Part shown: positions 1-64,000 of the stretch, one piece after another
Position numbering within the stretch: position 1 is the first letter of the stretch
Layout of the letters: each line of letters opens with the position of its first letter
DNA from: Halomonadaceae bacterium T82-2
GTDB taxonomy: Bacteria; Pseudomonadota; Gammaproteobacteria; Pseudomonadales; Halomonadaceae
Direction of reading: 5' to 3'
NCBI GenBank assembly: GCA_001577635.1
Contig: LSBP01000001.1
Coordinates: 186,001 to 250,000 of the forward strand
Length of the DNA stretch: 64,000 nt
Translations under genes and position numbers: made by a program
Notes under the pieces: generated by a model
Told to the model about the DNA's origin: nothing
Databases searched by the model: none
The model's input: the letters and a program-made list of their open reading frames with translations, nothing else

Positions 1-1087
1 CCAGCAGCTCCCGGCAGGTGGTGGAATCGTCGTCCCAGTTGTCGCCGTCCGAGGCCTGGGCGACGTACAGGTTCCACTGGTGCGCCGGATAGCGGTCGCG
101 GATGATCTCGTCGACCAGGGTGAGCGCACTGGAGACGATGGTGCCGCCGGTCTCGCGGGAGTAGAAGAACTCCTCCTCGTCGACCTCCTTGGCCGCGGTG
201 TGGTGGCGCACGAAGACCAGCTCGACCTTCTCGTAGTTGCGCTCGAGAAAGAGGTAGAGCAGCAGGAAGAAGCGCTTGGCGATGTCCTTGTGCGACTGGG
301 TCATCGACCCGGAGACATCCATCACGCAGAACATCACCGCCTTGTTCGACGGCTGCGGCTGGTTGATCAGGTTGTTGTAGCGCAGGTCATAGGTGTCGAT
401 GAACGGCACCGCGTCGAGGCGCTTCTCGAGCCGCTCGATCTCGGCCTTGAGCTCGGCGATGCGCGCCGGGTTGCGCAGCACCGGGTCCTTGCGCTCCTCC
501 GCCTCGAGCGCCTCGGTCGCCTCGCGCAGGGCCCGCTTGATCGGCGCCCGCATGGCGATGCGCCGCGCCTGGGCCTCGCGCATCGAGCGCACGATGTTGA
601 TGCGCGCCGGCACCCCCTCGCGGGCGATCCCGGCCCGCACCGGGCGCACCTCCTCGAGGTCGAGCAGCGCCTTGCGCTCCAGGTGCGGCAGCTCGAGGCC
701 GTCGAAGACGAAATCGAGGAATTCCTCGCGGGTCAGCGAGAAGGCGAACTCGTCCATGCCCTCGCCCTGGTTCGAGGCGCTGCCCTCGCCGGCCCCGCCA
801 CCGCCGCCCCCGCCGGGGCGGCGCAGCCGGTCGCCCTCGACGAATTCCTTGTTGCCGGGGCTGACCACGGTACGCTTGCCGCCGGGACCATGCTGGAAGA
901 CCGGCTCGGAGATGTCACGAGCCGGGATGGAGACCTTCTCGCCGCGCTCCATGTCGGTGATCGAGCGCTTGTTGACGGCCTCCTCCACCGAGCGCTTGAT
1001 GTGGGTGCGATAGCGATCCAGGAAGCGCTGTCGATTGACCTCGCTCTTGTGGCGGTCGTTGAGCCGCCGATCGATGAAATAGCTCAT
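1..1087 (-). CDS. yeaH: YeaH/YhbH family protein (DUF444), 3' end beyond window
   Basis: The reading frame opens at 1087 with [11 protein letters not shown] and stays open to base 1, so about 362 codons are present and the C-terminus lies outside the window. The family is usually about 420-430 residues. Visible are the basic N-terminal segment, a poly-glycine linker (about residues 85-95) and an acidic, VWA-like C-terminal part. DUF444 proteins are co-transcribed with the PrkA kinase in many bacteria and act in stress and starvation responses; the biochemical role is not established. The gene follows prkA on the same strand, about 118 bases away, as in the E. coli yeaG-yeaH operon. The start is preceded by a GGGAGG-like site. 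Confidence 0.93.
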
Positions 1088-1160
1088 GCCTGCCTCCCTC
1101 CGGGAGTCTCGGGGGCACTGGCCGCCGGACATCGCCTGCCGTGTCCGGCCGACCGGACCG

Positions 1161-1195
1161 CCGGGGCGCGGGTGATACCGCCGTCCGCGCCCCGG
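1161..1195 (-). terminator. GC-rich hairpin between prkA and yeaH
   Basis: Arms CCGGGGCGCGG and CCGCGCCCCGG (11 bp each) are separated by 13 bases. There is no T tract. A second, smaller inverted repeat (CCGGACA / TGTCCGG, 1125-1148) lies just beyond it. Between two genes of one operon this is more likely an attenuator or mRNA-stabilising structure than a full terminator. Confidence 0.5.
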
Positions 1196-1205
1196 GCGGG
1201 AAGGC

Positions 1206-3128
1206 TCAGTGCGACTTGCGCACGCGCAGGTACCATTCGGAGAGCAGGCGCACCTGCTTCTCGGTATAGCCCCGCTCGACCATCCGGGCGACGAAGTCCT
1301 CGTGCTTGCGCTTGTCGGCCTCCGAGGCCTTGGCGTTGAACGAGATGACCGGCAGCAGCTCCTCGGTGTTGGCGAACATCTTCTGCTCGATCACGCCCTT
1401 GAGCTTCTCGTAGGACTGCCAGCTGGGGTTCATGCCGTTGTTCTGGGCCCGCGCCCGCAGCACGAAGTTGACCACCTCGTGGCGGAAGTCCTTGGGATTG
1501 GAGATCCCCGCCGGCTTCTCGATCTTCTCCATCTCCTCGTTGAGGGCCTGACGATCGAACATGTGGCCGGTCTCGGGGTCACGGTACTCCTGGTCCTGGA
1601 TCCAGAAGTCGGCATAGGTCACGTAGCGGTCGAAGATGTTCTGGCCGTACTCGCTGTAGGACTCGAGGTAGGCGGTCTGGATCTCCTTGCCGATGAAGTC
1701 GACGTAGCGCGGCGCCAGGTACTCCTTGATGAAGCGCAGGTAGCGTTCGTGGGTCTCCTTGGGCAGCTGCTCGTGCTCCAGGCGCTGCTCGAGCACGTAG
1801 AGCAGGTGCACCGGGTTGGCGGCGACCTCGTGGGTGTCGAAGTTGAACACCTTGGAGAGGATCTTGAAGGCGAAACGCGTGGACAGCCCGTCCATGCCCT
1901 CGTCGACCCCGGCGGCATCGCGGTACTCCTGGATCGACTTGGCCTTGGGATCGGTGTCCTTGAGGTTCTCGCCGTCGTAGACCCGCATCTTGGAGTAGAT
2001 GCTGGAGTTCTCCGGCTCCTTGAGCCGCGAGAGCACCGAGAACTGGGCGAGCAGGCGCAGGGTGTCCGGCGCGCAGGGCGCCTCGGCCAGCGAGGAATGC
2101 TCGAGCAGCTTCTGGTAGATCTTGATCTCCTCGGAGACCCGCAGGCAGTAGGGCACCTTGACGATGTAGACGCGGTCCAGGAAGGCCTCGTTGTTGCGAT
2201 TGTTGCGGAACTGCTGCCACTCGCTCTCGTTGGAGTGGGCGAGGATGACGCCGTCGAAGGGAATCGCCCCCATGCCCTCGGTGGGGTTGTAGTTGCCCTC
2301 CTGGGTCGCGGTCAGCAACGGATGTAGCACCTTGATCGGTGCCTTGAACATCTCGACGAATTCCATCAGTCCCTGGTTGGCCTTGCACAGCCCGCCGGAG
2401 AAGCTGTAGGCATCCGGGTCATCCTGGGAGTAGAGCTCGAGCTGGCGGATGTCGACCTTGCCGACCAGCGAGGAGATGTCCTGGTTGTTCTCGTCGCCGG
2501 GCTCGGTCTTGGAGACCGCGATCTGGTTGAGCCGCGAGGGATGCAGACGCACCACGCGGAACTGCGAGATATCGCCGCCGTACTCCTTGAGGCGCTTGGC
2601 CGCCCAGGGCGACATCACGCTCTTCAGGTAGCGCCGCGGAATGCCGTACTCCTTCTCGAGCTGCTCGCCGTCCTCCTCGGGGGAAAACAGCCCCAGCGGC
2701 GATTCGAAGACCGGGGACCCCTTGATGGCGTAGAAGGGCACCTTCTCCATCAGCAGCTTGAGCCGCTCGGCCAGCGACGACTTGCCGCCGCCCACCGGGC
2801 CCAGCAGGTAGAGGATCTGCTTGCGCTCCTCGAGCCCCTGGGCGGCGTGACGGAAGTAGGCGACGATCTGCTCGATCGCCTCCTCCATGCCGTAGAACTC
2901 GAAGAATGCGGGATAGCGACGGATGACCTTGTTGGTGAAGATGCGGGACAGGCGCGGGTCCTTCGACGTGTCGATGACCTCGGGCTCGCCGATGGCTTTC
3001 AACATGCGCTCCGCGGCGCTGGCATAGGCACCGGGGTCCGTGCGGCACAGTTCCAGGTACTCCTGAAGACTCATCTCTTCCTGCTGAACCTGCTCGTAGC
3101 GGCTCTGCACATGGTCGAAGATACTCAT
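1206..3128 (-). CDS. prkA: PrkA family serine protein kinase (YeaG)
   Basis: A 640-residue protein, matching the length of E. coli YeaG and very similar to it from MSIFDH to the final WYLRVRKS. An AAA+-like domain carries the Walker A motif GPVGGGKSS (residues 110-118). A PrkA C-terminal kinase-like domain follows. These cytosolic kinases work with the DUF444 partner encoded just downstream (YeaH) in sustained starvation and stress. The open frame extends 41 codons upstream. The ATG at 3128 is chosen because AAGGAGG lies 5 bases ahead and the N-terminus then matches the family. Confidence 0.96.
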
Positions 3129-3198
3129 TGAGGCCTCCTTGAATCGCGACACCCGGTCGCCGACAACCGTCTGGGTTTTCCGGGCTGGCGTAATGATC

Positions 3199-3206
3199 AG
3201 CGTAGA
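3199..3206 (-). promoter_or_regulatory. Candidate sigma-S type -10 element for prkA
   Basis: The minus strand reads TCTACGCT, which fits the extended sigma-S -10 pattern KCTAYRCT. It would place the transcription start about 65 bases before the prkA start codon. E. coli yeaGH is known to depend on RpoS, which makes the reading plausible. No convincing -35 was seen, as is usual for this sigma factor. Confidence 0.4.
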
Positions 3207-3348
3207 CGGATAAACGACTGACGATGGAGAGCTTGCCATGAGGTCTTTCAACGCAACCGCGCGGTGCTCCTCTTTTCAGGGTATGAGCGCGAACGCCGCG
3301 ATTGGTTCGATCACGGCGCGGAAAAAACTCGCGAACGGCATCGATCTG

Positions 3349-4395
3349 TCAGCGATCGAGCGCCATCCGGATATCGCTCAGCAGGCCGTCGAGCAGTTCG
3401 GTGGTGGTGTTCCAGGCGCACACGAAGCGCGCCCCGCCGGCTCCGATGAAGGTATAGAAGGTCCAGCCCCGGTCCCGCAGGTGCTTGAGGACCGCCGGCG
3501 GCAACTCCACGAACACGCTGTTGGCCTGGGCGGGGAACATCAGGCGCGCGCCGGGCAGCCCCTCGAGACCGTCCGCCAGGTAACGGGCCATGGCGTTGGC
3601 GTGAACGGCATTGTCGAGCCAAGCCCCGGACTCCAGCAGCCCCAGCCAGGGTGCGGCAATGAACCGCATCTTGGAGGCCAGCTGGCCGGCCTGCTTGCAG
3701 CGGTAGTCGAAGTCCTCGGCCAGCTCGCGATTGAAGAACACCACCGCCTCGCCCATCGGCAGGCCGTTCTTGGTGCCGGAAAAGCACAACACGTCGACGC
3801 CGGCCTGCCAGGTCAGCTCGGCCGGCGAGGCCTCGAGCGCGGCACAGGCGTTGGCGAAGCGCGCGCCGTCCATGTGCAGGCGCAGGTCGTGCTTGTCGGC
3901 CATGGCGCGGATGCCGAGCAGCTCATCGCGGGTGTAGACAGTCCCCACCTCGGTGGCCTGGGTGATCGACACCACCTTCGGCTTGGGGTAGTGGATGTCG
4001 CGGCGCCGGGTGACCAGGCGCTCGATGCCCTCGGGCGCCAGCTTGCCGTGCTCGCCGCTGGCGGTGAGCAGCTTGGCACCGTTGGAGAAGAACTCCGGGC
4101 CGCCGCACTCGTCGGTCTCGATGTGCGCCAGCTCGTGACAGATCACGCTGTGATAGCTCCGGCCCATGGCGGCCAGGGCCAGCGAGTTGGCCGCCGTGCC
4201 GTTGAAGACGAAGAAGACGTCGCAGTCGTAATCGAACAGGGTGCGGAAGCGGTCGGCCGCCCGCTGGGTCCAGGCATCGTTGCCGTAGGCGAGATCATCG
4301 CAGCGGTTGGCATCGAGCAGGTATTCCAGCGCCTCCGGGCAGATGCCGGAGGTGTTGTCGCTGGCCAGGAAACGCGGCGAGCAGTCGGGGGGCAT
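3349..4395 (-). CDS. ltaE: Low-specificity L-threonine aldolase
   Basis: A 348-residue fold-type I PLP enzyme that cleaves L-threonine and L-allo-threonine to glycine and acetaldehyde. The beta-eliminating lyase/threonine aldolase domain covers the whole chain. The PLP-binding lysine is K209 in SGTKNG, and HMDGARF (about 174-180) supplies the cofactor-contacting aspartate and arginine. Length and sequence match the Pseudomonas-type enzyme. The start at 4395 (MPPDCSPRF) follows an AGAGGA site. A further 75 in-frame codons upstream are low-complexity and cross an inverted repeat, so I leave them out. The gene lies downstream of fadH on the same strand, with 175 bases between. Confidence 0.93.
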   Translation of the reverse strand: MPPDCSPRFLASDNTSGICPEALEYLLDANRCDDLAYGNDAWTQRAADRFRTLFDYDCDVFFVFNGTAANSLALAAMGRSYHSVICHELAHIETDECGGPEFFSNGAKLLTASGEHGKLAPEGIERLVTRRRDIHYPKPKVVSITQATEVGTVYTRDELLGIRAMADKHDLRLHMDGARFANACAALEASPAELTWQAGVDVLCFSGTKNGLPMGEAVVFFNRELAEDFDYRCKQAGQLASKMRFIAAPWLGLLESGAWLDNAVHANAMARYLADGLEGLPGARLMFPAQANSVFVELPPAVLKHLRDRGWTFYTFIGAGGARFVCAWNTTTELLDGLLSDIRMALDR

Positions 4396-4482
4396 GGCGG
4401 GGTCCTCTCGCGAGACTGTTGTTGTTGGCGAACGCGACCGGGTGCCATCGCGTCCGGCTGTCGGCGTGGATCGCACGCCGTT

Positions 4483-4534
4483 GGGGCCCGTTGAGACTCC
4501 CCCGCGAGCCGCGCCGGGAATCTCAACAGGCCCC
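4483..4534. repeat. Long inverted repeat between fadH and ltaE
   Basis: Left arm GGGGCC-C-GTTGAGA (4483-4496) and right arm TCTCAAC-A-GGCCCC (4521-4534) pair over 13 of 14 positions around a 24-base loop. It sits after the fadH stop and before ltaE. No T run follows on either strand, so it may be a factor-dependent terminator, a processing site or a leader structure. Confidence 0.55.
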
Positions 4535-4570
4535 AGTCTAGCACCCCGCCCGACGGGAAAAAGCGCGCCG

Positions 4571-6586
4571 TCAGAGGATGGCGGCGAGGCGCGTTCCCTG
4601 GTCGATGGCGCGCTTGGCATCCAGCTCGGCGGCCTTCTCGGCCCCGCCGATCACGTGCACCTCGGTGCCGGCCCCGTGCAGCGGCGCGAGCAGCTCGACC
4701 ACCGACTCCTGACCGGCACAGATCACCACGCTGTCGACGGCCAGCAACCGTTCCTCGCCGGCAACGCGCAGGCGCAGGCCGCCGTCCTCGATGCCCCGAT
4801 ACTCGCAGCCGGCGAGCATCTCGACGCCGCGATGACGCAAGGCCGCCCGATGCACCCAGCCGGTGGTGGTGCCCAGGCCCTTGCCGGGCTTCGAGGTCTT
4901 GCGCTGCAGCAGGGTGACCCGACGCGGCACCGCCGGCGCCACCGGCGGCTGCAGCCCGCCCGGCTCGCTGACGGCGAGATCCACGCCCCACTCCGCGCAC
5001 CATGCCTCGCGGTCGAGCGCCGGGTGTCCGGCATGGGTCAGCAGCTCGGCGACGTCGAAGCCGATGCCCCCGGCGCCGATGATCGCCACACGCCGGCCGA
5101 CACGCTCGGGGTGGCGGATTGCGGTCGGGTAGTCGAGCACCATCGGGTGATCGATGCCCGGCAGGTCGAGCGCGCGCGGACGCACGCCGGTGGCCAGCAC
5201 CACGGCATCGAAACCCGCCAGCCGTTCCGCCTCGACCGGAGTGTTCAGGCACAGCTCGACGCCGTGGCGCTCGAGCATCACCCGGTAGTAGCGCAGCGTC
5301 TCGGCGAACTCCTCCTTGCCGGGAATGCGCCGGGCGAAATTGAACTGGCCGCCGATCTCGTCCTCGCGCTCGAAGAGCGTGACACGATGGCCGCGCTGCG
5401 CGGCGCTCACCGCGCAGGCCAGCCCCGCCGGTCCGGCCCCGACCACGGCGATCGCGCGCGGCGTCGTCACCGGCGTCAGGTTCAGTTCCGTCTCGTGACA
5501 GGCACGCGGGTTGACCAGGCACGAGGTGAGCCGGCCCTGGAAGGTATGCTCGAGACATGCCTGGTTGCAGGCGATGCAGGTATTGATCGCCCCGTCATCG
5601 CCCTGCCCGGCCTTGGCCAGCCATTCGGGATCGGCCAGGAAGGGACGCGCCATCGACACCATGTCGGCGACGCCCTCGGCGAGCAGGCGCTCGGCGACAT
5701 CGGGCATGTTGATGCGGTTGGTGGTGATCAGGGGAATCGTCAGCTCGGCCTTCATGCGCTGGGTGACCTCGCTGAACACGGCGCGCGGCACGCTGGTAAC
5801 GATGGTCGGCACCCGCGCCTCGTGCCAGCCGATGCCGGTGTTGATCAGGTTCGCCCCCGCCGTCTCGATGGCGCGACCCAGCGCCACCACCTCCTGCCAG
5901 GTACTGCCCTCCTCGACCAGATCGATCATCGACAGCCGGAAGATGACCAGGAAGTCCGGACCCAGCGCCGCGCGAATGCGCTCGACGATCGCCACCGGGA
6001 AGCGGATGCGGTTGGCGAAGTCGCCGCCCCATTCGTCGTCGCGCTGATTGGTGCGCCGACAGATGAACTGGTTGATCAGGTAGCCTTCGGAGCCCATCAC
6101 CTCGACGCCGTCGTAGCCGGCCTCGCGGGCCAGCCGGGCGCAGTTGACGTAATCGTCGATGGTCCGCTCCACCTCCTCGGCGGTCAGCGCCCGCGGCGGA
6201 TAGGGGTTGATCGGTGCCTGGATCGGCGAGGGCGCGACCAGTGCCGGCGAGTAGGCGTAGCGCCCGGCATGCAGGATCTGCAGGCAGATGTGCCCGCCCT
6301 CGGCATGCACGGCCTCGGTCACCCCGCGGTGCCGGTCGATCTCCGCGGCATCGGTGAGCCTGGCCGCGCCGTGGAAGACCGCGCCCTCGGCATTGGGCGC
6401 GATGCCGCCGGTGACGATCAGCGACACCCCGGCCCGCGCGCGCTCGGCATAGAAGGTCGCCAGCCGTGCGAAGCCCTCCGGCGCTTCCTCCAGGTTGGTG
6501 TGCATGGACCCCATCAGCACCCGGTTGGGCAGGGTCAGCGGGCCGACGGCGAGCGGCCGAAAGAGATACGGGTAGCGGGCGGTCAC
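4571..6586 (-). CDS. fadH: NADPH-dependent 2,4-dienoyl-CoA reductase
   Basis: A 671-residue FMN, FAD and 4Fe-4S flavoprotein that removes 2,4-double bases during beta-oxidation of unsaturated fatty acids. The N-terminal old-yellow-enzyme barrel (about 1-330) is followed by the iron-sulfur cysteines in CIACNQAC and the later CLVNPRAC stretch. Next come an FAD Rossmann motif GAGPAGLA and an NADPH motif GAGGIGFD. The start codon is GTG at 6586, with GGAGG about 8 bases upstream. A PsrA-type operator lies 37 bases ahead of it, fitting control by long-chain acyl-CoA. Full family length, no visible damage. Confidence 0.94.
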   Translation of the reverse strand: MTARYPYLFRPLAVGPLTLPNRVLMGSMHTNLEEAPEGFARLATFYAERARAGVSLIVTGGIAPNAEGAVFHGAARLTDAAEIDRHRGVTEAVHAEGGHICLQILHAGRYAYSPALVAPSPIQAPINPYPPRALTAEEVERTIDDYVNCARLAREAGYDGVEVMGSEGYLINQFICRRTNQRDDEWGGDFANRIRFPVAIVERIRAALGPDFLVIFRLSMIDLVEEGSTWQEVVALGRAIETAGANLINTGIGWHEARVPTIVTSVPRAVFSEVTQRMKAELTIPLITTNRINMPDVAERLLAEGVADMVSMARPFLADPEWLAKAGQGDDGAINTCIACNQACLEHTFQGRLTSCLVNPRACHETELNLTPVTTPRAIAVVGAGPAGLACAVSAAQRGHRVTLFEREDEIGGQFNFARRIPGKEEFAETLRYYRVMLERHGVELCLNTPVEAERLAGFDAVVLATGVRPRALDLPGIDHPMVLDYPTAIRHPERVGRRVAIIGAGGIGFDVAELLTHAGHPALDREAWCAEWGVDLAVSEPGGLQPPVAPAVPRRVTLLQRKTSKPGKGLGTTTGWVHRAALRHRGVEMLAGCEYRGIEDGGLRLRVAGEERLLAVDSVVICAGQESVVELLAPLHGAGTEVHVIGGAEKAAELDAKRAIDQGTRLAAIL

Positions 6587-6623
6587 GGCGGAGCCTCCGA
6601 AACATCGGTGATCGGGCAGATTC

Positions 6624-6637
6624 CAAACAATCGTTTG
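6624..6637 (-). promoter_or_regulatory. PsrA-type operator upstream of fadH
   Basis: CAAAC-AATC-GTTTG is an exact fit to the Pseudomonas PsrA consensus (G/C)AAAC-N2-4-GTTT(G/C). The symmetry extends outward so that a 20-base block (6621-6640) matches at 8 of 10 half-positions. PsrA is a TetR-family repressor released by long-chain fatty acids that controls beta-oxidation genes, and the adjacent gene is a beta-oxidation enzyme. No psrA gene is in the window. Confidence 0.65.
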
Positions 6638-6760
6638 AACGAGTGTACTCCGTCACTCGAATCACGCAACGTCGAAGGCCGCCTCGACCAGCCGTGCCGC
6701 CATGCCGATTCCACTCGGACACGCACCCGCGAACCGATACCGACGCCACAGACGCAGCCG

Positions 6761-6805
6761 ACGGGCGACGGGCGACGGGCGACGGGCGACGGGCGACGGG
6801 CGACG
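6761..6805. repeat. Heptanucleotide tandem repeat, six units
   Basis: The unit ACGGGCG is repeated six times without a mismatch (6761-6802) and followed by a partial ACG. It is intergenic, about 175 bases upstream of fadH and 120 bases past the last tRNA. A perfect short tandem array of this kind is expected to vary in copy number by slippage. Confidence 0.9.
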
Positions 6806-6927
6806 AAAACAGGATCGAACGAGGGTCAGGATGCAGGAAACGCAAACACGCCAAAGCCCGGACGAGGGTGGCGACAGGCGAAAAGCCAGCAGACGGGAAA
6901 GGCGAAGAGGGGGACCCGGAAAGGGAA

Positions 6928-7004
6928 TGGCGGACCGGACGGGACTCGAACCCGCGACCTCCGGCGTGACAGGCCGGCATTCTAACCGACTGAACTACCG
7001 GTCC
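6928..7004 (-). tRNA. tRNA-Asp (GTC)
   Basis: A 77-base cloverleaf with acceptor GGACCGG pairing CCGGTCC, discriminator G and an encoded CCA. The anticodon loop CTGTCAC gives GTC. Very close to E. coli tRNA-Asp. It is the last gene of a five-tRNA array read from right to left. Confidence 0.97.
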
Positions 7005-7008
7005 GCAT

Positions 7009-7085
7009 TGGTGGGTGGTACAGGACTCGAACCTGTGACCCCCAGCATGTGAGGCTGGTGCTCTAACCAACTGAGCTAACCACCC
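7009..7085 (-). tRNA. tRNA-Val (CAC)
   Basis: A 77-base cloverleaf, acceptor GGGTGGT / ACCACCC, discriminator A, encoded CCA. The anticodon stem CCAGC/GCTGG encloses CTCACAT, so the anticodon is CAC, reading GUG. It lies only 4 bases from the following tRNA-Asp. Confidence 0.96.
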
Positions 7086-7115
7086 GGATCCCGATGAAGC
7101 GCTGCAGCAGACAAG

Positions 7116-7192
7116 TGGCGGACCGGACGGGACTCGAACCCGCGACCTCCGGCGTGACAGGCCGGCATTCTAACCGACTGAACTACCGGTCC
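7116..7192 (-). tRNA. tRNA-Asp (GTC), second copy
   Basis: Identical over the mature 77 bases to the tRNA-Asp at 6928-7004, including the encoded CCA. It is the third gene of the array in transcription order. Confidence 0.97.
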
Positions 7193-7275
7193 ACATAACG
7201 TATCCAAGGTTATCAACCCAAAGCACGCTTACCTGACTGATGCGACAATCCAAGGATTGTCTGGATGAAAAAGAC

Positions 7276-7352
7276 TGGCGGACCGGACGGGACTCGAACC
7301 CGCGACCTCCGGCGTGACAGGCCGGCATTCTAACCGACTGAACTACCGGTCC
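7276..7352 (-). tRNA. tRNA-Asp (GTC), third copy
   Basis: Again identical over the mature 77 bases to the other two tRNA-Asp genes, with encoded CCA. It is second in transcription order, 19 bases after tRNA-Val (TAC). Confidence 0.97.
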
Positions 7353-7371
7353 GCATCTTTTTCTACGTGAT

Positions 7372-7447
7372 TGGTGGGTGGTACTGGGTTCGAACCAGTG
7401 ACCCCCAGCTTGTAAGGCTGGTGCTCTCCCAACTGAGCTAACCACCC
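7372..7447 (-). tRNA. tRNA-Val (TAC)
   Basis: A 76-base cloverleaf, acceptor GGGTGGT / ACCACCC, encoded CCA. The anticodon loop CTTACAA gives TAC. It is the first gene of the array, 17 bases from the promoter -10 element. Confidence 0.97.
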
Positions 7448-7463
7448 GGTCACGTGGCGCTGC

Positions 7464-7491
7464 ATTCTACAGGCCACCCGAGGAATGTCAA
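7464..7491 (-). promoter_or_regulatory. Promoter of the tRNA array
   Basis: The minus strand carries a perfect -35 TTGACA (7486-7491), a 16-base spacer and a -10 TAGAAT (7464-7469). A GC-rich discriminator follows, typical of stringently controlled stable-RNA promoters. Confidence 0.85.
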
Positions 7492-7540
7492 CGCCTTTTG
7501 CGACCCACTCCCAAGCTATCGTCGTTAGTGTTGTCGCCAA

Positions 7541-7680
7541 GGGCTGATCCGTCGACAGGTCTATGAGGGGGCGCTGTGAACCCATCCATGGACGCTACCT
7601 ACGCCATCCATGGCGTAGGACCCCCTCTTCGACCTATCCCCGGCGCCCTTTGCTAGAGCCAGCCGCAATTGCTTTGCGAC
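7541..7680 (+). repeat. Dispersed intergenic repeat, copy 1
   Basis: About 140 bases that recur with high similarity at 42456-42596 and more distantly, inverted, near 45030-45130. The core is a perfect hairpin, CCTACGCCAT / ATGGCGTAGG around CC (7598-7619), flanked by a conserved GGCGCTGTGAACCC block. It separates the tRNA promoter from the hydrolase gene. Confidence 0.85.
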
Positions 7681-7732
7681 CTGCACCGGCTCGGTTGTCG
7701 ACGCGAAAGCTCGCCGGCGGGACAACCCCGCA

Positions 7733-8434
7733 TTATCGCCCGACCCTCGCCATGGCAGGGACCACCCGATCCGCCGCCTCGTCGATCAGCGCCTGCCGGG
7801 TGCGCCCCGAGGCCTTGCGCGGGCGCCAGTCGTGCTCGCCGTCGGCGAGAAAGTGCACCTCGGCGCAGTCCGGCAGCGCATAGTCCTCGACCTCGTCACG
7901 CCGGCCGAACGGGTCCCGGTCGCCCTGCAGCACCAGGGTCGGGCAGGCCAGCCGCGGCCAGTGCGCGAGCCGTGTCCGCTCCGGCTTGCCGGGCGGATGA
8001 AAGGGATAGCTGCACAGCACCAGCCCTGGCGCGCCGTCCTCCGCCGCCAGCAGGCTGGCCACCCGGGCGCCCAGGGACTTGCCGCCCAACCACAGCGGGG
8101 CCTCGCCGAGCGGAGCCACTGCCGCACGCCAGGCGCGAAACTCTTCGACCAGCCGCTCGGCACGCGGCGGCGGCCGGCGGCGCTGCTCCGTGCGCATGCG
8201 CTGCAGGTAGGCGAACTCGAAGGCCAGCACCTGCACACCCCGCCCGGCCAGCGCCTCGCGCAGCGCGACCAGCATGGGGGCATCGTGACCGGCCCCGGCA
8301 CCGTGTGCCAGCAGCAGGCGGCCGTGGCGCGGCTCGCCGCGGACGATCAGCGGCCCCAGCCCTGCGATGTGCTCCACCCGCTCTCCGGGCTCCTGCGGCG
8401 TGGAGGCCGTCGCCTCAGCCTGCTCCGTTTTCAT
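7733..8434 (-). CDS. Alpha/beta hydrolase (KANL3/Tex30-like family)
   Basis: A 233-residue cytosolic hydrolase. The oxyanion/entry motif LLAHGAGAG (about 41-49), the nucleophile elbow GGKSLG with S120, a late aspartate in QGDRDPFG and the histidine in GEHDW form the expected triad. The substrate is unknown; relatives are often labelled dienelactone-hydrolase-like. The start at 8434 has GGA 6 bases ahead. An in-frame ATG 24 bases upstream lacks a ribosome site and overlaps a TGTATACA palindrome (8450-8457) that looks regulatory. It is divergent from ccoN. Confidence 0.85.
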
Positions 8435-8519
8435 ACTGTATCCATTTGTTGTATACATAAAGTGTAGACAGCCACTATACTGGCGTGAGCGTATCCTCGC
8501 CCCACCGTCATCGCCGGGC

Positions 8520-8533
8520 TTGACGGAGATCAG
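8520..8533 (+). promoter_or_regulatory. ANR/FNR-type box upstream of ccoN
   Basis: TTGAC-GGAG-ATCAG differs at only two of ten informative positions from TTGAT-N4-ATCAA. If it lies at the usual -41.5, transcription would start near 8568 and the weak -10 CATGCT (8556-8561) is in place. An FNR family regulator is encoded at 18694. Confidence 0.65.
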
Positions 8534-8603
8534 CGCAGGCGCCGAGCGTGCCGGGCATGCTCCGCGTCCGGGTACGCCACCACCGCGCCAGATGGAAACC
8601 GAC

Positions 8604-10028
<1,425 letters not shown>

Positions 10029-10050
10029 ACCAACGGGGACGCCGAGACGC

Positions 10051-10659
10051 ATGAAACACGAGATCGTTGAAAAGAACGTCGGCCTGCTCGCCGTGCTGAT
10101 CCTGGTGGTGATCAGCCTCGGCGGCCTGGCCGAGATCGTCCCGCTGCTCTTCCAGAAGGAGACGACCCAGCCCGTGGAGGGGCTCGAGCCGCTGCCCGCC
10201 CTGGCGCTGGAGGGCCGCGACATCTACATCCGCGAAGGCTGCAACAACTGCCACTCGCAGATGATCCGCCCGTTCCGCGCCGAGACCGAGCGCTACGGCC
10301 ACTACAGCGTGGCCGGCGAGTTCGTCTACGATCACCCCTTCCTGTGGGGCTCCAAGCGCACCGGGCCGGACCTGGCGCGGGTCGGCGGCCGCTACAGCGA
10401 CGAGTGGCATCGTGCGCATCTCTACAACCCGCGCGACGTGGTGCCCGAATCGATCATGCCGGCCTACCCCTGGCTGTTCGACGACACCCTGGATGGCGCG
10501 CACACCGCCGACAAGATGCGCGCCCTGCGCGAGCTCGGCGTGCCCTACCGCGACGCGCAGATCGCCGGGGCGCGGGAGGCCGTGCAGGGCAAGAAGGAGA
10601 TCACCGCGCTGGTGGCCTACCTCCAGCAACTGGGTACCGTCATCGAGGACAGGCGCTGA
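10051..10659 (+). CDS. ccoO: Cytochrome c oxidase cbb3 type, subunit II (monoheme)
   Basis: A 202-residue membrane-anchored c-type cytochrome: one N-terminal transmembrane helix (about 11-32), a periplasmic domain with a single heme site CNNCH (C64, C67, H68) and a distal methionine, probably in SIMPAYPW. It passes electrons from CcoP to CcoN. It lies 22 bases after ccoN. Confidence 0.97.
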
Positions 10660-10662
10660 GTC

Positions 10663-10848
10663 ATGGATATCGGAACCTTCCGCGGCGTGATGACGCTGCT
10701 GATCATGATCGCCTTCCTGGGCGTGGTGGCCTGGGCCTTCTCCCGGCGCCGCAGGGACGACTTCGACGAAGCCAGCCGGCTGCCCTTCGCCGATGACGAC
10801 GAAGAACCGCCCCGGGCACGGGACAAGCAGGAGGACAACGACGCATGA
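10663..10848 (+). CDS. ccoQ: cbb3 oxidase subunit IV CcoQ
   Basis: A 61-residue protein with one transmembrane helix (about 8-27), a basic RRRR patch and an acidic tail, the usual CcoQ layout. CcoQ stabilises the assembled oxidase. It begins 3 bases after the ccoO stop and overlaps the ccoP start by 4 bases. Confidence 0.93.
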   Translation: MDIGTFRGVMTLLIMIAFLGVVAWAFSRRRRDDFDEASRLPFADDDEEPPRARDKQEDNDA

Positions 10849-11768
10849 ACGACCTGTGGGGCAACGCCCTGTCCGACTTCTGGAGCGGCTGGATCATCGT
10901 CATTACCCTGGGCACCATCGCCTTCTGTGCCTGGGTGCTGTTCGGCAACCGCAAGACCGACAAGCGCCCCGACGCCCAGGGCAACGTCGAGACCACCGGC
11001 CACAGCGCCGACGGCATCGACGAGTACGACAACCCGCTGCCGCGCTGGTGGTTCATCCTGTTCATCGGCACCCTGATCTTCGCGCTGGGCTACCTGGCGC
11101 TCTACCCGGGGCTGGGCAACTTCCGCGGCCTGCTGGGCTGGACCCAGGAAGGCCAGTGGCAGGCCGAGATGGACCGCGCCGAGGCGCGCTACGCACCGAT
11201 CTTCGAACGCTACCGGCAGACCGCGATTCCCGAGCTGGCCGAGGATAACGAGGCCATGCGCATCGCCGAGCGGCTCTATCTCAACAACTGCGCCGCCTGC
11301 CACGGCTCCGACGCCAAGGGCGGCTTCGGCTACCCGGACCACACCGACGATGCCTGGCTCTACGGCGGCTCGCCCCAGGCGATCACCCAAAGCATCGCCC
11401 AGGGGCGCGGCGGCGTGATGCCGGCCTGGAACCAGCTCGGCGACGCCAACCTGCGCAACCTGGCCAACTATGTCGCCAGCCTGTCCGGCGCCGAGCATGA
11501 CGCCCCCCGCGCCGCCAAGGGCAAGGCGCTGTTCTCGGCGACCTGCATCGGCTGCCACGGCGTCGACGCCACCGGCAATCCCGCCCTCGGCGCGCCGGAT
11601 CTCACCGATGATGCCTGGCTCTACCGCCACCCCGGCCAGCCGGTACGCGAGGCCGTGCTGGCGACCCTGCACCAGGGGCGCAAGGGACGCATGCCGGCGC
11701 AGGCGCCGTTCCTCGGCCAGGACAAGGTGCACCTGGTGGCCGCGTACATCTACAGCCTGACCCACTGA
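10845..11768 (+). CDS. ccoP: Cytochrome c oxidase cbb3 type, subunit III (diheme)
   Basis: A 307-residue diheme cytochrome c. Two N-terminal transmembrane helices (about 16-34 and 68-88) precede two periplasmic cytochrome domains with heme sites CAACH (C149, C152, H153) and CIGCH (C234, C237, H238). It receives electrons from soluble cytochromes. The ATGA overlap with ccoQ indicates translational coupling. Confidence 0.97.
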   Translation: MNDLWGNALSDFWSGWIIVITLGTIAFCAWVLFGNRKTDKRPDAQGNVETTGHSADGIDEYDNPLPRWWFILFIGTLIFALGYLALYPGLGNFRGLLGWTQEGQWQAEMDRAEARYAPIFERYRQTAIPELAEDNEAMRIAERLYLNNCAACHGSDAKGGFGYPDHTDDAWLYGGSPQAITQSIAQGRGGVMPAWNQLGDANLRNLANYVASLSGAEHDAPRAAKGKALFSATCIGCHGVDATGNPALGAPDLTDDAWLYRHPGQPVREAVLATLHQGRKGRMPAQAPFLGQDKVHLVAAYIYSLTH

Positions 11769-11818
11769 GCGAACGGCCGGGTCATCCCGGCCGATGCCTC
11801 CAGAGTCGAGGGGGTTTC

Positions 11819-13216
11819 ATGACCGACCGGATACCGCTCCACGACACCACGACCCGCGTCTCGCTCTATGCCAAGCGCGAGCCGATCCACGTGCGGGCTG
11901 TCAAGGGCCGCTTCCAGCGGCTGCGGCGCGGTCTCGACTGGCTGCTGCTGGCGCTCTACGCGGGCCTGCCCTGGCTGACCTGGGATGGCCGCCAGGCGGT
12001 GTGGTTCGACATCCCCGCGCGCCAGTTCCACATCTTCGCCACCACCTTCTACCCCCAGGACGCCACCCTGCTCGCCTGGCTGCTGATCCTCGGCGCCTTC
12101 GGCCTGTTCCTGGTCACGGTGATCGCCGGACGGGTCTGGTGCGGCTACGCCTGCCCGCAGAGTGTCTGGACCTGGCTGTTCATCTGGGTCGAGCAGCGCC
12201 TGGAGGGCTCGCGCCATCGCCGCATCCGCCAGGCCGCCGGTCCGCCGGATGCCGCCGTCCGCGCGCGCAAGCTCGCCAAGCACGTCATCTGGCTGCTCAT
12301 CGCCCTGGCCACCGGGGTGAGCTTCGTCGGCTACTTCACGCCGATCCGCGAGCTGGTCGCCGACCTGGCGACGCTCTCGGCGGGGGGCTGGGCGCTGTTC
12401 TGGACCGGGTTCTTCACGCTGTTCACCTACCTCAACGCCGGCTGGCTGCGCGAGCAGGTCTGCCTCTACATGTGCCCCTACGCCCGCTTCCAGTCGGTGA
12501 TGTTCGACAAGGACACGCTGATCGTCTCCTACGACGCCGCCCGGGGCGAGCCACGCACGGCCGGCCGGCGCCGCGCCTCCACCGCGGACACGACGCCGGG
12601 CGACTGCATCGACTGCCGGCGCTGCGTGCAGGTCTGTCCCACCGGCATCGACATCCGCGACGGTCTGCAGTACGCCTGCCTGGGCTGCGCGGCCTGCATC
12701 GATGCCTGCGACGACGTCATGGACCAGCTGGGCCGGCCCCGCGGGCTGGTCCGTTACACCACCGAGCACGCCCTCGAGGGGCGCCCCACACGCTGGCTGC
12801 GCCCGCGCCTGATCGGCTACCTGGCGGCGCTGCTGGCCATGGTCGCGCTGCTGGCCTGGCAGCTGGCCGAGCGGGTGCCGCTCGACGCCGACCTCGAGCG
12901 CGACCGCCACCAGCTCTACGACGTCACCGCCGAGGGCGGCATCCGCAACGCCTACACGCTCCGGGTGCGCAACATGGACGCCCGCGCCCACCGCTACCGG
13001 CTGACGCTGCGCGGCATCGACGGTCTGCGCCTGAGCGACACCCAGCGCCTCACGCTCGCCCCCGGTGCCGGGCGCAGTCTGGCACTGTCGATCATCGCCC
13101 CCGCCGAGTCGCTGGACGCGCCCAGCCAGGCGTTTATCCTCGCGATCACCGCCATCGACGCCCCACGCATCCATCTGGCCAAGGAAGCCCGCTTCCTGGG
13201 GCCGGCAAGGAGATGA
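11819..13216 (+). CDS. ccoG: Cytochrome oxidase maturation protein CcoG (ferredoxin-like)
   Basis: A 465-residue polytopic membrane protein needed for copper handling in cbb3 assembly; family members are reported to reduce Cu(II). Several transmembrane helices carry the NapH-like CGYACPQSVW segment. They are followed by a cytoplasmic double cluster region (CIDCRRCVQVCP and CLGCAACIDAC, about residues 263-302) and a C-terminal Ig-like extension. It begins 50 bases after ccoP. Confidence 0.95.
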   Translation: MTDRIPLHDTTTRVSLYAKREPIHVRAVKGRFQRLRRGLDWLLLALYAGLPWLTWDGRQAVWFDIPARQFHIFATTFYPQDATLLAWLLILGAFGLFLVTVIAGRVWCGYACPQSVWTWLFIWVEQRLEGSRHRRIRQAAGPPDAAVRARKLAKHVIWLLIALATGVSFVGYFTPIRELVADLATLSAGGWALFWTGFFTLFTYLNAGWLREQVCLYMCPYARFQSVMFDKDTLIVSYDAARGEPRTAGRRRASTADTTPGDCIDCRRCVQVCPTGIDIRDGLQYACLGCAACIDACDDVMDQLGRPRGLVRYTTEHALEGRPTRWLRPRLIGYLAALLAMVALLAWQLAERVPLDADLERDRHQLYDVTAEGGIRNAYTLRVRNMDARAHRYRLTLRGIDGLRLSDTQRLTLAPGAGRSLALSIIAPAESLDAPSQAFILAITAIDAPRIHLAKEARFLGPARR

Positions 13217-13218
13217 CC

Positions 13219-13728
13219 ATGCAACCTCCGGCACGCCCCTGGTACAAGGAATTCTGGCCCTGGTTCCTGCTCGGCATCCTGGCCATGGCGGTGGTCATGG
13301 GCACCACCACCCTGGTGCTGTCGATCACCAGCTTCGACGGCATGGTGGTGGACAACTATTACAAGAAGGGCCTGGCCATCAACCGGGTGCTGGAGCAGGA
13401 CAAGAGGGCGCGCGAGCTGGGCCAGCGCGCTCGGCTGCGCATCGACGACGTCACCGGCGACGTCACCGTGACCCTCGAGGGCGACGCCCGCCCCGAGCGC
13501 CTGCGTCTCGCCCTGTTGTTCCCCACCCAGGACGGCCGTGACCGGCACATCACGCTGCGCCGGCTGCGCGGCGGCCAGTACAGCGGGCAGCTGCCCAGCG
13601 CGCTGCGCTATCGCTGGTACGTGCAGCTGCACCCGGACGTCCCCGAGCCCGCCTGGCGGCTCACCGGCGAGATCCACCTGCCGCAGACCCGGGCACAGTG
13701 GCTGGCCCCGCATGCGGAGTCGCCATGA
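13219..13728 (+). CDS. ccoH: cbb3 oxidase assembly protein CcoH (FixH family)
   Basis: A 169-residue FixH-family protein with one N-terminal transmembrane helix (about 12-34), the conserved DNYYKKG motif and a periplasmic beta domain. It is required for cbb3 assembly. Two ATGs are possible: 13213 overlaps the ccoG stop, but AAGGAG then touches the start codon. From 13219 the same site is 6 bases away, so 13219 is preferred. Confidence 0.92.
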   Translation: MQPPARPWYKEFWPWFLLGILAMAVVMGTTTLVLSITSFDGMVVDNYYKKGLAINRVLEQDKRARELGQRARLRIDDVTGDVTVTLEGDARPERLRLALLFPTQDGRDRHITLRRLRGGQYSGQLPSALRYRWYVQLHPDVPEPAWRLTGEIHLPQTRAQWLAPHAESP

Positions 13729-16169
13729 CCGGGGCGACAGCCACGCCCTGTTTTCACTGCGGTGCGCCGGTCCCGGCCGGCGCCCCCTGGCGGGTCAACG
13801 TCGACGACACGCCGCAGCCACTGTGCTGTCCCGGCTGCGAGGCCGTCGCCGGGGCCATCGTCGCCGGCGGCCTGGATGGCTACTACCGCTTTCGTACTCG
13901 GCTGCCCGAGCGCCCCGACACCGGCCGCCGCGCCCGGCCGGAGACCTGGCGGGTCTTCGACGACCCCGAGCTGCAGGCCGATTTCCTGCACCCCCTCGAC
14001 GACGAACGGGCGGCCGTCACCCTGGCGGTGGAGGGCATCACCTGCGCGGCCTGCGCCTGGCTGATCGAGCACCGCCTCAACGCCCTCGACGGCGTGACGC
14101 GCAGCGCGGTCAATCTCAGCAACCATCGTCTGTACCTGGAGTGGGATCGCCGCCATCTGGCATTGTCGCGGATCCTCGCCGAACTCGCGGCGATCGGCTA
14201 TCCGGCCCAGCCCTACGTGCCCGACGCGGCCCAGCAGCACCAGCAGCGCGAGGAGCGCCGGGCGGCGCGGCGGCTGATCGTCGCCGCCATCGCCATGATG
14301 CAGGTGATGATGTTCTCGATCCCGCATTACCTCCCCGGCGACGGCGGCATGAGCCCGCGCTTCCAAGCGCTCTTCCACGCCCTCTCGCTGGCCCTGGCCA
14401 CGCTGGTGGTGGGCTACTGCGCCCAACCCTTCCTGCGTGGCGCCTGCCGCGACCTGCGCAGCCGCCACCTGGGCATGGACGTGCCGGTCACCCTGGCCAT
14501 CCTCGCGGCCTACCTGGCCAGCGCCTACGGCGTCGCCACCGGCGGACCGGTCTACTTCGACTCGGTGACCATGTTCACGGCACTGCTGCTGGGCAGCCGC
14601 TATCTCGAGATGCGCGCCCGTCATCGCCACGGCCGCAGCGGCAATGCCCTGGCCGGCGTGCTGCCACGCAGCGCCCTGCGTCTCGATGCCGGCGGCCACG
14701 AGCAGGTCGTGCCCGCCACGCGGCTCGTGCCCGATGATCGCATCCGCGTGCTCCCCGGCGAGAGCGTGCCGGTCGATGGCGTGATTCTCGACGGCGCCTC
14801 GAGCCTCGACGAGGCCCTGCTGACCGGCGAGTCGCAGCCCGTGCCCCGGGGGCCGGGCGAGGCCGTCACCGGCGGCAGCCTCAACCTCGACACCACCCTA
14901 ACCGTACGCGTCACCCGTACCGCCCGCGCCTCGCGGGCCGCCGAGATCCTCGCCCTCACCGATCGCGCGTTCAGCGAACGCCCGCGCCTGCTGGACACCG
15001 CCGCCCGACTGGCGCACCGCTTCGTCATCGGCGTGCTGCTGACCGCCCTGGGCGTGGCCCTGGCCTGGCTGGCGATCGACCCGTCGCGGGCGCTGTGGGT
15101 GACGATCTCGGTACTGGTGGTCACCTGCCCCTGCGCCCTGGCGCTGGCCATGCCCGCCGCCCTGTCCGCCTGCCATGGGCGGCTGCGCCGGCGGGGGGTG
15201 CTGCTCACCCGGGCCGATGCCATCGAGCATCTGGCCGACGCCACACGGGTCATCTTCGACAAGACCGGCACCCTGACCCGGGGCCGCCCGCGACTGGCCG
15301 AGACACACCCCCTCACTGCCGGGATCGACGCCGCCCGAGCGCGGACGCTGGCCGCCGCGCTGGAGGCCCACTCTGAACACCCCATCGCCCACGCCTTCGC
15401 CCCCTATCGCGTTCCCGGCATCACGGCGTGCAATGTCACTCGCCAGACAATGGGCAGCTTGAGCGGCGAGGTGGCGGGCCGCGCCCTGCGGCTGGGGCGT
15501 GCCGATGCCGTCATGAGCGCCCCGCCCGCACCGCCGCCCGGCGACGGCCAATGGCTGCTGCTGGCCGAGGCGACGACCCCGCTGGCCTGGTTCCGGCTCG
15601 AGGACACCCTGCGCGACGGCGCCGAGCAGGCCGTCGCCGCGCTCCGGGAGGCCGGGCTTGCCGTGGAACTGCTCTCCGGCGACGATACCCCCGCCGTGGC
15701 CGCCCTGGCCCGCCGGCTGAGCGTGACCGACTGGCAGGCCCGGGCCACCCCGGAGGCCAAGCTGGCCCATGTGCAGGCCCTGCAGGCCACCGGCGAGCGA
15801 GTGATCATGGTCGGCGACGGCATCAACGATGCCCCGGTGCTCGCCGCCGCCGATGTCTCGCTGGCGATGAACGAGGCCACCGACCTCGCCCGCACCCGCG
15901 CCGATGGCGTGCTGCTCGCCCCGCGGCTGGGGCGGCTGGCCGAGGCCGTGACGCTGGCGCGCCGGACCCGGCGCCTGATCCGCCAGAACCTCGCCTGGGC
16001 GCTGGGCTACAATCTCTGCGCGCTGCCGCTGGCCGCCACCGGCCTGGTGCCGCCCTGGGCGGCGGCACTGGGCATGGCGGGCAGCTCGCTGGTGGTGGTG
16101 GGCAATGCCCTGCGCCTCGGCCGTGACGCCGCCACATCGCTCCCCGATCCCGAGGAGACCGCACCATGA
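13725..16169 (+). CDS. ccoI: Copper-translocating P-type ATPase CcoI
   Basis: An 814-residue P1B ATPase supplying copper to the cbb3 oxidase. In order: a cysteine-rich N-terminal domain (CFHCG, CCPGC), a heavy-metal-associated domain with CAAC (about 106-109), membrane helices, the TGES actuator, the ion-binding CPC in TCPCALA, the phosphorylation motif DKTGTLT and the hinge GDGINDAP. Family length and order are normal. The ATG overlaps the ccoH stop (ATGA), with GGAG 5 bases upstream. Confidence 0.96.
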   Translation: MTGATATPCFHCGAPVPAGAPWRVNVDDTPQPLCCPGCEAVAGAIVAGGLDGYYRFRTRLPERPDTGRRARPETWRVFDDPELQADFLHPLDDERAAVTLAVEGITCAACAWLIEHRLNALDGVTRSAVNLSNHRLYLEWDRRHLALSRILAELAAIGYPAQPYVPDAAQQHQQREERRAARRLIVAAIAMMQVMMFSIPHYLPGDGGMSPRFQALFHALSLALATLVVGYCAQPFLRGACRDLRSRHLGMDVPVTLAILAAYLASAYGVATGGPVYFDSVTMFTALLLGSRYLEMRARHRHGRSGNALAGVLPRSALRLDAGGHEQVVPATRLVPDDRIRVLPGESVPVDGVILDGASSLDEALLTGESQPVPRGPGEAVTGGSLNLDTTLTVRVTRTARASRAAEILALTDRAFSERPRLLDTAARLAHRFVIGVLLTALGVALAWLAIDPSRALWVTISVLVVTCPCALALAMPAALSACHGRLRRRGVLLTRADAIEHLADATRVIFDKTGTLTRGRPRLAETHPLTAGIDAARARTLAAALEAHSEHPIAHAFAPYRVPGITACNVTRQTMGSLSGEVAGRALRLGRADAVMSAPPAPPPGDGQWLLLAEATTPLAWFRLEDTLRDGAEQAVAALREAGLAVELLSGDDTPAVAALARRLSVTDWQARATPEAKLAHVQALQATGERVIMVGDGINDAPVLAAADVSLAMNEATDLARTRADGVLLAPRLGRLAEAVTLARRTRRLIRQNLAWALGYNLCALPLAATGLVPPWAAALGMAGSSLVVVGNALRLGRDAATSLPDPEETAP

Positions 16170-16411
16170 GCATCCTGTACCTGCTGATTCCGCTGTCGCT
16201 GCTGCTGCTGGGGCTGGCCGTGTGGGCGTTCTTCTGGGCGGTACGCTCGGGCCAGTTCGATGACCTGGAAGGTCCCGCCCATCGCATCCTGTTCGACGAT
16301 GACGAGGGCGACCTGCCGGCCGCCCGCCAGCGCCGCCGCGACGGCACGTCCGACCCGGCGCCGGAGGAGGATGACACCCGCCGGGGACCGCGTCAGGGTC
16401 CGCCGCCATGA
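16166..16411 (+). CDS. ccoS: cbb3 oxidase maturation protein CcoS
   Basis: An 81-residue protein with one N-terminal helix (about 3-27) followed by the signature SGQFDDLEGPAHRILFDD and a charged tail. CcoS is needed for cofactor insertion into the oxidase. It overlaps both ccoI and the next gene by 4 bases, so the three are translationally coupled. Confidence 0.95.
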   Translation: MSILYLLIPLSLLLLGLAVWAFFWAVRSGQFDDLEGPAHRILFDDDEGDLPAARQRRRDGTSDPAPEEDDTRRGPRQGPPP

Positions 16412-17127
16412 TGCCCGCGGCCGTCCCCGACCTGCCGCCACTCGCCGCCGCCTTCGTGGTGGGGCTGCTCGGCGGCGCCCACTGCATCGGCATGTGCGGC
16501 GGCATCATGAGCGCACTGAGCTTCGCCGTGCCGCCCAGCCTGCGCAGCCCGCTGCGCCTGGGCGGGCTGCTGTTCGGCTACAACCTGGGGCGCATCGCCA
16601 GCTACATGCTCGCCGGGGCGCTGGTCGCCACGCTGGGCGGCTGGGTCGGTGACGGCGTCCCCCGGGCCCGCTTCGTGCTGCAGGGCCTGGCCATCGTGCT
16701 GCTGGTGATGATGGCCCTCTACCTGGCCGGCTGGTGGCGCGGGCTGACCCGCCTGGAAGCCGGCGGGCGCCACCTGTGGCGCCACCTGGAGCCCATCGGC
16801 CGGCGCCTGATGCCGGTGGTGCATGTCCCCCGGGCCGTGGCGCTGGGCGCGATCTGGGGCTGGCTGCCCTGCGGGCTGGTCTATTCGATGCTGGCCTGGA
16901 GCCTGGCCGCCGGCGGCGGCTGGCACGGCGCCCTGCTGATGGGCGCCTTCGGGCTGGGCACCCTGCCGGCGCTGCTGGTCACCGGCGCCGCCGCCCACCG
17001 GCTGACCCGGCTGGTCCGCCACCCGCTGGGCCGCACCCTGGCCGCGCTGCTGCTGCTGGGCTTCGCGCTGTGGCAGCTGTGGGGGCTTGTCGCCGTCATG
17101 GCGGGCCACCATGCGCCCCCCGCTTGA
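16408..17127 (+). CDS. TauE/SafE-like membrane protein of the cco cluster
   Basis: A 239-residue integral membrane protein with about six helices, of the sulfite-exporter TauE/SafE (DsbD_2-like) superfamily. It has a cysteine motif HCIGMCGG (about 26-33) and a second cysteine in WGWLPCGL. Homologues commonly sit directly after ccoS, which suggests a role in metal or redox supply to the oxidase rather than sulfite export; that function is inferred from position. Its stop codon overlaps the ANR box of hemN. Confidence 0.88.
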   Translation: MMPAAVPDLPPLAAAFVVGLLGGAHCIGMCGGIMSALSFAVPPSLRSPLRLGGLLFGYNLGRIASYMLAGALVATLGGWVGDGVPRARFVLQGLAIVLLVMMALYLAGWWRGLTRLEAGGRHLWRHLEPIGRRLMPVVHVPRAVALGAIWGWLPCGLVYSMLAWSLAAGGGWHGALLMGAFGLGTLPALLVTGAAAHRLTRLVRHPLGRTLAALLLLGFALWQLWGLVAVMAGHHAPPA

Positions 17128-17137
17128 CGCAGGTCAG
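17124..17137 (+). promoter_or_regulatory. ANR/FNR box of hemN
   Basis: TTGAC-GCAG-GTCAG. With the box centred at -41.5 the start of transcription falls at about 17172, and a -10 TAGCAT (17160-17165) is at exactly the right distance. hemN is a classic FNR/ANR target. The box overlaps the stop codon of the gene upstream. Confidence 0.8.
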
Positions 17138-17196
17138 ACGCCCGACGGGTGCGGCGGCGTAGCATGAGACTGTCGTTTCCGGTTCGAGAGTCCGTC

Positions 17197-18606
17197 ATGT
17201 CCGCCACCGCCGTCGATCCCCCCGTTGCTGCCGCCCCCGATCCGCGCGAAGCCGAGCTGATTCGCCGTTACGCGCACACGGGGCCGCGCTACACGTCCTA
17301 TCCGACCGCGCTGGACTTCTCGCCGTCGTTCGGCGCCGAGGATTACACTGCGGCCCTGAAACGCAGCAATGCCGCGCGGCGGCCGCTGTCGCTCTACGTT
17401 CATATCCCGTTCTGCCGCAAGATCTGCTTCTACTGCGCCTGCAACAAGATCGCCACCAAGGACACGTCGCTGAGCGTAGGCTACCTCAGCCGCCTGGACC
17501 GCGAGATGGTGCTGACCTCGCGCCACCTCGATACCGGCCGCGAGGTGCGCCAGCTGCACTGGGGCGGCGGCACGCCGACCTTCCTGACCCTGGACCAGAT
17601 GAGCGATCTGATCGACCGCCTGCATGCCCGCTTTGGGCTGTCCAGTGCGTCCGACCGTGACTATGCCATCGAGATCGACCCGCGCGAGGCCGATGTCCTC
17701 ACCCTGCGCCACCTGCAGGCGCTGGGCTTCAATCGCATCAGCCTCGGCGTGCAGGACCTGGACCCCGAGGTGCAGCGCGCCATCAACCGCGTCCAGCCCC
17801 GCCAGCTGACCGAAAGCCTGGTCGAGGAGGCGCACCGGCTGGGGTTCCGCTCGCTCAACCTCGATTTGATTCTCGGCCTGCCGCACCAGACCCGCACCAC
17901 CTTCGCCGAGACCCTGGAGCAGGTCATCGCCATGGCTCCGGCGCGGCTGTCGATCTTCAACTACGCTCACCTGCCGGAGCGCTTCAAGCCCCAGCGGCGC
18001 ATCGATGCCGGCGCCCTGCCGGCGCCCGAGGAGAAGCTGGCCATGCTCATGGACACCCGGGAGCGCCTCGATGCGGCCGGCTACGTGCACATCGGCCTGG
18101 ACCATTTCGCCCGTCCCGACGACAGCCTCGTTGTCGCCCAGCGCGAGGGGCGGCTGCACCGCAACTTCCAGGGCTACACCACCCACGGCGAATGCGACCT
18201 GGTGGGGCTGGGCGTCTCGGCGATCAGCCATCTCGACGACTGCTACGCTCAGAATCCGGTGCGCCTGGACGACTACGAGGCCGCCCTGGACGCCGGCCGC
18301 CTGCCCACCGCCCGGGGCCTGCGCCGCACCGCGGACGACCGCCTGCGCGCCTTCGTGATTCAGCGCCTGATGTGCGACCTGGCGCTCGACCTGGACGCCG
18401 TCGGCGAGCATTTCGGCCTCGACGCCGCGGCCTACCTGGCCGACTCGCTGCGCGCCCTGGAGCCGGCCGAGCGCGACGGCCTGATCACGCGGCACGGCAA
18501 CCGGCTCGAGGTCACGCCGCTGGGTCGGCTGCTGGTGCGTCATCTGGCGATGGCCTTCGATACCCGCACCAGCGGTCATCGGGGTCGCCACTCCCGAATT
18601 CTCTAA
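17197..18606 (+). CDS. hemN: Oxygen-independent coproporphyrinogen III oxidase
   Basis: A 469-residue radical-SAM enzyme that decarboxylates coproporphyrinogen III without oxygen in heme synthesis. The radical-SAM motif is CRKICFYCAC (C-x3-C-x2-C-x-C, about residues 71-80), followed by WGGGTPTFL and a HemN C-terminal domain. Upstream ATGs at 17149 and 17164 fall before the inferred transcription start near 17172, so 17197 is preferred. It ties heme supply to the cbb3 oxidase just upstream. Confidence 0.95.
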   Translation: MSATAVDPPVAAAPDPREAELIRRYAHTGPRYTSYPTALDFSPSFGAEDYTAALKRSNAARRPLSLYVHIPFCRKICFYCACNKIATKDTSLSVGYLSRLDREMVLTSRHLDTGREVRQLHWGGGTPTFLTLDQMSDLIDRLHARFGLSSASDRDYAIEIDPREADVLTLRHLQALGFNRISLGVQDLDPEVQRAINRVQPRQLTESLVEEAHRLGFRSLNLDLILGLPHQTRTTFAETLEQVIAMAPARLSIFNYAHLPERFKPQRRIDAGALPAPEEKLAMLMDTRERLDAAGYVHIGLDHFARPDDSLVVAQREGRLHRNFQGYTTHGECDLVGLGVSAISHLDDCYAQNPVRLDDYEAALDAGRLPTARGLRRTADDRLRAFVIQRLMCDLALDLDAVGEHFGLDAAAYLADSLRALEPAERDGLITRHGNRLEVTPLGRLLVRHLAMAFDTRTSGHRGRHSRIL

Positions 18607-18693
18607 CAGTAAACTTTAATGAATCCCTCATCGCTTATTGCCCCGCATAGGGACTACCATAGGGAACGAGTCTTGATCGTTCGGGAGACCAAC

Positions 18694-19437
18694 ATGGCGA
18701 GTCACGCCCTTCATGCCGGCCGCCCCCGGCTGCAGGAAGCCCGCTGCCAGACCTGCAGCCTGAGTTCCCTGTGCCTGCCGCTCGCGCTGGAGTTCAATCA
18801 GATGGATCGCTTCGAGGCGATCATCCAGCGCCGTGCGCCACTCAAGAAGGGGGAGGCGCTGCTGCGCCAGGGGGATGCCTTCACCAGCGTCTTCGCGGTG
18901 CGCTCGGGGAGTCTCAAGCAGATTACCAGCGAGGGTGACGGCGAGGACCAGCTGACCAACTTCTACCTGCCCAGCGAGCTCGTGGGGCTCGACGGCATCG
19001 ACGAGAAGCACTATCCCGGCAGCATCGTCGCGCTGGAGACCACCACGGTCTGCGAAATCCCCTTCGACCGTCTCGACCAGCTCTCCGAGACCCTGCCGGA
19101 GCTGCGCAACCAGCTCTATCGCAGCATGAGCAAGGAACTGCGCGACGACCGTCGCATGCTGCGCCTGCTGTCGCGCAAGACCGCCGACGAGCGCCTGGCC
19201 AGCTTCATCGTCAACCTGTCGTCACGCTTCCGCCGCCGCGGCTACTCGCCCTACAGCTTCCGGCTGTCGATGGCCCGCGCCGATATCGGCAACTACCTGG
19301 GCCTGGCCGTGGAAACCGTCAGCCGCATCATCGGCCGTTTCCAGCAGCACAAGCTGGTGGATGTGCAGGGCCGCGAGGTGCATATCCTCGACCTCGACGC
19401 CCTGGAAGCCCTGGCGGAAGGCGACCACGAGCACTGA
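18694..19437 (+). CDS. anr: FNR/ANR family oxygen-sensing transcription regulator
   Basis: A 247-residue CRP/FNR family protein. The four cluster cysteines of FNR are present (C18, C21, C27, C120), followed by a cyclic-nucleotide-binding-like beta roll, a dimer helix and a winged helix-turn-helix whose recognition helix reads VETVSRII with the FNR-type E-SR contact residues. It should bind TTGAT-N4-ATCAA boxes when its 4Fe-4S cluster is intact. Such boxes lie before ccoN and hemN. GGGAG precedes the ATG. Named anr by analogy with Pseudomonas. Confidence 0.95.
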
Positions 19438-19438
19438 T

Positions 19439-19459
19439 CCGGCGCGCATCGCGCGCCGG
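19439..19459. terminator. Bidirectional hairpin between anr and ttcA
   Basis: CCGGCGCGC and GCGCGCCGG form a perfect 9-bp stem around ATC. It sits in the 26 bases between two convergent genes. There is no T tract on either strand. Confidence 0.6.
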
Positions 19460-19463
19460 CGGT

Positions 19464-20318
19464 TCAGGCCTCCCGGGCCAGCAGGTCCAGCGCGTCGATG
19501 CGTGAGGCGTTCAGTCGCTGCTGCTTCGCCTCGAGCCCCGCGAAGTCGAACAGTTCGCGATCGGCCAGCTGCGACGGCGCGACGTTGGTCACCGCCTTGA
19601 ACATCGTCTCCAGCCGGCCGGGGTGCTTCTTCTCCCACTCGGCCAGCATCTCCTTGACCACCTGACGCTGCAGATTGGGCTGCGAACCGCATAGATTGCA
19701 GGGGATGATCGGGAATTCCATCAGTCGCGCGAACTCGGCGATGTCCGCTTCGCGGCAGTAGGCGAGCGGGCGGATGACGATGTTCTTGCCGTCGTCGGAG
19801 AGCAGCTTGGGCGGCATCGCCTTGAGGCTGCCGCCGTAGAACATGTTGAGGAACAGCGTCTCGAGGATATCCTCGCGATGGTGGCCCAGCGCCACCTTGG
19901 TCGCACCGATCTCTTCGGCGAAGCCGTACAGCGAACCGCGCCGCAGCCGCGAGCACAGGGCACAGGTGGTCTTGCCCTCCGGCGTCTTCTCCTTGACCAC
20001 CGAATAGGTATCACGCTCGAGGATGTGGTAGTCGACGCCGATACCGTCGAGGTATTCCGGCAGAACATGCTCGGGAAAGCCGGGCTGCTTCTGGTCCAGA
20101 TTGACCGCCACCAGCGAGAAGTTCACCGGCGCATTGCGCTGCAGGTTGCGCAGGATTTCCAGCATGGTGTAGGAATCCTTGCCGCCCGACAGGCAGACCA
20201 TCACCTTGTCGCCCTCGCCGATCATGTTGTAATCGATGATGGCGTTGCCGACCTGGCGACGCAGGCGTTTCTGCAGCTTGTTGAACTCGCGTTTCTGGGT
20301 ACCAGTAAGTGCTTGCAT
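19464..20318 (-). CDS. ttcA: tRNA 2-thiocytidine(32) synthetase TtcA
   Basis: A 284-residue PP-loop ATPase that thiolates cytidine 32 of some tRNAs using a 4Fe-4S cluster. The PP-loop is SGGKDS (residues 44-49); the cluster cysteines lie in CALC and [14 protein letters not shown] is the family signature. The order fnr-ttcA in convergent arrangement resembles other gammaproteobacteria. The ATG at 20318 gives the usual family N-terminus. Confidence 0.95.
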
Positions 20319-20400
20319 GGGAAAGGCGACACGCGGGGAAATGGAAGGCGCGCCTATGCTACCACCCCCTCCGGTGAGTTGCGACGCCCACGACCCGGCG

Positions 20401-20622
20401 TCACAGCCCCTGCAGCACCATCAGATAGCGCAACGCCACGCCGAGCGACAGCAGCAGCACCCCCGCCCGTTGCAGGTGAGTTTCCTGGCGGGTCAGTACC
20501 AGCCGGCGTTCCCAGAACAGCACCACGCTGCGCAGCTCCTGCGTGCGACGGGCGTACCTTGCACACACGAACAACATCAGGCCCAGCCCCGCGATCAGAC
20601 ACAGATTCTGCAATTCCAGCAC
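20401..20622 (-). CDS. Small two-helix membrane protein, unknown
   Basis: A predicted 73-residue protein with two hydrophobic segments ([13 protein letters not shown] near the N-terminus and [18 protein letters not shown] near the C-terminus) joined by a basic stretch. I do not recognise a family. In-frame ATGs exist at 20640 and upstream, but the strongest ribosome site, AGGAGGA, covers 20631-20637 and points to the GTG at 20622. It follows the exonuclease gene on the same strand, about 50 bases downstream. Confidence 0.6.
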
Positions 20623-20673
20623 CCTGGCTCTCCTCCTCATTGTTGGCATTGTCGCCGGGTTCACGCCCGGGCA

Positions 20674-21291
20674 TCAGACCGCGTCACAGGCGCCCTGTTT
20701 CAGACGCACGTACATCAGTGCGGTGGTCACCGCATCCCCCAGCGCGGTATGGCGCTGCATCAGCGGCACCTTGAGCGACCGGGCCACGCTCTCGAAGGCC
20801 ATGTGCGGCTCGACCTGCGGCTGGGTGCGGCGCATCCGGCGACGATACTCCTGCGCCAGATCGACGGTGGCGTTGGGCAGGTCGAAGCCGAAGCGTGGGC
20901 GCAGGTGGCGGTTGATCACCGCGATGTCGAAGTCCACGCACCAGCCCAGCAGCGGCCGATTACCGATGAAGTCGAGCAGCGCCTCCAGCGCCTCGCCCAC
21001 CGGCAGGCCGTCGTTGAGATCAACGCCGCGCAGTCCGTGAATCTTGATCGAATCGGCACCGAGACTGTCCGGGCGCTGCAGGCGCAGGTCCAGCGCCCCG
21101 CTGGTCAGCACCCGGTCGCCCTTGATGCAGACGGCCGCCAGCGACACCAGCTCGGCGGTGCGCGGATCCAGACCGGTGGTCTCGCAGTCGATGGCCACCA
21201 GCTCGTCGCCGGTGTACGGGTTGAACAGCCACCCGTAGCGCCCGTTGATCTGGCGACGGCGATCGGCCGCCCGGCGCAGGGATCGCAGCAT
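20674..21291 (-). CDS. DnaQ-like 3'-5' exonuclease
   Basis: A 205-residue DEDDh exonuclease of the DNA polymerase III epsilon superfamily. Motif I is AIDCETTG, motif II LGWCVDFDIAVIN, motif III HTALGDAV. The ATG at 21291 overlaps the stop of the DUF294 gene (TGATG), so the two are probably co-translated; a GTG 3 bases upstream is the alternative. Together with DUF294 it diverges from the acetate-uptake genes, an arrangement seen in other gammaproteobacteria. The substrate is not known, and it is not the replicative proofreader. Confidence 0.9.
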   Translation of the reverse strand: MLRSLRRAADRRRQINGRYGWLFNPYTGDELVAIDCETTGLDPRTAELVSLAAVCIKGDRVLTSGALDLRLQRPDSLGADSIKIHGLRGVDLNDGLPVGEALEALLDFIGNRPLLGWCVDFDIAVINRHLRPRFGFDLPNATVDLAQEYRRRMRRTQPQVEPHMAFESVARSLKVPLMQRHTALGDAVTTALMYVRLKQGACDAV

Positions 21292-23108
21292 CACGAATAC
21301 TCCAGATGAAAGCGGTACGACAGGCGCTGCTTGAACTCCTTGACCAGATGCAGCGCCTCGCGCAACAGGTCGCGCTCCAGTGTCGACAGTCGCTGGACCA
21401 CCACCAGGTTGGCGTCGTCACCGGGCTGGCCGGCCTCTTCGAGGCGGGCCAGCTGCTGGTTGAGGCGCAGCTCGGCGAACAGCGACAGCGCCTCGCCGAG
21501 ATCCGCGGCGAAGGCGGCTTCCAGGCGGCCGTCAGCCACCAGGGCGTCGAGCCGGGCCAGCGTCGAGGTGGGTCGGATACGCCGCTCGAGCGCCAGGGTT
21601 CGCACCCCGTGGACGATCGGAAAGATGCCGCCCTTCTTGATGTCGATGCCGTGGGTCGGCCGCTTGAGCGAGCCGAACAGCGTCAGGGGCGTGGAGAAGC
21701 TCAGCACGGCGCGGGCGAAGTAGGACAGCAGCAGCTCGTCGTGGGAGCAGCGCGCGAACAGCGCCTCGCGCAACGTCTCGAGCAGCGCCGGGTTGCCGCC
21801 CACGGCATGGGCGTCGAGCAGGATGGTCAGGTTCATCAGCGCAGGGCCGTCGCGCTGCTCGGCCCAGCGGTCGATACGCTGCCGCCAGCCTTCGAGGCCG
21901 TCCACCCACTGCGGGTTGCTGACCATGATGTTGCCCGGACAACGCGGATAGCCCAGCGTCAGCAGCCGTTCGGTGAACCGGTCCATCTGCTCGGCCCGCT
22001 CGGGCCAGTCGGCCCCGTCGGCGAGGATCAGGCCGTTGTCCTGGTCGGTCTTGAGAATCTGTTCGCCACGCCCCTCGCTGCCCATCACCATCAGACAACA
22101 GTCACGCCGGTGCTCGGCCGGCACGGTCAGATCGAAGGTCTTGCTGATGATCCGCCCGTTGAGCGCTGCCAGCAGCTCCATGGCGAAGCGCAGCTTGACG
22201 CCCTGAGCCATGAGCGACCGGACCAGCCCCGGCAGACGCGCACTGGCGCGGGCCAGGGCCTCGAGATCCTCGGCCTGCTCCAGTTCGAGGCTGACCGTGT
22301 AGGAGCGGCTGGAGAAGAAGCTCAGCACATCGGTCAGCTCGACCACCCCCACCGGCTGCTCGCCTTCGACCACCACCACCCGCTCCACTTCGTGACGGGT
22401 CATGGCGATCAGTGCCTGGAACAGATAGTCGTCGGGGCGCACGGTGATCAGCGGAAAGTGGGCGATGCCCAGCACGGGGGCGGCGCGATCGAGCGACTGG
22501 ACGATCAGCGCATCGAGCAGATCTGTCTTGGTCAGCATGCCGTGACGCCCGGCCGCCGCCACCAGCAGGCTGTCGGCGCCGATCTCGCGCAGGCGCAATG
22601 CCGCCTCGGCAATGCTGGTGTCGCCGTCGATCAGCCGGGGCGCTCGCATGCACTCGGCGACTCGCGCCAGCATGAACCCGGCCATGGTGACACCCCCCGT
22701 GGTGCGCCGCTCGGCGAGCAGGCGCGTCTTGTCGGCCAGGTTCTGCCGAAAGTAGTCGGCGAAGGCCGGATACTCGCTGCACAGTGTTTCGAACAGCGAG
22801 CGCGGTAGCAGATAGCACAGGCTTTCCTGCTCCGCGATGAAACGATAGCGGCTCTGGCCGTTGAGAATGCTGATCGCGCCGAACAGATCGCCGGCGGTGT
22901 AGTGGCCGATGCGCTCGGAGGTGGCCGTGTCCAGCTCGGCGACTTCCCCCTTGTGGATGAGGAAGACGTATTCGCCGGGCTGGCCGGCATCGAGGATGAT
23001 CTCGTCGGTGTCATAGTAGGCCAGGTCCACGCCGCGACGGACACGTTGCCGCCCTGCCTCGTCGAGCAGCGAGAACGGTGCCTGCGAGAGATCGATGTCG
23101 ACCATCAT
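21291..23108 (-). CDS. cNMP-binding / CBS / DUF294 nucleotidyltransferase-like protein
   Basis: A 605-residue cytosolic protein with a cyclic-nucleotide-binding domain (about 10-125), two CBS domains (about 160-285), a DUF294 putative nucleotidyltransferase domain with MGSEGRGEQILKTDQDN (GlnD-like GSxxR...D-x-D, about 350-370) and a DUF294 C-terminal domain. It looks like a signal-responsive nucleotidyltransferase, but no substrate is known. The start at 23108 has GAGGG upstream; another ATG follows immediately. It is divergent from DUF4212-actP across a long AT-rich control region. Confidence 0.92.
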   Translation of the reverse strand: MMVDIDLSQAPFSLLDEAGRQRVRRGVDLAYYDTDEIILDAGQPGEYVFLIHKGEVAELDTATSERIGHYTAGDLFGAISILNGQSRYRFIAEQESLCYLLPRSLFETLCSEYPAFADYFRQNLADKTRLLAERRTTGGVTMAGFMLARVAECMRAPRLIDGDTSIAEAALRLREIGADSLLVAAAGRHGMLTKTDLLDALIVQSLDRAAPVLGIAHFPLITVRPDDYLFQALIAMTRHEVERVVVVEGEQPVGVVELTDVLSFFSSRSYTVSLELEQAEDLEALARASARLPGLVRSLMAQGVKLRFAMELLAALNGRIISKTFDLTVPAEHRRDCCLMVMGSEGRGEQILKTDQDNGLILADGADWPERAEQMDRFTERLLTLGYPRCPGNIMVSNPQWVDGLEGWRQRIDRWAEQRDGPALMNLTILLDAHAVGGNPALLETLREALFARCSHDELLLSYFARAVLSFSTPLTLFGSLKRPTHGIDIKKGGIFPIVHGVRTLALERRIRPTSTLARLDALVADGRLEAAFAADLGEALSLFAELRLNQQLARLEEAGQPGDDANLVVVQRLSTLERDLLREALHLVKEFKQRLSYRFHLEYS

Positions 23109-23857
23109 GTCGCCCTCGTCGTGACAGCCTCGCCTGCCCGGCAACCCCGGACAGACGAGCCCTTGAATCAATTACCCTGGCCTTCATCGATACCGGGACT
23201 GCCTCGACAGGCTTCCGACACAACGAGGCCTCGGAAGGGCGAGCGGGGAATGCCGGCGTCACCGCCACCCGGGTCTCGACAGGGCCGCCGCAAGTTCATG
23301 GCATCTTCAGAACGTATCGCGACATCCACGACACCCAACCTAGAATACCAGCTTATCGTCTTTCAAATGAACATAGACCAATGTTCTATCAGCACCTTGC
23401 GTTAGACTATTTGCCTACCCCGAAACGGCTATACCATCGTTCTATGCTCAGCCCCCTTTCAAAGACCCACCGCCGAAAACGACACCCAACCATTTGATAA
23501 AAAACAGAAAATTGAAAACGTTTTTTCACCCTTTCATTTTATAATACCAAAGTATGGGATTTTATTTTTTCCGACTGTTGACCACTATTGCCTACGCAAC
23601 CGGACACCGCGACCCTTTCCGAGTTCCATGAAAAACACAGGTTTCATGACAGCGGAAAACGCTTCCCGTCGCGACAATAAACAAGACCGCCAGGGAGACC
23701 TTTTCTTGGCATGAATCGTCACTATTCTGACGCTCCATTGCCATCCAATGGTCGAGAGCAAATGGCATGACGAGCAAGGAGAGCCAGGTTCCCCGCCGGA
23801 CCTGAATTCCCCTCGAGGCCATATCTTCCTAATTACAAGCACGCGGAGAGCACCACC
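23109..23857. promoter_or_regulatory. Control region between DUF294 and DUF4212-actP
   Basis: This is 749 bases without a credible gene and clearly richer in A+T than the rest of the window, especially 23460-23580. It holds two related 13-base motifs (ACCAATGTTCTAT at 23377, ACCATCGTTCTAT at 23433), a perfect plus-strand -10 TATAAT (23540-23545), an imperfect palindrome GAAAACGTTTTTTC, and a possible minus-strand -10 TATTCT (23342-23347). The first motif resembles a site ahead of acs. The long untranslated leader of over 300 bases before DUF4212 may hide further control. Confidence 0.65.
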
Positions 23858-24118
23858 ATGGCAGAAGAAAAAAGCAACGCGGAGGCCTACTGGAAGGCCA
23901 ACCTTCGCCTGATCACCGGCTGCCTGATCGTCTGGGCACTGGTGTCCTACGGCTTCGCCATCCTGCTGCGCCCCATGCTGGCCGGCATCCCTGTCGGCGG
24001 CACCGACCTGGGCTTCTGGTTCGCCCAGCAGGGTTCCATCCTGACGTTCATTGGCCTGATCTTCTTCTACGCCTGGAAGATGAACCGGCTGGACAAGCAA
24101 TACGGACTCGGGGAGTAA
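23858..24118 (+). CDS. DUF4212 membrane protein, acetate symporter partner
   Basis: An 86-residue protein with two transmembrane helices (about 19-38 and 53-70) and the conserved AYWKANLRLI start. DUF4212 proteins are encoded directly before VC_2705-type solute:sodium symporters, as here, with 6 bases to the next gene, and are taken to be small subunits. GGAGAG lies ahead of the ATG. Confidence 0.92.
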   Translation: MAEEKSNAEAYWKANLRLITGCLIVWALVSYGFAILLRPMLAGIPVGGTDLGFWFAQQGSILTFIGLIFFYAWKMNRLDKQYGLGE

Positions 24119-24124
24119 GCCAGC

Positions 24125-25906
24125 ATGAGTCAGTTCGCGATCAACGTTCTCTTCGTCGGCGCTTCCTTTGCCCTCTACATCGGCATCGCCATCTGGGCCA
24201 AGGCCGGGTCGACCAAGGACTTCTACGTCGCTGGGGGCGGGGTGCACCCGGTCACCAACGGCATGGCGATCGGCGCCGACTGGATGTCGGCGGCCTCGTT
24301 CATCTCCATGGCCGGCCTCATCGCCGCCGGCGGCTACGCCAACTCCACCTTCCTGATGGGCTGGACGGGCGGCTACGTGCTGCTGGCCATGCTGCTGGCC
24401 CCCTACCTGCGCAAGTTCGGCAAGTTCACGGTGCCGGAATTCATCGGTGACCGCTTCTACAGCCGCACGGCGCGCATGGTGGCGGTGGTCTGCCTGATCG
24501 TGGCCTCGGTGACCTATGTCATCGGCCAGATGGCCGGTGCCGGCGTGGCCTTCTCGCGCTTCCTGGAAGTCGACGCGACCACCGGCCTGATCATCGCCGC
24601 CATCGTGGTGTTCTTCTATTCGGTGCTGGGCGGCATGAAGGGCATCACCTACACCCAGGTGGCCCAGTACATCGTGTTGATCATCGCCTACACCATCCCG
24701 GCGGTGTTCATCTCGCTGCAACTGACCGACAACCCGATACCGGCCCTGGGCCTGTTCTCCGACCACACCGCCTCCGGCGAGCCGCTGCTGTCCAAGCTCA
24801 ACGAGGTGGTCACCGCGCTGGGCTTCAACTCCTACACGGGCATGGTCGACAACAAGCTCAACATGGTGCTGTTCACCCTGTCGCTGATGATCGGTACCGC
24901 CGGCCTGCCCCACGTCATCATGCGCTTCTTCACCGTGCCCAAGGTGGCCGATGCGCGCTGGTCCGCCGGCTGGGCGCTGGTGTTCATCGGTCTGCTCTAC
25001 CTGACCGCACCGGCCGTGGCCTCCATGGCACGCCTGAACCTGATGACCACCATCTACCCGGACATGGCCGGCCAGGTCGAGAACTACGACGCCGCGGCCG
25101 CCGACTCCATCGCCTATGCGGATCGCCCCAACTGGATCCGTACCTGGGAGGAAACCGGGCTGATCACCTTCGAGGACAAGAACAACGACGGCAAGATCCA
25201 GTTCTACAACCCCTCCGCCGACTTCTCCGATCGCGGCTGGAAGGGCAACGAACTGACCGTCAACAATGACATCCTGGTGCTGGCCAACCCGGAAATCGCC
25301 AACCTGCCCGGCTGGGTGATCGGCCTGATCGCCGCGGGCGGCCTGGCAGCGGCGCTGTCCACCGCCGCCGGTCTGCTGCTGGCAATCTCCTCGGCGATCA
25401 GCCACGACCTGATCAAGGGGGCCATCAACCCCAACATCACCGAAAAGGGCGAACTGCTGGCGGCGCGCATCTCGATGTCGGTAGCCATCGTCGTCGCCAC
25501 CTATCTCGGTGCCAACCCGCCGGGGTTCGCCGCCCAGGTGGTGGCCCTGGCCTTCGGCATCGCCGCCGCCTCGCTGTTCCCGGTGCTGATGATGGGGATC
25601 TTCTCCAAGCGGGTGAACAACAAGGGGGCCATCGCCGGCATGCTTTCCGGCCTGATCTTCACCCTGGTGTACATCTTCGTCTACAAGGGCTGGTTCTTCA
25701 TTCCGGGCACCAACAACCTGGCAGACACCCCGGCCAACTGGGTGATGGGCATCTCGCCGCTGTCGATCGGTGCCGTGGGGGCGATCATCAACTTCGCCGT
25801 GGCCTACGCCGTCTCCAACGCGAGCGAGCAACCGCCGCAGGAGATCCAGGACCTGGTGGAAAGCGTGCGCTATCCCAAGGGTGCTGGTGGGGCCGTCGAC
25901 CACTGA
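24125..25906 (+). CDS. actP: Cation/acetate symporter (SSS family, ActP-like)
   Basis: A 593-residue sodium:solute symporter with about 13 transmembrane helices. Typical SSS segments are visible, including DWMSAASFISMAGL (about 55-68) and GLAAALSTAAGLLLAISSA (about 410-430). A hydrophilic insert lies near 310-385. It matches the VC_2705 subfamily of acetate/monocarboxylate symporters. It forms an operon with DUF4212 and lies near acs and a CrbS/CrbR-type sensor pair, which supports acetate as the substrate. Confidence 0.9.
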   Translation: MSQFAINVLFVGASFALYIGIAIWAKAGSTKDFYVAGGGVHPVTNGMAIGADWMSAASFISMAGLIAAGGYANSTFLMGWTGGYVLLAMLLAPYLRKFGKFTVPEFIGDRFYSRTARMVAVVCLIVASVTYVIGQMAGAGVAFSRFLEVDATTGLIIAAIVVFFYSVLGGMKGITYTQVAQYIVLIIAYTIPAVFISLQLTDNPIPALGLFSDHTASGEPLLSKLNEVVTALGFNSYTGMVDNKLNMVLFTLSLMIGTAGLPHVIMRFFTVPKVADARWSAGWALVFIGLLYLTAPAVASMARLNLMTTIYPDMAGQVENYDAAAADSIAYADRPNWIRTWEETGLITFEDKNNDGKIQFYNPSADFSDRGWKGNELTVNNDILVLANPEIANLPGWVIGLIAAGGLAAALSTAAGLLLAISSAISHDLIKGAINPNITEKGELLAARISMSVAIVVATYLGANPPGFAAQVVALAFGIAAASLFPVLMMGIFSKRVNNKGAIAGMLSGLIFTLVYIFVYKGWFFIPGTNNLADTPANWVMGISPLSIGAVGAIINFAVAYAVSNASEQPPQEIQDLVESVRYPKGAGGAVDH

Positions 25907-25958
25907 GCCATAATGGCCCTTCGGCCCGGCTGGCCCGGGCCGCGGGATCACACTTCAT

Positions 25959-25983
25959 CGGGCTTCCTGCGGGAAGCCCGTTT
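25959..25983 (+). terminator. Terminator of DUF4212-actP
   Basis: CGGGCTTCC and GGAAGCCCG form a perfect 9-bp stem around TGCG, followed by TTTGCGTCTT. A second hairpin (CGGCCCGG / CCGGGCCG) lies about 30 bases earlier. Confidence 0.75.
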
Positions 25984-26004
25984 GCGTCTTGACAAGGGAA
26001 CGAC

Positions 26005-26520
26005 ATGCTTTGGCAACTGATCGCGGCGATCTTCGCCGGTCTCGGCGCCGCGGGGATCGGCCTGATCCTGCGACAACTCAGCGGCAAGCGCCTGCCGCGC
26101 TGGATCGTGCCGGCGCTGGGCGGGCTGGGGATGCTCGCCTACCAGATCCACTACGAATACACCTGGTTCGACAACAAGCAGGCCCGACTGCCGGCATCCG
26201 CACAGGTGGTCTCGAAGCAGAAGGAGCGGATGTTCTGGCGCCCCTGGACCTACATCGCCCCCCTGACCACCGGCTTCGACGTCATCGACCGCGACAATCT
26301 CGTCACCCGGCATGCAGACGGCGAGCGCCTCGTCGAGTTCATTCTCTACCACTTCGAGCGCCAGCCTGCCGACCAGGTCTCGCACCATGGCTACCTGCTC
26401 AACTGCGACGCCCGGGACCTGGTGCCGCTGGCCGACAAGACACAGCAGCCGCAGACGCAGTCGATGCGTCACCTCGAGACCTCGGCACCGCTCTACCGGG
26501 CCCTCTGCGCCGGCAGCTGA
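26005..26520 (+). CDS. Conserved protein of unknown function near the CrbS kinase
   Basis: A 171-residue protein with an N-terminal hydrophobic helix (about 3-23), a second hydrophobic stretch (34-47) and a soluble C-terminal part rich in aromatic residues (FWRPWTYIAPLTTGFDVID). Probably an inner-membrane protein; no catalytic motif seen and no family recognised with certainty. The ribosome site GGGAAC precedes ATG 26005. It sits between actP and the sensor kinase gene on the same strand, after the actP terminator, so it may be transcribed with the kinase. Confidence 0.8.
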   Translation: MLWQLIAAIFAGLGAAGIGLILRQLSGKRLPRWIVPALGGLGMLAYQIHYEYTWFDNKQARLPASAQVVSKQKERMFWRPWTYIAPLTTGFDVIDRDNLVTRHADGERLVEFILYHFERQPADQVSHHGYLLNCDARDLVPLADKTQQPQTQSMRHLETSAPLYRALCAGS

Positions 26521-26616
26521 GGCGCTTCTCCACGCATACCGCGAACCCGGCACGGCCATGACTGCCCTCGTGCCGGGCATTCCCCTAGAATGGCGGCAAA
26601 CCAAGGGGGAGTGTCC

Positions 26617-30570
<3,954 letters not shown>

Positions 30571-30576
30571 CGGCCG

Positions 30577-30594
30577 CCTGCCCGATTGGGCAGG
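30577..30594 (+). terminator. Hairpin after the sensor kinase gene
   Basis: CCTGCCC and GGGCAGG pair around GATT, 7 bases past the kinase stop codon. No T tract, so termination is uncertain. Confidence 0.5.
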
Positions 30595-30644
30595 GCGCGC
30601 GCCCCCGGTTACCCTGAAGACACCAGGTCAACCGGGGCGGCGGC

Positions 30645-31925
30645 ATGGGTACCACGCTTTCCGACGACACCCTGCGTGCCAGGGCGCGTCGTGCACTGGC
30701 CGGCCGGCCCCGGGGATGGGGCTGGACGGTCTTCTTCGGCCCGGCGCTGATCGCCGCGGTCGCCTATATCGATCCCGGCAACTTCGCCACCAACATCGAG
30801 GCCGGCTCGCGCTACGGCTATGCCTTGCTGTGGGTGGTGCTCGCCGCCAACCTGATGGCGATGCTGATCCAGTCGCTGTCGGCGCGTCTGGGCCTGGCCA
30901 CGGGCCGCAACCTGCCCGAGGTGATCCGCGAGCGCTACCCGCGGCCGGTAGTCTGGCTTTACTGGGTCCAGGCGGAGATCGTCGCCATCGCCACCGACCT
31001 GGCCGAATTCCTGGGCGCGGCGCTGGCCTTCCACCTGCTCTTCGGCCTGACCCTGCTCGAGGGTGCCCTGCTCACCGGCGCCATCACCTACCTGACGCTG
31101 CTGCTCTACCGCTACGGCTTCCGCCTCATGGAGCTGATCATCGGCGCCATGATCCTGGCCGTGGCCAGCGGCTTCCTGCTGGAGATGCTGCTCGGCCGGC
31201 CGGCGCCGCGCCCCTTCCTCGAGGGCCTGCTGATTCCCGGCTTCCCCGACGGCTATGCCCTCTACCTGGCGGCCGGCATCCTCGGCGCCACGGTGATGCC
31301 CCACGTCATCTACCTGCACTCGGCGCTGCTGCAGCGGCGCATCCCGGCCGACGACGACGACCAGCGCCGTCGCCTGATGCGCTATTCCCGGCTCGATGTC
31401 ATCGTCGGCATGGCCATCGCCGGGCTGATCAACCTGAGCATCCTGGCGCTGGCCGCGGCGGCCTTTCATGCCCAGGGGCGCACCGGCGTCGCCACCATCC
31501 GCGACAGCTACCAGCTGCTGGCCCCGATGCTCGGCCGGGAGCTGGCCAGCCACCTGTTCGGCGCCGCCCTGCTGCTGGCCGGCCTCTCCTCGTCGGTGGT
31601 CGGCACCCTCTCCGGCCAGGTGATCATGCAGGGGTTCGTGCGCTTCACCATCCCGCTGTGGCTGCGGCGCGTTGTCACCATGGCCCCGGCAATCGCGGTG
31701 ATCCTGCTCGGCATCTCGGAGCAGCGCGCCCTGGTGGCCAGCCAGGTGATCCTGAGCTTCGGCATCCCCTTCGCGCTGATTCCGCTGCTGACCTTCACCG
31801 CCGACCGCCGGCTGATGGGCAACCTGGTCAACTCGCGGGCGATCACCCTGATCGGTGGCCTGGTCTGTGCGCTGATCATTGCCCTGAACGGCTATGTACT
31901 GGTCTTTTCCCTGCTGCCGCACTGA
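30645..31925 (+). CDS. mntH: Nramp family Mn(II)/divalent metal transporter
   Basis: A 426-residue, roughly 11-helix inner-membrane proton-coupled metal importer. Metal-binding motifs are DPGN in helix 1 (about 43-46) and MPHVIYLHS in helix 6 (about 222-230), both as in E. coli MntH. It is unrelated by function to the acetate genes around it and is set between the sensor kinase and its response regulator. No Fur or MntR site was recognised in the 74 bases upstream. Confidence 0.9.
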   Translation: MGTTLSDDTLRARARRALAGRPRGWGWTVFFGPALIAAVAYIDPGNFATNIEAGSRYGYALLWVVLAANLMAMLIQSLSARLGLATGRNLPEVIRERYPRPVVWLYWVQAEIVAIATDLAEFLGAALAFHLLFGLTLLEGALLTGAITYLTLLLYRYGFRLMELIIGAMILAVASGFLLEMLLGRPAPRPFLEGLLIPGFPDGYALYLAAGILGATVMPHVIYLHSALLQRRIPADDDDQRRRLMRYSRLDVIVGMAIAGLINLSILALAAAAFHAQGRTGVATIRDSYQLLAPMLGRELASHLFGAALLLAGLSSSVVGTLSGQVIMQGFVRFTIPLWLRRVVTMAPAIAVILLGISEQRALVASQVILSFGIPFALIPLLTFTADRRLMGNLVNSRAITLIGGLVCALIIALNGYVLVFSLLPH

Positions 31926-31958
31926 CACGACGCCGTTACCCCCGGGCCACAAACGACG

Positions 31959-31980
31959 ACGCCGCCCCGGAGGGCGGCGT
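31959..31980. terminator. Bidirectional terminator mntH / crbR
   Basis: ACGCCGCCC and GGGCGGCGT form a perfect 9-bp stem around CGGA between convergent genes. Confidence 0.7.
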
Positions 31981-32009
31981 GCGCAGGACGACGAACCGAT
32001 GGCGAGGCG

Positions 32010-32672
32010 TCAGGACTCGACCTTGGGCGGCTCCACCTCGAGCTTCTGGGCGGCGATCACCGCCTGGGTGCGCGAGTGGACCCCCAGCTTGCGGAGGATG
32101 GCCGTGACGTGCGCCTTGATGGTCGCCTCGCTGACGTTGAGCTCGAAGGCGATCTGCTTGTTGAGCAGCCCCTCGGTGAGCATGTTGAGCACCCGGAACT
32201 GCTGCGGGGTCAGCGACGCGATCGCCTCGGCGAAGCGGGTGTCCTCCTCGTCGGACTCGCCGATCGCCTTGGCGAGGTCTTCGGGCAGCCAGATCTCGCC
32301 GTCGAGGATCTCGCCGACCGCCTCGGCGATGACCGTCAGCGAGGCCGACTTGGGAATGAAGCCCGAGGCGCCGTAATCGATGGCGCGCCGCACCACATGC
32401 GGCTCGTCGCTGCCGGAGATCACCGCCACGGGGATTTCCGGGGTCTGACCACGCAGCTGGATCAGTCCCGAAAAGCCATGCGCGCCCGGCATGTGCAGAT
32501 CGAGCAGGATCAGGTCGGCATCGGGATGCCGGGTCACTACCTCGGTGGTCGCTTCCATGGTATCGGATTCGACAATCTCGGCCTGCGGGGCAACTTGTCG
32601 CAACGCCTGGGTCAGGGCTGCTCGGAACAGCGGGTGATCATCGGCGACGATGAATTTCTGGGCAAAGGCCAT
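32010..32672 (-). CDS. crbR: LuxR-type response regulator (CrbR type)
   Basis: A 220-residue NarL/FixJ-family regulator. The receiver domain has the acidic pocket ADDH near the N-terminus, phosphoacceptor D58 in LLDLHMPG and K in FIPKSAS. The LuxR helix-turn-helix lies near 150-205 (LTPQQFRVLNML, ATIKAHVTAILRKL). It is the likely partner of the hybrid kinase at 26617 and lies just downstream of acs on the same strand, but behind the acs terminator. GGAGGAG stands before the ATG. Confidence 0.93.
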   Translation of the reverse strand: MAFAQKFIVADDHPLFRAALTQALRQVAPQAEIVESDTMEATTEVVTRHPDADLILLDLHMPGAHGFSGLIQLRGQTPEIPVAVISGSDEPHVVRRAIDYGASGFIPKSASLTVIAEAVGEILDGEIWLPEDLAKAIGESDEEDTRFAEAIASLTPQQFRVLNMLTEGLLNKQIAFELNVSEATIKAHVTAILRKLGVHSRTQAVIAAQKLEVEPPKVES

Positions 32673-32830
32673 TGAGTCTCCTCCGGATCCTCCTGCAGCG
32701 AGCTGCCACGCCGACGGGTCGACCCCACCGGCGCCAGGCTTGCCGCCTTTTTCGTGTCTGGCATGTTACCCCATGCCCGTGCCGTTTCCCAAGCGCCGTC
32801 ATCCCTCGAGACGAATACCGTTGACGCCAC

Positions 32831-32856
32831 GAAAAAGCCGGCCATGAAGGCCGGCG
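32831..32856 (-). terminator. Intrinsic terminator of acs
   Basis: On the minus strand GCCGGCC-TTCAT-GGCCGGC is followed directly by TTTTT, the best rho-independent terminator in the window. Closer to the acs stop a second, wider inverted repeat (CCGGTGTCGG at 32864, CCGACACCGG at 32930) encloses about 56 bases. Confidence 0.9.
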
Positions 32857-32947
32857 TGAAGCTCCGGTGTCGGCGTGCCGCTGGCGTGCGCTCCCGAACG
32901 CCGAGACAGGCAGGCGAACGGGAAGAACACCGACACCGGCGGGACAA

Positions 32948-34900
<1,953 letters not shown>

Positions 34901-34997
34901 GTCGACCCCCTGTCCTGGAAACTGCGATGGTCGTGATTCGGACCTTGGCGGCCGCGTGGCCGGTGACCCGAGATCGGCGAATAAAAATGGTCCTTTC

Positions 34998-35042
34998 AGC
35001 ATATACCCACAGCGGGCGGGGCTCCCAATTAGACATTGGTAG
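34998..35042 (-). promoter_or_regulatory. Candidate regulated promoter of acs
   Basis: On the minus strand CTACCAATGTCTAAT (35028-35042) precedes a -10-like TATGCT (34998-35003, overlapping TATATG) by about 35 bases, a spacing expected for an activator bound near -45. Similar motifs occur ahead of actP/DUF294 and of the 45-residue gene at 52426. Confidence 0.5.
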
Positions 35043-35081
35043 CAGCAATTTTCATTGCCATTTCAGAAACTTACCCGACCC

Positions 35082-35630
35082 TTAAGCACTCTCGTCCGAG
35101 ACCGGCCGCAACCACTGTCGACAGTGTCGACAATAGTAGCGCTGGCCGGCGACGATCCGGGCATGGCGTCGCACACCAAGATGATGCTCGCGACAGTCGC
35201 AAGTGTAGCGGTAGGGCGCCGGGCTGGCCCGGCGGGTATCGAAGCCGTGGGTGACACGCGGATCGAGGCCGTAGAGACGACGCATCACCGTGCGCCACTC
35301 GTGACCGTGGGGGCGCACCCGGCGGCCCTCCTCCAGGTGACGTACCAGCCAGTGCGCCATCTCGTGGGGGATGATCTCGACGAAGAACGCCTGGCGGTTT
35401 TCCTCGAGCAGCACCCGGTTGAGCCGCAGCCCGCCACGACCGAAATGTGCCTGACCGGCACTCTGGCCGCGCAGGTCGAACCACAGCGCCGGGCGCGGAA
35501 GCGCCGGGAAGACCTCCCGGGCCAGCCGCCAGGCGGCCTCGGTCCGCTCGGTGGCGGCCGCCTCGAGGGCGTCGCGGGACAATGAATCCAGCCAGGCGGC
35601 ATCGGGAGCGGGGAGAGTCGGACGGGACAT
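35082..35630 (-). CDS. sprT: SprT family zinc metalloprotease-like protein
   Basis: A 182-residue SprT-like protein. Zinc-binding HEMAH (H89, E90, H93) lies in the core, and a C-terminal zinc ribbon is formed by CDC and CRHC. The eukaryotic relative Spartan degrades DNA-protein crosslinks; the bacterial role is not well defined. It is divergent from the UPF0149 gene. Confidence 0.88.
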   Translation of the reverse strand: MSRPTLPAPDAAWLDSLSRDALEAAATERTEAAWRLAREVFPALPRPALWFDLRGQSAGQAHFGRGGLRLNRVLLEENRQAFFVEIIPHEMAHWLVRHLEEGRRVRPHGHEWRTVMRRLYGLDPRVTHGFDTRRASPAPYRYTCDCREHHLGVRRHARIVAGQRYYCRHCRQWLRPVSDESA

Positions 35631-35700
35631 GGGATGCTAGAATGCCGCCCACGCCCGTGCGCGTCCAGCACACGCCGCCCGACTGGAGGAAACGACCCCG

Positions 35701-36348
35701 ATGCCCGAAGCGCTACCGCCCACCCCCCTGCTCGATGACGACGAACTGGACCTGCTCGACGATTTCCTCGATTCCGAGCGCGCCGGCGAGGACGCCCTCG
35801 ACCTCATCGGCGCTCACGGTTTTCTCGTCGCCCTGGCCGTGGCCCCCCGCGAGGTGCCGGCGACCCGCTGGGTCGGCGAGCTGTTCCACGGCGAGCCCGC
35901 CTTCGCCGATACCCCAGAACGCGACACCATCCTCGGCCTGCTCGAGCGCCTGCGCGACAACGCCATGGCCGCCCTCGAGCGCGGCCAGCTGCCGGAGCTG
36001 CCCTTCGAGCTGACCCTCGACGGCATCGCCTCGGAGGAGACGCCCATCGGCGACTGGTGCGCCGGCTTCATGGAAGGCGTGTTCCTCGACGAGAGCGCCT
36101 GGTTCGAGGCCGACGAGGAAGCCGCGGCCACCCTGCTGCTGCCGTTCATGGCGCTGTCCGGGCTGTTCGACGACGAGCCCGACATGGCCGAGTTCATTCG
36201 CCGCCCGGCCGACGCCGAACGGCTGGTCGCACAGCTGCCGGAACTGGTGCTCGACCTCTACCTGCACTATCGCGTGCCGCCCGAGACACCCAAGCCGAAG
36301 CCGCGCCCCAAGAAGCCCGCCGGGCGTGGCGGAAAGCGCCGTCGCTGA
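35701..36348 (+). CDS. YecA/UPF0149 family protein
   Basis: A 215-residue acidic protein with the UPF0149 fold (about 10-180, including GDWCAGFMEGV) and a very basic lysine/arginine/proline-rich tail of about 25 residues. Many YecA family members end in an SEC-C zinc motif, which is absent here; the basic tail takes its place. Function unknown. GGAGGA lies upstream. Confidence 0.85.
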   Translation: MPEALPPTPLLDDDELDLLDDFLDSERAGEDALDLIGAHGFLVALAVAPREVPATRWVGELFHGEPAFADTPERDTILGLLERLRDNAMAALERGQLPELPFELTLDGIASEETPIGDWCAGFMEGVFLDESAWFEADEEAAATLLLPFMALSGLFDDEPDMAEFIRRPADAERLVAQLPELVLDLYLHYRVPPETPKPKPRPKKPAGRGGKRRR

Positions 36349-36359
36349 ACCAGCGTCTC

Positions 36360-37481
36360 TCAGCGCAACCGGGTTACCCAGGCGTCCAGCGTCCCGTAGA
36401 GCCACTCGCGCAGACGCTGGCGGCGCGAACGCCGGGCCCACTGCTCGGGGCGTATCTCGACGCTCTGGCTGAAATTTTCCTCGAACAGTGACGCCAGCGC
36501 ACCGGCGAAGCGCGGATCGACAATCTCCTGGTTGGCCTCCAGGTTCCACTGCAGGCTCCAGTGGTCGAAGTTGCACGAGCCGATGCTGGCCCAGTCGTCG
36601 GCCAGCGAGAACTTGGCATGGATGAAGCGTGGCTGGAACTCGAAGATGCGCACCCCGGCGCGCAGCAGCCGGCCGTAGAAGCGCTGTCCGGCATAGCGGA
36701 TGCCGGGGTGATCGTGGGCATCGCCGGGCAGCAGCAGGCGCACGTCGACCCCGCGCCGCGCCGCCCTGACCAGCCGACGCCGCAGGCTCAGGGTGGGCAC
36801 GAAGTACGGAGTGCACAGCCAGATGCGCCGCTGGGCGTGGCCAAGCTGCTGATGCAGCGACAGGCGAATCGCCTGATAGCGGTAGCCCTGCCCCCAGACC
36901 ACCCGCCCGCGCATGCCCTGATAGTCGGCCACCCGCGTAACATCCAGCCTGAGCCGCTGCACCAGGCGCGGGTCGCCGGCGCCCCGCGACAACGGTGAGT
37001 CCCACAGCCGCGAGAACAGCCGCACCCAGTCCGCCACCACCGGCCCCTCGATGCGCACCGCGATGTCGAACCAGGCGTCGAGGAATTCGTCACTGGCCCC
37101 GAAGCCGCCGGTGAAGGCCACCCGGCCGTCGATCAGCAGCAGCTTGCGATGGTCGCGGGTCAGGTTCTTGCCCAGCCGGTACCAGACCAGCGGATTGAAG
37201 AAGCGCATCGCCACGCCGCCGGCCTCGAGCCGCCGGCGATCCGCGCTCGACAGCTTCATGGCACCGTAACCGTCGAGCAGCATCAGCACCGTCACGCCCC
37301 GCGCCGCCGCGGCCAGCAGGGCGTCGATCAACTGCGCGGCCAGCGCCCCCGACTCCATGAGATACAACTCGAGCAGAATCGATTCCTGCGCGGCGGCCAC
37401 GGCCTCGGTCATGGCCGGCAGGAAACAGCGGCTCTCCGGCAGCAGGGCGAACCGGTTGCCGTCTCGCCAGACTCCCCGCAT
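36360..37481 (-). CDS. Phospholipase D-type cardiolipin synthase family protein
   Basis: A 373-residue protein with two HKD motifs: H111, K113, D118 in HRKLLLID and H288, K290, D295 in HAKFSLAD. The layout fits ClsB/C-type cardiolipin synthases without N-terminal membrane helices. It probably joins phospholipids at the inner membrane. The start is ATG 37481 with GGAGG 4-5 bases ahead; GTG immediately upstream is too close. It is divergent from plsB, another phospholipid gene. Confidence 0.88.
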   Translation of the reverse strand: MRGVWRDGNRFALLPESRCFLPAMTEAVAAAQESILLELYLMESGALAAQLIDALLAAAARGVTVLMLLDGYGAMKLSSADRRRLEAGGVAMRFFNPLVWYRLGKNLTRDHRKLLLIDGRVAFTGGFGASDEFLDAWFDIAVRIEGPVVADWVRLFSRLWDSPLSRGAGDPRLVQRLRLDVTRVADYQGMRGRVVWGQGYRYQAIRLSLHQQLGHAQRRIWLCTPYFVPTLSLRRRLVRAARRGVDVRLLLPGDAHDHPGIRYAGQRFYGRLLRAGVRIFEFQPRFIHAKFSLADDWASIGSCNFDHWSLQWNLEANQEIVDPRFAGALASLFEENFSQSVEIRPEQWARRSRRQRLREWLYGTLDAWVTRLR

Positions 37482-37567
37482 CACACCTCCCGGTGTCCGG
37501 TTGGGCCATCCCCCGACAAGGGGCCGAATCGCTATAATGCCCCAACATGTCCCGAATCGGCATCCGG

Positions 37568-40045
37568 ATGGCCCTGTTCTCGTCGCTGTTGTCCCCTCTG
37601 CGCCCGCTTCTGCGCCGCCTGCTGGCCGGCTGGGTCGAGCTGCGCCTGAGCGAGCCCGCGCCCGAGCGGCTCGCCCTCGACCCCGAGCGCCCCACGCTCT
37701 ACGTGCTGCCGCGCCCGTCGTTCTCCGACCGCCTGCTGCTGGAAATCGTCTGCCGACGCCACGGCCTGCCCGTGCCCTCGCCCCGCTGGCGCCCGGGCTC
37801 GTTGCGCCATAACGGCTGTGTGGCGTTGCCCGATTACAAGCGCCACCGGTGGCCCCGGCGGCGCCCGGACCACGCCCCCTTCGCGCCGCTCATCGACGCC
37901 CTGCGCGAAGCCCCCGACGCCGACGTGCAGCTGGTGCCGGTCAGCGTGTTCTGGGGCCGCGCGCCGGGCAAGGAATTCGGCTTCTGGAAGCTGCTCGCCG
38001 CTGACAGCTGGCAGCTCACCGGCCGCCTGCGCCGGGCGGTGTCGATACTGGTCAACGGCCGCAACATCGAGCTGTACTGGGGGGAGCCAGTGTCGCTGCG
38101 CGGTCAGCTCGCCGAGCGGCCCCCGGAACTGGCGCGACGCCGGATCGCCCGGGTGCTGCGGGTGCATTTCCGGCGCATCCGTACCCGCGTGCTGGGGCCG
38201 GACCTGTCGCACCGGCGCACCCTGATCCATGGGCTGCTGCAGGAACCCGAGCTGCAGCGCATCATCGCTGAAACCGCTCAGGCCCGGGGGCAGTCGCAGC
38301 GTCGCATCGAGCGTCGGGCGCGCCGCTACGGCCGCGAGATCGCCTCGCACATGAGTTATCCGATCCTGCGCCTGCTAGACCGGCTGCTGCATCGGCTGTG
38401 GAACCGGCTCTACGCCGGGGTGGACGTGCACGGGCTGGAGCGCGTCAAGCAACTGGCCGGCGATCACACCCTGATCTATGTGCCCTGCCACCGCAGCCAC
38501 ATCGACTACCTGCTGCTCTCCTACGTGCTGTTCCGCGAAGGGCTGATGCCACCGCACATCGCCGCCGGGCGCAACCTCGACATGCCGCTGATCGGCCCGC
38601 TGCTGCGCCGCGGCGGGGCCTTCTTCCTGCGCCGCAGCTTTCGCGACAATCGGCTCTACGGCGCGGTGTTCAATGCCTACCTGCACCGCCTGCTGACCCG
38701 CGGCCACCCGATCGAATACTTCATCGAGGGCGGCCGCTCGCGCAGCGGACGGATGCTCACACCACGCCCGGGCATGCTGGCGATGACCCTGCGCTCCTGC
38801 CTGCGCGACACATCGCGTGCGGTGACCTTCGTGCCGGTCTACATCGGTTACGAGAAGGTGCTGGAAAGCACTAGCTACCTCCGCGAACTGCGTGGCGCGC
38901 GCAAGCGCAAGGAGTCGCCGCTGGGCCTGCTGCGCGTGCTCGGCCGGCTGCGCCAGCCCTTCGGGCGGGTCCAGGTGGCCATCGGCGAGCCGCTGGATCT
39001 CAATGCCTTCCTGACCCGCAGCGTGCCCGACTGGCGCGAGAGTCGCCATGATCCGCGCCCGTCCTGGCTGACCCGAGCCGTTCCCGAGCTGGGCCGCGAG
39101 CTGGCGCGGCGCATCAACGCGGTGGCGACCCTCAATCCGGTCAACCTGGTGGCGCTGACCCTGCTGGCCACACCGCACCGCGCCATCGAGGCGGAGCTGC
39201 TCAAGCGCCAGATGGCGCTGCTCGTGGTCCTGGACCCGGACACGCCGAGCCCCCCGGCCGGCACACCCGACGACTGGCTGGCCGAGGCCGCCGGACTGGG
39301 CTTCATCGAGCGTCGAGCGCAGGCGCTCGGCGAGCTGGTGCTGGCCGACGGCGAACGCGCCACCCTGCTCACCTGGTATCGCAACAATGTCCAGCATCGC
39401 TTCGCCCTGCCGGCACTGGTGGCCTTCGCCTTCCGCAACAGCGCCCACAATGACCTGGCCACGCTCGACGCCCGCCTCGCCCCGGCCTGGCCGCTGATCG
39501 CCCAGGAACAGTTCATCGCCCTGCCCGCCGCCGACTTCCGCAACGCCCTGGAAGCGACCCTCACTCAGCTGGTCGAACAGGGCCTCCTCGAGACCCGCGC
39601 CGACGGCTGGCAGCGCCCGCCCGGCCATACCCTGGCCCACGAGCAGCTGCAGTTGCTGGGCAGCCTGATCCAGCCGACCCTGGAGCGCGGCTTCCTGCTG
39701 CTGGCGGCGCTGCTGGCCCAGCCCAGCGGCAGCCTGACCCGCGACGACCTCGAGGAGCGCAGCCGCGGGCTGGCCGAGCGACTCACCCTGCTGTCGGGCC
39801 TCAATGCCCCGGAGTTCTTCGACCGTCGGCTGTTCAGCGGCCTGCTCGACGCCCTGCTGGCCGAGGGCTGGATCTGGGAGACAGAGGGGCACCTGGCCTT
39901 CGATGCCCTGCTCGGAGAAGCCCTCGCCCGCAGCCGCAGCCTCTTCGACCCGACGCTGCGCCGTCGCCTGTGGCAGATCGCCCAGCCCGCCGCCGGGGAC
40001 GCCCCGAGCGCCGGGCCTCAGGCTCGCAGCGAGCGGTGCACGTAG
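37568..40045 (+). CDS. plsB: Glycerol-3-phosphate 1-O-acyltransferase
   Basis: An inner-membrane acyltransferase making lysophosphatidate, 825 residues from this start. Acyltransferase blocks are HRSHID (catalytic H-x4-D, near residue 308), [17 protein letters not shown] and [12 protein letters not shown] 37547 gives 7 more residues, but a perfect -10 TATAAT (37533-37538) would make that message leaderless. From 37568 the N-terminus aligns in length with Pseudomonas PlsB. The last 28 bases overlap the end of rsmJ on the other strand. Confidence 0.94.
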
Positions 40046-40779
40046 AGGTCGTAGCGGCTGGTCCTGGCCTCGAGCTGGTGCGACGGCTTGGGCCCCTCGA
40101 TGGGTGGCGCCTTGCGCGGGCGCTTGACCGCCACGCGGTGCGTCGCCACGTCGAGCGCCGCTTCCAGCAGGCGCGGCGCATCGGCATCGTCACCGGCCAG
40201 TTCGCGGAACACGCGCATCTCCTTCTTGACCAGCGCCGACTTGTCGCGGTGGGGAAACATCGGATCGAGATGGATGACGTCGGCAGGAAAGTCGGCCGCG
40301 GCGACCGTCGCCGCCAGGGCATCGGCGGCATCCGCCCGGCACAGCGTCAACCGCGCGATGATCGGGGCGACGTCGGCATCCTCGCGGGCCCGGGCCAGGC
40401 CGTCGGCCAGCAGCGCGGCGACCCCCGGCACCCGCTCGAGCATCAGCACCTCGGCGCCCAGACTCGCCAGCACGAAGGCGTCGCGCCCGAGGCCGGCGGT
40501 GGCATCCACCACACTCGGCGTGATGCCTTTCGAAAGCCCGCAGGCCCTGGCCACGAGCTGGCCGCGCCCGCCGCCGAAGCGGCGCCGGTGGTCGACCTTG
40601 CCGCCGAGAAAGTCCACCCGCAGCGGCTTGCCGTAGCGGGCGGGATCACCGGCCAGCGCCAGGCCGGCGTCGGTGGCGACCAGCGCCAGCCCCTCGGCGG
40701 GCGGCGTCGCCATCCAGGGCAGCCCCAGCTCATCGGCCAGCTCGCGCAGCGCCTCGCCCACCACCACCGGCGACGTCAT
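40018..40779 (-). CDS. rsmJ: 16S rRNA (guanine-1516-N2)-methyltransferase RsmJ
   Basis: A 253-residue SAM-dependent methyltransferase. SAM-binding [19 protein letters not shown] (about 95-113) and the catalytic [17 protein letters not shown] segment are typical. The start overlaps the uppP stop (ATGA), indicating coupling. It overlaps plsB tail to tail. Confidence 0.94.
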
Positions 40780-41591
40780 GCCGCCCACAGCCACAGCAGC
40801 GCCACCCCCAGCAGCAGGCGGTAGGCGACGAACGGCCACATGCCGATGCGATCCAGCGCCGCCAGGAACAGCTTGATGCAGACCAGAGCGGCGACGAACG
40901 ACAGGCCGATGCCCACCAGCACGTCGTGAATCGCCGCATCGCTGCCGGTCTGCATCAGCTCCAGGCCCTTGAGCGAGCCGGCGGCGATGATCAGCGGAAT
41001 CGACAGCAGAAACGAGAAGCGCGCCGAGCTCTGGCGGTCGAAGCCCAGCAGCAGGGCCGCCGTGATGGTGATGCCGGAGCGCGAGGTGCCGGGAATCAGG
41101 GCCAGCGCCTGGAACAGCCCGATGATCAGCGCCGCCTTGAAGGTCAGGCTGGCCAGGTCGCGGCTGCGGCTGCCGCGCCAGTCCGCCCAGCCCAGCAGCA
41201 CCCCGAAGATCAGGGTCGCCAGGGCGATCACCAGCGACGAGCGCAGCGAGTTCTCGATCGCGCCGTTGAACAGGGCGCCGACGATCACCGCCGGAATCGT
41301 CGCCAGGATGACCATCCACCCCAGCCGGCTCTCCGGCGTCTGGCGCGAACTCAGCGTGCCGGCGCCGGCGAACTGGCCGAACCAGCCGCCCAGGATCGCC
41401 ACCACCTCGCGGCGAAAGGCCAGCAGCACCGCCGCCAGGGTGCCGATGTGCACGGCGACGTCGAAGGCCAGCCCCTGGTCGGGCCAGCCCAGCACCTGGG
41501 AGGGCAGGATCAGGTGCGCCGACGAGGAGATGGGCAGGAATTCGGTGAGCCCCTGGATCACCGACAGCGCGACGAGTTGCAACCAGTCCAT
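40776..41591 (-). CDS. uppP: Undecaprenyl-diphosphatase
   Basis: A 271-residue, eight-helix inner-membrane phosphatase recycling the lipid carrier for peptidoglycan. Signature motifs are [14 protein letters not shown] near the N-terminus and PGTSRSG in the second half. AAGGA lies about 9 bases before the ATG. Confidence 0.96.
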
Positions 41592-41647
41592 GCGGAAGGT
41601 CCTTGTTCAGCGGGAGACGGCGCCGGACGCCCCGGCGCGGCGGGTAT

Positions 41648-42346
41648 TCAGGCGCCGGGCTTGGGCTTTTTCCAGGCGACCTCGTTGCGCAGGTAGACCG
41701 GCACCGCCTCGTGGGGCGGCCGACCCTCGCCGCGGGCGAATGCCTCGGCAGCCAGGCGCACCATCGACTCGGCGGCCGGGTCGAGTTCCGGCAGGCGTTG
41801 GTACAGGGCGTTCTGGACCTCGACGGACATCGACTCCCACAGCATCCAGCCCGAACCCACGCCGCACCAGTCGGCCTCGCGATGCGACTCGGGCAGGGCC
41901 AGGCGCTCGGGCGGCATCACCGCCTCGTCGAGCAGCGTCGTCAGGTGCCCGTCCCGGCAGTGATAGGCGGCGACATAGATCTCGCCCATGCGGGCGTCCA
42001 GCGCCGGGACCACGAAGCGCACATGGCGTTCACGGTGCACCGCCAGCGCCAGCGCCTCGAGGGTGGAGACGCCGATCAGCGGCTTGTCGAGGCCGAACGC
42101 CAGCCCCTGGGCGACCCCGGCGGCGATGCGCAGGCCGGTGAAGGAACCGGGGCCGCGCCCGTAGGCCAGGGCATCGAGATCGGCGACGGCCAGCCCGGCC
42201 TCGGCGAGTACGTCATCGATCATCGGCAGCAGGCGGCGGGTGTGCTCGCGCGGGGTCAGCGCAAAGCGCGACACCACTTCCCCCTCGTGCCAGAGGGCAC
42301 AGGAACAGGCGCTCGAGGAGGCGTCCAGAGCCAGCAGGGTCGACAT
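41648..42346 (-). CDS. tsaB: tRNA threonylcarbamoyladenosine biosynthesis protein TsaB
   Basis: A 232-residue ASKHA-fold protein, partner of TsaD in making t6A37 of t[20 protein letters not shown] and [15 protein letters not shown] are the family signatures. The upstream 19 in-frame codons are left out because the family begins at MSTLLA. Full length and intact. Confidence 0.95.
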
Positions 42347-42455
42347 GGGAATCACGGGGTTATGAATGGCGCGGGCATTATACGACCGGGGCGGGCCTGG
42401 CAAAAGCGGCGGCCGGCGAGGCCCCGGGCTATTACAGATAGCTGCGACATGACTC

Positions 42456-42596
42456 GGGCTGATCCGTTGGCAGGTCTGCGAGGGGCGCTGTGAACCCCTC
42501 CATGGGCGCTACCTACGCCATCCATGGCGTAGGACCCCCCTCTTCAACCTGCCCCCGGCGCCCTTGTCAGAGCCAACGGCGATTGCTCTGCCGACG
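42456..42596 (+). repeat. Dispersed intergenic repeat, copy 2
   Basis: Close copy of the element at 7541-7680, in the same orientation. The hairpin CCTACGCCAT / ATGGCGTAGG occupies 42512-42533. It fills most of the gap between tsaB and adk (42347-42661), which otherwise contains only the adk terminator. Confidence 0.85.
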
Positions 42597-42612
42597 AGGC
42601 CGGCAACGCAAC

Positions 42613-42633
42613 AGCCCGGCGGAGTGCCGGGCT
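42613..42633 (-). terminator. Terminator of adk
   Basis: AGCCCGGC and GCCGGGCT form an 8-bp stem around a 5-base loop, 28 bases past the adk stop. The following minus-strand bases (GTTGCGTTG) are only moderately T-rich. Confidence 0.65.
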
Positions 42634-42661
42634 GCGGATGAGCGAATGGGTGCAGGCGGTA

Positions 42662-43468
<807 letters not shown>

Positions 43469-43496
43469 TCATGATGTCGCAGGACGCGACTCACGC

Positions 43497-43865
43497 TCAG
43501 GTCAGGCGCTGCCAGAGCAGCACGCCCCAGGTCAGCCCGGCCATGATCAGCGACAGCATGACCGCCGCCGAGCCGATGTCCTTGGCGCGCCCGGAGAGCA
43601 CGTGGTGCTCGGGGCCGATGCGATCGACCACGGTTTCCAGGGCGCTGTTGAGCAGCTCCACCACCAGCACCAGCACACCGCTGCCCACCAGCAGCAGCCA
43701 CTCCACCGGCGTGCGCGCCAGCCAGCCGGCCAGCGGCAGCATCGCCAGGCACAGCAGCAGCTCCTGACGGAAGGCCGCCTCGTGACGAAACGCGGCCCGC
43801 AGCCCCTTCAGGGAATAGCGCGTCGATTGAATCAGGTGTCGCCAGCCTGTCTCGCGGGGCTTCAT
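43497..43865 (-). CDS. dgkA: Diacylglycerol kinase
   Basis: A 122-residue inner-membrane kinase with an amphipathic N-terminus and three transmembrane helices; ELLNSALETVVDR (about 70-82) and the KDIGSAAV segment are the active-site signatures. It recycles diacylglycerol to phosphatidic acid. GAGAG lies before ATG 43865. Confidence 0.95.
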   Translation of the reverse strand: MKPRETGWRHLIQSTRYSLKGLRAAFRHEAAFRQELLLCLAMLPLAGWLARTPVEWLLLVGSGVLVLVVELLNSALETVVDRIGPEHHVLSGRAKDIGSAAVMLSLIMAGLTWGVLLWQRLT

Positions 43866-44042
43866 GGGCACTCTCACAGGGCGATTCTCGGGGAGCCGCT
43901 CCGACGGGGCCGTGGCGGCCGCCGGCAGCATGAAGCGCCGATGGTAGCAGAGGCCCCGGGGCAGGCAAGCCGACCGATTGCCCGGCCCCACGGGGGCGAC
44001 TAGTCTGGGGTGATTCCGCCCCGCCGACTGGAGCCATACCCC

Positions 44043-45020
44043 ATGCCCCGCGTGCTGATGCTCAAGGACGAAGATCCCCGCGCCCGTGTCGAGACCGTCG
44101 ACGACGACCGCCTGCCCGAGCGCGAGGTCACGATCGACATCGACCATTCCGATCTCAACTACAAGGACGCCCTGGCGGTCACCGGCAAGGGCCGGATCGT
44201 CCGCGACTACCCCTTCGTGCCGGGCATCGACTTCGCCGGCACGGTGCGCGACAGCGCCAGCGACGCCTACGCCCCGGGCGACCGGGTGATCCTCACCGGC
44301 TGGGGCGTGGGCGAGCGCTACTGGGGCGGTTTCGCCGAGCGCATGCGGGTCGACGCCGACTGGCTGGTGCCCTGCCCCGAAGGACTTTCCTCCCGCGAGG
44401 CGATGCTGTTCGGCACCGCCGGGCTGAGTGCCATGCTCTGCGTGGAACGCCTCGAGGAGGCCGGCCTGGCCCGCGGCGCCAGCGTGCTGGTTACCGGGGC
44501 CACCGGCGGCGTGGGCAGCTGGGCGGTACAGATGCTCGCCCACTACGGCTACGAGGTGCACGCCGTCACCGGCAAGCCGGATCAGGAACGCTGGCTGCGC
44601 AGCCTGGGCGCCGCCGAGGTACACGACCGCACCGAGTTCGAGGGCGAGCCGCGCCTGCTCGACAAGGCCCGCTGGGCCGGGGCCATCGACACGGTCGGCG
44701 ACACCACCCTGGCCAATGTGCTCGCCCAGATGGAGCCCCACGGTCGGGTCGCCGCCGTGGGCCTGGCCGGCGGCAGCGCCCTGCCCGCTTCGGTGATGCC
44801 GTTCATCCTGCGCGGCGTGTCGCTGCTCGGCGTGGAAAGCGCCCGGGTCCCCGTGCCGCGGCGCCGCGACGTCTGGCAGCGCATCGCCGAGCTGCCCCGG
44901 GCGCTGCGCGAGGCCATGCACCACGAGGCGATCGGCCTGGAGATGATCGCCGAACGCGCCGAGGCGATGATCAACGGCGACATCCACGGCCGGCTGCTGA
45001 TCGACCCGAGCCTAGACTGA
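44043..45020 (+). CDS. acuI: MDR-type quinone/acrylyl-CoA reductase (YhdH/AcuI family)
   Basis: A 325-residue zinc-free medium-chain dehydrogenase. It has the YhdH/AcuI signature [14 protein letters not shown] (about 37-50) and the NADPH motif [14 protein letters not shown] (about 154-167). Characterised relatives reduce acryloyl-CoA to propionyl-CoA, which would fit a halophile that degrades DMSP, but no other DMSP genes are nearby, so the substrate is inferred. Confidence 0.85.
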
Positions 45021-45029
45021 GACATACCT

Positions 45030-45130
45030 CAGGGGAGGGCATCGGGCAGGCCGAGAGGAGGTCCTGCGCCAGGGACGGCGCAGGTAGCGCCCAGGGAAGG
45101 GTTCACAGCGCCTCCGGCCGGCCTGCCCGG
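45030..45130 (-). repeat. Dispersed intergenic repeat, copy 3 (diverged, inverted)
   Basis: On the minus strand it keeps GAGGCGCTGTGAACCC, GGCGCTACCT and the hairpin. The stem now reads CCTGCGCC / GGCGCAGG (45063-45084), so the A-to-G change in one arm is matched by T-to-C in the other. Confidence 0.75.
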
Positions 45131-45162
45131 CGCCTGAGCGCTTCGCGCAGCAACCGCTACAG

Positions 45163-45191
45163 TTGGGGCAAAGGGCGCTTTGCGCTAGAAT
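45163..45191 (+). promoter_or_regulatory. Promoter of epd-pgk-fba with operator-like palindrome
   Basis: -35 TTGGGG (45163-45168), 17-base spacer, -10 TAGAAT (45186-45191). The spacer is almost filled by an inverted repeat GCAAAG-N4-CTTTGC (45168-45183), well placed for a repressor. Confidence 0.6.
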
Positions 45192-45230
45192 CACCGCCTT
45201 CGAACGCCACCATCGCCGTCGAGCCCGCCC

Positions 45231-46253
45231 ATGCCCCATCGCATCGCCATCAACGGTTACGGCCGCATCGGCCAGTGCGTCCTGCGGGCACTGGTCGAGC
45301 GCCCCGAGCTGGATATCGAGGTGGTGGCGATCAACGAGCTCTCGGATCTCGCCACCGTCGCCTACCTGACCCGCTACGACACCACCCACGGGCGCTTCCC
45401 CGGCGAGGTGCGCGTCGCGGACGACCGGCTGCACATCAACGGCCACGCGATCGCCCTGCTCTGCGAGGAAGACCCCGCCAACCTGCCCTGGGCGGCGCTG
45501 GGCATCGACCTGGTGCTGGAATGCTCCGGCAGCTTCAAGGATCGCGCCACCGCCGAGCGCCACCTGGCCGCCGGGGCGCGGCGGCTGCTGTTCTCCCAGC
45601 CGGCCGAATCCGACGTCGACCTGACCGTGGTGGGCGGCATCAACGAGCACCTGCTCGCCGCCGACATGCGGGTGATCTCGGCGGCCTCCTGCACCACCAA
45701 CTGCCTGATCCCGATTCTCACCGTGCTCGACGAGGCGCTGGGCATCGAGCACGGCGTCACCACCACCATCCACTCGGCGATGAACGACCAGCCGGTGATC
45801 GACGCCTACCACAAGTCGGACCTGCGCCTGACCCGCTCGGCGATGCAGTCGATCATCCCCGTGGACACCGGCCTGGCGCGCGGCATCGAGCGCCTGATGC
45901 CGCACCTCGCCGGGCGCTTCGAGTGCCTGCACGTGCGGGTGCCGACCATCAACGTCTCGGCCATGGACATGGCCATCTCGGTGCGCCGGGCCACCACCGC
46001 CTCGGCCGTCAACGATCTGCTGCGCGAGGCCAGCCACGCGCGGCTCGCCGGCCGCCTCGGCTACACCGAGGAACCCATGGCCTCGGTCGACTTCAACCAC
46101 GATCCACGCTCGGGTATCGTGGACGCCACCCAGACACGGGTCGCCGGCGGCCACCTGATCAAGATGCTCGGCTGGTTCGACAACGAGTGGGGCTTCGCCA
46201 ACCGCATGCTCGATGTCGCCGGCCGCCTGGCGGAGCTCGACGCGCGGCGCTGA
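45231..46253 (+). CDS. epd: D-erythrose-4-phosphate dehydrogenase
   Basis: A 340-residue GAPDH-family enzyme; Epd makes 4-phosphoerythronate for pyridoxal phosphate synthesis. NAD motif INGYGRIG, catalytic C154 in [23 protein letters not shown] and [12 protein letters not shown]. It follows E. coli Epd more closely than GapA (NELSD, HSAMND, DFNHDP). It could also serve as a gluconeogenic GAPDH. First gene of epd-pgk-fba. Confidence 0.9.
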
Positions 46254-46316
46254 CACCGCCCCGGCGACCGCGGTGGACACCGGACATTCTGGATTCGTCA
46301 ACAGAGGATACGCCAC

Positions 46317-47480
46317 ATGAACGTGCGCAAGATGACCGACCTCCCTCTCGCCGGCCGGCGAGTGCTGATTCGAGAGGACCTCAACGTGCCGGTCAAGCAG
46401 GGCAACGTCACCTCGGATGCCCGTATCCGCGCCTGCCTGCCGACCATCCAGGCCGCCCGCGACGCCGGCGCCCGGGTGATGCTGATGAGCCACCTGGGAC
46501 GCCCCACCGAGGGCGAGCCCGCCGAGGAGTTCTCGCTGGCGCCGGTCGCCGCCCATCTCGGCCAGCTGCTCGGCCAGCCGGTACGGCTGGTCAGCGACTA
46601 TCTCGACGATCCGGTCGACGTGGCCGAAGGCGAGGTGGTACTGCTCGAGAACGTGCGCTTCAATGTCGGCGAGAAGAAGGACGACGAGACCCTGGCCAAG
46701 GCCTACGCGGCGCAGTGCGACGTCTACGTGATGGACGCCTTCGGCACCGCCCATCGCGCCCAGGCCTCCACCCACGGCGTGGCGCGCTTCGCCCCCGCCG
46801 CCTGCGCCGGCCCGCTGCTCGCCCAGGAACTCGAGGCGCTGGAGAAGGCGCTGGCCACCCCGGCACGGCCGATGGTCGCCATCGTCGGCGGCTCCAAGGT
46901 CTCGACCAAGCTCGAGGTGCTCAACGCCCTGGCCGAGAAGTGCGATCAGCTGATCGTCGGCGGCGGTATCGCCAACACCTTCATCGCCGCGGCCGGCCAC
47001 AACGTCGGCAAGTCGCTGCACGAGGCCGACCTGATCGAGCAGGCCAGGGCGCTGATGGCCCGGGTCGAGATCCCGCTGCCCACCGACGTGGTGGTCGCCA
47101 CCGAGTTCTCCGAATCCGCCGAGGCCGTGGTGCGCCCGGTCGACCAGGTGCGCGACGACGAGATGATCCTCGACATCGGCCCGGACACCGCCGCGCGCTT
47201 CGGCGGCCTGCTCAAGGACGCCGGCACCATTCTGTGGAACGGCCCCGTGGGCGTCTTCGAGATCGATCAGTTCGGCAAGGGCACCGAGGCGCTGTCCCGA
47301 GCAATCGCCGAGAGCAACGGCTTCTCCATCGCCGGCGGCGGCGACACCCTGGCGGCCATCGACAAGTACGGCATCGCCGAGCAGGTCTCTTACATCTCCA
47401 CCGGCGGCGGCGCCTTCCTCGAGTACGTGGAAGGCAAGACGCTGCCCGCCGTTGCAGCCCTCGAGGCCGCCGACCGCTAA
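46317..47480 (+). CDS. pgk: Phosphoglycerate kinase
   Basis: A 387-residue two-domain cytosolic enzyme of glycolysis and gluconeogenesis. [11 protein letters not shown] at the N-terminus, MSHLGRP (about 61-67), the hinge region, and nucleotide motifs LNGPVGVFE-like (WNGPVGVFE) and [15 protein letters not shown] lies upstream. It is 63 bases after epd. Confidence 0.97.
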
Positions 47481-47510
47481 CCCTGCAGCATTCACACAAC
47501 CATCATCACG

Positions 47511-47530
47511 GGGCGGCCCAGAGGCCGCCC
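47511..47530 (+). terminator. Hairpin between pgk and fba
   Basis: GGGCGGCC and GGCCGCCC pair around CAGA, followed by TTCG. It lies 30 bases past the pgk stop and 30 bases before fba, so it may only partly stop transcription and set the fba level. Confidence 0.5.
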
Positions 47531-47560
47531 TTCGACTGTCAGCGAGGAAACACACTCCCC

Positions 47561-48625
47561 ATGGCCCTGATCAGCCTGCGTCAACTTCTCGACCATGCCG
47601 CCGAGCACGGCTACGGCGTGCCGGCCTTCAACGTCAACAACCTCGAGCAGATGCGCGCCATCATGGAAGCCGCCGACCGCACCGATTCGCCGGTGATCGT
47701 CCAGGCCTCCGCCGGCGCCCGCAAGTATGCCGGGGCGCCCTTCCTGCGCCACCTGATCCTGGCCGCGATCGAGGAGTTCCCGCACATTCCGGTGGTCATG
47801 CATCAGGACCACGGCACCTCGCCCGCCGTCTGCCAGCGTTCCATCCAGCTGGGCTTCTCCTCGGTGATGATGGATGGCTCGCTGAAAGCCGACGGCAAGA
47901 CGCCCGCCGACTATGACTACAACGTCGATGTCACCCGGCGCACCGTCGAGATGGCCCACGCCTGCGGCGTCTCCGTCGAAGGCGAGCTGGGCTGCCTGGG
48001 CAGCCTGGAAACCGGCCAGGCCGGCGAGGAGGACGGCGTCGGTGCCGAGGGCACGTTGTCCCACGATCAGCTGCTCACCGACCCCGAGGAAGCGGCCGCC
48101 TTCGTCGCGGCGACCCACGTCGACGCCCTGGCGATCGCCATCGGCACCAGCCACGGCGCCTACAAGTTCACCCAGCCGCCCACCGGCGACACCCTCTCCA
48201 TCGCCCGCATCAAGCAGATCCACGAGCGTATCCCCAACACCCATCTGGTGATGCACGGCTCCAGCTCGGTGCCCCAGGAGTGGCTGGAGATCATCAACGA
48301 GTACGGCGGTCAGATTCCCGAGACCTACGGCGTGCCGGTCGAGGAGATCGTCGAGGGCATCAAGCACGGCGTGCGCAAGGTCAACATCGACACCGACCTG
48401 CGTCTGGCCTCCACCGGCGCGGTACGTCGCTTCCTCGCCCACAACCCGGCCGAGTTCGACCCGCGCAAGTACCTCAAGGAGACCGTCGCGGCCATGCGCG
48501 ATGTCTGCGTGGCCCGCTTCGAGGCCTTCGGCAGCGCCGGTAACGCCAGCCGGATCCAGCCGATCGGCCTGGAAGCGATGTTCGAGCGCTACGCGCGCGG
48601 CGAGCTCGACCCGCGGGTCAACTGA
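47561..48625 (+). CDS. fba: Class II fructose-bisphosphate aldolase
   Basis: A 354-residue zinc-dependent aldolase of the Calvin-cycle (CbbA-like) subgroup. Zinc ligand histidines in MHQDHGTS and in the MHGSSSVPQ segment; [12 protein letters not shown] carries the glutamate ligand region. It forms an operon with epd and pgk. Only a distant GAGGA (about 14 bases ahead) serves as ribosome site. Confidence 0.96.
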
Positions 48626-48641
48626 GCCCTTGCCACGCCGC

Positions 48642-48661
48642 GCCGCCGGGAAACCGGCGGC
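48642..48661 (+). terminator. GAAA-loop hairpin after fba
   Basis: GCCGCCGG and CCGGCGGC close a GAAA tetraloop 17 bases after the fba stop. No T tract follows. Confidence 0.6.
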
Positions 48662-48696
48662 CCCCATCGCCTTCCCCCTCGCCATCGAGGCCCGCC

Positions 48697-48996
48697 ATGC
48701 ACAACCTGATCGTTCCCTCCCTCGTCATCCTCATCGCCGCGGCGGTGATCTTCGGTGGCCAGGCCATCCAGGAGAGCCGGCTCGACGACCATATCGCCGA
48801 CGCCATCGCCGCCACGCTCGACAAGGACGCTGTCGAGGTGACCGCCATGCGCGAGGTCAACAAGGGCTACGGCATCTGCGGGCAATACCGCCTGCCCGGC
48901 GGCGAGCCGGCCGCCTTCTTCTACAACAAGGTCAACGAGCACCTGGCACTGGGCAGCGACTCCCGCCGCTACCGCAACAACTGCCGGACGCACTGA
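48697..48996 (+). CDS. Small exported or membrane-anchored protein, unknown
   Basis: A 99-residue protein with an N-terminal hydrophobic helix (about 4-20) and a soluble part with two cysteines (C61 in YGICGQY and C96 near the end) that could form a disulfide in the periplasm. The pattern ..GYGICGQYR....AFFYN resembles small conserved hypothetical proteins of related bacteria. No function can be given. Confidence 0.75.
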   Translation: MHNLIVPSLVILIAAAVIFGGQAIQESRLDDHIADAIAATLDKDAVEVTAMREVNKGYGICGQYRLPGGEPAAFFYNKVNEHLALGSDSRRYRNNCRTH

Positions 48997-49036
48997 TCCG
49001 CCTTCTATTTTTTGCAGCCACTCGCGAGGCGTTCCG

Positions 49037-49939
49037 ATGAGCATCCGACGCCAGACCGGCACGGCCAGCCTGATCGTCATTCTCACCGGCGCGCTCTGGG
49101 GCCTCTACTGGATTCCGGTGCGCCGCCTGGACGCGCTGCTTCCCGGCGCCTGGGGATCACTGCTGATCGTCGCCCTGGCGACGCTGCTGCTGTCCCCGTT
49201 CGCGGTGATCCATCGCCGCCGCCTGCGCGCCGCCGATCCGTGGTCGCTGGCGGCGATCGCGCTCGGCGGCGCGGCCTTCGTCATGTACTCGATCGGCCTG
49301 GTCCACGGCCGGGTCGCCACCGTGATCCTGCTGTTCTACCTGACGCCGGTGTGGAGCACGCTGATCGCGCGGCTGTGGCTGCGCTGGCCGACGCCCTGGC
49401 CTCGCTATGCGGCCATCGCGGTCGGCTTCGCCGGTCTCGCACTGGTGCTCGGTGACAACGGCACGCTGCCGCTGCCGCGCGGGGTCGGCGACTGGCTGGG
49501 GCTGGCGTCGGGCCTGCTGTGGGCGCTCTCCTCGACCGGCATCCGCCTGCGGGGCGAGACCACCGGCGCGATGGAGGGCAATTTCATCTTCTGTGCGGGC
49601 GCGACGCTGACCGCCGCGGCACTGGCGCCGTGGCTGTCGCCCTGGCCGGCCCTGCCGTCATCCCCGGAGTGGCCCACGCTGATCGGCTGGTCACTGGCCG
49701 CCGGCGGGCTGTGGTGGGCCCTGTCGCTGTCGGCCCTGTTGTGGGCCGCCACGCGCCTGGAACCGGCGCGCCTGGGTATCCTGCTGATGAGCGAGGTACT
49801 GGTCGGTGTGATCTCCGCGGCGCTGTTCGCCGGCGAGCCCTTCGGCCTGCAGGCCAGTCTGGGCGCACTGCTGGTAATCGCCGCGGCACTGCTCGAACTG
49901 TGGCCGATTTCGCGGGCAGGACAGGACACGCGCGTCTAG
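49037..49939 (+). CDS. DMT family transporter (EamA type)
   Basis: A 300-residue protein of about ten transmembrane helices, consisting of two EamA repeats (about 10-145 and 150-290). The substrate is not predictable. It is followed 44 bases later by a second EamA protein. Confidence 0.88.
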   Translation: MSIRRQTGTASLIVILTGALWGLYWIPVRRLDALLPGAWGSLLIVALATLLLSPFAVIHRRRLRAADPWSLAAIALGGAAFVMYSIGLVHGRVATVILLFYLTPVWSTLIARLWLRWPTPWPRYAAIAVGFAGLALVLGDNGTLPLPRGVGDWLGLASGLLWALSSTGIRLRGETTGAMEGNFIFCAGATLTAAALAPWLSPWPALPSSPEWPTLIGWSLAAGGLWWALSLSALLWAATRLEPARLGILLMSEVLVGVISAALFAGEPFGLQASLGALLVIAAALLELWPISRAGQDTRV

Positions 49940-49983
49940 GCTGACGGCACGCTACACGCCGTCAAACGACTCAAGGAGGAGTC

Positions 49984-50856
49984 ATGCAAAACGCGATAGG
50001 GCCCGCGCTGGTCATGCTCGCGGCCTTCCTGTGGGGTATTTCCGGCGGGCTCGCCGGCCTGCTCATGGACCACGACTGGAGCCCGGCCGTGGTCACATTC
50101 TACCGCGGCGCCGTCGGCCTGGTGTGCCTGCTGCTCGGCTGGCTGCCGCACACCGTCCGCCATGTCCGGCACATCAATCGCCGCCTGCTGGCCTGGGCGG
50201 TCCTGGCCGGACTGGGAGTCGCCGGCAACCTGACCTTCTACGCAATCGCCATCGACCGAACCAGCGTGGCGATCGCCGCGACGCTGATGTATACCGCGCC
50301 CGTCCACGTCTTCGCCGTCGCCTGCCTGACCGGCAACGAGCGCCCCACTCTGGGCAAGGGCCTGGCCATCGCGCTGGTGATGATCGGCATCGTCCTGCTC
50401 ACCGACGTGCTGGGCGGCGGCGGGCAGGCGGTCACGCTGGTCGGGGTAGCCGCCGGGCTCGCCTCGGCGCTCTCCTACGCGCTGTTCATCTTCGCCTTTC
50501 AGCGGTCCGCGGCCCACGGCGCCATGACCAGCACGCTGATCATCGCCTTTGCGGTCTTCAGTATCGTCCTCGGCCTGATCATGAATCGCGGCGAGGCCGT
50601 GCAGGCGCTGTACAGCAGCGACCTGCAGCTCTTCCTGCTGCTCGGACTGCTCGGTGCCGGGCTGTCATTCGCCGTCTACCTGCCGGGCCTGCGACGCACC
50701 CCGGCGACCATCGCCTCGATCGTCGCCATGATCGAGCCGGTCACCGCCGCCCTGTTCGGCCTGCTGGTACTCGGCGAGTCGCTGGACCTCGGTCAGGCAG
50801 CCGGGCTGGCGCTGATCGTCATCACGGTGACGGTGCTGAGCGCACGGCGACCCTGA
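49984..50856 (+). CDS. DMT family transporter (EamA type)
   Basis: A 290-residue, ten-helix protein with two EamA repeats; the end of the first shows AIDRTSVAIAATLMYTAPV and of the second VAMIEPVTAALFGLLVLGE. AAGGAGGAG precedes the ATG. It is not closely similar to the preceding EamA protein, so this is not a recent tandem duplication. Substrate unknown. Confidence 0.9.
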   Translation: MQNAIGPALVMLAAFLWGISGGLAGLLMDHDWSPAVVTFYRGAVGLVCLLLGWLPHTVRHVRHINRRLLAWAVLAGLGVAGNLTFYAIAIDRTSVAIAATLMYTAPVHVFAVACLTGNERPTLGKGLAIALVMIGIVLLTDVLGGGGQAVTLVGVAAGLASALSYALFIFAFQRSAAHGAMTSTLIIAFAVFSIVLGLIMNRGEAVQALYSSDLQLFLLLGLLGAGLSFAVYLPGLRRTPATIASIVAMIEPVTAALFGLLVLGESLDLGQAAGLALIVITVTVLSARRP

Positions 50857-50922
50857 CGAGGTGCGGCGGCGGCGGTTCGCCTGCTAAACTCTGCGCCCCC
50901 CGTCGCCGCCACCGGAGCCGTC

Positions 50923-52320
50923 ATGTCCGCCGATGCCCCCCGTCCATCGCCTCGCCACCTCGCCAGCCTGGCCACCCTCGTCGCGGTAGGGGCATTTCTG
51001 CTGCTGGTCCCGGGCGCGCCCGAGGTGACCCGGGCGGCAAGTGTCATCGTGCTGGCGATCGCCCTGTGGGCGACCGGCTGGCTGCCGCAGTGGCTGACCG
51101 CCCTGGCCTTCTTCACGCTGTGTACCGTCGCCGGCGTCGCTCCACCCGACACGGTCTTCGCCGGGTTCGCCTCGGCGGCGACCTGGCTGGTGTTTTCGGG
51201 ACTGGCGATCGGCGCGGCGATCCAGCACACCGGTCTGGGCGCCACCGTGGCGACACGGGTCGGCCCGCATCTTAGGGGATCCTACGCCGGGGCCGTGAGC
51301 GGCGTGGTGGCACTGGGCCTGGCCATGGCCTTCGTCATGCCCTCGGGCATGGGGCGCGTGGTGCTTTTGGTACCGATCCTGATCACCCTGGCCGACCATC
51401 TGGGCTATGCGGAGGGCCGCCCTGGGCGAACCGGCGTCATCCTCGGCGGCATCATGGGCACCTTCCTGCCCACCTACGCCATCCTGCCGGCCAATGTGCC
51501 CAACAACGTGCTGATGGGGGCGGTCGAGGCGGTGCTCGGCGAAGCGCCGACCTACAGCGCCTACCTGCTGCTGCACTTTCCCGTGCTCGGCGCCCTGAAG
51601 ACGGTGCTGTTGATCGCGGTAATGCTCAAGCTCTATCCCGACCACGCCCCCACACCCGGCGTCGCGGCGCCCGACAAGGCCACAGCCCCCCACACGCCGC
51701 TGAGTCGCCCGGAACGCCGCCTGGGCCTGCTGCTGCTGCTGGCGGTGGCGCTGTGGCTCAGTGACGCCTGGCACGGCATCTCGCCGGCCTGGATCGGTCT
51801 GGCGATCGCCCTGGCCTGCCTCTTCCCGGGCAGCGGCCTGATGGCCGAGCGGCCGATGAAATCCCTGAACTTCGAGCCGCTGATCTACGTTGCCGGCATC
51901 GTCAGCCTGGGCGCACTGGCCCATCATAGCGGGCTGGGCGAGCGGGTTGCGCATTACCTGCTGGCTGCGCTGCCGCTGTCCGGCACCGGCGATGCCGCGA
52001 CCTTCGGCCTGCTGAGTGGCCTGGCCATGGTCCTGGGCACCTTCGTCACCCTGCCCGGCGTACCGGCGATCCTGACGCCCATGGCACCGGAACTGGCCGC
52101 GATCACCGGCTGGTCGCCGGATGCGGTCACCATGACGCAGGTAGTGGGGTTTTCCACGGTGCTGCTGCCCTATCAGGGGCCGCCGCTGGTGGTCGGGCTG
52201 CTGGCAGCGGGGCTGCGCCTGCGCGATGCGGCACGAGTGTGCCTGATCATGGCCGCCATCAGCCTGGTACTGCTGTGGCCGCTGGATTACCTGTGGTGGC
52301 AACTGCTGGGCTGGATCTAG
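50923..52320 (+). CDS. SLC13/DASS-type anion permease
   Basis: A 465-residue inner-membrane protein of about 12 helices. Conserved elements are the GLAIGAAIQHTGL segment, PSGMGRVVLLVP and LPANVPNN in the first half and TLPGVPAIL and LPYQGPPLVV in the second half, the two hairpin-motif regions of the family. Probable substrates are dicarboxylates, sulfate or similar anions, coupled to sodium. Confidence 0.85.
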   Translation: MSADAPRPSPRHLASLATLVAVGAFLLLVPGAPEVTRAASVIVLAIALWATGWLPQWLTALAFFTLCTVAGVAPPDTVFAGFASAATWLVFSGLAIGAAIQHTGLGATVATRVGPHLRGSYAGAVSGVVALGLAMAFVMPSGMGRVVLLVPILITLADHLGYAEGRPGRTGVILGGIMGTFLPTYAILPANVPNNVLMGAVEAVLGEAPTYSAYLLLHFPVLGALKTVLLIAVMLKLYPDHAPTPGVAAPDKATAPHTPLSRPERRLGLLLLLAVALWLSDAWHGISPAWIGLAIALACLFPGSGLMAERPMKSLNFEPLIYVAGIVSLGALAHHSGLGERVAHYLLAALPLSGTGDAATFGLLSGLAMVLGTFVTLPGVPAILTPMAPELAAITGWSPDAVTMTQVVGFSTVLLPYQGPPLVVGLLAAGLRLRDAARVCLIMAAISLVLLWPLDYLWWQLLGWI

Positions 52321-52395
52321 CAAACGACACGAATGTGCCGGGCCAGGTCGGGAAAAGACGGGAAAGGGAGGAAGGCAGAAAGGGAAGGAGGGCAG

Positions 52396-52413
52396 GCGCC
52401 GCCGAAGCGGCGC
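52396..52413 (-). terminator. UUCG-loop terminator of the 45-residue gene
   Basis: On the minus strand GCGCCGC and GCGGCGC close a TTCG tetraloop, followed by a pyrimidine-rich run (CTGCCCTCCTTCCCTTTC). It stands 12 bases past the small gene. Confidence 0.75.
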
Positions 52414-52425
52414 GACGCACAGGCA

Positions 52426-52563
52426 TCAGTCGATGCCGTAGAGTCCCATCATCTGCCGACGGTAGCCTTCATAGGCACTCTCGGTCATGCGCTCGAGCAG
52501 GCGATAGGCCGAGCGGCCAAGACGACGGGACAGGGATTGGCGGGAAGCGGTCTGGGTTGTCAT
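52426..52563 (-). CDS. 45-residue basic small protein, unknown
   Basis: Translation gives a protein beginning MTTQTASRQSLSRRLGR and ending MMGLYGID. It is rich in arginine and serine with a likely amphipathic helix in the middle (about 14-38) and no hydrophobic segment. Support for its reality: GAGG about 8 bases before the ATG, a UUCG-type terminator right after the stop, and an upstream region with two regulator-like motifs 20 bases apart and a -10 CATACT (52595-52600). No family recognised. Confidence 0.65.
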   Translation of the reverse strand: MTTQTASRQSLSRRLGRSAYRLLERMTESAYEGYRRQMMGLYGID

Positions 52564-52608
52564 GCGAGAACCTCGGTCGGTGACGTGTCCCGACAGTATG
52601 CCATGACG

Positions 52609-52644
52609 TTAGACTTTGGTCTAATTCGTACGACTTTCGCCTAA
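52609..52644 (-). promoter_or_regulatory. Tandem regulator sites upstream of the small gene
   Basis: On the minus strand TTAGGCGAAAGTC and TTAGACCAAAGTC lie 20 bases apart, two helical turns. The second is also a perfect palindrome, TTAGAC-N4-GTCTAA. Its ACCAAAGTCTAA differs at one of twelve positions from the ACCAATGTCTAA ahead of acs. Confidence 0.6.
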
Positions 52645-52672
52645 CAAGCCGACCGCTCCCGAGGCAAGAATG

Positions 52673-52960
52673 CTATCCCAGCGGGCGACGCGGCAATGAC
52701 CGCGAGCGTCTGCGGCGACGCGCCCGATGCAGCGCTTCGCTGCCCATTCGTCGCCCCGCCACGCGCGCCACACCCACCAGAACGCCGGACGCCGCGCCCC
52801 ACACCAGGGCATCGCGCCAGCGCACATCGCGCTCGTAGGGATCGAGCGGCGCCTTGCCGACCTTCCGTTCATAGACCTTGCGGGTCCCGTTGCGCACGGC
52901 GATGCCGGCGGCGATCGCCGTGCCCGCGCTGATCAGCGACCACAGGGTGCTCTCTCTCAT
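52673..52960 (-). CDS. DUF4235-like small membrane protein
   Basis: A 95-residue protein with two hydrophobic segments (about 5-20 and 49-64), the WRDALVWGAASGVLVGVARV pattern typical of DUF4235, and a very basic arginine-rich tail. AAGGAG lies about 8 bases before ATG 52960; a longer frame from 52999 is less likely. Function unknown. Confidence 0.78.
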   Translation of the reverse strand: MRESTLWSLISAGTAIAAGIAVRNGTRKVYERKVGKAPLDPYERDVRWRDALVWGAASGVLVGVARVAGRRMGSEALHRARRRRRSRSLPRRPLG

Positions 52961-53115
52961 GACGCTCACTCCTTCCGTGACAGTGGGCGAAAACCGCATG
53001 ATGCAGCGGCCGTTCCGCCTCCAGCCTAGCCGAGGATCTCGGCAGACCCCAGCCCGAGGCCGGCTATTGCTGTATCATCGATGGCCACGGCCTTCCGCCA
53101 ATCAGGTATTTGTGC

Positions 53116-53472
53116 ATGCAGTCTTCCCCCTCCCCGACCGCCCCGGCGTCGTCACCCACCCCCTGGCGAGCGGGTGTCATGGCCGCCGAAACCTGGGCCA
53201 GCGCCCTGGCCACGATCGCCCTGCGCCAGCAGCTGTGGCTGACCCAGCCCCCGACCAGCCTGCCGCTGCTGGACGAGAACCAGCGCATGGTGACCGAGAA
53301 GTGGGAGGCCGGGGTCGAGCTGGCCGCCGTCTGGCACGAGACCTGGGTGGCCGCCTGCCACGGCCGCCTGCCCTGCTGGTGGGAATCCAGCCAGCGGATC
53401 CTGCATCCGCTGCACCGACGCACCATGGCCAACTCGCGGCGCCTGACGGCGCGCCCCGCAAGACGGCCCTGA
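53116..53472 (+). CDS. Phasin-like small protein
   Basis: A 118-residue, mostly helical protein. The arrangement of an ALRQ stretch, ENQRMVTEKWEAGVEL in the middle and HRRTMANSRRLT near the end resembles short polyhydroxyalkanoate-granule-associated (phasin-type) proteins. The N-terminal 20 residues are proline/serine-rich. The resemblance is by pattern only. The start is ATG 53116; a TTG 6 bases upstream is less likely. Confidence 0.65.
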   Translation: MQSSPSPTAPASSPTPWRAGVMAAETWASALATIALRQQLWLTQPPTSLPLLDENQRMVTEKWEAGVELAAVWHETWVAACHGRLPCWWESSQRILHPLHRRTMANSRRLTARPARRP

Positions 53473-53491
53473 CGCCCCCGGGAACCCTCCC

Positions 53492-54577
53492 TCACCCGTC
53501 CGGCGGCGCGTCCCGGCTGCCGTCGTAGCGAATGCAGTGGCCGTAACGCTCCCACGACGGCTCGTCGTTGGGACTGTTGTGGAAGGTATCGTCCTGCGAG
53601 AGGTTGGGCGGCGTGTCGAAGCCGCGGCAGTTGGCGGCATCGTCCAGCGAGACCTGAAAGCCGTGACCGTTGTCGACGAAGCGGTTGTGGCGGAAGACGT
53701 TGTCGCGGCTGAAGCTGTCCTCCCAGCACTCCACCGGGTTGCGGTGACGGATCGAGCAGGTCAGGAACACCCCGGCCTTGTGGTTGCCGCGGAACAGGTT
53801 GCCGCGGAAGACATTGTGCTCGGCATCCGCCAGGTAGATGCCGTGGGAGCCGTTGTCGAGAAGGCGGTTGTCGATGACCTCGCCGTCGCGCAGGTATTCG
53901 ACCGTGATCCCCGCCGCCACGTTGTCCTCGATGGTGTTGCCGACGACCCGCGTCGCCCCCGCCCGATTGAGCGACAACCCGTCCCACTGCGCCCGGGCCA
54001 GGTGGTTGTCCGCGATGGTCACGTCGCGGCTGTGATACTCGGTCAGCAGACAGGCGCTGCGGCAGTCCTGGATATCCAGCCGGCGCAGGGTCACGCCGTC
54101 GCCGCGCCGCACGATCAGCGCGCTGTTGCTGAGGTAGGGCAGGTCCTCGCGAAACTCCGGGCCGCCGTCGCCGCTGCCGCGAATCGCCAGGTCGCTGACC
54201 GTGACGTCGTGGATCGGCTGGCCCGGCACCTGCCGACGCGCCTCGCCGAGCACCAGCACCGGGCTGACCACGCCCTCCACCAGACTCAGGCGGGTGGCCT
54301 GGGCGCCCTGACCGCGCAGGGTCACGTGGTCACGCTCGACCGTGACCATGTCCTGGAGGCGGAAGTCTCCCGCCGCCAGGCACACGGTCTGCGGCGCACC
54401 GCTGTCGGGCAGCCCGTCGATCGCGTCCTGCAGGCTTTCCCCGGGGCGCACCAGCCGATCGCAGTCATCACCGCCCGTCGCCGCCAGCGCGCCACCGCTC
54501 ATCAGCCCGCTCAGCACCAGCAATCCGAGGCCCAGCAGAAGGTCGCCCAACCGCCGCCCGCCGAATCGTCTCGTCAT
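53492..54577 (-). CDS. Secreted right-handed beta-helix (NosD-like) repeat protein
   Basis: A 361-residue protein with a signal peptide (about 1-33, ending AALA) and parallel beta-helix repeats (about 100-320) seen as recurring N-x-I/F-x-x-N turns, such as VVGNTIEDN, VIDNRLLDN and FRGNLFRGN. Such proteins often bind or cleave polysaccharide. No obvious catalytic site. AAGGAGG stands 4 bases before ATG 54577. Confidence 0.85.
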   Translation of the reverse strand: MTRRFGGRRLGDLLLGLGLLVLSGLMSGGALAATGGDDCDRLVRPGESLQDAIDGLPDSGAPQTVCLAAGDFRLQDMVTVERDHVTLRGQGAQATRLSLVEGVVSPVLVLGEARRQVPGQPIHDVTVSDLAIRGSGDGGPEFREDLPYLSNSALIVRRGDGVTLRRLDIQDCRSACLLTEYHSRDVTIADNHLARAQWDGLSLNRAGATRVVGNTIEDNVAAGITVEYLRDGEVIDNRLLDNGSHGIYLADAEHNVFRGNLFRGNHKAGVFLTCSIRHRNPVECWEDSFSRDNVFRHNRFVDNGHGFQVSLDDAANCRGFDTPPNLSQDDTFHNSPNDEPSWERYGHCIRYDGSRDAPPDG

Positions 54578-54747
54578 CACGCCTCCTTGTGATACGTCGC
54601 CTCGCCCGGATCGCCGGGCCCGTGTACGGACTTTGCCCGAAACCGCTCCCGCCTGCCACGCCCTTGAAGGCTATCGGGCCCGTCGCCACTGTCTACACTG
54701 AGGACGCGAGAAAGGATGCATTCACGCACGTCACCAAGGAGAACGTG

Positions 54748-56130
54748 ATGAGCCGCAATACCCTCACCGCCGTCAACCCGGCCACCGATGAGGTCATCGG
54801 GCAGCACGAGATGCTCGACGAACAGGGCGTCCGCGACAAGCTGGACGCCACGCGCCGCGGCTACGACGAACTGCGCCGGCTGACGGTCGCCGAGCGCGCC
54901 AGGAAGCTCCATGCCGTCGCCGACCTGATCGAGCAGCGCCAGGCCGACATCGGCGAGGTGATCTGCCGGGAGATGGGCAAGAAGTTCTCCGGCGTGATCG
55001 CCGAGACGAAAATCTCGGCGGCGATCGTGCGCTTCTACGCCGATCATGCCGAGGAATTCATGGCCCCCAAGCCCAAGCAGGTGCCCGGCGCGCAAAAGGC
55101 CGAGGTGGTCCGCGACCCGATGGGCGCGGTGCTCGGCATCATGCCCTGGAACTACCCGCTCTATCAGGTGGTGCGCTTCGCCGCGCCCAACCTCGCCGGC
55201 GGCAACGCCTGCCTGCTCAAGCACGCCTCCAATGTCCCCGGCAGCGCCAAGCTGATCACCCAGCTGTTCCACGACGCCGGCTTCGAGGAAGGCACCTTCA
55301 CCTGGCTGCCGGTCTCGTCCAGCGCGATCGAGGGCATCCTGCGCGACCCGATCGTCTGCGGGGTCACGCTGACCGGCAGCGAGGAAGCCGGCCGCGCCGT
55401 GGCCAGGCAGGCTGGTGAGCTGATCAAGCCCAGCGTGCTCGAGCTCGGCGGCATCGACCCGCTGATCGTGCTCGACGACGCCGATGTCGACAAGGCCGTG
55501 GAGATTGCCATCAACGGGCGCTTCGACAACACCGGCCAGAGCTGCGCGGCCTCCAAGCGCCTGATCGTGGTCGAGTCGATGGTCGAGCGCTTCACCGAGC
55601 GCCTCGTCGACCAGGTCCAGAAGCTGCGCATCGGCAACCCGCTCGACGAGGACACCGACATCGGCCCGATGTCGCGCAAGGACCTGCGCGACGACCTCCA
55701 CGACCAGGTCAAGCGCGCGGTGCAGCACGGCGCCCAGATCGAGACCGGCGGCCAGGTTCTCGAGCGCTCCGGTGCCTGGTACGCGCCGACCGTGCTGACC
55801 AACGTCGCCCCGGGCAACCCGGCCTTCGACGAGGAGCTGTTCGGCCCGGTCGCCGCGGTGATCACCGCCGACAACGTCGAGCACGCCATCGAACTGGCCA
55901 ACCACAGCCCCTACGGCCTGGGCGGCACCGTGGTCGGCCAGGACCTCGCGCGCGCCGAGGCGGTGGCCCGTCGTCTCGACGTGGGCATGAGCTTCGTCAA
56001 CCGCCCCACCACGCCCTTCGCCGAGCTGCCCTTCGGCGGCGTCAAGCGCAGCGGCTACGGCCGCGAGCAGAGCGAGTACGGCTTCGGCGAGTTCCTCAAC
56101 GTGCGCACGGTGTTCGTCGCCGACGCCTGA
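54748..56130 (+). CDS. sad: Succinate-semialdehyde dehydrogenase, Sad/YneI type
   Basis: A 460-residue NAD(P)-dependent aldehyde dehydrogenase. Catalytic C266 in NTGQSCAASK, general base E232 in LELGG, and PWNYPLYQ at the NAD fold. Length and signatures follow E. coli Sad (YneI) rather than GabD. AAGGAGAACGTG lies immediately before the start. No GABA transaminase is nearby, so the true aldehyde could differ. Confidence 0.88.
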   Translation: MSRNTLTAVNPATDEVIGQHEMLDEQGVRDKLDATRRGYDELRRLTVAERARKLHAVADLIEQRQADIGEVICREMGKKFSGVIAETKISAAIVRFYADHAEEFMAPKPKQVPGAQKAEVVRDPMGAVLGIMPWNYPLYQVVRFAAPNLAGGNACLLKHASNVPGSAKLITQLFHDAGFEEGTFTWLPVSSSAIEGILRDPIVCGVTLTGSEEAGRAVARQAGELIKPSVLELGGIDPLIVLDDADVDKAVEIAINGRFDNTGQSCAASKRLIVVESMVERFTERLVDQVQKLRIGNPLDEDTDIGPMSRKDLRDDLHDQVKRAVQHGAQIETGGQVLERSGAWYAPTVLTNVAPGNPAFDEELFGPVAAVITADNVEHAIELANHSPYGLGGTVVGQDLARAEAVARRLDVGMSFVNRPTTPFAELPFGGVKRSGYGREQSEYGFGEFLNVRTVFVADA

Positions 56131-56169
56131 ACGGAGCCACACCGCGCCGTGACGGCGCCCCGAAACAGC

Positions 56170-56195
56170 GAGGCCCCGCCAGGTGGCGGGGCCTC
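56170..56195. terminator. Bidirectional terminator sad / ArsA-like gene
   Basis: GAGGCCCCGCC and GGCGGGGCCTC form a perfect 11-bp stem around AGGT between convergent genes. Confidence 0.75.
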
Positions 56196-56217
56196 GGTGC
56201 ATCGGGCGAACGGGTGT

Positions 56218-57159
56218 TCAGTCGTGATCCTGCCAGGGGGCCAGCCCCTGCAGGGCATCGCTCAGCGGTTGCAGGTCGTCACAGGACGCCGGGGCGTGCG
56301 GCTGGTGGCCGATCTCGAGCACCGGCCGATCGGTGAAGGTGGCGGCGAGCTGCTCGCGCCATGGACGCTGCTCGTCGCGCCAGTTGGCCAGCCAGGTGCT
56401 GTCGACGTCTTCCGGCAGGCACTTGTTGACTACCAGCGCACCGACGTGCAGGCCGTGGGACTCGAGCAGCTCGCGGGTACGGGCCGTCTCCAGGGTCGGC
56501 AACCGCTCGGGATTGGCGACCAGCACCACCGCCGAGTGCGCGGCGCAGGTCAGGTGCTCGCGGGCCGCGGCCAGGCGCCCGCGACGACGCATCAGCGCCT
56601 CCTGGATCGGATCGTCGACCACCTCGCCGTCGCCCAGCCACGCCTTGTAGTCACTGCGCACCTTGCGCCGGCGCTGCATCAGGCCGTCGACCCAGGCGCC
56701 CATGATCTCGGGCAGCGCCAGCAGACGCACGGTGTGGCCGCCGGGAGCGGTGTCGAAGATCAGCCGGTCGTAGTCCCGGCCGGTCTCGAGCAGTAGCCCG
56801 ACCAGGGCATCGAACAGTGCCGCCTCCTCGGTGCCCGGCGCATGACGCGCCAGATCCAGCTGGCGGAACACCGTGGTGCTGCGCTCACCGCTGACCAGCG
56901 GGCGGATCGTCTCCTTGACCTGATCGAGATAGCGCTGCGTCTCGCGGTCGGGATCGAGCTCGACCACATCGAGGTCGGGGCGCATGCGCGTCGGGGTGGC
57001 CCCCGGCGCCCGACCGAACAGATCGGCCAGATTATGGGCGGGATCGGTGGAGACCAGCAGGGTCTTCTGCCCCGCCGCCGCGCAGTTCAGCGCATAGGCA
57101 GTGGCGCAGCTGGTCTTGCCGACCCCGCCCTTGCCGCCGAAGAACAGGCTCTTGGCCAT
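56218..57159 (-). CDS. ArsA/Get3 family ATPase
   Basis: A 313-residue single-domain ATPase of the ArsA/TRC40 group. Deviant Walker A GGKGGVGKTS (about 8-17), switch I DPAHNLADLF (39-48) and switch II DTAPGGHTVRLL. It has no second ATPase domain and no ars operon nearby, so arsenite export is unlikely. It follows the CC-ending protein and cstA in one operon and may handle a client of that module. GAGGAG precedes the ATG. Confidence 0.88.
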   Translation of the reverse strand: MAKSLFFGGKGGVGKTSCATAYALNCAAAGQKTLLVSTDPAHNLADLFGRAPGATPTRMRPDLDVVELDPDRETQRYLDQVKETIRPLVSGERSTTVFRQLDLARHAPGTEEAALFDALVGLLLETGRDYDRLIFDTAPGGHTVRLLALPEIMGAWVDGLMQRRRKVRSDYKAWLGDGEVVDDPIQEALMRRRGRLAAAREHLTCAAHSAVVLVANPERLPTLETARTRELLESHGLHVGALVVNKCLPEDVDSTWLANWRDEQRPWREQLAATFTDRPVLEIGHQPHAPASCDDLQPLSDALQGLAPWQDHD

Positions 57160-57187
57160 GGGAACTCCTCGTCGGGTGGCAGGGCGG

Positions 57188-57484
57188 CTAGCAGCAGCGG
57201 AAGCTGTCCAGCGGCGAACGCGGAATGCCCTGACGCCGGTGCCACTCGTGGAAACGCTCGAGCATGTAGGGGTAGAGCTCGAGGGTCATGTCGCTGACGG
57301 GGTTGGGGATGCCCATCATGTCGCAGAAGCACAGCAGCATGAACAGGTCCTCCTCGTCCTGCAGCTCGCGGGCGATCTCCTGGCGATGCGGCAGGCTCAG
57401 CACCGCATCGTAGCCCTGGATGACCCGGCCGATCCGCGCCCGCCAGCCGGCGGGCGCGTTGTCGTCACGATCAGCGCGGCTCAT
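57188..57484 (-). CDS. Small protein ending in Cys-Cys (cory-CC-star type)
   Basis: A 98-residue soluble protein with LFMLLCFCDMMGIPNPVSDMTLELYP in two parts and a terminal FRCC. The terminal CC pair, the Y-LE-FH-WH pattern and the position beside an ArsA-family ATPase fit the family NCBI names cory-CC-star protein; that assignment is from memory. The paired C-terminal cysteines suggest metal or thiol chemistry. It overlaps the end of cstA by 14 bases. Confidence 0.75.
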   Translation of the reverse strand: MSRADRDDNAPAGWRARIGRVIQGYDAVLSLPHRQEIARELQDEEDLFMLLCFCDMMGIPNPVSDMTLELYPYMLERFHEWHRRQGIPRSPLDSFRCC

Positions 57485-59222
57485 CGCTCAACGCATCCAG
57501 ACGTTCGCCGGCCCCCTGACGGAAGCTGCGCGACGCCTCCAGCAGGATCCACAGCGTGAAGACCAGGATCAGGCTGCCGAAGCTGAACAGCAGCAGGTTG
57601 CGCGGGGCATCCCCGAAGCCGGACCAGGTGAAGATCACCTGCTGCCCCATCGCCCACAGGGTCATGACCAGCAGGAACAGCATCGGTGCCAGGGTGAACA
57701 CCACCGGCCGGCCCTGGCGCTTGAGCCATACCGACACCAGCATCAGGGTGATGCCCGCCAGCAGCTGATTGCTGGTACCGAACAGCGGCCACAGCAGGTA
57801 GCCGCCGGAGCCGAAGCCGTTGGGGCCTTCCGGCAGGATCACCAGCGCCGCGCTGGAGACCACGGCGATGCTGGTCGCCACGTGCTTGCGGGCCAGCACC
57901 GGCATGCCGTACTCGGTGCCCAGCTCGGCGATGATGTAGCGCATCAGGCGCACCGCCGTGTCCAGGGTGGTGGCCGCGAAGCTGACCACGATCACCGCCA
58001 CCAGCGTGGAGCCCATCTGCGGCGGAATGCCCAGGTTGGCCGCCAGCTGGCCGGCGCCCTTGACGAACGAGCCCAGGCCGCTGGAGCCGGCCGCCGCGAA
58101 GCTGGAGTAAGTGGCGGTGAAGTCGGCGCCGCTGGCGAACAGCGTGCCCACGGCGATGATCGCCACCATGGCCAGCATGCCCTCGCCGAGCGCGCCGCCG
58201 TAGCCGATCAGCCGGGCGTCGGTTTCCTTGTCGAGCTGCTTGGAGGTGGTGCCCGAGCCGACCAGGCCGTGGAAGCCGGAGATCGCCCCGCAGGCGATGG
58301 TGATGAACAGCAGCGGATACCAGCTGATGTCGGCCTCGCCGTTGACCGCCGGCGCGGTCATCGCCGGCGCCCCGAACAGCAGGCCCAGGTAGAGCAGCGC
58401 CAGGCCGACGACCAGCTGGTGGGAGTTGATGTAGTCACGCGGCTGCAGCAGCTTCCAGACCGGCAGGGTGGAGGCGACATAGACGTAGACCATCAGCACC
58501 ACGATCCACACCAGGAAGGCCATCGAGGTGCCGTCGAAGCCGCCGACGACCGGCGCGTCCGCACCGCCGAACCAGCTCACCAGGTCGATCTGCAGGGCCG
58601 GAACCTCGCTGGCCAGCAGCGCCGCGCCGTACATGACCACCAGCGCCACCACCGAGGGCAGCAGCATCGAGCCCGAATGCCGGTAGACGCGATAGCCGAT
58701 CCATACCGCCAGCGGGATCTGGATGAACACCGAGAGCACGCTCGACGGGAAGGTGATGAACAGCTTGGCGATGACCCACGCGAAGACCGCGTTGATCATC
58801 AGCACCAGGATCAGAATGATGAACAGGAACAGCAGCTTGGCGCGCTGGCCGATGAGCCGGTTGGCCAGGGTGCCGATCGAGTGGCCCTTGTGGCGGCTCG
58901 ACAGCACGATGGCGCCGAAGTCGTGCACGCCGGCGGCGAAGACCGTGCCCAGCACCACCCAGAGGATGGCCGGCAGCCAGCCCCAGTAGATGGCGATGGC
59001 GGGGCCGACGATGGGCGCGGCACCGGCCACCGAGGTGAAGTGGTGGCCCCACAGGATCCACTTGTTGGTGGGCACATAGTCGACGCCGTCGCGGTAGGTG
59101 TGCGCGGGCGTCTGGAAGTCGGGGTCGAGGCGATAGATGCGTTCGGCGATGAACTTCGAATAGAATCGAAAGCCCATCACGAAACACACGACGCCGAAAA
59201 CGGCGATCCAGATTGCGTTCAT
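57471..59222 (-). CDS. cstA: Carbon starvation CstA family transporter
   Basis: A 583-residue inner-membrane protein with about 16 helices. The family core is visible: GHHFTSVAGAAPIVGPAIA (about 58-76), GVHDFGA and SGFHGLVGSGTTSKQL. It is shorter than E. coli CstA (about 700), matching a compact branch of the family. CstA proteins import peptides or pyruvate during starvation. ATG 59222 is chosen because the upstream 71 codons have no family resemblance. Confidence 0.92.
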   Translation of the reverse strand: MNAIWIAVFGVVCFVMGFRFYSKFIAERIYRLDPDFQTPAHTYRDGVDYVPTNKWILWGHHFTSVAGAAPIVGPAIAIYWGWLPAILWVVLGTVFAAGVHDFGAIVLSSRHKGHSIGTLANRLIGQRAKLLFLFIILILVLMINAVFAWVIAKLFITFPSSVLSVFIQIPLAVWIGYRVYRHSGSMLLPSVVALVVMYGAALLASEVPALQIDLVSWFGGADAPVVGGFDGTSMAFLVWIVVLMVYVYVASTLPVWKLLQPRDYINSHQLVVGLALLYLGLLFGAPAMTAPAVNGEADISWYPLLFITIACGAISGFHGLVGSGTTSKQLDKETDARLIGYGGALGEGMLAMVAIIAVGTLFASGADFTATYSSFAAAGSSGLGSFVKGAGQLAANLGIPPQMGSTLVAVIVVSFAATTLDTAVRLMRYIIAELGTEYGMPVLARKHVATSIAVVSSAALVILPEGPNGFGSGGYLLWPLFGTSNQLLAGITLMLVSVWLKRQGRPVVFTLAPMLFLLVMTLWAMGQQVIFTWSGFGDAPRNLLLFSFGSLILVFTLWILLEASRSFRQGAGERLDALSDEPR

Positions 59223-59664
59223 GACGTGTCCTTGGTGGCTGACAGCGGGAGAGGCGCTGCTCACGACGGGTAACAGCGCACGCCTTCGGCCTGGACCGGC
59301 GCGCCGCGTCGCGCACCGGTTACAATCGAAGCAGGCATAACCTGAGAAGGCTAAGCAATTATTCGCCAGCCGTTGACCGGCGTCAAACGAGCCGCGGCCT
59401 CGGCCCGGCCGGCAGCCTTCCGGAAACCGCTGCATGCCGGGCTTCGCGCCGACCGGGCCGGGACCGGCATGCGACGAATGTCTAGTCGGCCGCGGATTGT
59501 TGCCTTCGCGCCTCGCCGCCTACGATGGAAACGCTTACCGTTTCCACACGACCGCCGCCACCGGCCGCCGCCGCCTCCACGTCCGCCCTTCACCCCGCGG
59601 CCGGGCCGACAGCGGGCCCCGGACCGGCGGGTCGCACGCAGCGCCAGCCGGCCGCCGAGGACCC
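59223..59664. promoter_or_regulatory. Divergent control region cstA / kguK
   Basis: 442 bases with no credible gene. It contains the LacI-type operator (59526-59546) and, at 59474-59486, ACGAATGTCTAGT, which matches the acs-upstream motif at 11 of 13 positions. No clear -35/-10 pair was found for either direction. Confidence 0.55.
59526..59546. promoter_or_regulatory. LacI-family operator upstream of kguK
   Basis: A perfect inverted repeat: TGGAAACG and CGTTTCCA separated by 5 bases. The AACG...CGTT core is typical of LacI-family sites. It lies about 120 bases before kguK and 300 bases before cstA. In Pseudomonas the kgu genes are repressed by PtxS, a LacI-family regulator with a GAAAC/GTTTC-type site. 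Confidence 0.75.
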
Positions 59665-60642
59665 ATGATGACTTCCCGCTCCACCCCTCCCGAGATTCTC
59701 ACCTTCGGCGAGGCGATGACGCTGTTCGTCGCCGAGACGCCCGGCGACCTGGCCGGGGTAGAACGCTTCCGGCGCGGCATCGCCGGCGCCGACACCAACG
59801 TCGCCATCGGCCTGGCGCGGCTGGGCTTCCATGTCGGCTGGCTGAGCCGGGTCGGCGACGACAGCTTCGGCACCTGCATCCGCCGCACCCTGGAGGCCGA
59901 AGGGCTGGACTGCCGCCACCTGACACGCGATCCCGACCACGCGACCGGCCTGGTGTTCAAGGCGCGTGTCGACGACGGCTCCGATCCGCATGTCGAGTAC
60001 CTGCGCCGCGGCAGCGCCGCCAGCTTTCTCTCGCTCGCGGACGCGCAGTCGGTGGACTTCACTACCGCCCGCCACCTGCATGCCACCGGCATCCCGCCCG
60101 CCCTGTCGGCCTCGGCCCGCGAGCTGGCCTTCCACATGCTCGAGCGGGCCCGCGCCGCCGGCGCCGGTATCTCGTTCGACCCCAACCTGCGACCCGGCCT
60201 GTGGGCAAGCGAAGCCGAGATGCGCGATACGCTCAACGCGCTGGCGAGCCGCGCCGACTGGGTGCTGCCCGGCCTCGCCGAAGGGCGGCGGCTGACCGGG
60301 CTGGACTCCGCCCACGACATCGCCGGCTTCTACCTCGATCGCGGCGCCCGGGCGGTGATCATCAAGCTGGGCCCCGAGGGCGGCTACTATCGCGATGCCC
60401 AGCGGAGCTTTACCGTCGAGGGCTTCCCGGTCGCCGAGGTGGTCGACACCGTGGGCGCCGGGGACGGCTTCGCCGTGGGGGTGGTCAGCGCCCTGCTCGA
60501 CGGGCTCTCCCCGCGGGCCGCGGTGCGCCGCGGCAACCTGATCGGCGCCCGGGCGGTGCAGGTGCGCGGCGACATGGAAGGCCTGCCCCATCGCGCTCGA
60601 CTCGCCGAGCTCGAGGGCGAGTTGCCGCCGCTGGTGGACTGA
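59665..60642 (+). CDS. kguK: 2-ketogluconate kinase (PfkB family)
   Basis: A 325-residue PfkB sugar kinase. N-terminal signature FGEAMTLFVAET, GADTNVAIGLARLG and the catalytic DTVGAGDGFAVG with D267. The stretches ARHLHATGIPPALSA and VRGDMEGLP are as I recall them from Pseudomonas KguK. The 2-hydroxyacid dehydrogenase downstream is KguD-like, which favours 2-ketogluconate over 2-keto-3-deoxygluconate as substrate; the latter (KdgK) is the main alternative. GAGGA precedes ATG 59665; a second ATG follows directly. Confidence 0.85.
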   Translation: MMTSRSTPPEILTFGEAMTLFVAETPGDLAGVERFRRGIAGADTNVAIGLARLGFHVGWLSRVGDDSFGTCIRRTLEAEGLDCRHLTRDPDHATGLVFKARVDDGSDPHVEYLRRGSAASFLSLADAQSVDFTTARHLHATGIPPALSASARELAFHMLERARAAGAGISFDPNLRPGLWASEAEMRDTLNALASRADWVLPGLAEGRRLTGLDSAHDIAGFYLDRGARAVIIKLGPEGGYYRDAQRSFTVEGFPVAEVVDTVGAGDGFAVGVVSALLDGLSPRAAVRRGNLIGARAVQVRGDMEGLPHRARLAELEGELPPLVD

Positions 60643-60755
60643 GAGCCCCGCGGCGGCGCCCCATTCACGACGTCTAATGTTGCGTTAAGACACGGCGAGC
60701 ATGCTAACGGTCGGCGGCAACGCCAACATTCATCACGCAACACAGGACAGCTCTC

Positions 60756-60929
60756 ATGAATATCGACGCAGCCAATCACGCGCTCCTCCAGCAGGCGGCC
60801 CAGGCTCAGACGGCATCCCAGCCCCAGCCGGCCGCCAGGCCCGACAACGACGGCGACCAGGACGACGGCGTTCAGCGCAGCCCGCGCCCCCAGGGCTCCC
60901 TGGGCCACAACATCGACGTCGAAGCCTGA
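60756..60929 (+). CDS. 57-residue YjfB-like small protein
   Basis: Begins MNIDAANHALLQQAAQAQ and ends GSLGHNIDVEA, with a glutamine/proline/aspartate-rich middle. The beginning and the LG-x-NID-V end resemble YjfB-type putative motility proteins, but it lacks most of their middle. AGGA lies 8 bases before the ATG and a very strong hairpin follows the stop. Function unknown. Confidence 0.65.
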   Translation: MNIDAANHALLQQAAQAQTASQPQPAARPDNDGDQDDGVQRSPRPQGSLGHNIDVEA

Positions 60930-60932
60930 GAC

Positions 60933-60965
60933 TGGCCTGCCGCCTGCCCGGCAGGCGGCAGGCCA
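60933..60965 (+). terminator. 33-base perfect palindromic hairpin
   Basis: Two 16-base arms (60933-60948 starting TGGCCTGCCG, 60950-60965) are perfectly complementary around one C. It starts 3 bases after the small gene's stop. There is no T tract, so strength comes from the stem alone. Confidence 0.7.
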
Positions 60966-61101
60966 CCGGGCCCCGGAACAGCACGGGGGCGACGAACGCG
61001 GAACATGCGATACCCTGAAGGGCACGCCGGGGCGCCGCCAGGCAGCCACACTGCCGACGCAGGCGTGAACGCCCTTCCCGACCCCCAGGCCCGGAGCCAC
61101 C

Positions 61102-62088
61102 ATGAAGAAACGCATCACCGCCTTTCGCCGTCTCAAGCAGCATCACCTGGAACAGCTCAGCGAGCACTTCCATGTCGACTACTTTCCCGAACTCGACTCG
61201 CCCGACGACCCGGCCTTCCGCGAGGCCCTGCGCGAGGCCCACGGGCTGGTCGGCGCCGGCCTGCCGATCACCCCGGCGCTGCTCGACGAGGCCCCGCACC
61301 TGGAAGCCATCGCCAGCATCTCGGTGGGCGTCGACAACTACCCGATCGACGAGCTGACCCGCCGCGACATCCTGCTGTGCAACACCCCGGACGTGCTCAC
61401 CGAGACCACCGCCGACACCGGCTTCGCGCTGATCATGGCCACCGCCCGGCGGGTCGTGGAGCTGGCCGACTTCGTCAAGCGCGGCGACTGGCAGGCGAGC
61501 ATCGGCGAGGCGCAGTTCGGCAGCGACGTGCACGGCAAGACCCTGGGCATGGTCGGCCTGGGACGCATCGGCGCCGCCGTGGCGCGGCGCGGCGCCCTGG
61601 GCTTCGGCATGCCGGTGCTCTACTCCAACGCCTCGCCCAAGCCCGAGCTGGAGCGCGAACTCGGCGCGCGACGCCGCGAGCTCGACGAACTGCTCGCCGA
61701 GGCCGACTTCGTCTGTGTCACCGTGCCGCTGACCGCCGAGACCACCCGGCTGTTCGGCGCCGCGCAGTTCGCGCGCATGAAGCCGAGCGCGATCTTCATC
61801 AACATCGCCCGCGGCAAGGTGGTCGACGAACCGGCCCTGGTCGCCGCCCTCGAGGCCGGCGAGATTCGCGCCGCGGGCCTGGACGTCTTCGCGCAGGAAC
61901 CGCTGCCGGGCGACTCGCCGCTGCCGCGCATGGCCAACGTGGTCGCGCTGCCGCACATCGGCTCGGCGACCGTCGAGACCCGCGATGCCATGGCCCAGCG
62001 GGCGGTCGACAACATCGCCCGGGCGCTGCGTGGCGAGCGACCGATCAGCCTGGTCAACGCGGCCGCCTGGGACGCTCGGCATGACTGA
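61102..62088 (+). CDS. kguD: 2-ketogluconate (6-phosphate) reductase / GhrB-type dehydrogenase
   Basis: A 328-residue D-2-hydroxyacid dehydrogenase. NAD(P) motif GLGRIGAAVA (about 153-162) and catalytic R237 (NIARGK), E266 (FAQEPLP) and H285 (LPHIGSAT). Segments such as SISVGVDNYPID, TPDVLTETTADTGFAL and QFGSDVHGKTLG are shared with KguD and GhrB. Nearness to the kinase supports 2-keto-6-phosphogluconate reduction to 6-phosphogluconate; glyoxylate/hydroxypyruvate reduction is the alternative. GGAG precedes the ATG. Confidence 0.88.
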   Translation: MKKRITAFRRLKQHHLEQLSEHFHVDYFPELDSPDDPAFREALREAHGLVGAGLPITPALLDEAPHLEAIASISVGVDNYPIDELTRRDILLCNTPDVLTETTADTGFALIMATARRVVELADFVKRGDWQASIGEAQFGSDVHGKTLGMVGLGRIGAAVARRGALGFGMPVLYSNASPKPELERELGARRRELDELLAEADFVCVTVPLTAETTRLFGAAQFARMKPSAIFINIARGKVVDEPALVAALEAGEIRAAGLDVFAQEPLPGDSPLPRMANVVALPHIGSATVETRDAMAQRAVDNIARALRGERPISLVNAAAWDARHD

Positions 62089-62215
62089 CATCATCCTTTC
62101 GGCCGACCTTGCTCTGGACAGCCTGCGCTATACTCGACATCGCGACGCATTGCCGTGGCCATGACAATAACGTCCCGGAGACCTCCTCACGTGGACCCAC
62201 AGCGGGGAACCCCTC

Positions 62216-63457
62216 ATGCGCTCTTGCGGGCTGCCGGCCGATACCGCGCGCCCCGGTGAGTACGCTCGCCGCCTGGCGGCGCTCTGGCGCGCCCAGGGCG
62301 ACGTCGACTACCGCCGGGCCAAGGCGCGCGACTACACGCGGTTCACGGTGGGCTCGCTGGGCCTCACCGCGGTCTTCGTGCTGTGCACGATCGGCTGGGA
62401 CTTCGCCCTCGACGCCGACCACGCCGGCGACGCCATCGGCCACCGGCTGACCGAGGCCGGCGCGGTCCTGCTCTGGGCGCTGGCCACGCACCACGGCCTG
62501 CATAGCGGACGATCGCGCGTCGCCACCCTGGCGGTACCGCTGTTCGTCGAGGCCAGCTTCCTGGACGTCCTCAGCCTGTTCGAGCACGGCCGAGCCTACG
62601 GCATGGGCGGCTTCCTGTACTTCTTCATCTTCGTGCCCTTCCTGCTGCTCGGCCAGTCGCTGCGCCTGTCGATCCTGGTGCTCTCGGCGATCACGCTGTT
62701 CCCCCTGCCGGTCGCCTGGCTGGGCGGCTACGATGACTTCGATCGCCGGGTCTACCTGGCCTACATGCTGGTCAGCCTGGCGCCCGTGCTGGCGTTGCGC
62801 GGCTTCGTCGAGTACCTCTACTGGCAACTGTATCGCTACCGCTGCCGCATGGAACACCAGGCCGTCACCGACGCGCTCTCCGGCCTGGCCAACCGTCGCC
62901 ACTTCCTACACGAGGGCCTGCGACGCCTGAGGCGCCACCGCCGCCACGGGCAGCCGGTGAGCCTGCTGTTCATCGACATCGACCACTTCAAGCGGATCAA
63001 CGACACCTTCGGTCATCGCGCCGGCGACACGGCCATCGCCCGGGTGGCCGAACGGCTGCAGCAGTGTCGCCGACCCGGCGACCTGCTGGCCCGCTACGGC
63101 GGCGAGGAGTTCGTGCTCCTGCTGCCGGGCACTGCGTCCACCCAGGCGAGCCAGGTTGCCGAACACATCCGCGCGACGATCGCCGCCACGCCCCTGCGAC
63201 TGCCCGACGCGACGATCCCGCCGCTGAACCTGACCGCCAGCATCGGGGTCGCCGGCTACCGGGCGACGGAAAGCCGGGCCGTCGACATCGACCGCCTGAT
63301 CCACGACGCCGATCTCGCGGCCTATAACGCCAAGCGCCAGGGCCGCAACCGGGTCGTCATGCACGCCGACGACACGCCTGGCGAGATGCCGCACGACGAC
63401 CCCGCGCGCTGCGACGGGGCGTCGGCGGCCCGCGGGGCGACAAATGCGTCACGATGA
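62216..63457 (+). CDS. Membrane-bound diguanylate cyclase
   Basis: A 413-residue protein: an N-terminal membrane region of about six helices (about 45-205) followed by a GGDEF domain (about 225-390). The active site is GGEEF (295-299), a functional variant. The inhibitory I-site R-x-x-D is intact (R286 to D289), so product feedback by cyclic di-GMP is expected. The membrane part resembles MHYT-free 6-helix sensor regions without a named ligand. The tail of about 30 residues is unstructured. Confidence 0.92.
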   Translation: MRSCGLPADTARPGEYARRLAALWRAQGDVDYRRAKARDYTRFTVGSLGLTAVFVLCTIGWDFALDADHAGDAIGHRLTEAGAVLLWALATHHGLHSGRSRVATLAVPLFVEASFLDVLSLFEHGRAYGMGGFLYFFIFVPFLLLGQSLRLSILVLSAITLFPLPVAWLGGYDDFDRRVYLAYMLVSLAPVLALRGFVEYLYWQLYRYRCRMEHQAVTDALSGLANRRHFLHEGLRRLRRHRRHGQPVSLLFIDIDHFKRINDTFGHRAGDTAIARVAERLQQCRRPGDLLARYGGEEFVLLLPGTASTQASQVAEHIRATIAATPLRLPDATIPPLNLTASIGVAGYRATESRAVDIDRLIHDADLAAYNAKRQGRNRVVMHADDTPGEMPHDDPARCDGASAARGATNASR

Positions 63458-63577
63458 GCTAGAGTATTAAGAAACAGCGTTCTTTAAGTCCGCAACCTCA
63501 TGCTCAACCGCGCGCCGTCCCTGCCGATAATGGAGACAAGAGCCCCACGCCAGGGCTGGCCGCAAGAGACACGACCC

Positions 63578-64000
63578 ATGCACCAACCCCTCTGTCTGCT
63601 GTTTGACTGCGATGGCACCCTGGTGGACAGCGAGCCGCTCCTCGCGGAAGTCATGGCCGATGCGCTCAACCGTGCCGGCCTGCCCTTCGTTGCCCGGCAA
63701 TACATGGAGGAGTTCCGCGGCGTCCGCTTCATGACCATCGTCGCCGAGCTGGAACGCCGCCACGGCACCCTCGACCCCGGCGTCCGCGCCGCCACCGAGG
63801 CCGAGATGCGCGCCACCCTGGCCCGGCGCATGGCCAGCGAACTCCAGCCCATCCCCCACGTCCGCGAAACCCTCGAGCGGCTGGCGCACCATCCGCGCTG
63901 CGTGGCCTCCAACGGGCCCGAGCACAAGATCCGCAACGCCCTCGACAGTACCCGGCTGCGCCCGCACTTCGGCGACCGGCTCTACAGCGGCTACACCCTG
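63578..64000 (+). CDS. yieH: HAD phosphatase, YieH type (cut by window end)
   Basis: The first 141 codons of a HAD-superfamily subfamily IA phosphatase. The nucleophile motif FDCDGTLVDSE (D10 and D12) and motif II in VASNGP (about 109-114) are visible; the lysine and final acidic motif lie beyond the edge. It aligns closely with E. coli YieH, which has 6-phosphogluconate phosphatase activity. That is notable beside kguK/kguD, whose product is 6-phosphogluconate. Confidence 0.85.
   Translation, partial: MHQPLCLLFDCDGTLVDSEPLLAEVMADALNRAGLPFVARQYMEEFRGVRFMTIVAELERRHGTLDPGVRAATEAEMRATLARRMASELQPIPHVRETLERLAHHPRCVASNGPEHKIRNALDSTRLRPHFGDRLYSGYTL

Follow-up and report, generated by a model that had tools for sequence, protein, structure and literature searches.

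Does the sequence word that recurs ahead of acs, actP/DUF294, and a 45-residue gene in Halomonadaceae bacterium T82-2 mark a regulon of the response regulator CrbR, and would CrbR act with the same sign at each promoter? We addressed these questions in a 64,000-nt stretch of the genome, called the window below (GCA_001577635.1, LSBP01000001.1, 186,001 to 250,000, forward strand), and in related genomes. Judged by its sequence, the recurrent word is the ACTU motif, a published CrbR site that had been named before. ACTU is an imperfect palindrome that CrbR requires to activate acs in Pseudomonas fluorescens. The 2017 paper that described it included mutated promoters and showed activation by CrbR in E. 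coli. The motif lies at −52 to −36 of P. fluorescens acs, immediately upstream of the −35 element; the P. fluorescens targets tested are activated by CrbR (PMC5715377). A sequence-only reading of the window had offered the binding site as its own inference; the link to CrbR stands, but the novelty does not. All motif strings quoted in that reading are present, including those at 23377, 23433, and 59474, and its 13-mer string is part of a larger element, as the full ACTU motif is a 17-bp imperfect palindrome. The acs site differs from one published ACTU site at 2 of 17 bases. That reading had missed the palindromic form of the site, its different position over the small-gene core promoter, and the lineage restriction of the orphan small gene.

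Features of the window discussed in the text. Scores are from the matrix of published ACTU sites.
Feature	Position	Strand	Score	Basis or remark
DUF294/CBS/cNMP protein	21291..23171	−		Pfam; like PFLU5625/PP_0354, by domains only
Weaker ACTU-like site, ATAGACCAATGTTCTAT	23373..23389	+	6.8	56 bp upstream of the 23429 site
ACTU-like site, CTATACCATCGTTCTAT	23429..23445	+	12.7	DUF294 / DUF4212-actP interval
DUF4212 protein	23858..24118	+		Pfam
actP-type sodium:solute symporter	24125..25906	+		Pfam SSF
CrbS-type sensor	26590..30570	+		Pfam symporter, PAS, HisKA, HATPase, receiver
CrbR-type response regulator	32010..32672	−		Pfam receiver and GerE
acs ORF	32948..35002	−		Pfam AMP-binding and ACAS_N
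Predicted acs core promoter	34998..35028	−		Sequence, with 30 acs promoters compared
Predicted acs −10, TATATG/TATGCT	35005-34998	−		
Predicted acs −35, TTGGGA	35028-35023	−		
ACCAATGTCTAAT	35028-35040	−		Upstream of acs
ACTU site of acs, TGCTACCAATGTCTAAT	35028..35044	−	17.4	Conserved in relatives
45-aa orphan small protein	52426..52563	−		pN<pS
Predicted small-gene −10, CATACT	52595..52600	−		8 nt past palindrome
ACCAAAGTCTAAC	52608-52620	−		Upstream of 45-aa ORF
Main ACTU palindrome of small gene, TTAGACCAAAGTCTAA	52609..52624	−	21.5	Site in all homologues
Second ACTU copy of small gene	52629..52645	−	14.3	Center lies 20 bp upstream of the main one
ACTU-like string upstream of cstA	59469..59485	−	12.6	Not established as a site

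Sites were scored with a matrix built from 11 published sites only, with no Halomonadaceae site included, and a score of at least 10 was taken as the threshold; for acs and the small gene, a second matrix derived from sites of Halomonadaceae is circular, and it carries no weight for either here. In the window, the published-site matrix ranked the main small-gene site first, followed by the acs site, the second small-gene copy, and the sites at 23429 and 59469. Maxima in ten resampled windows ranged from 9.3 to 15.6, with 2 of the 10 above 12, and the 23429 and 59469 sites are therefore not significant on score alone. The ACTU consensus with at most two mismatches matched the window 3 times compared to 0.60 expected, a number reached in 1 of 100 shuffles, and the motif pattern occurred at 12 places in the whole T82-2 genome compared to 2 for the reversed pattern.

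In a scan of relatives with the published-site matrix, each of the 117 acs genes examined had an upstream site scoring at least 10, and so did every one of the 29 homologues of the 45-residue gene that the 121 family genomes yielded. This score was reached in 61 of 4000 genic control windows, and resampled upstream regions reached it in 112 of 2360 cases. The motif core lay on the gene strand in 114/117 acs upstream regions, compared to 7/2340 resamples; two acs upstream regions (L236 and L237) had weak sites only. Each of the 121 family genomes also had one crbR match, so the family offers no crbR-less genome as a negative control.

The assertion that a CrbR-type regulator and its kinase are encoded in the same block was borne out by Pfam domains. 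The sensor carries SSF (E 3.6e-07), PAS, HisKA, HATPase_c, and Response_reg domains in one fused protein; a STAC linker model was absent from its matches in a general Pfam search. For the regulator, ErdR (NF041830, an "exception" model) was the best NCBIfam model at 263.8 bits, below its cut-off of 390, which we guess was set for Pseudomonas. As for the candidate regulon as a whole, conservation and ACTU identity sustain it for acs, actP/DUF294, and the small gene, but not for the cstA site or a half-repeat upstream of acs, and these genes very probably form a CrbR regulon, with CrbR binding here deduced from sequence.

At acs, the ACTU site is predicted to end at the −35 element with its center near −44, which is the published placement and suggests a class-II arrangement; relative to the predicted −10, centers fell between −43.5 and −45.5 in 28 of 30 promoters. 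The acs start is likely the ATG at about 34900, a choice backed by homologues. The weaker half-repeat GGCAATGAAA, noted earlier 19 bases from the acs site, is present, but scores in its region do not exceed −5.9. We rejected it as a tandem acs site, as it is missing from most aligned acs promoters of relatives; G062, whose Acs is 97% identical, carries it. Separately, 18 of 30 acs loci carry a palindrome 67–81 bp further upstream than the acs core site. Where the stop of the SprT-like gene that precedes acs was found, the palindrome lies at that gene's end, and it may reflect coding conservation only. A point against the regulon comes from P. putida, where neither an ACTU motif nor ErdR binding was found for acsA-I.

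The small gene has a different promoter arrangement. Its predicted ACTU center is −28.5 or −29.5 in 25 of 29 promoters, and the site covers the predicted −35 instead of taking the acs-like placement. The palindrome lies 8–9 nt ahead of a −10-like hexamer in 28/29 promoters, and its left half, with the best −35 hexamer chosen among three spacings, matches TTGACA at 4 of 6 positions with a spacing of 17–18 bp in 26/28. The second copy reported about 20 bases away in T82-2 is real, and the same 19–20 bp offset occurs in 9 promoters; in 8 promoters from other lineages, a second copy lies 14 bp downstream, over the −10. By script count, 11/29 promoters have neither a 19–20 bp nor a 13–14 bp partner, and in L026 the 20-bp pair is present with the main site unassigned by the script.

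We propose that, during acetate use, CrbS, a symporter–kinase fusion, would phosphorylate CrbR, which would then bind the palindrome. From about −44 at acs, just upstream of the predicted −35, CrbR would activate transcription; over the predicted −35 of the small gene, at about −28.5, it would block RNA polymerase and so repress the gene during acetate growth. Both readings, class II at acs and occlusion at the small gene, build on predicted −10 elements. Repression of the small gene by CrbR is probable in our judgment, with binding, transcription starts, and polarity all deduced, and two lines of evidence point to it. First, the palindrome stands 8–9 nt before the −10, has a TTGACA-like left half, and is joined by a copy over the −10 in 8 promoters. 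Second, most of the direct targets tested for P. aeruginosa ErdR rise upon erdR deletion, which gives repression by a CrbR/ErdR-type regulator a precedent (PMC9927353).

In the main rival, the CrbR site takes the place of the −35 at the small gene and CrbR acts there as an activator, with the small protein made together with Acs on acetate. At pho promoters, the PhoB activator site stands in place of the −35 and consists of direct repeats. What the two share is a distance of about 10 nt from the regulator site down to the −10; PhoB belongs to a different regulator family, and the small-gene site is a palindrome. The near-constant distance to the −10 and the activation of the tested P. fluorescens targets favor this rival, as do the upstream tandem copies, although these fit activation as well as repression. 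Conversely, a good −10 with a T-GAC hexamer at 17–18 bp should need no activator, and in 8 promoters a second copy covers the −10. We regard activation of this kind as a serious possibility that is somewhat unlikely. Alternatively, the small-gene site might be read by some other regulator whose palindrome is similar, for instance a GntR-type repressor: some ACTU-like sites in the T82-2 genome adjoin GntR genes, and symmetry is greater in the small-gene palindrome than in the acs site. This explanation is improbable, however, as the matrix built only from CrbR sites ranks the small-gene site highest in the window, the site has ACTU-like partners at fixed offsets, and an unsystematic look noticed no other regulator travelling with it. 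Chance matches in AT-rich intergenic DNA, a reading that fits the small excess in the window and the unexceptional scores at 23429 and 59469, have next to no probability overall and are refuted for acs and the small gene, cstA excepted, by the counts in relatives and controls.

We advance tentatively a broader form of the repression model, in which CrbR has dual action and the position of its site decides the sign. In the same acetate state it would activate acs from about −44, and a site at about −28 would let it shut off a small protein, amphipathic and known only from Halomonadaceae; accessory copies would shift between −48 and the −10 among genera. If so, the small protein must be absent during acetate growth. 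Two promoter arrangements under one regulator would provide a clean test of site position against sign for a LuxR/NarL-type regulator.

Of the 121 family genomes, 29 carry a homologue of the 45-residue gene, with pN below pS in 347 of 349 pairs. Its product matched no Pfam family at E values up to 10 and no NCBIfam family at E values up to 1, and a class-wide sample of 369 genomes contained no credible homologue; four partial matches outside the family (E 0.0026–0.0074, 13–22 residues) were judged to be chance. On these searches the gene is a lineage-restricted orphan, seen only in Halomonadaceae. That ACTU also marks this tiny uncharacterised gene looks new, and the protein thereby gains a candidate regulator and growth condition for a search for its function.

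The Halomonadaceae system shares its palindrome, regulator type, and acs placement upstream of the −35 with the CrbS/CrbR (MxtR/ErdR) system of Pseudomonas and Vibrio, and its targets overlap in acs, actP, the DUF294/CBS protein, and the acetyl-CoA hydrolase class; the site covering the core promoter of the small gene is a difference (PMC5715377). In the portion of that source available to us, the ACTU table lists no Halomonadaceae, and the ACTU targets include neither the small orphan gene nor ppsA (PMC5715377). A defined acetate regulon would extend to an entire family of halophiles, with ppsA added as a predicted target.

Support for the other candidate targets varied. The ACTU-like string between cstA and kguK had been read as a further site. 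Of 21 cstA upstream regions, the window included, 8 reach a score of 10 and 4 reach 12. Controls reach such scores less often, but the cstA sites occur at scattered positions and none in relatives matches that of the window in place, leaving the cstA site unproven. The two sites reported between DUF294 and DUF4212-actP both have counterparts in relatives: CTATACCATCGTCCTAT, one base off the 23429 site, is present in 8 of 30 related loci, and five relatives (L094, L098, and L102–L104) have a counterpart of the 23373 site at a similar distance, 55–56 bp. The actP sites were missed by a 300-bp scan upstream of DUF4212 and found by a 900-bp scan, a length at which the scan is uncontrolled. For acetyl-CoA hydrolase, the site in the T82-2 genome has a score of 20.2, but only 8 of 13 loci with the gene score at least 10, at varied positions. 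Finally, a motif site is kept in 26 of 30 ppsA loci, and this gluconeogenic gene is likely a further CrbR target.

The strings quoted in the sequence-only reading of this DNA were all found in the window, and its 13-mer proved to be a portion of a longer element, whose version upstream of the small gene, an orphan open reading frame encoding 45 residues, was the palindrome TTAGACCAAAGTCTAA; a second copy, claimed to lie 20 bases away, was indeed centred 20 bp upstream of this palindrome. Judged by sequence comparison, the recurring element is the ACTU motif described by Sepulveda and Lupas in 2017 (PMC5715377), the binding palindrome of the acetate response regulator CrbR (ErdR), whose sensor is CrbS (MxtR). 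A site listed in that study, TACTACCAAAGTCTAAT, differed from the acs site of the window at 2 of 17 positions, and the consensus with two or fewer mismatches had 3 matches in the window versus 0.60 expected, a count reached by 1 of 100 shuffles. The same source places the motif at -52 to -36 in P. fluorescens and reports that point mutations in it lowered or abolished acs promoter activity and that acs activation by CrbR in E. coli requires it intact. As had been proposed, a CrbR-type regulator and its kinase are encoded in the same block. The top NCBIfam model for this regulator was ErdR (263.8 bits, under the cut-off of 390), and crbR gave a single match per genome in all 121 Halomonadaceae genomes compared (E 1e-60 or below).

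Genes and ACTU-like sites of the window
Feature	Position	Strand	Description
RNase_T exonuclease gene	20674-21294	-	comes after DUF294 gene
actP/DUF294 site, weaker copy	23373	+	between DUF294 gene and DUF4212-actP
actP/DUF294 site	23429	+	between DUF294 gene and DUF4212-actP
Weak ACTU-like string ATAATACCAAAGTATGG	23541-23557		upstream of DUF4212; slightly altered forms in many relatives
acs site	35028-35044	-	upstream of acs
Small gene	52426-52563	-	45-residue orphan
Small-gene main palindrome	52609-52624		TTAGACCAAAGTCTAA
Small-gene second copy	52629-52645
DUF4235 gene	52673-52999	-	directly upstream of small gene, same strand
CrbS-type sensor			symporter, PAS, kinase and receiver (domain matches)
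CrbR-type regulator			receiver and GerE (domain matches)
acs, DUF294/CBS protein, DUF4212 and actP-type symporter genes			domain matches

A position-matrix scan of the kind suggested in the sequence-only reading showed that the site is kept upstream of acs orthologues, with scores of at least 10 in 117/117 examined. The matrix drew on 11 of the published table's 23 rows, none of them a Halomonadaceae site. Among 4000 clean genic control windows of 310 bp each, 61 scored at least 10, 6 at least 14 and none at least 16; for 2360 resampled upstream regions, the corresponding counts were 112, 11 and 3. The 30 acs loci first returned all scored at least 10, 25 of them at least 14. Further upstream regions (354-450 bp) were taken from 87 of the other 88 acs loci, omitting G086, where acs lies near a contig end; all 87 scored at least 10, 79 at least 12 and 64 at least 14. 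The ACTU core lay on the same strand as the gene in 114/117 acs upstreams versus 7 of 2340 resamples, the exceptions being L167, L236 and L237, the latter two with weak sites only. In some loci (e.g. L065-L068), a distal palindrome had the top score and the promoter-proximal core site scored 10-12. Palindromes like AGACCTTGGTCT (acs loci L051-L074, ~190-215 bp before the acs start) recurred in 18/30 loci, 67-81 bp upstream of the core site, where the SprT-like gene ahead of acs ends; none was found upstream of acs in the genome of the window. An acs match at threshold was absent in 3/121 genomes. Genomes G017 and G018 gave none at E 1e-60 and have crbR; CrbR may do other work there.

The sites at actP/DUF294 also had counterparts in relatives. 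DUF4212 was present in 102/121 genomes, and 29 of the 30 loci examined scored at least 12 within 900 bp upstream, a rate without a control at that length. The window site at 23429, CTATACCATCGTTCTAT, is one base off CTATACCATCGTCCTAT, which occurred in 8/30 DUF4212 loci; five of them also have, at a distance of 55-56 bp, a counterpart of the weaker copy, which in the window lies 56 bp upstream. The succession of DUF294 and RNase_T genes is the same as that of P. putida PP_0354/PP_0353 (PMC9927547).

The motif and the CrbS/CrbR system were already known, and the regulon described here is the same one in another family; the new parts are the orphan small gene and its distinct promoter arrangement. 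First, homologues of the 45-residue protein (42-54 residues) were found in 29/121 genomes and six of 24 genera at E 0.01 or below; a profile search returned 29 at E 1e-15 or below, with the next match at 0.012. No Pfam or NCBIfam model matched, and no credible homologue appeared among 369 genomes sampled from the class. Second, the protein has a core, KRxGxxAYRxLExMTESAYxGF, and a basic segment that in three examples was strongly amphipathic (18-residue hydrophobic moments 0.58-0.82) with a net charge of +3 to +4. Core codons had pN < pS in 347/349 pairs from 27 sequences (L017 and L038 were omitted for a missing anchor or a deletion), and the median pN/pS of closer pairs was 0.55. Third, all 29 homologues had an ACTU score of at least 10 within 310 bp upstream, 28 at least 14 and 22 at least 18. 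A scan of named genomes found ten loci (Halomonas elongata, H. eurihalina, H. organivorans, H. cerina, Halomonas sp. EAR18, Modicisalibacter coralii and four Chromohalobacter species), 10/10 scoring at least 15.0 within 210 bp; these overlap the 29, with some sequences identical.

Promoter geometry differed between acs and the small gene. At acs, 23-25 nt separated the palindrome end from TATGCT or TATCCT in 28/30 loci, which puts the predicted centre at -43.5 to -45.5 (~2 less with TATATG as the -10); because of this position and precedent, CrbR would activate acs from a site upstream of the predicted core promoter. AcsR binding upstream of acsA is reported in V. vulnificus (PMC4409781). At the small gene, 8 nt (19 promoters) or 9 nt (9) led from palindrome end to a -10-like hexamer in 28/29, and a hexamer with 4/6 TTGACA positions, taken as the best of three spacings, was present in 26/28. 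The site overlaps the predicted core promoter, including both elements in some lineages. The simplest reading of this arrangement is that CrbR probably blocks RNA polymerase; its main rival, PhoB-like activation by CrbR, is possible but less likely. Of the extra sites scoring at least 10, the upstream ones were 19-20 bp away (9 promoters) and the downstream ones 14 bp away, over the -10 (8 promoters: six in genus g2, two in g20).

In work on other bacteria, EMSA confirmed 13/15 ErdR promoters in P. aeruginosa, where the majority of tested genes were up in an erdR mutant (PMC9927353); in P. putida, binding by ErdR was seen at the promoters of actP-I, scpC and PP_0354 and not at acsA-I, which lacks an ACTU motif (PMC8402216); and MxtR/ErdR also influenced growth on pyruvate (PMC9927547). 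The literature searched, with subscription papers mostly outside its reach, yielded no work joining Halomonas to CrbR/CrbS and acetate and mentioned the ACTU motif alongside acetate utilization in 2 papers.

Across the 3.42-Mb genome, TNNKACYWWNGTCTAAW with at most one mismatch had 13 matches at 12 places, versus 2 for the reversed pattern. Apart from those at acs and the small gene, genomic sites lay near genes for an acetyl-CoA hydrolase/transferase (annotated in the same class as PFLU0110, a published target), proline dehydrogenase, an AMP-binding ACAS_N enzyme, a FUSC-like protein, glycan synthesis, and sugar and TRAP transport, near a CCG-domain gene adjoining a GntR gene, in an EAL/DctP neighbourhood, and near ppsA. 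A ppsA match at threshold was present in 43/46 genomes; TTAGAC(C/T/G)AATGG was conserved in 26 of 30 loci examined, of which 27 scored at least 10 with the published matrix but only 8 at least 14. The right half of this site is off consensus, and ppsA is a likely CrbR target because the same divergent half recurs in second copies of the small-gene site (L034, L042). Locus L009 (C4:38645 of the genome) has two close ACTU-like strings, with a sugar-binding protein gene on one side and a LamB porin gene on the other.

A strict pattern of the small-gene promoter arrangement matched in 16/121 genomes, with 0 control matches; 13 matches were the small gene, two preceded a BCCT transporter gene (genus g11) and one was near a histidine-phosphatase gene. 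In the two g11 loci (L327 and L328, about 1500-1730), the palindrome, 8 nt and TATACT ahead of the BCCT transporter gene are followed directly by a short hairpin and T run resembling an early terminator.
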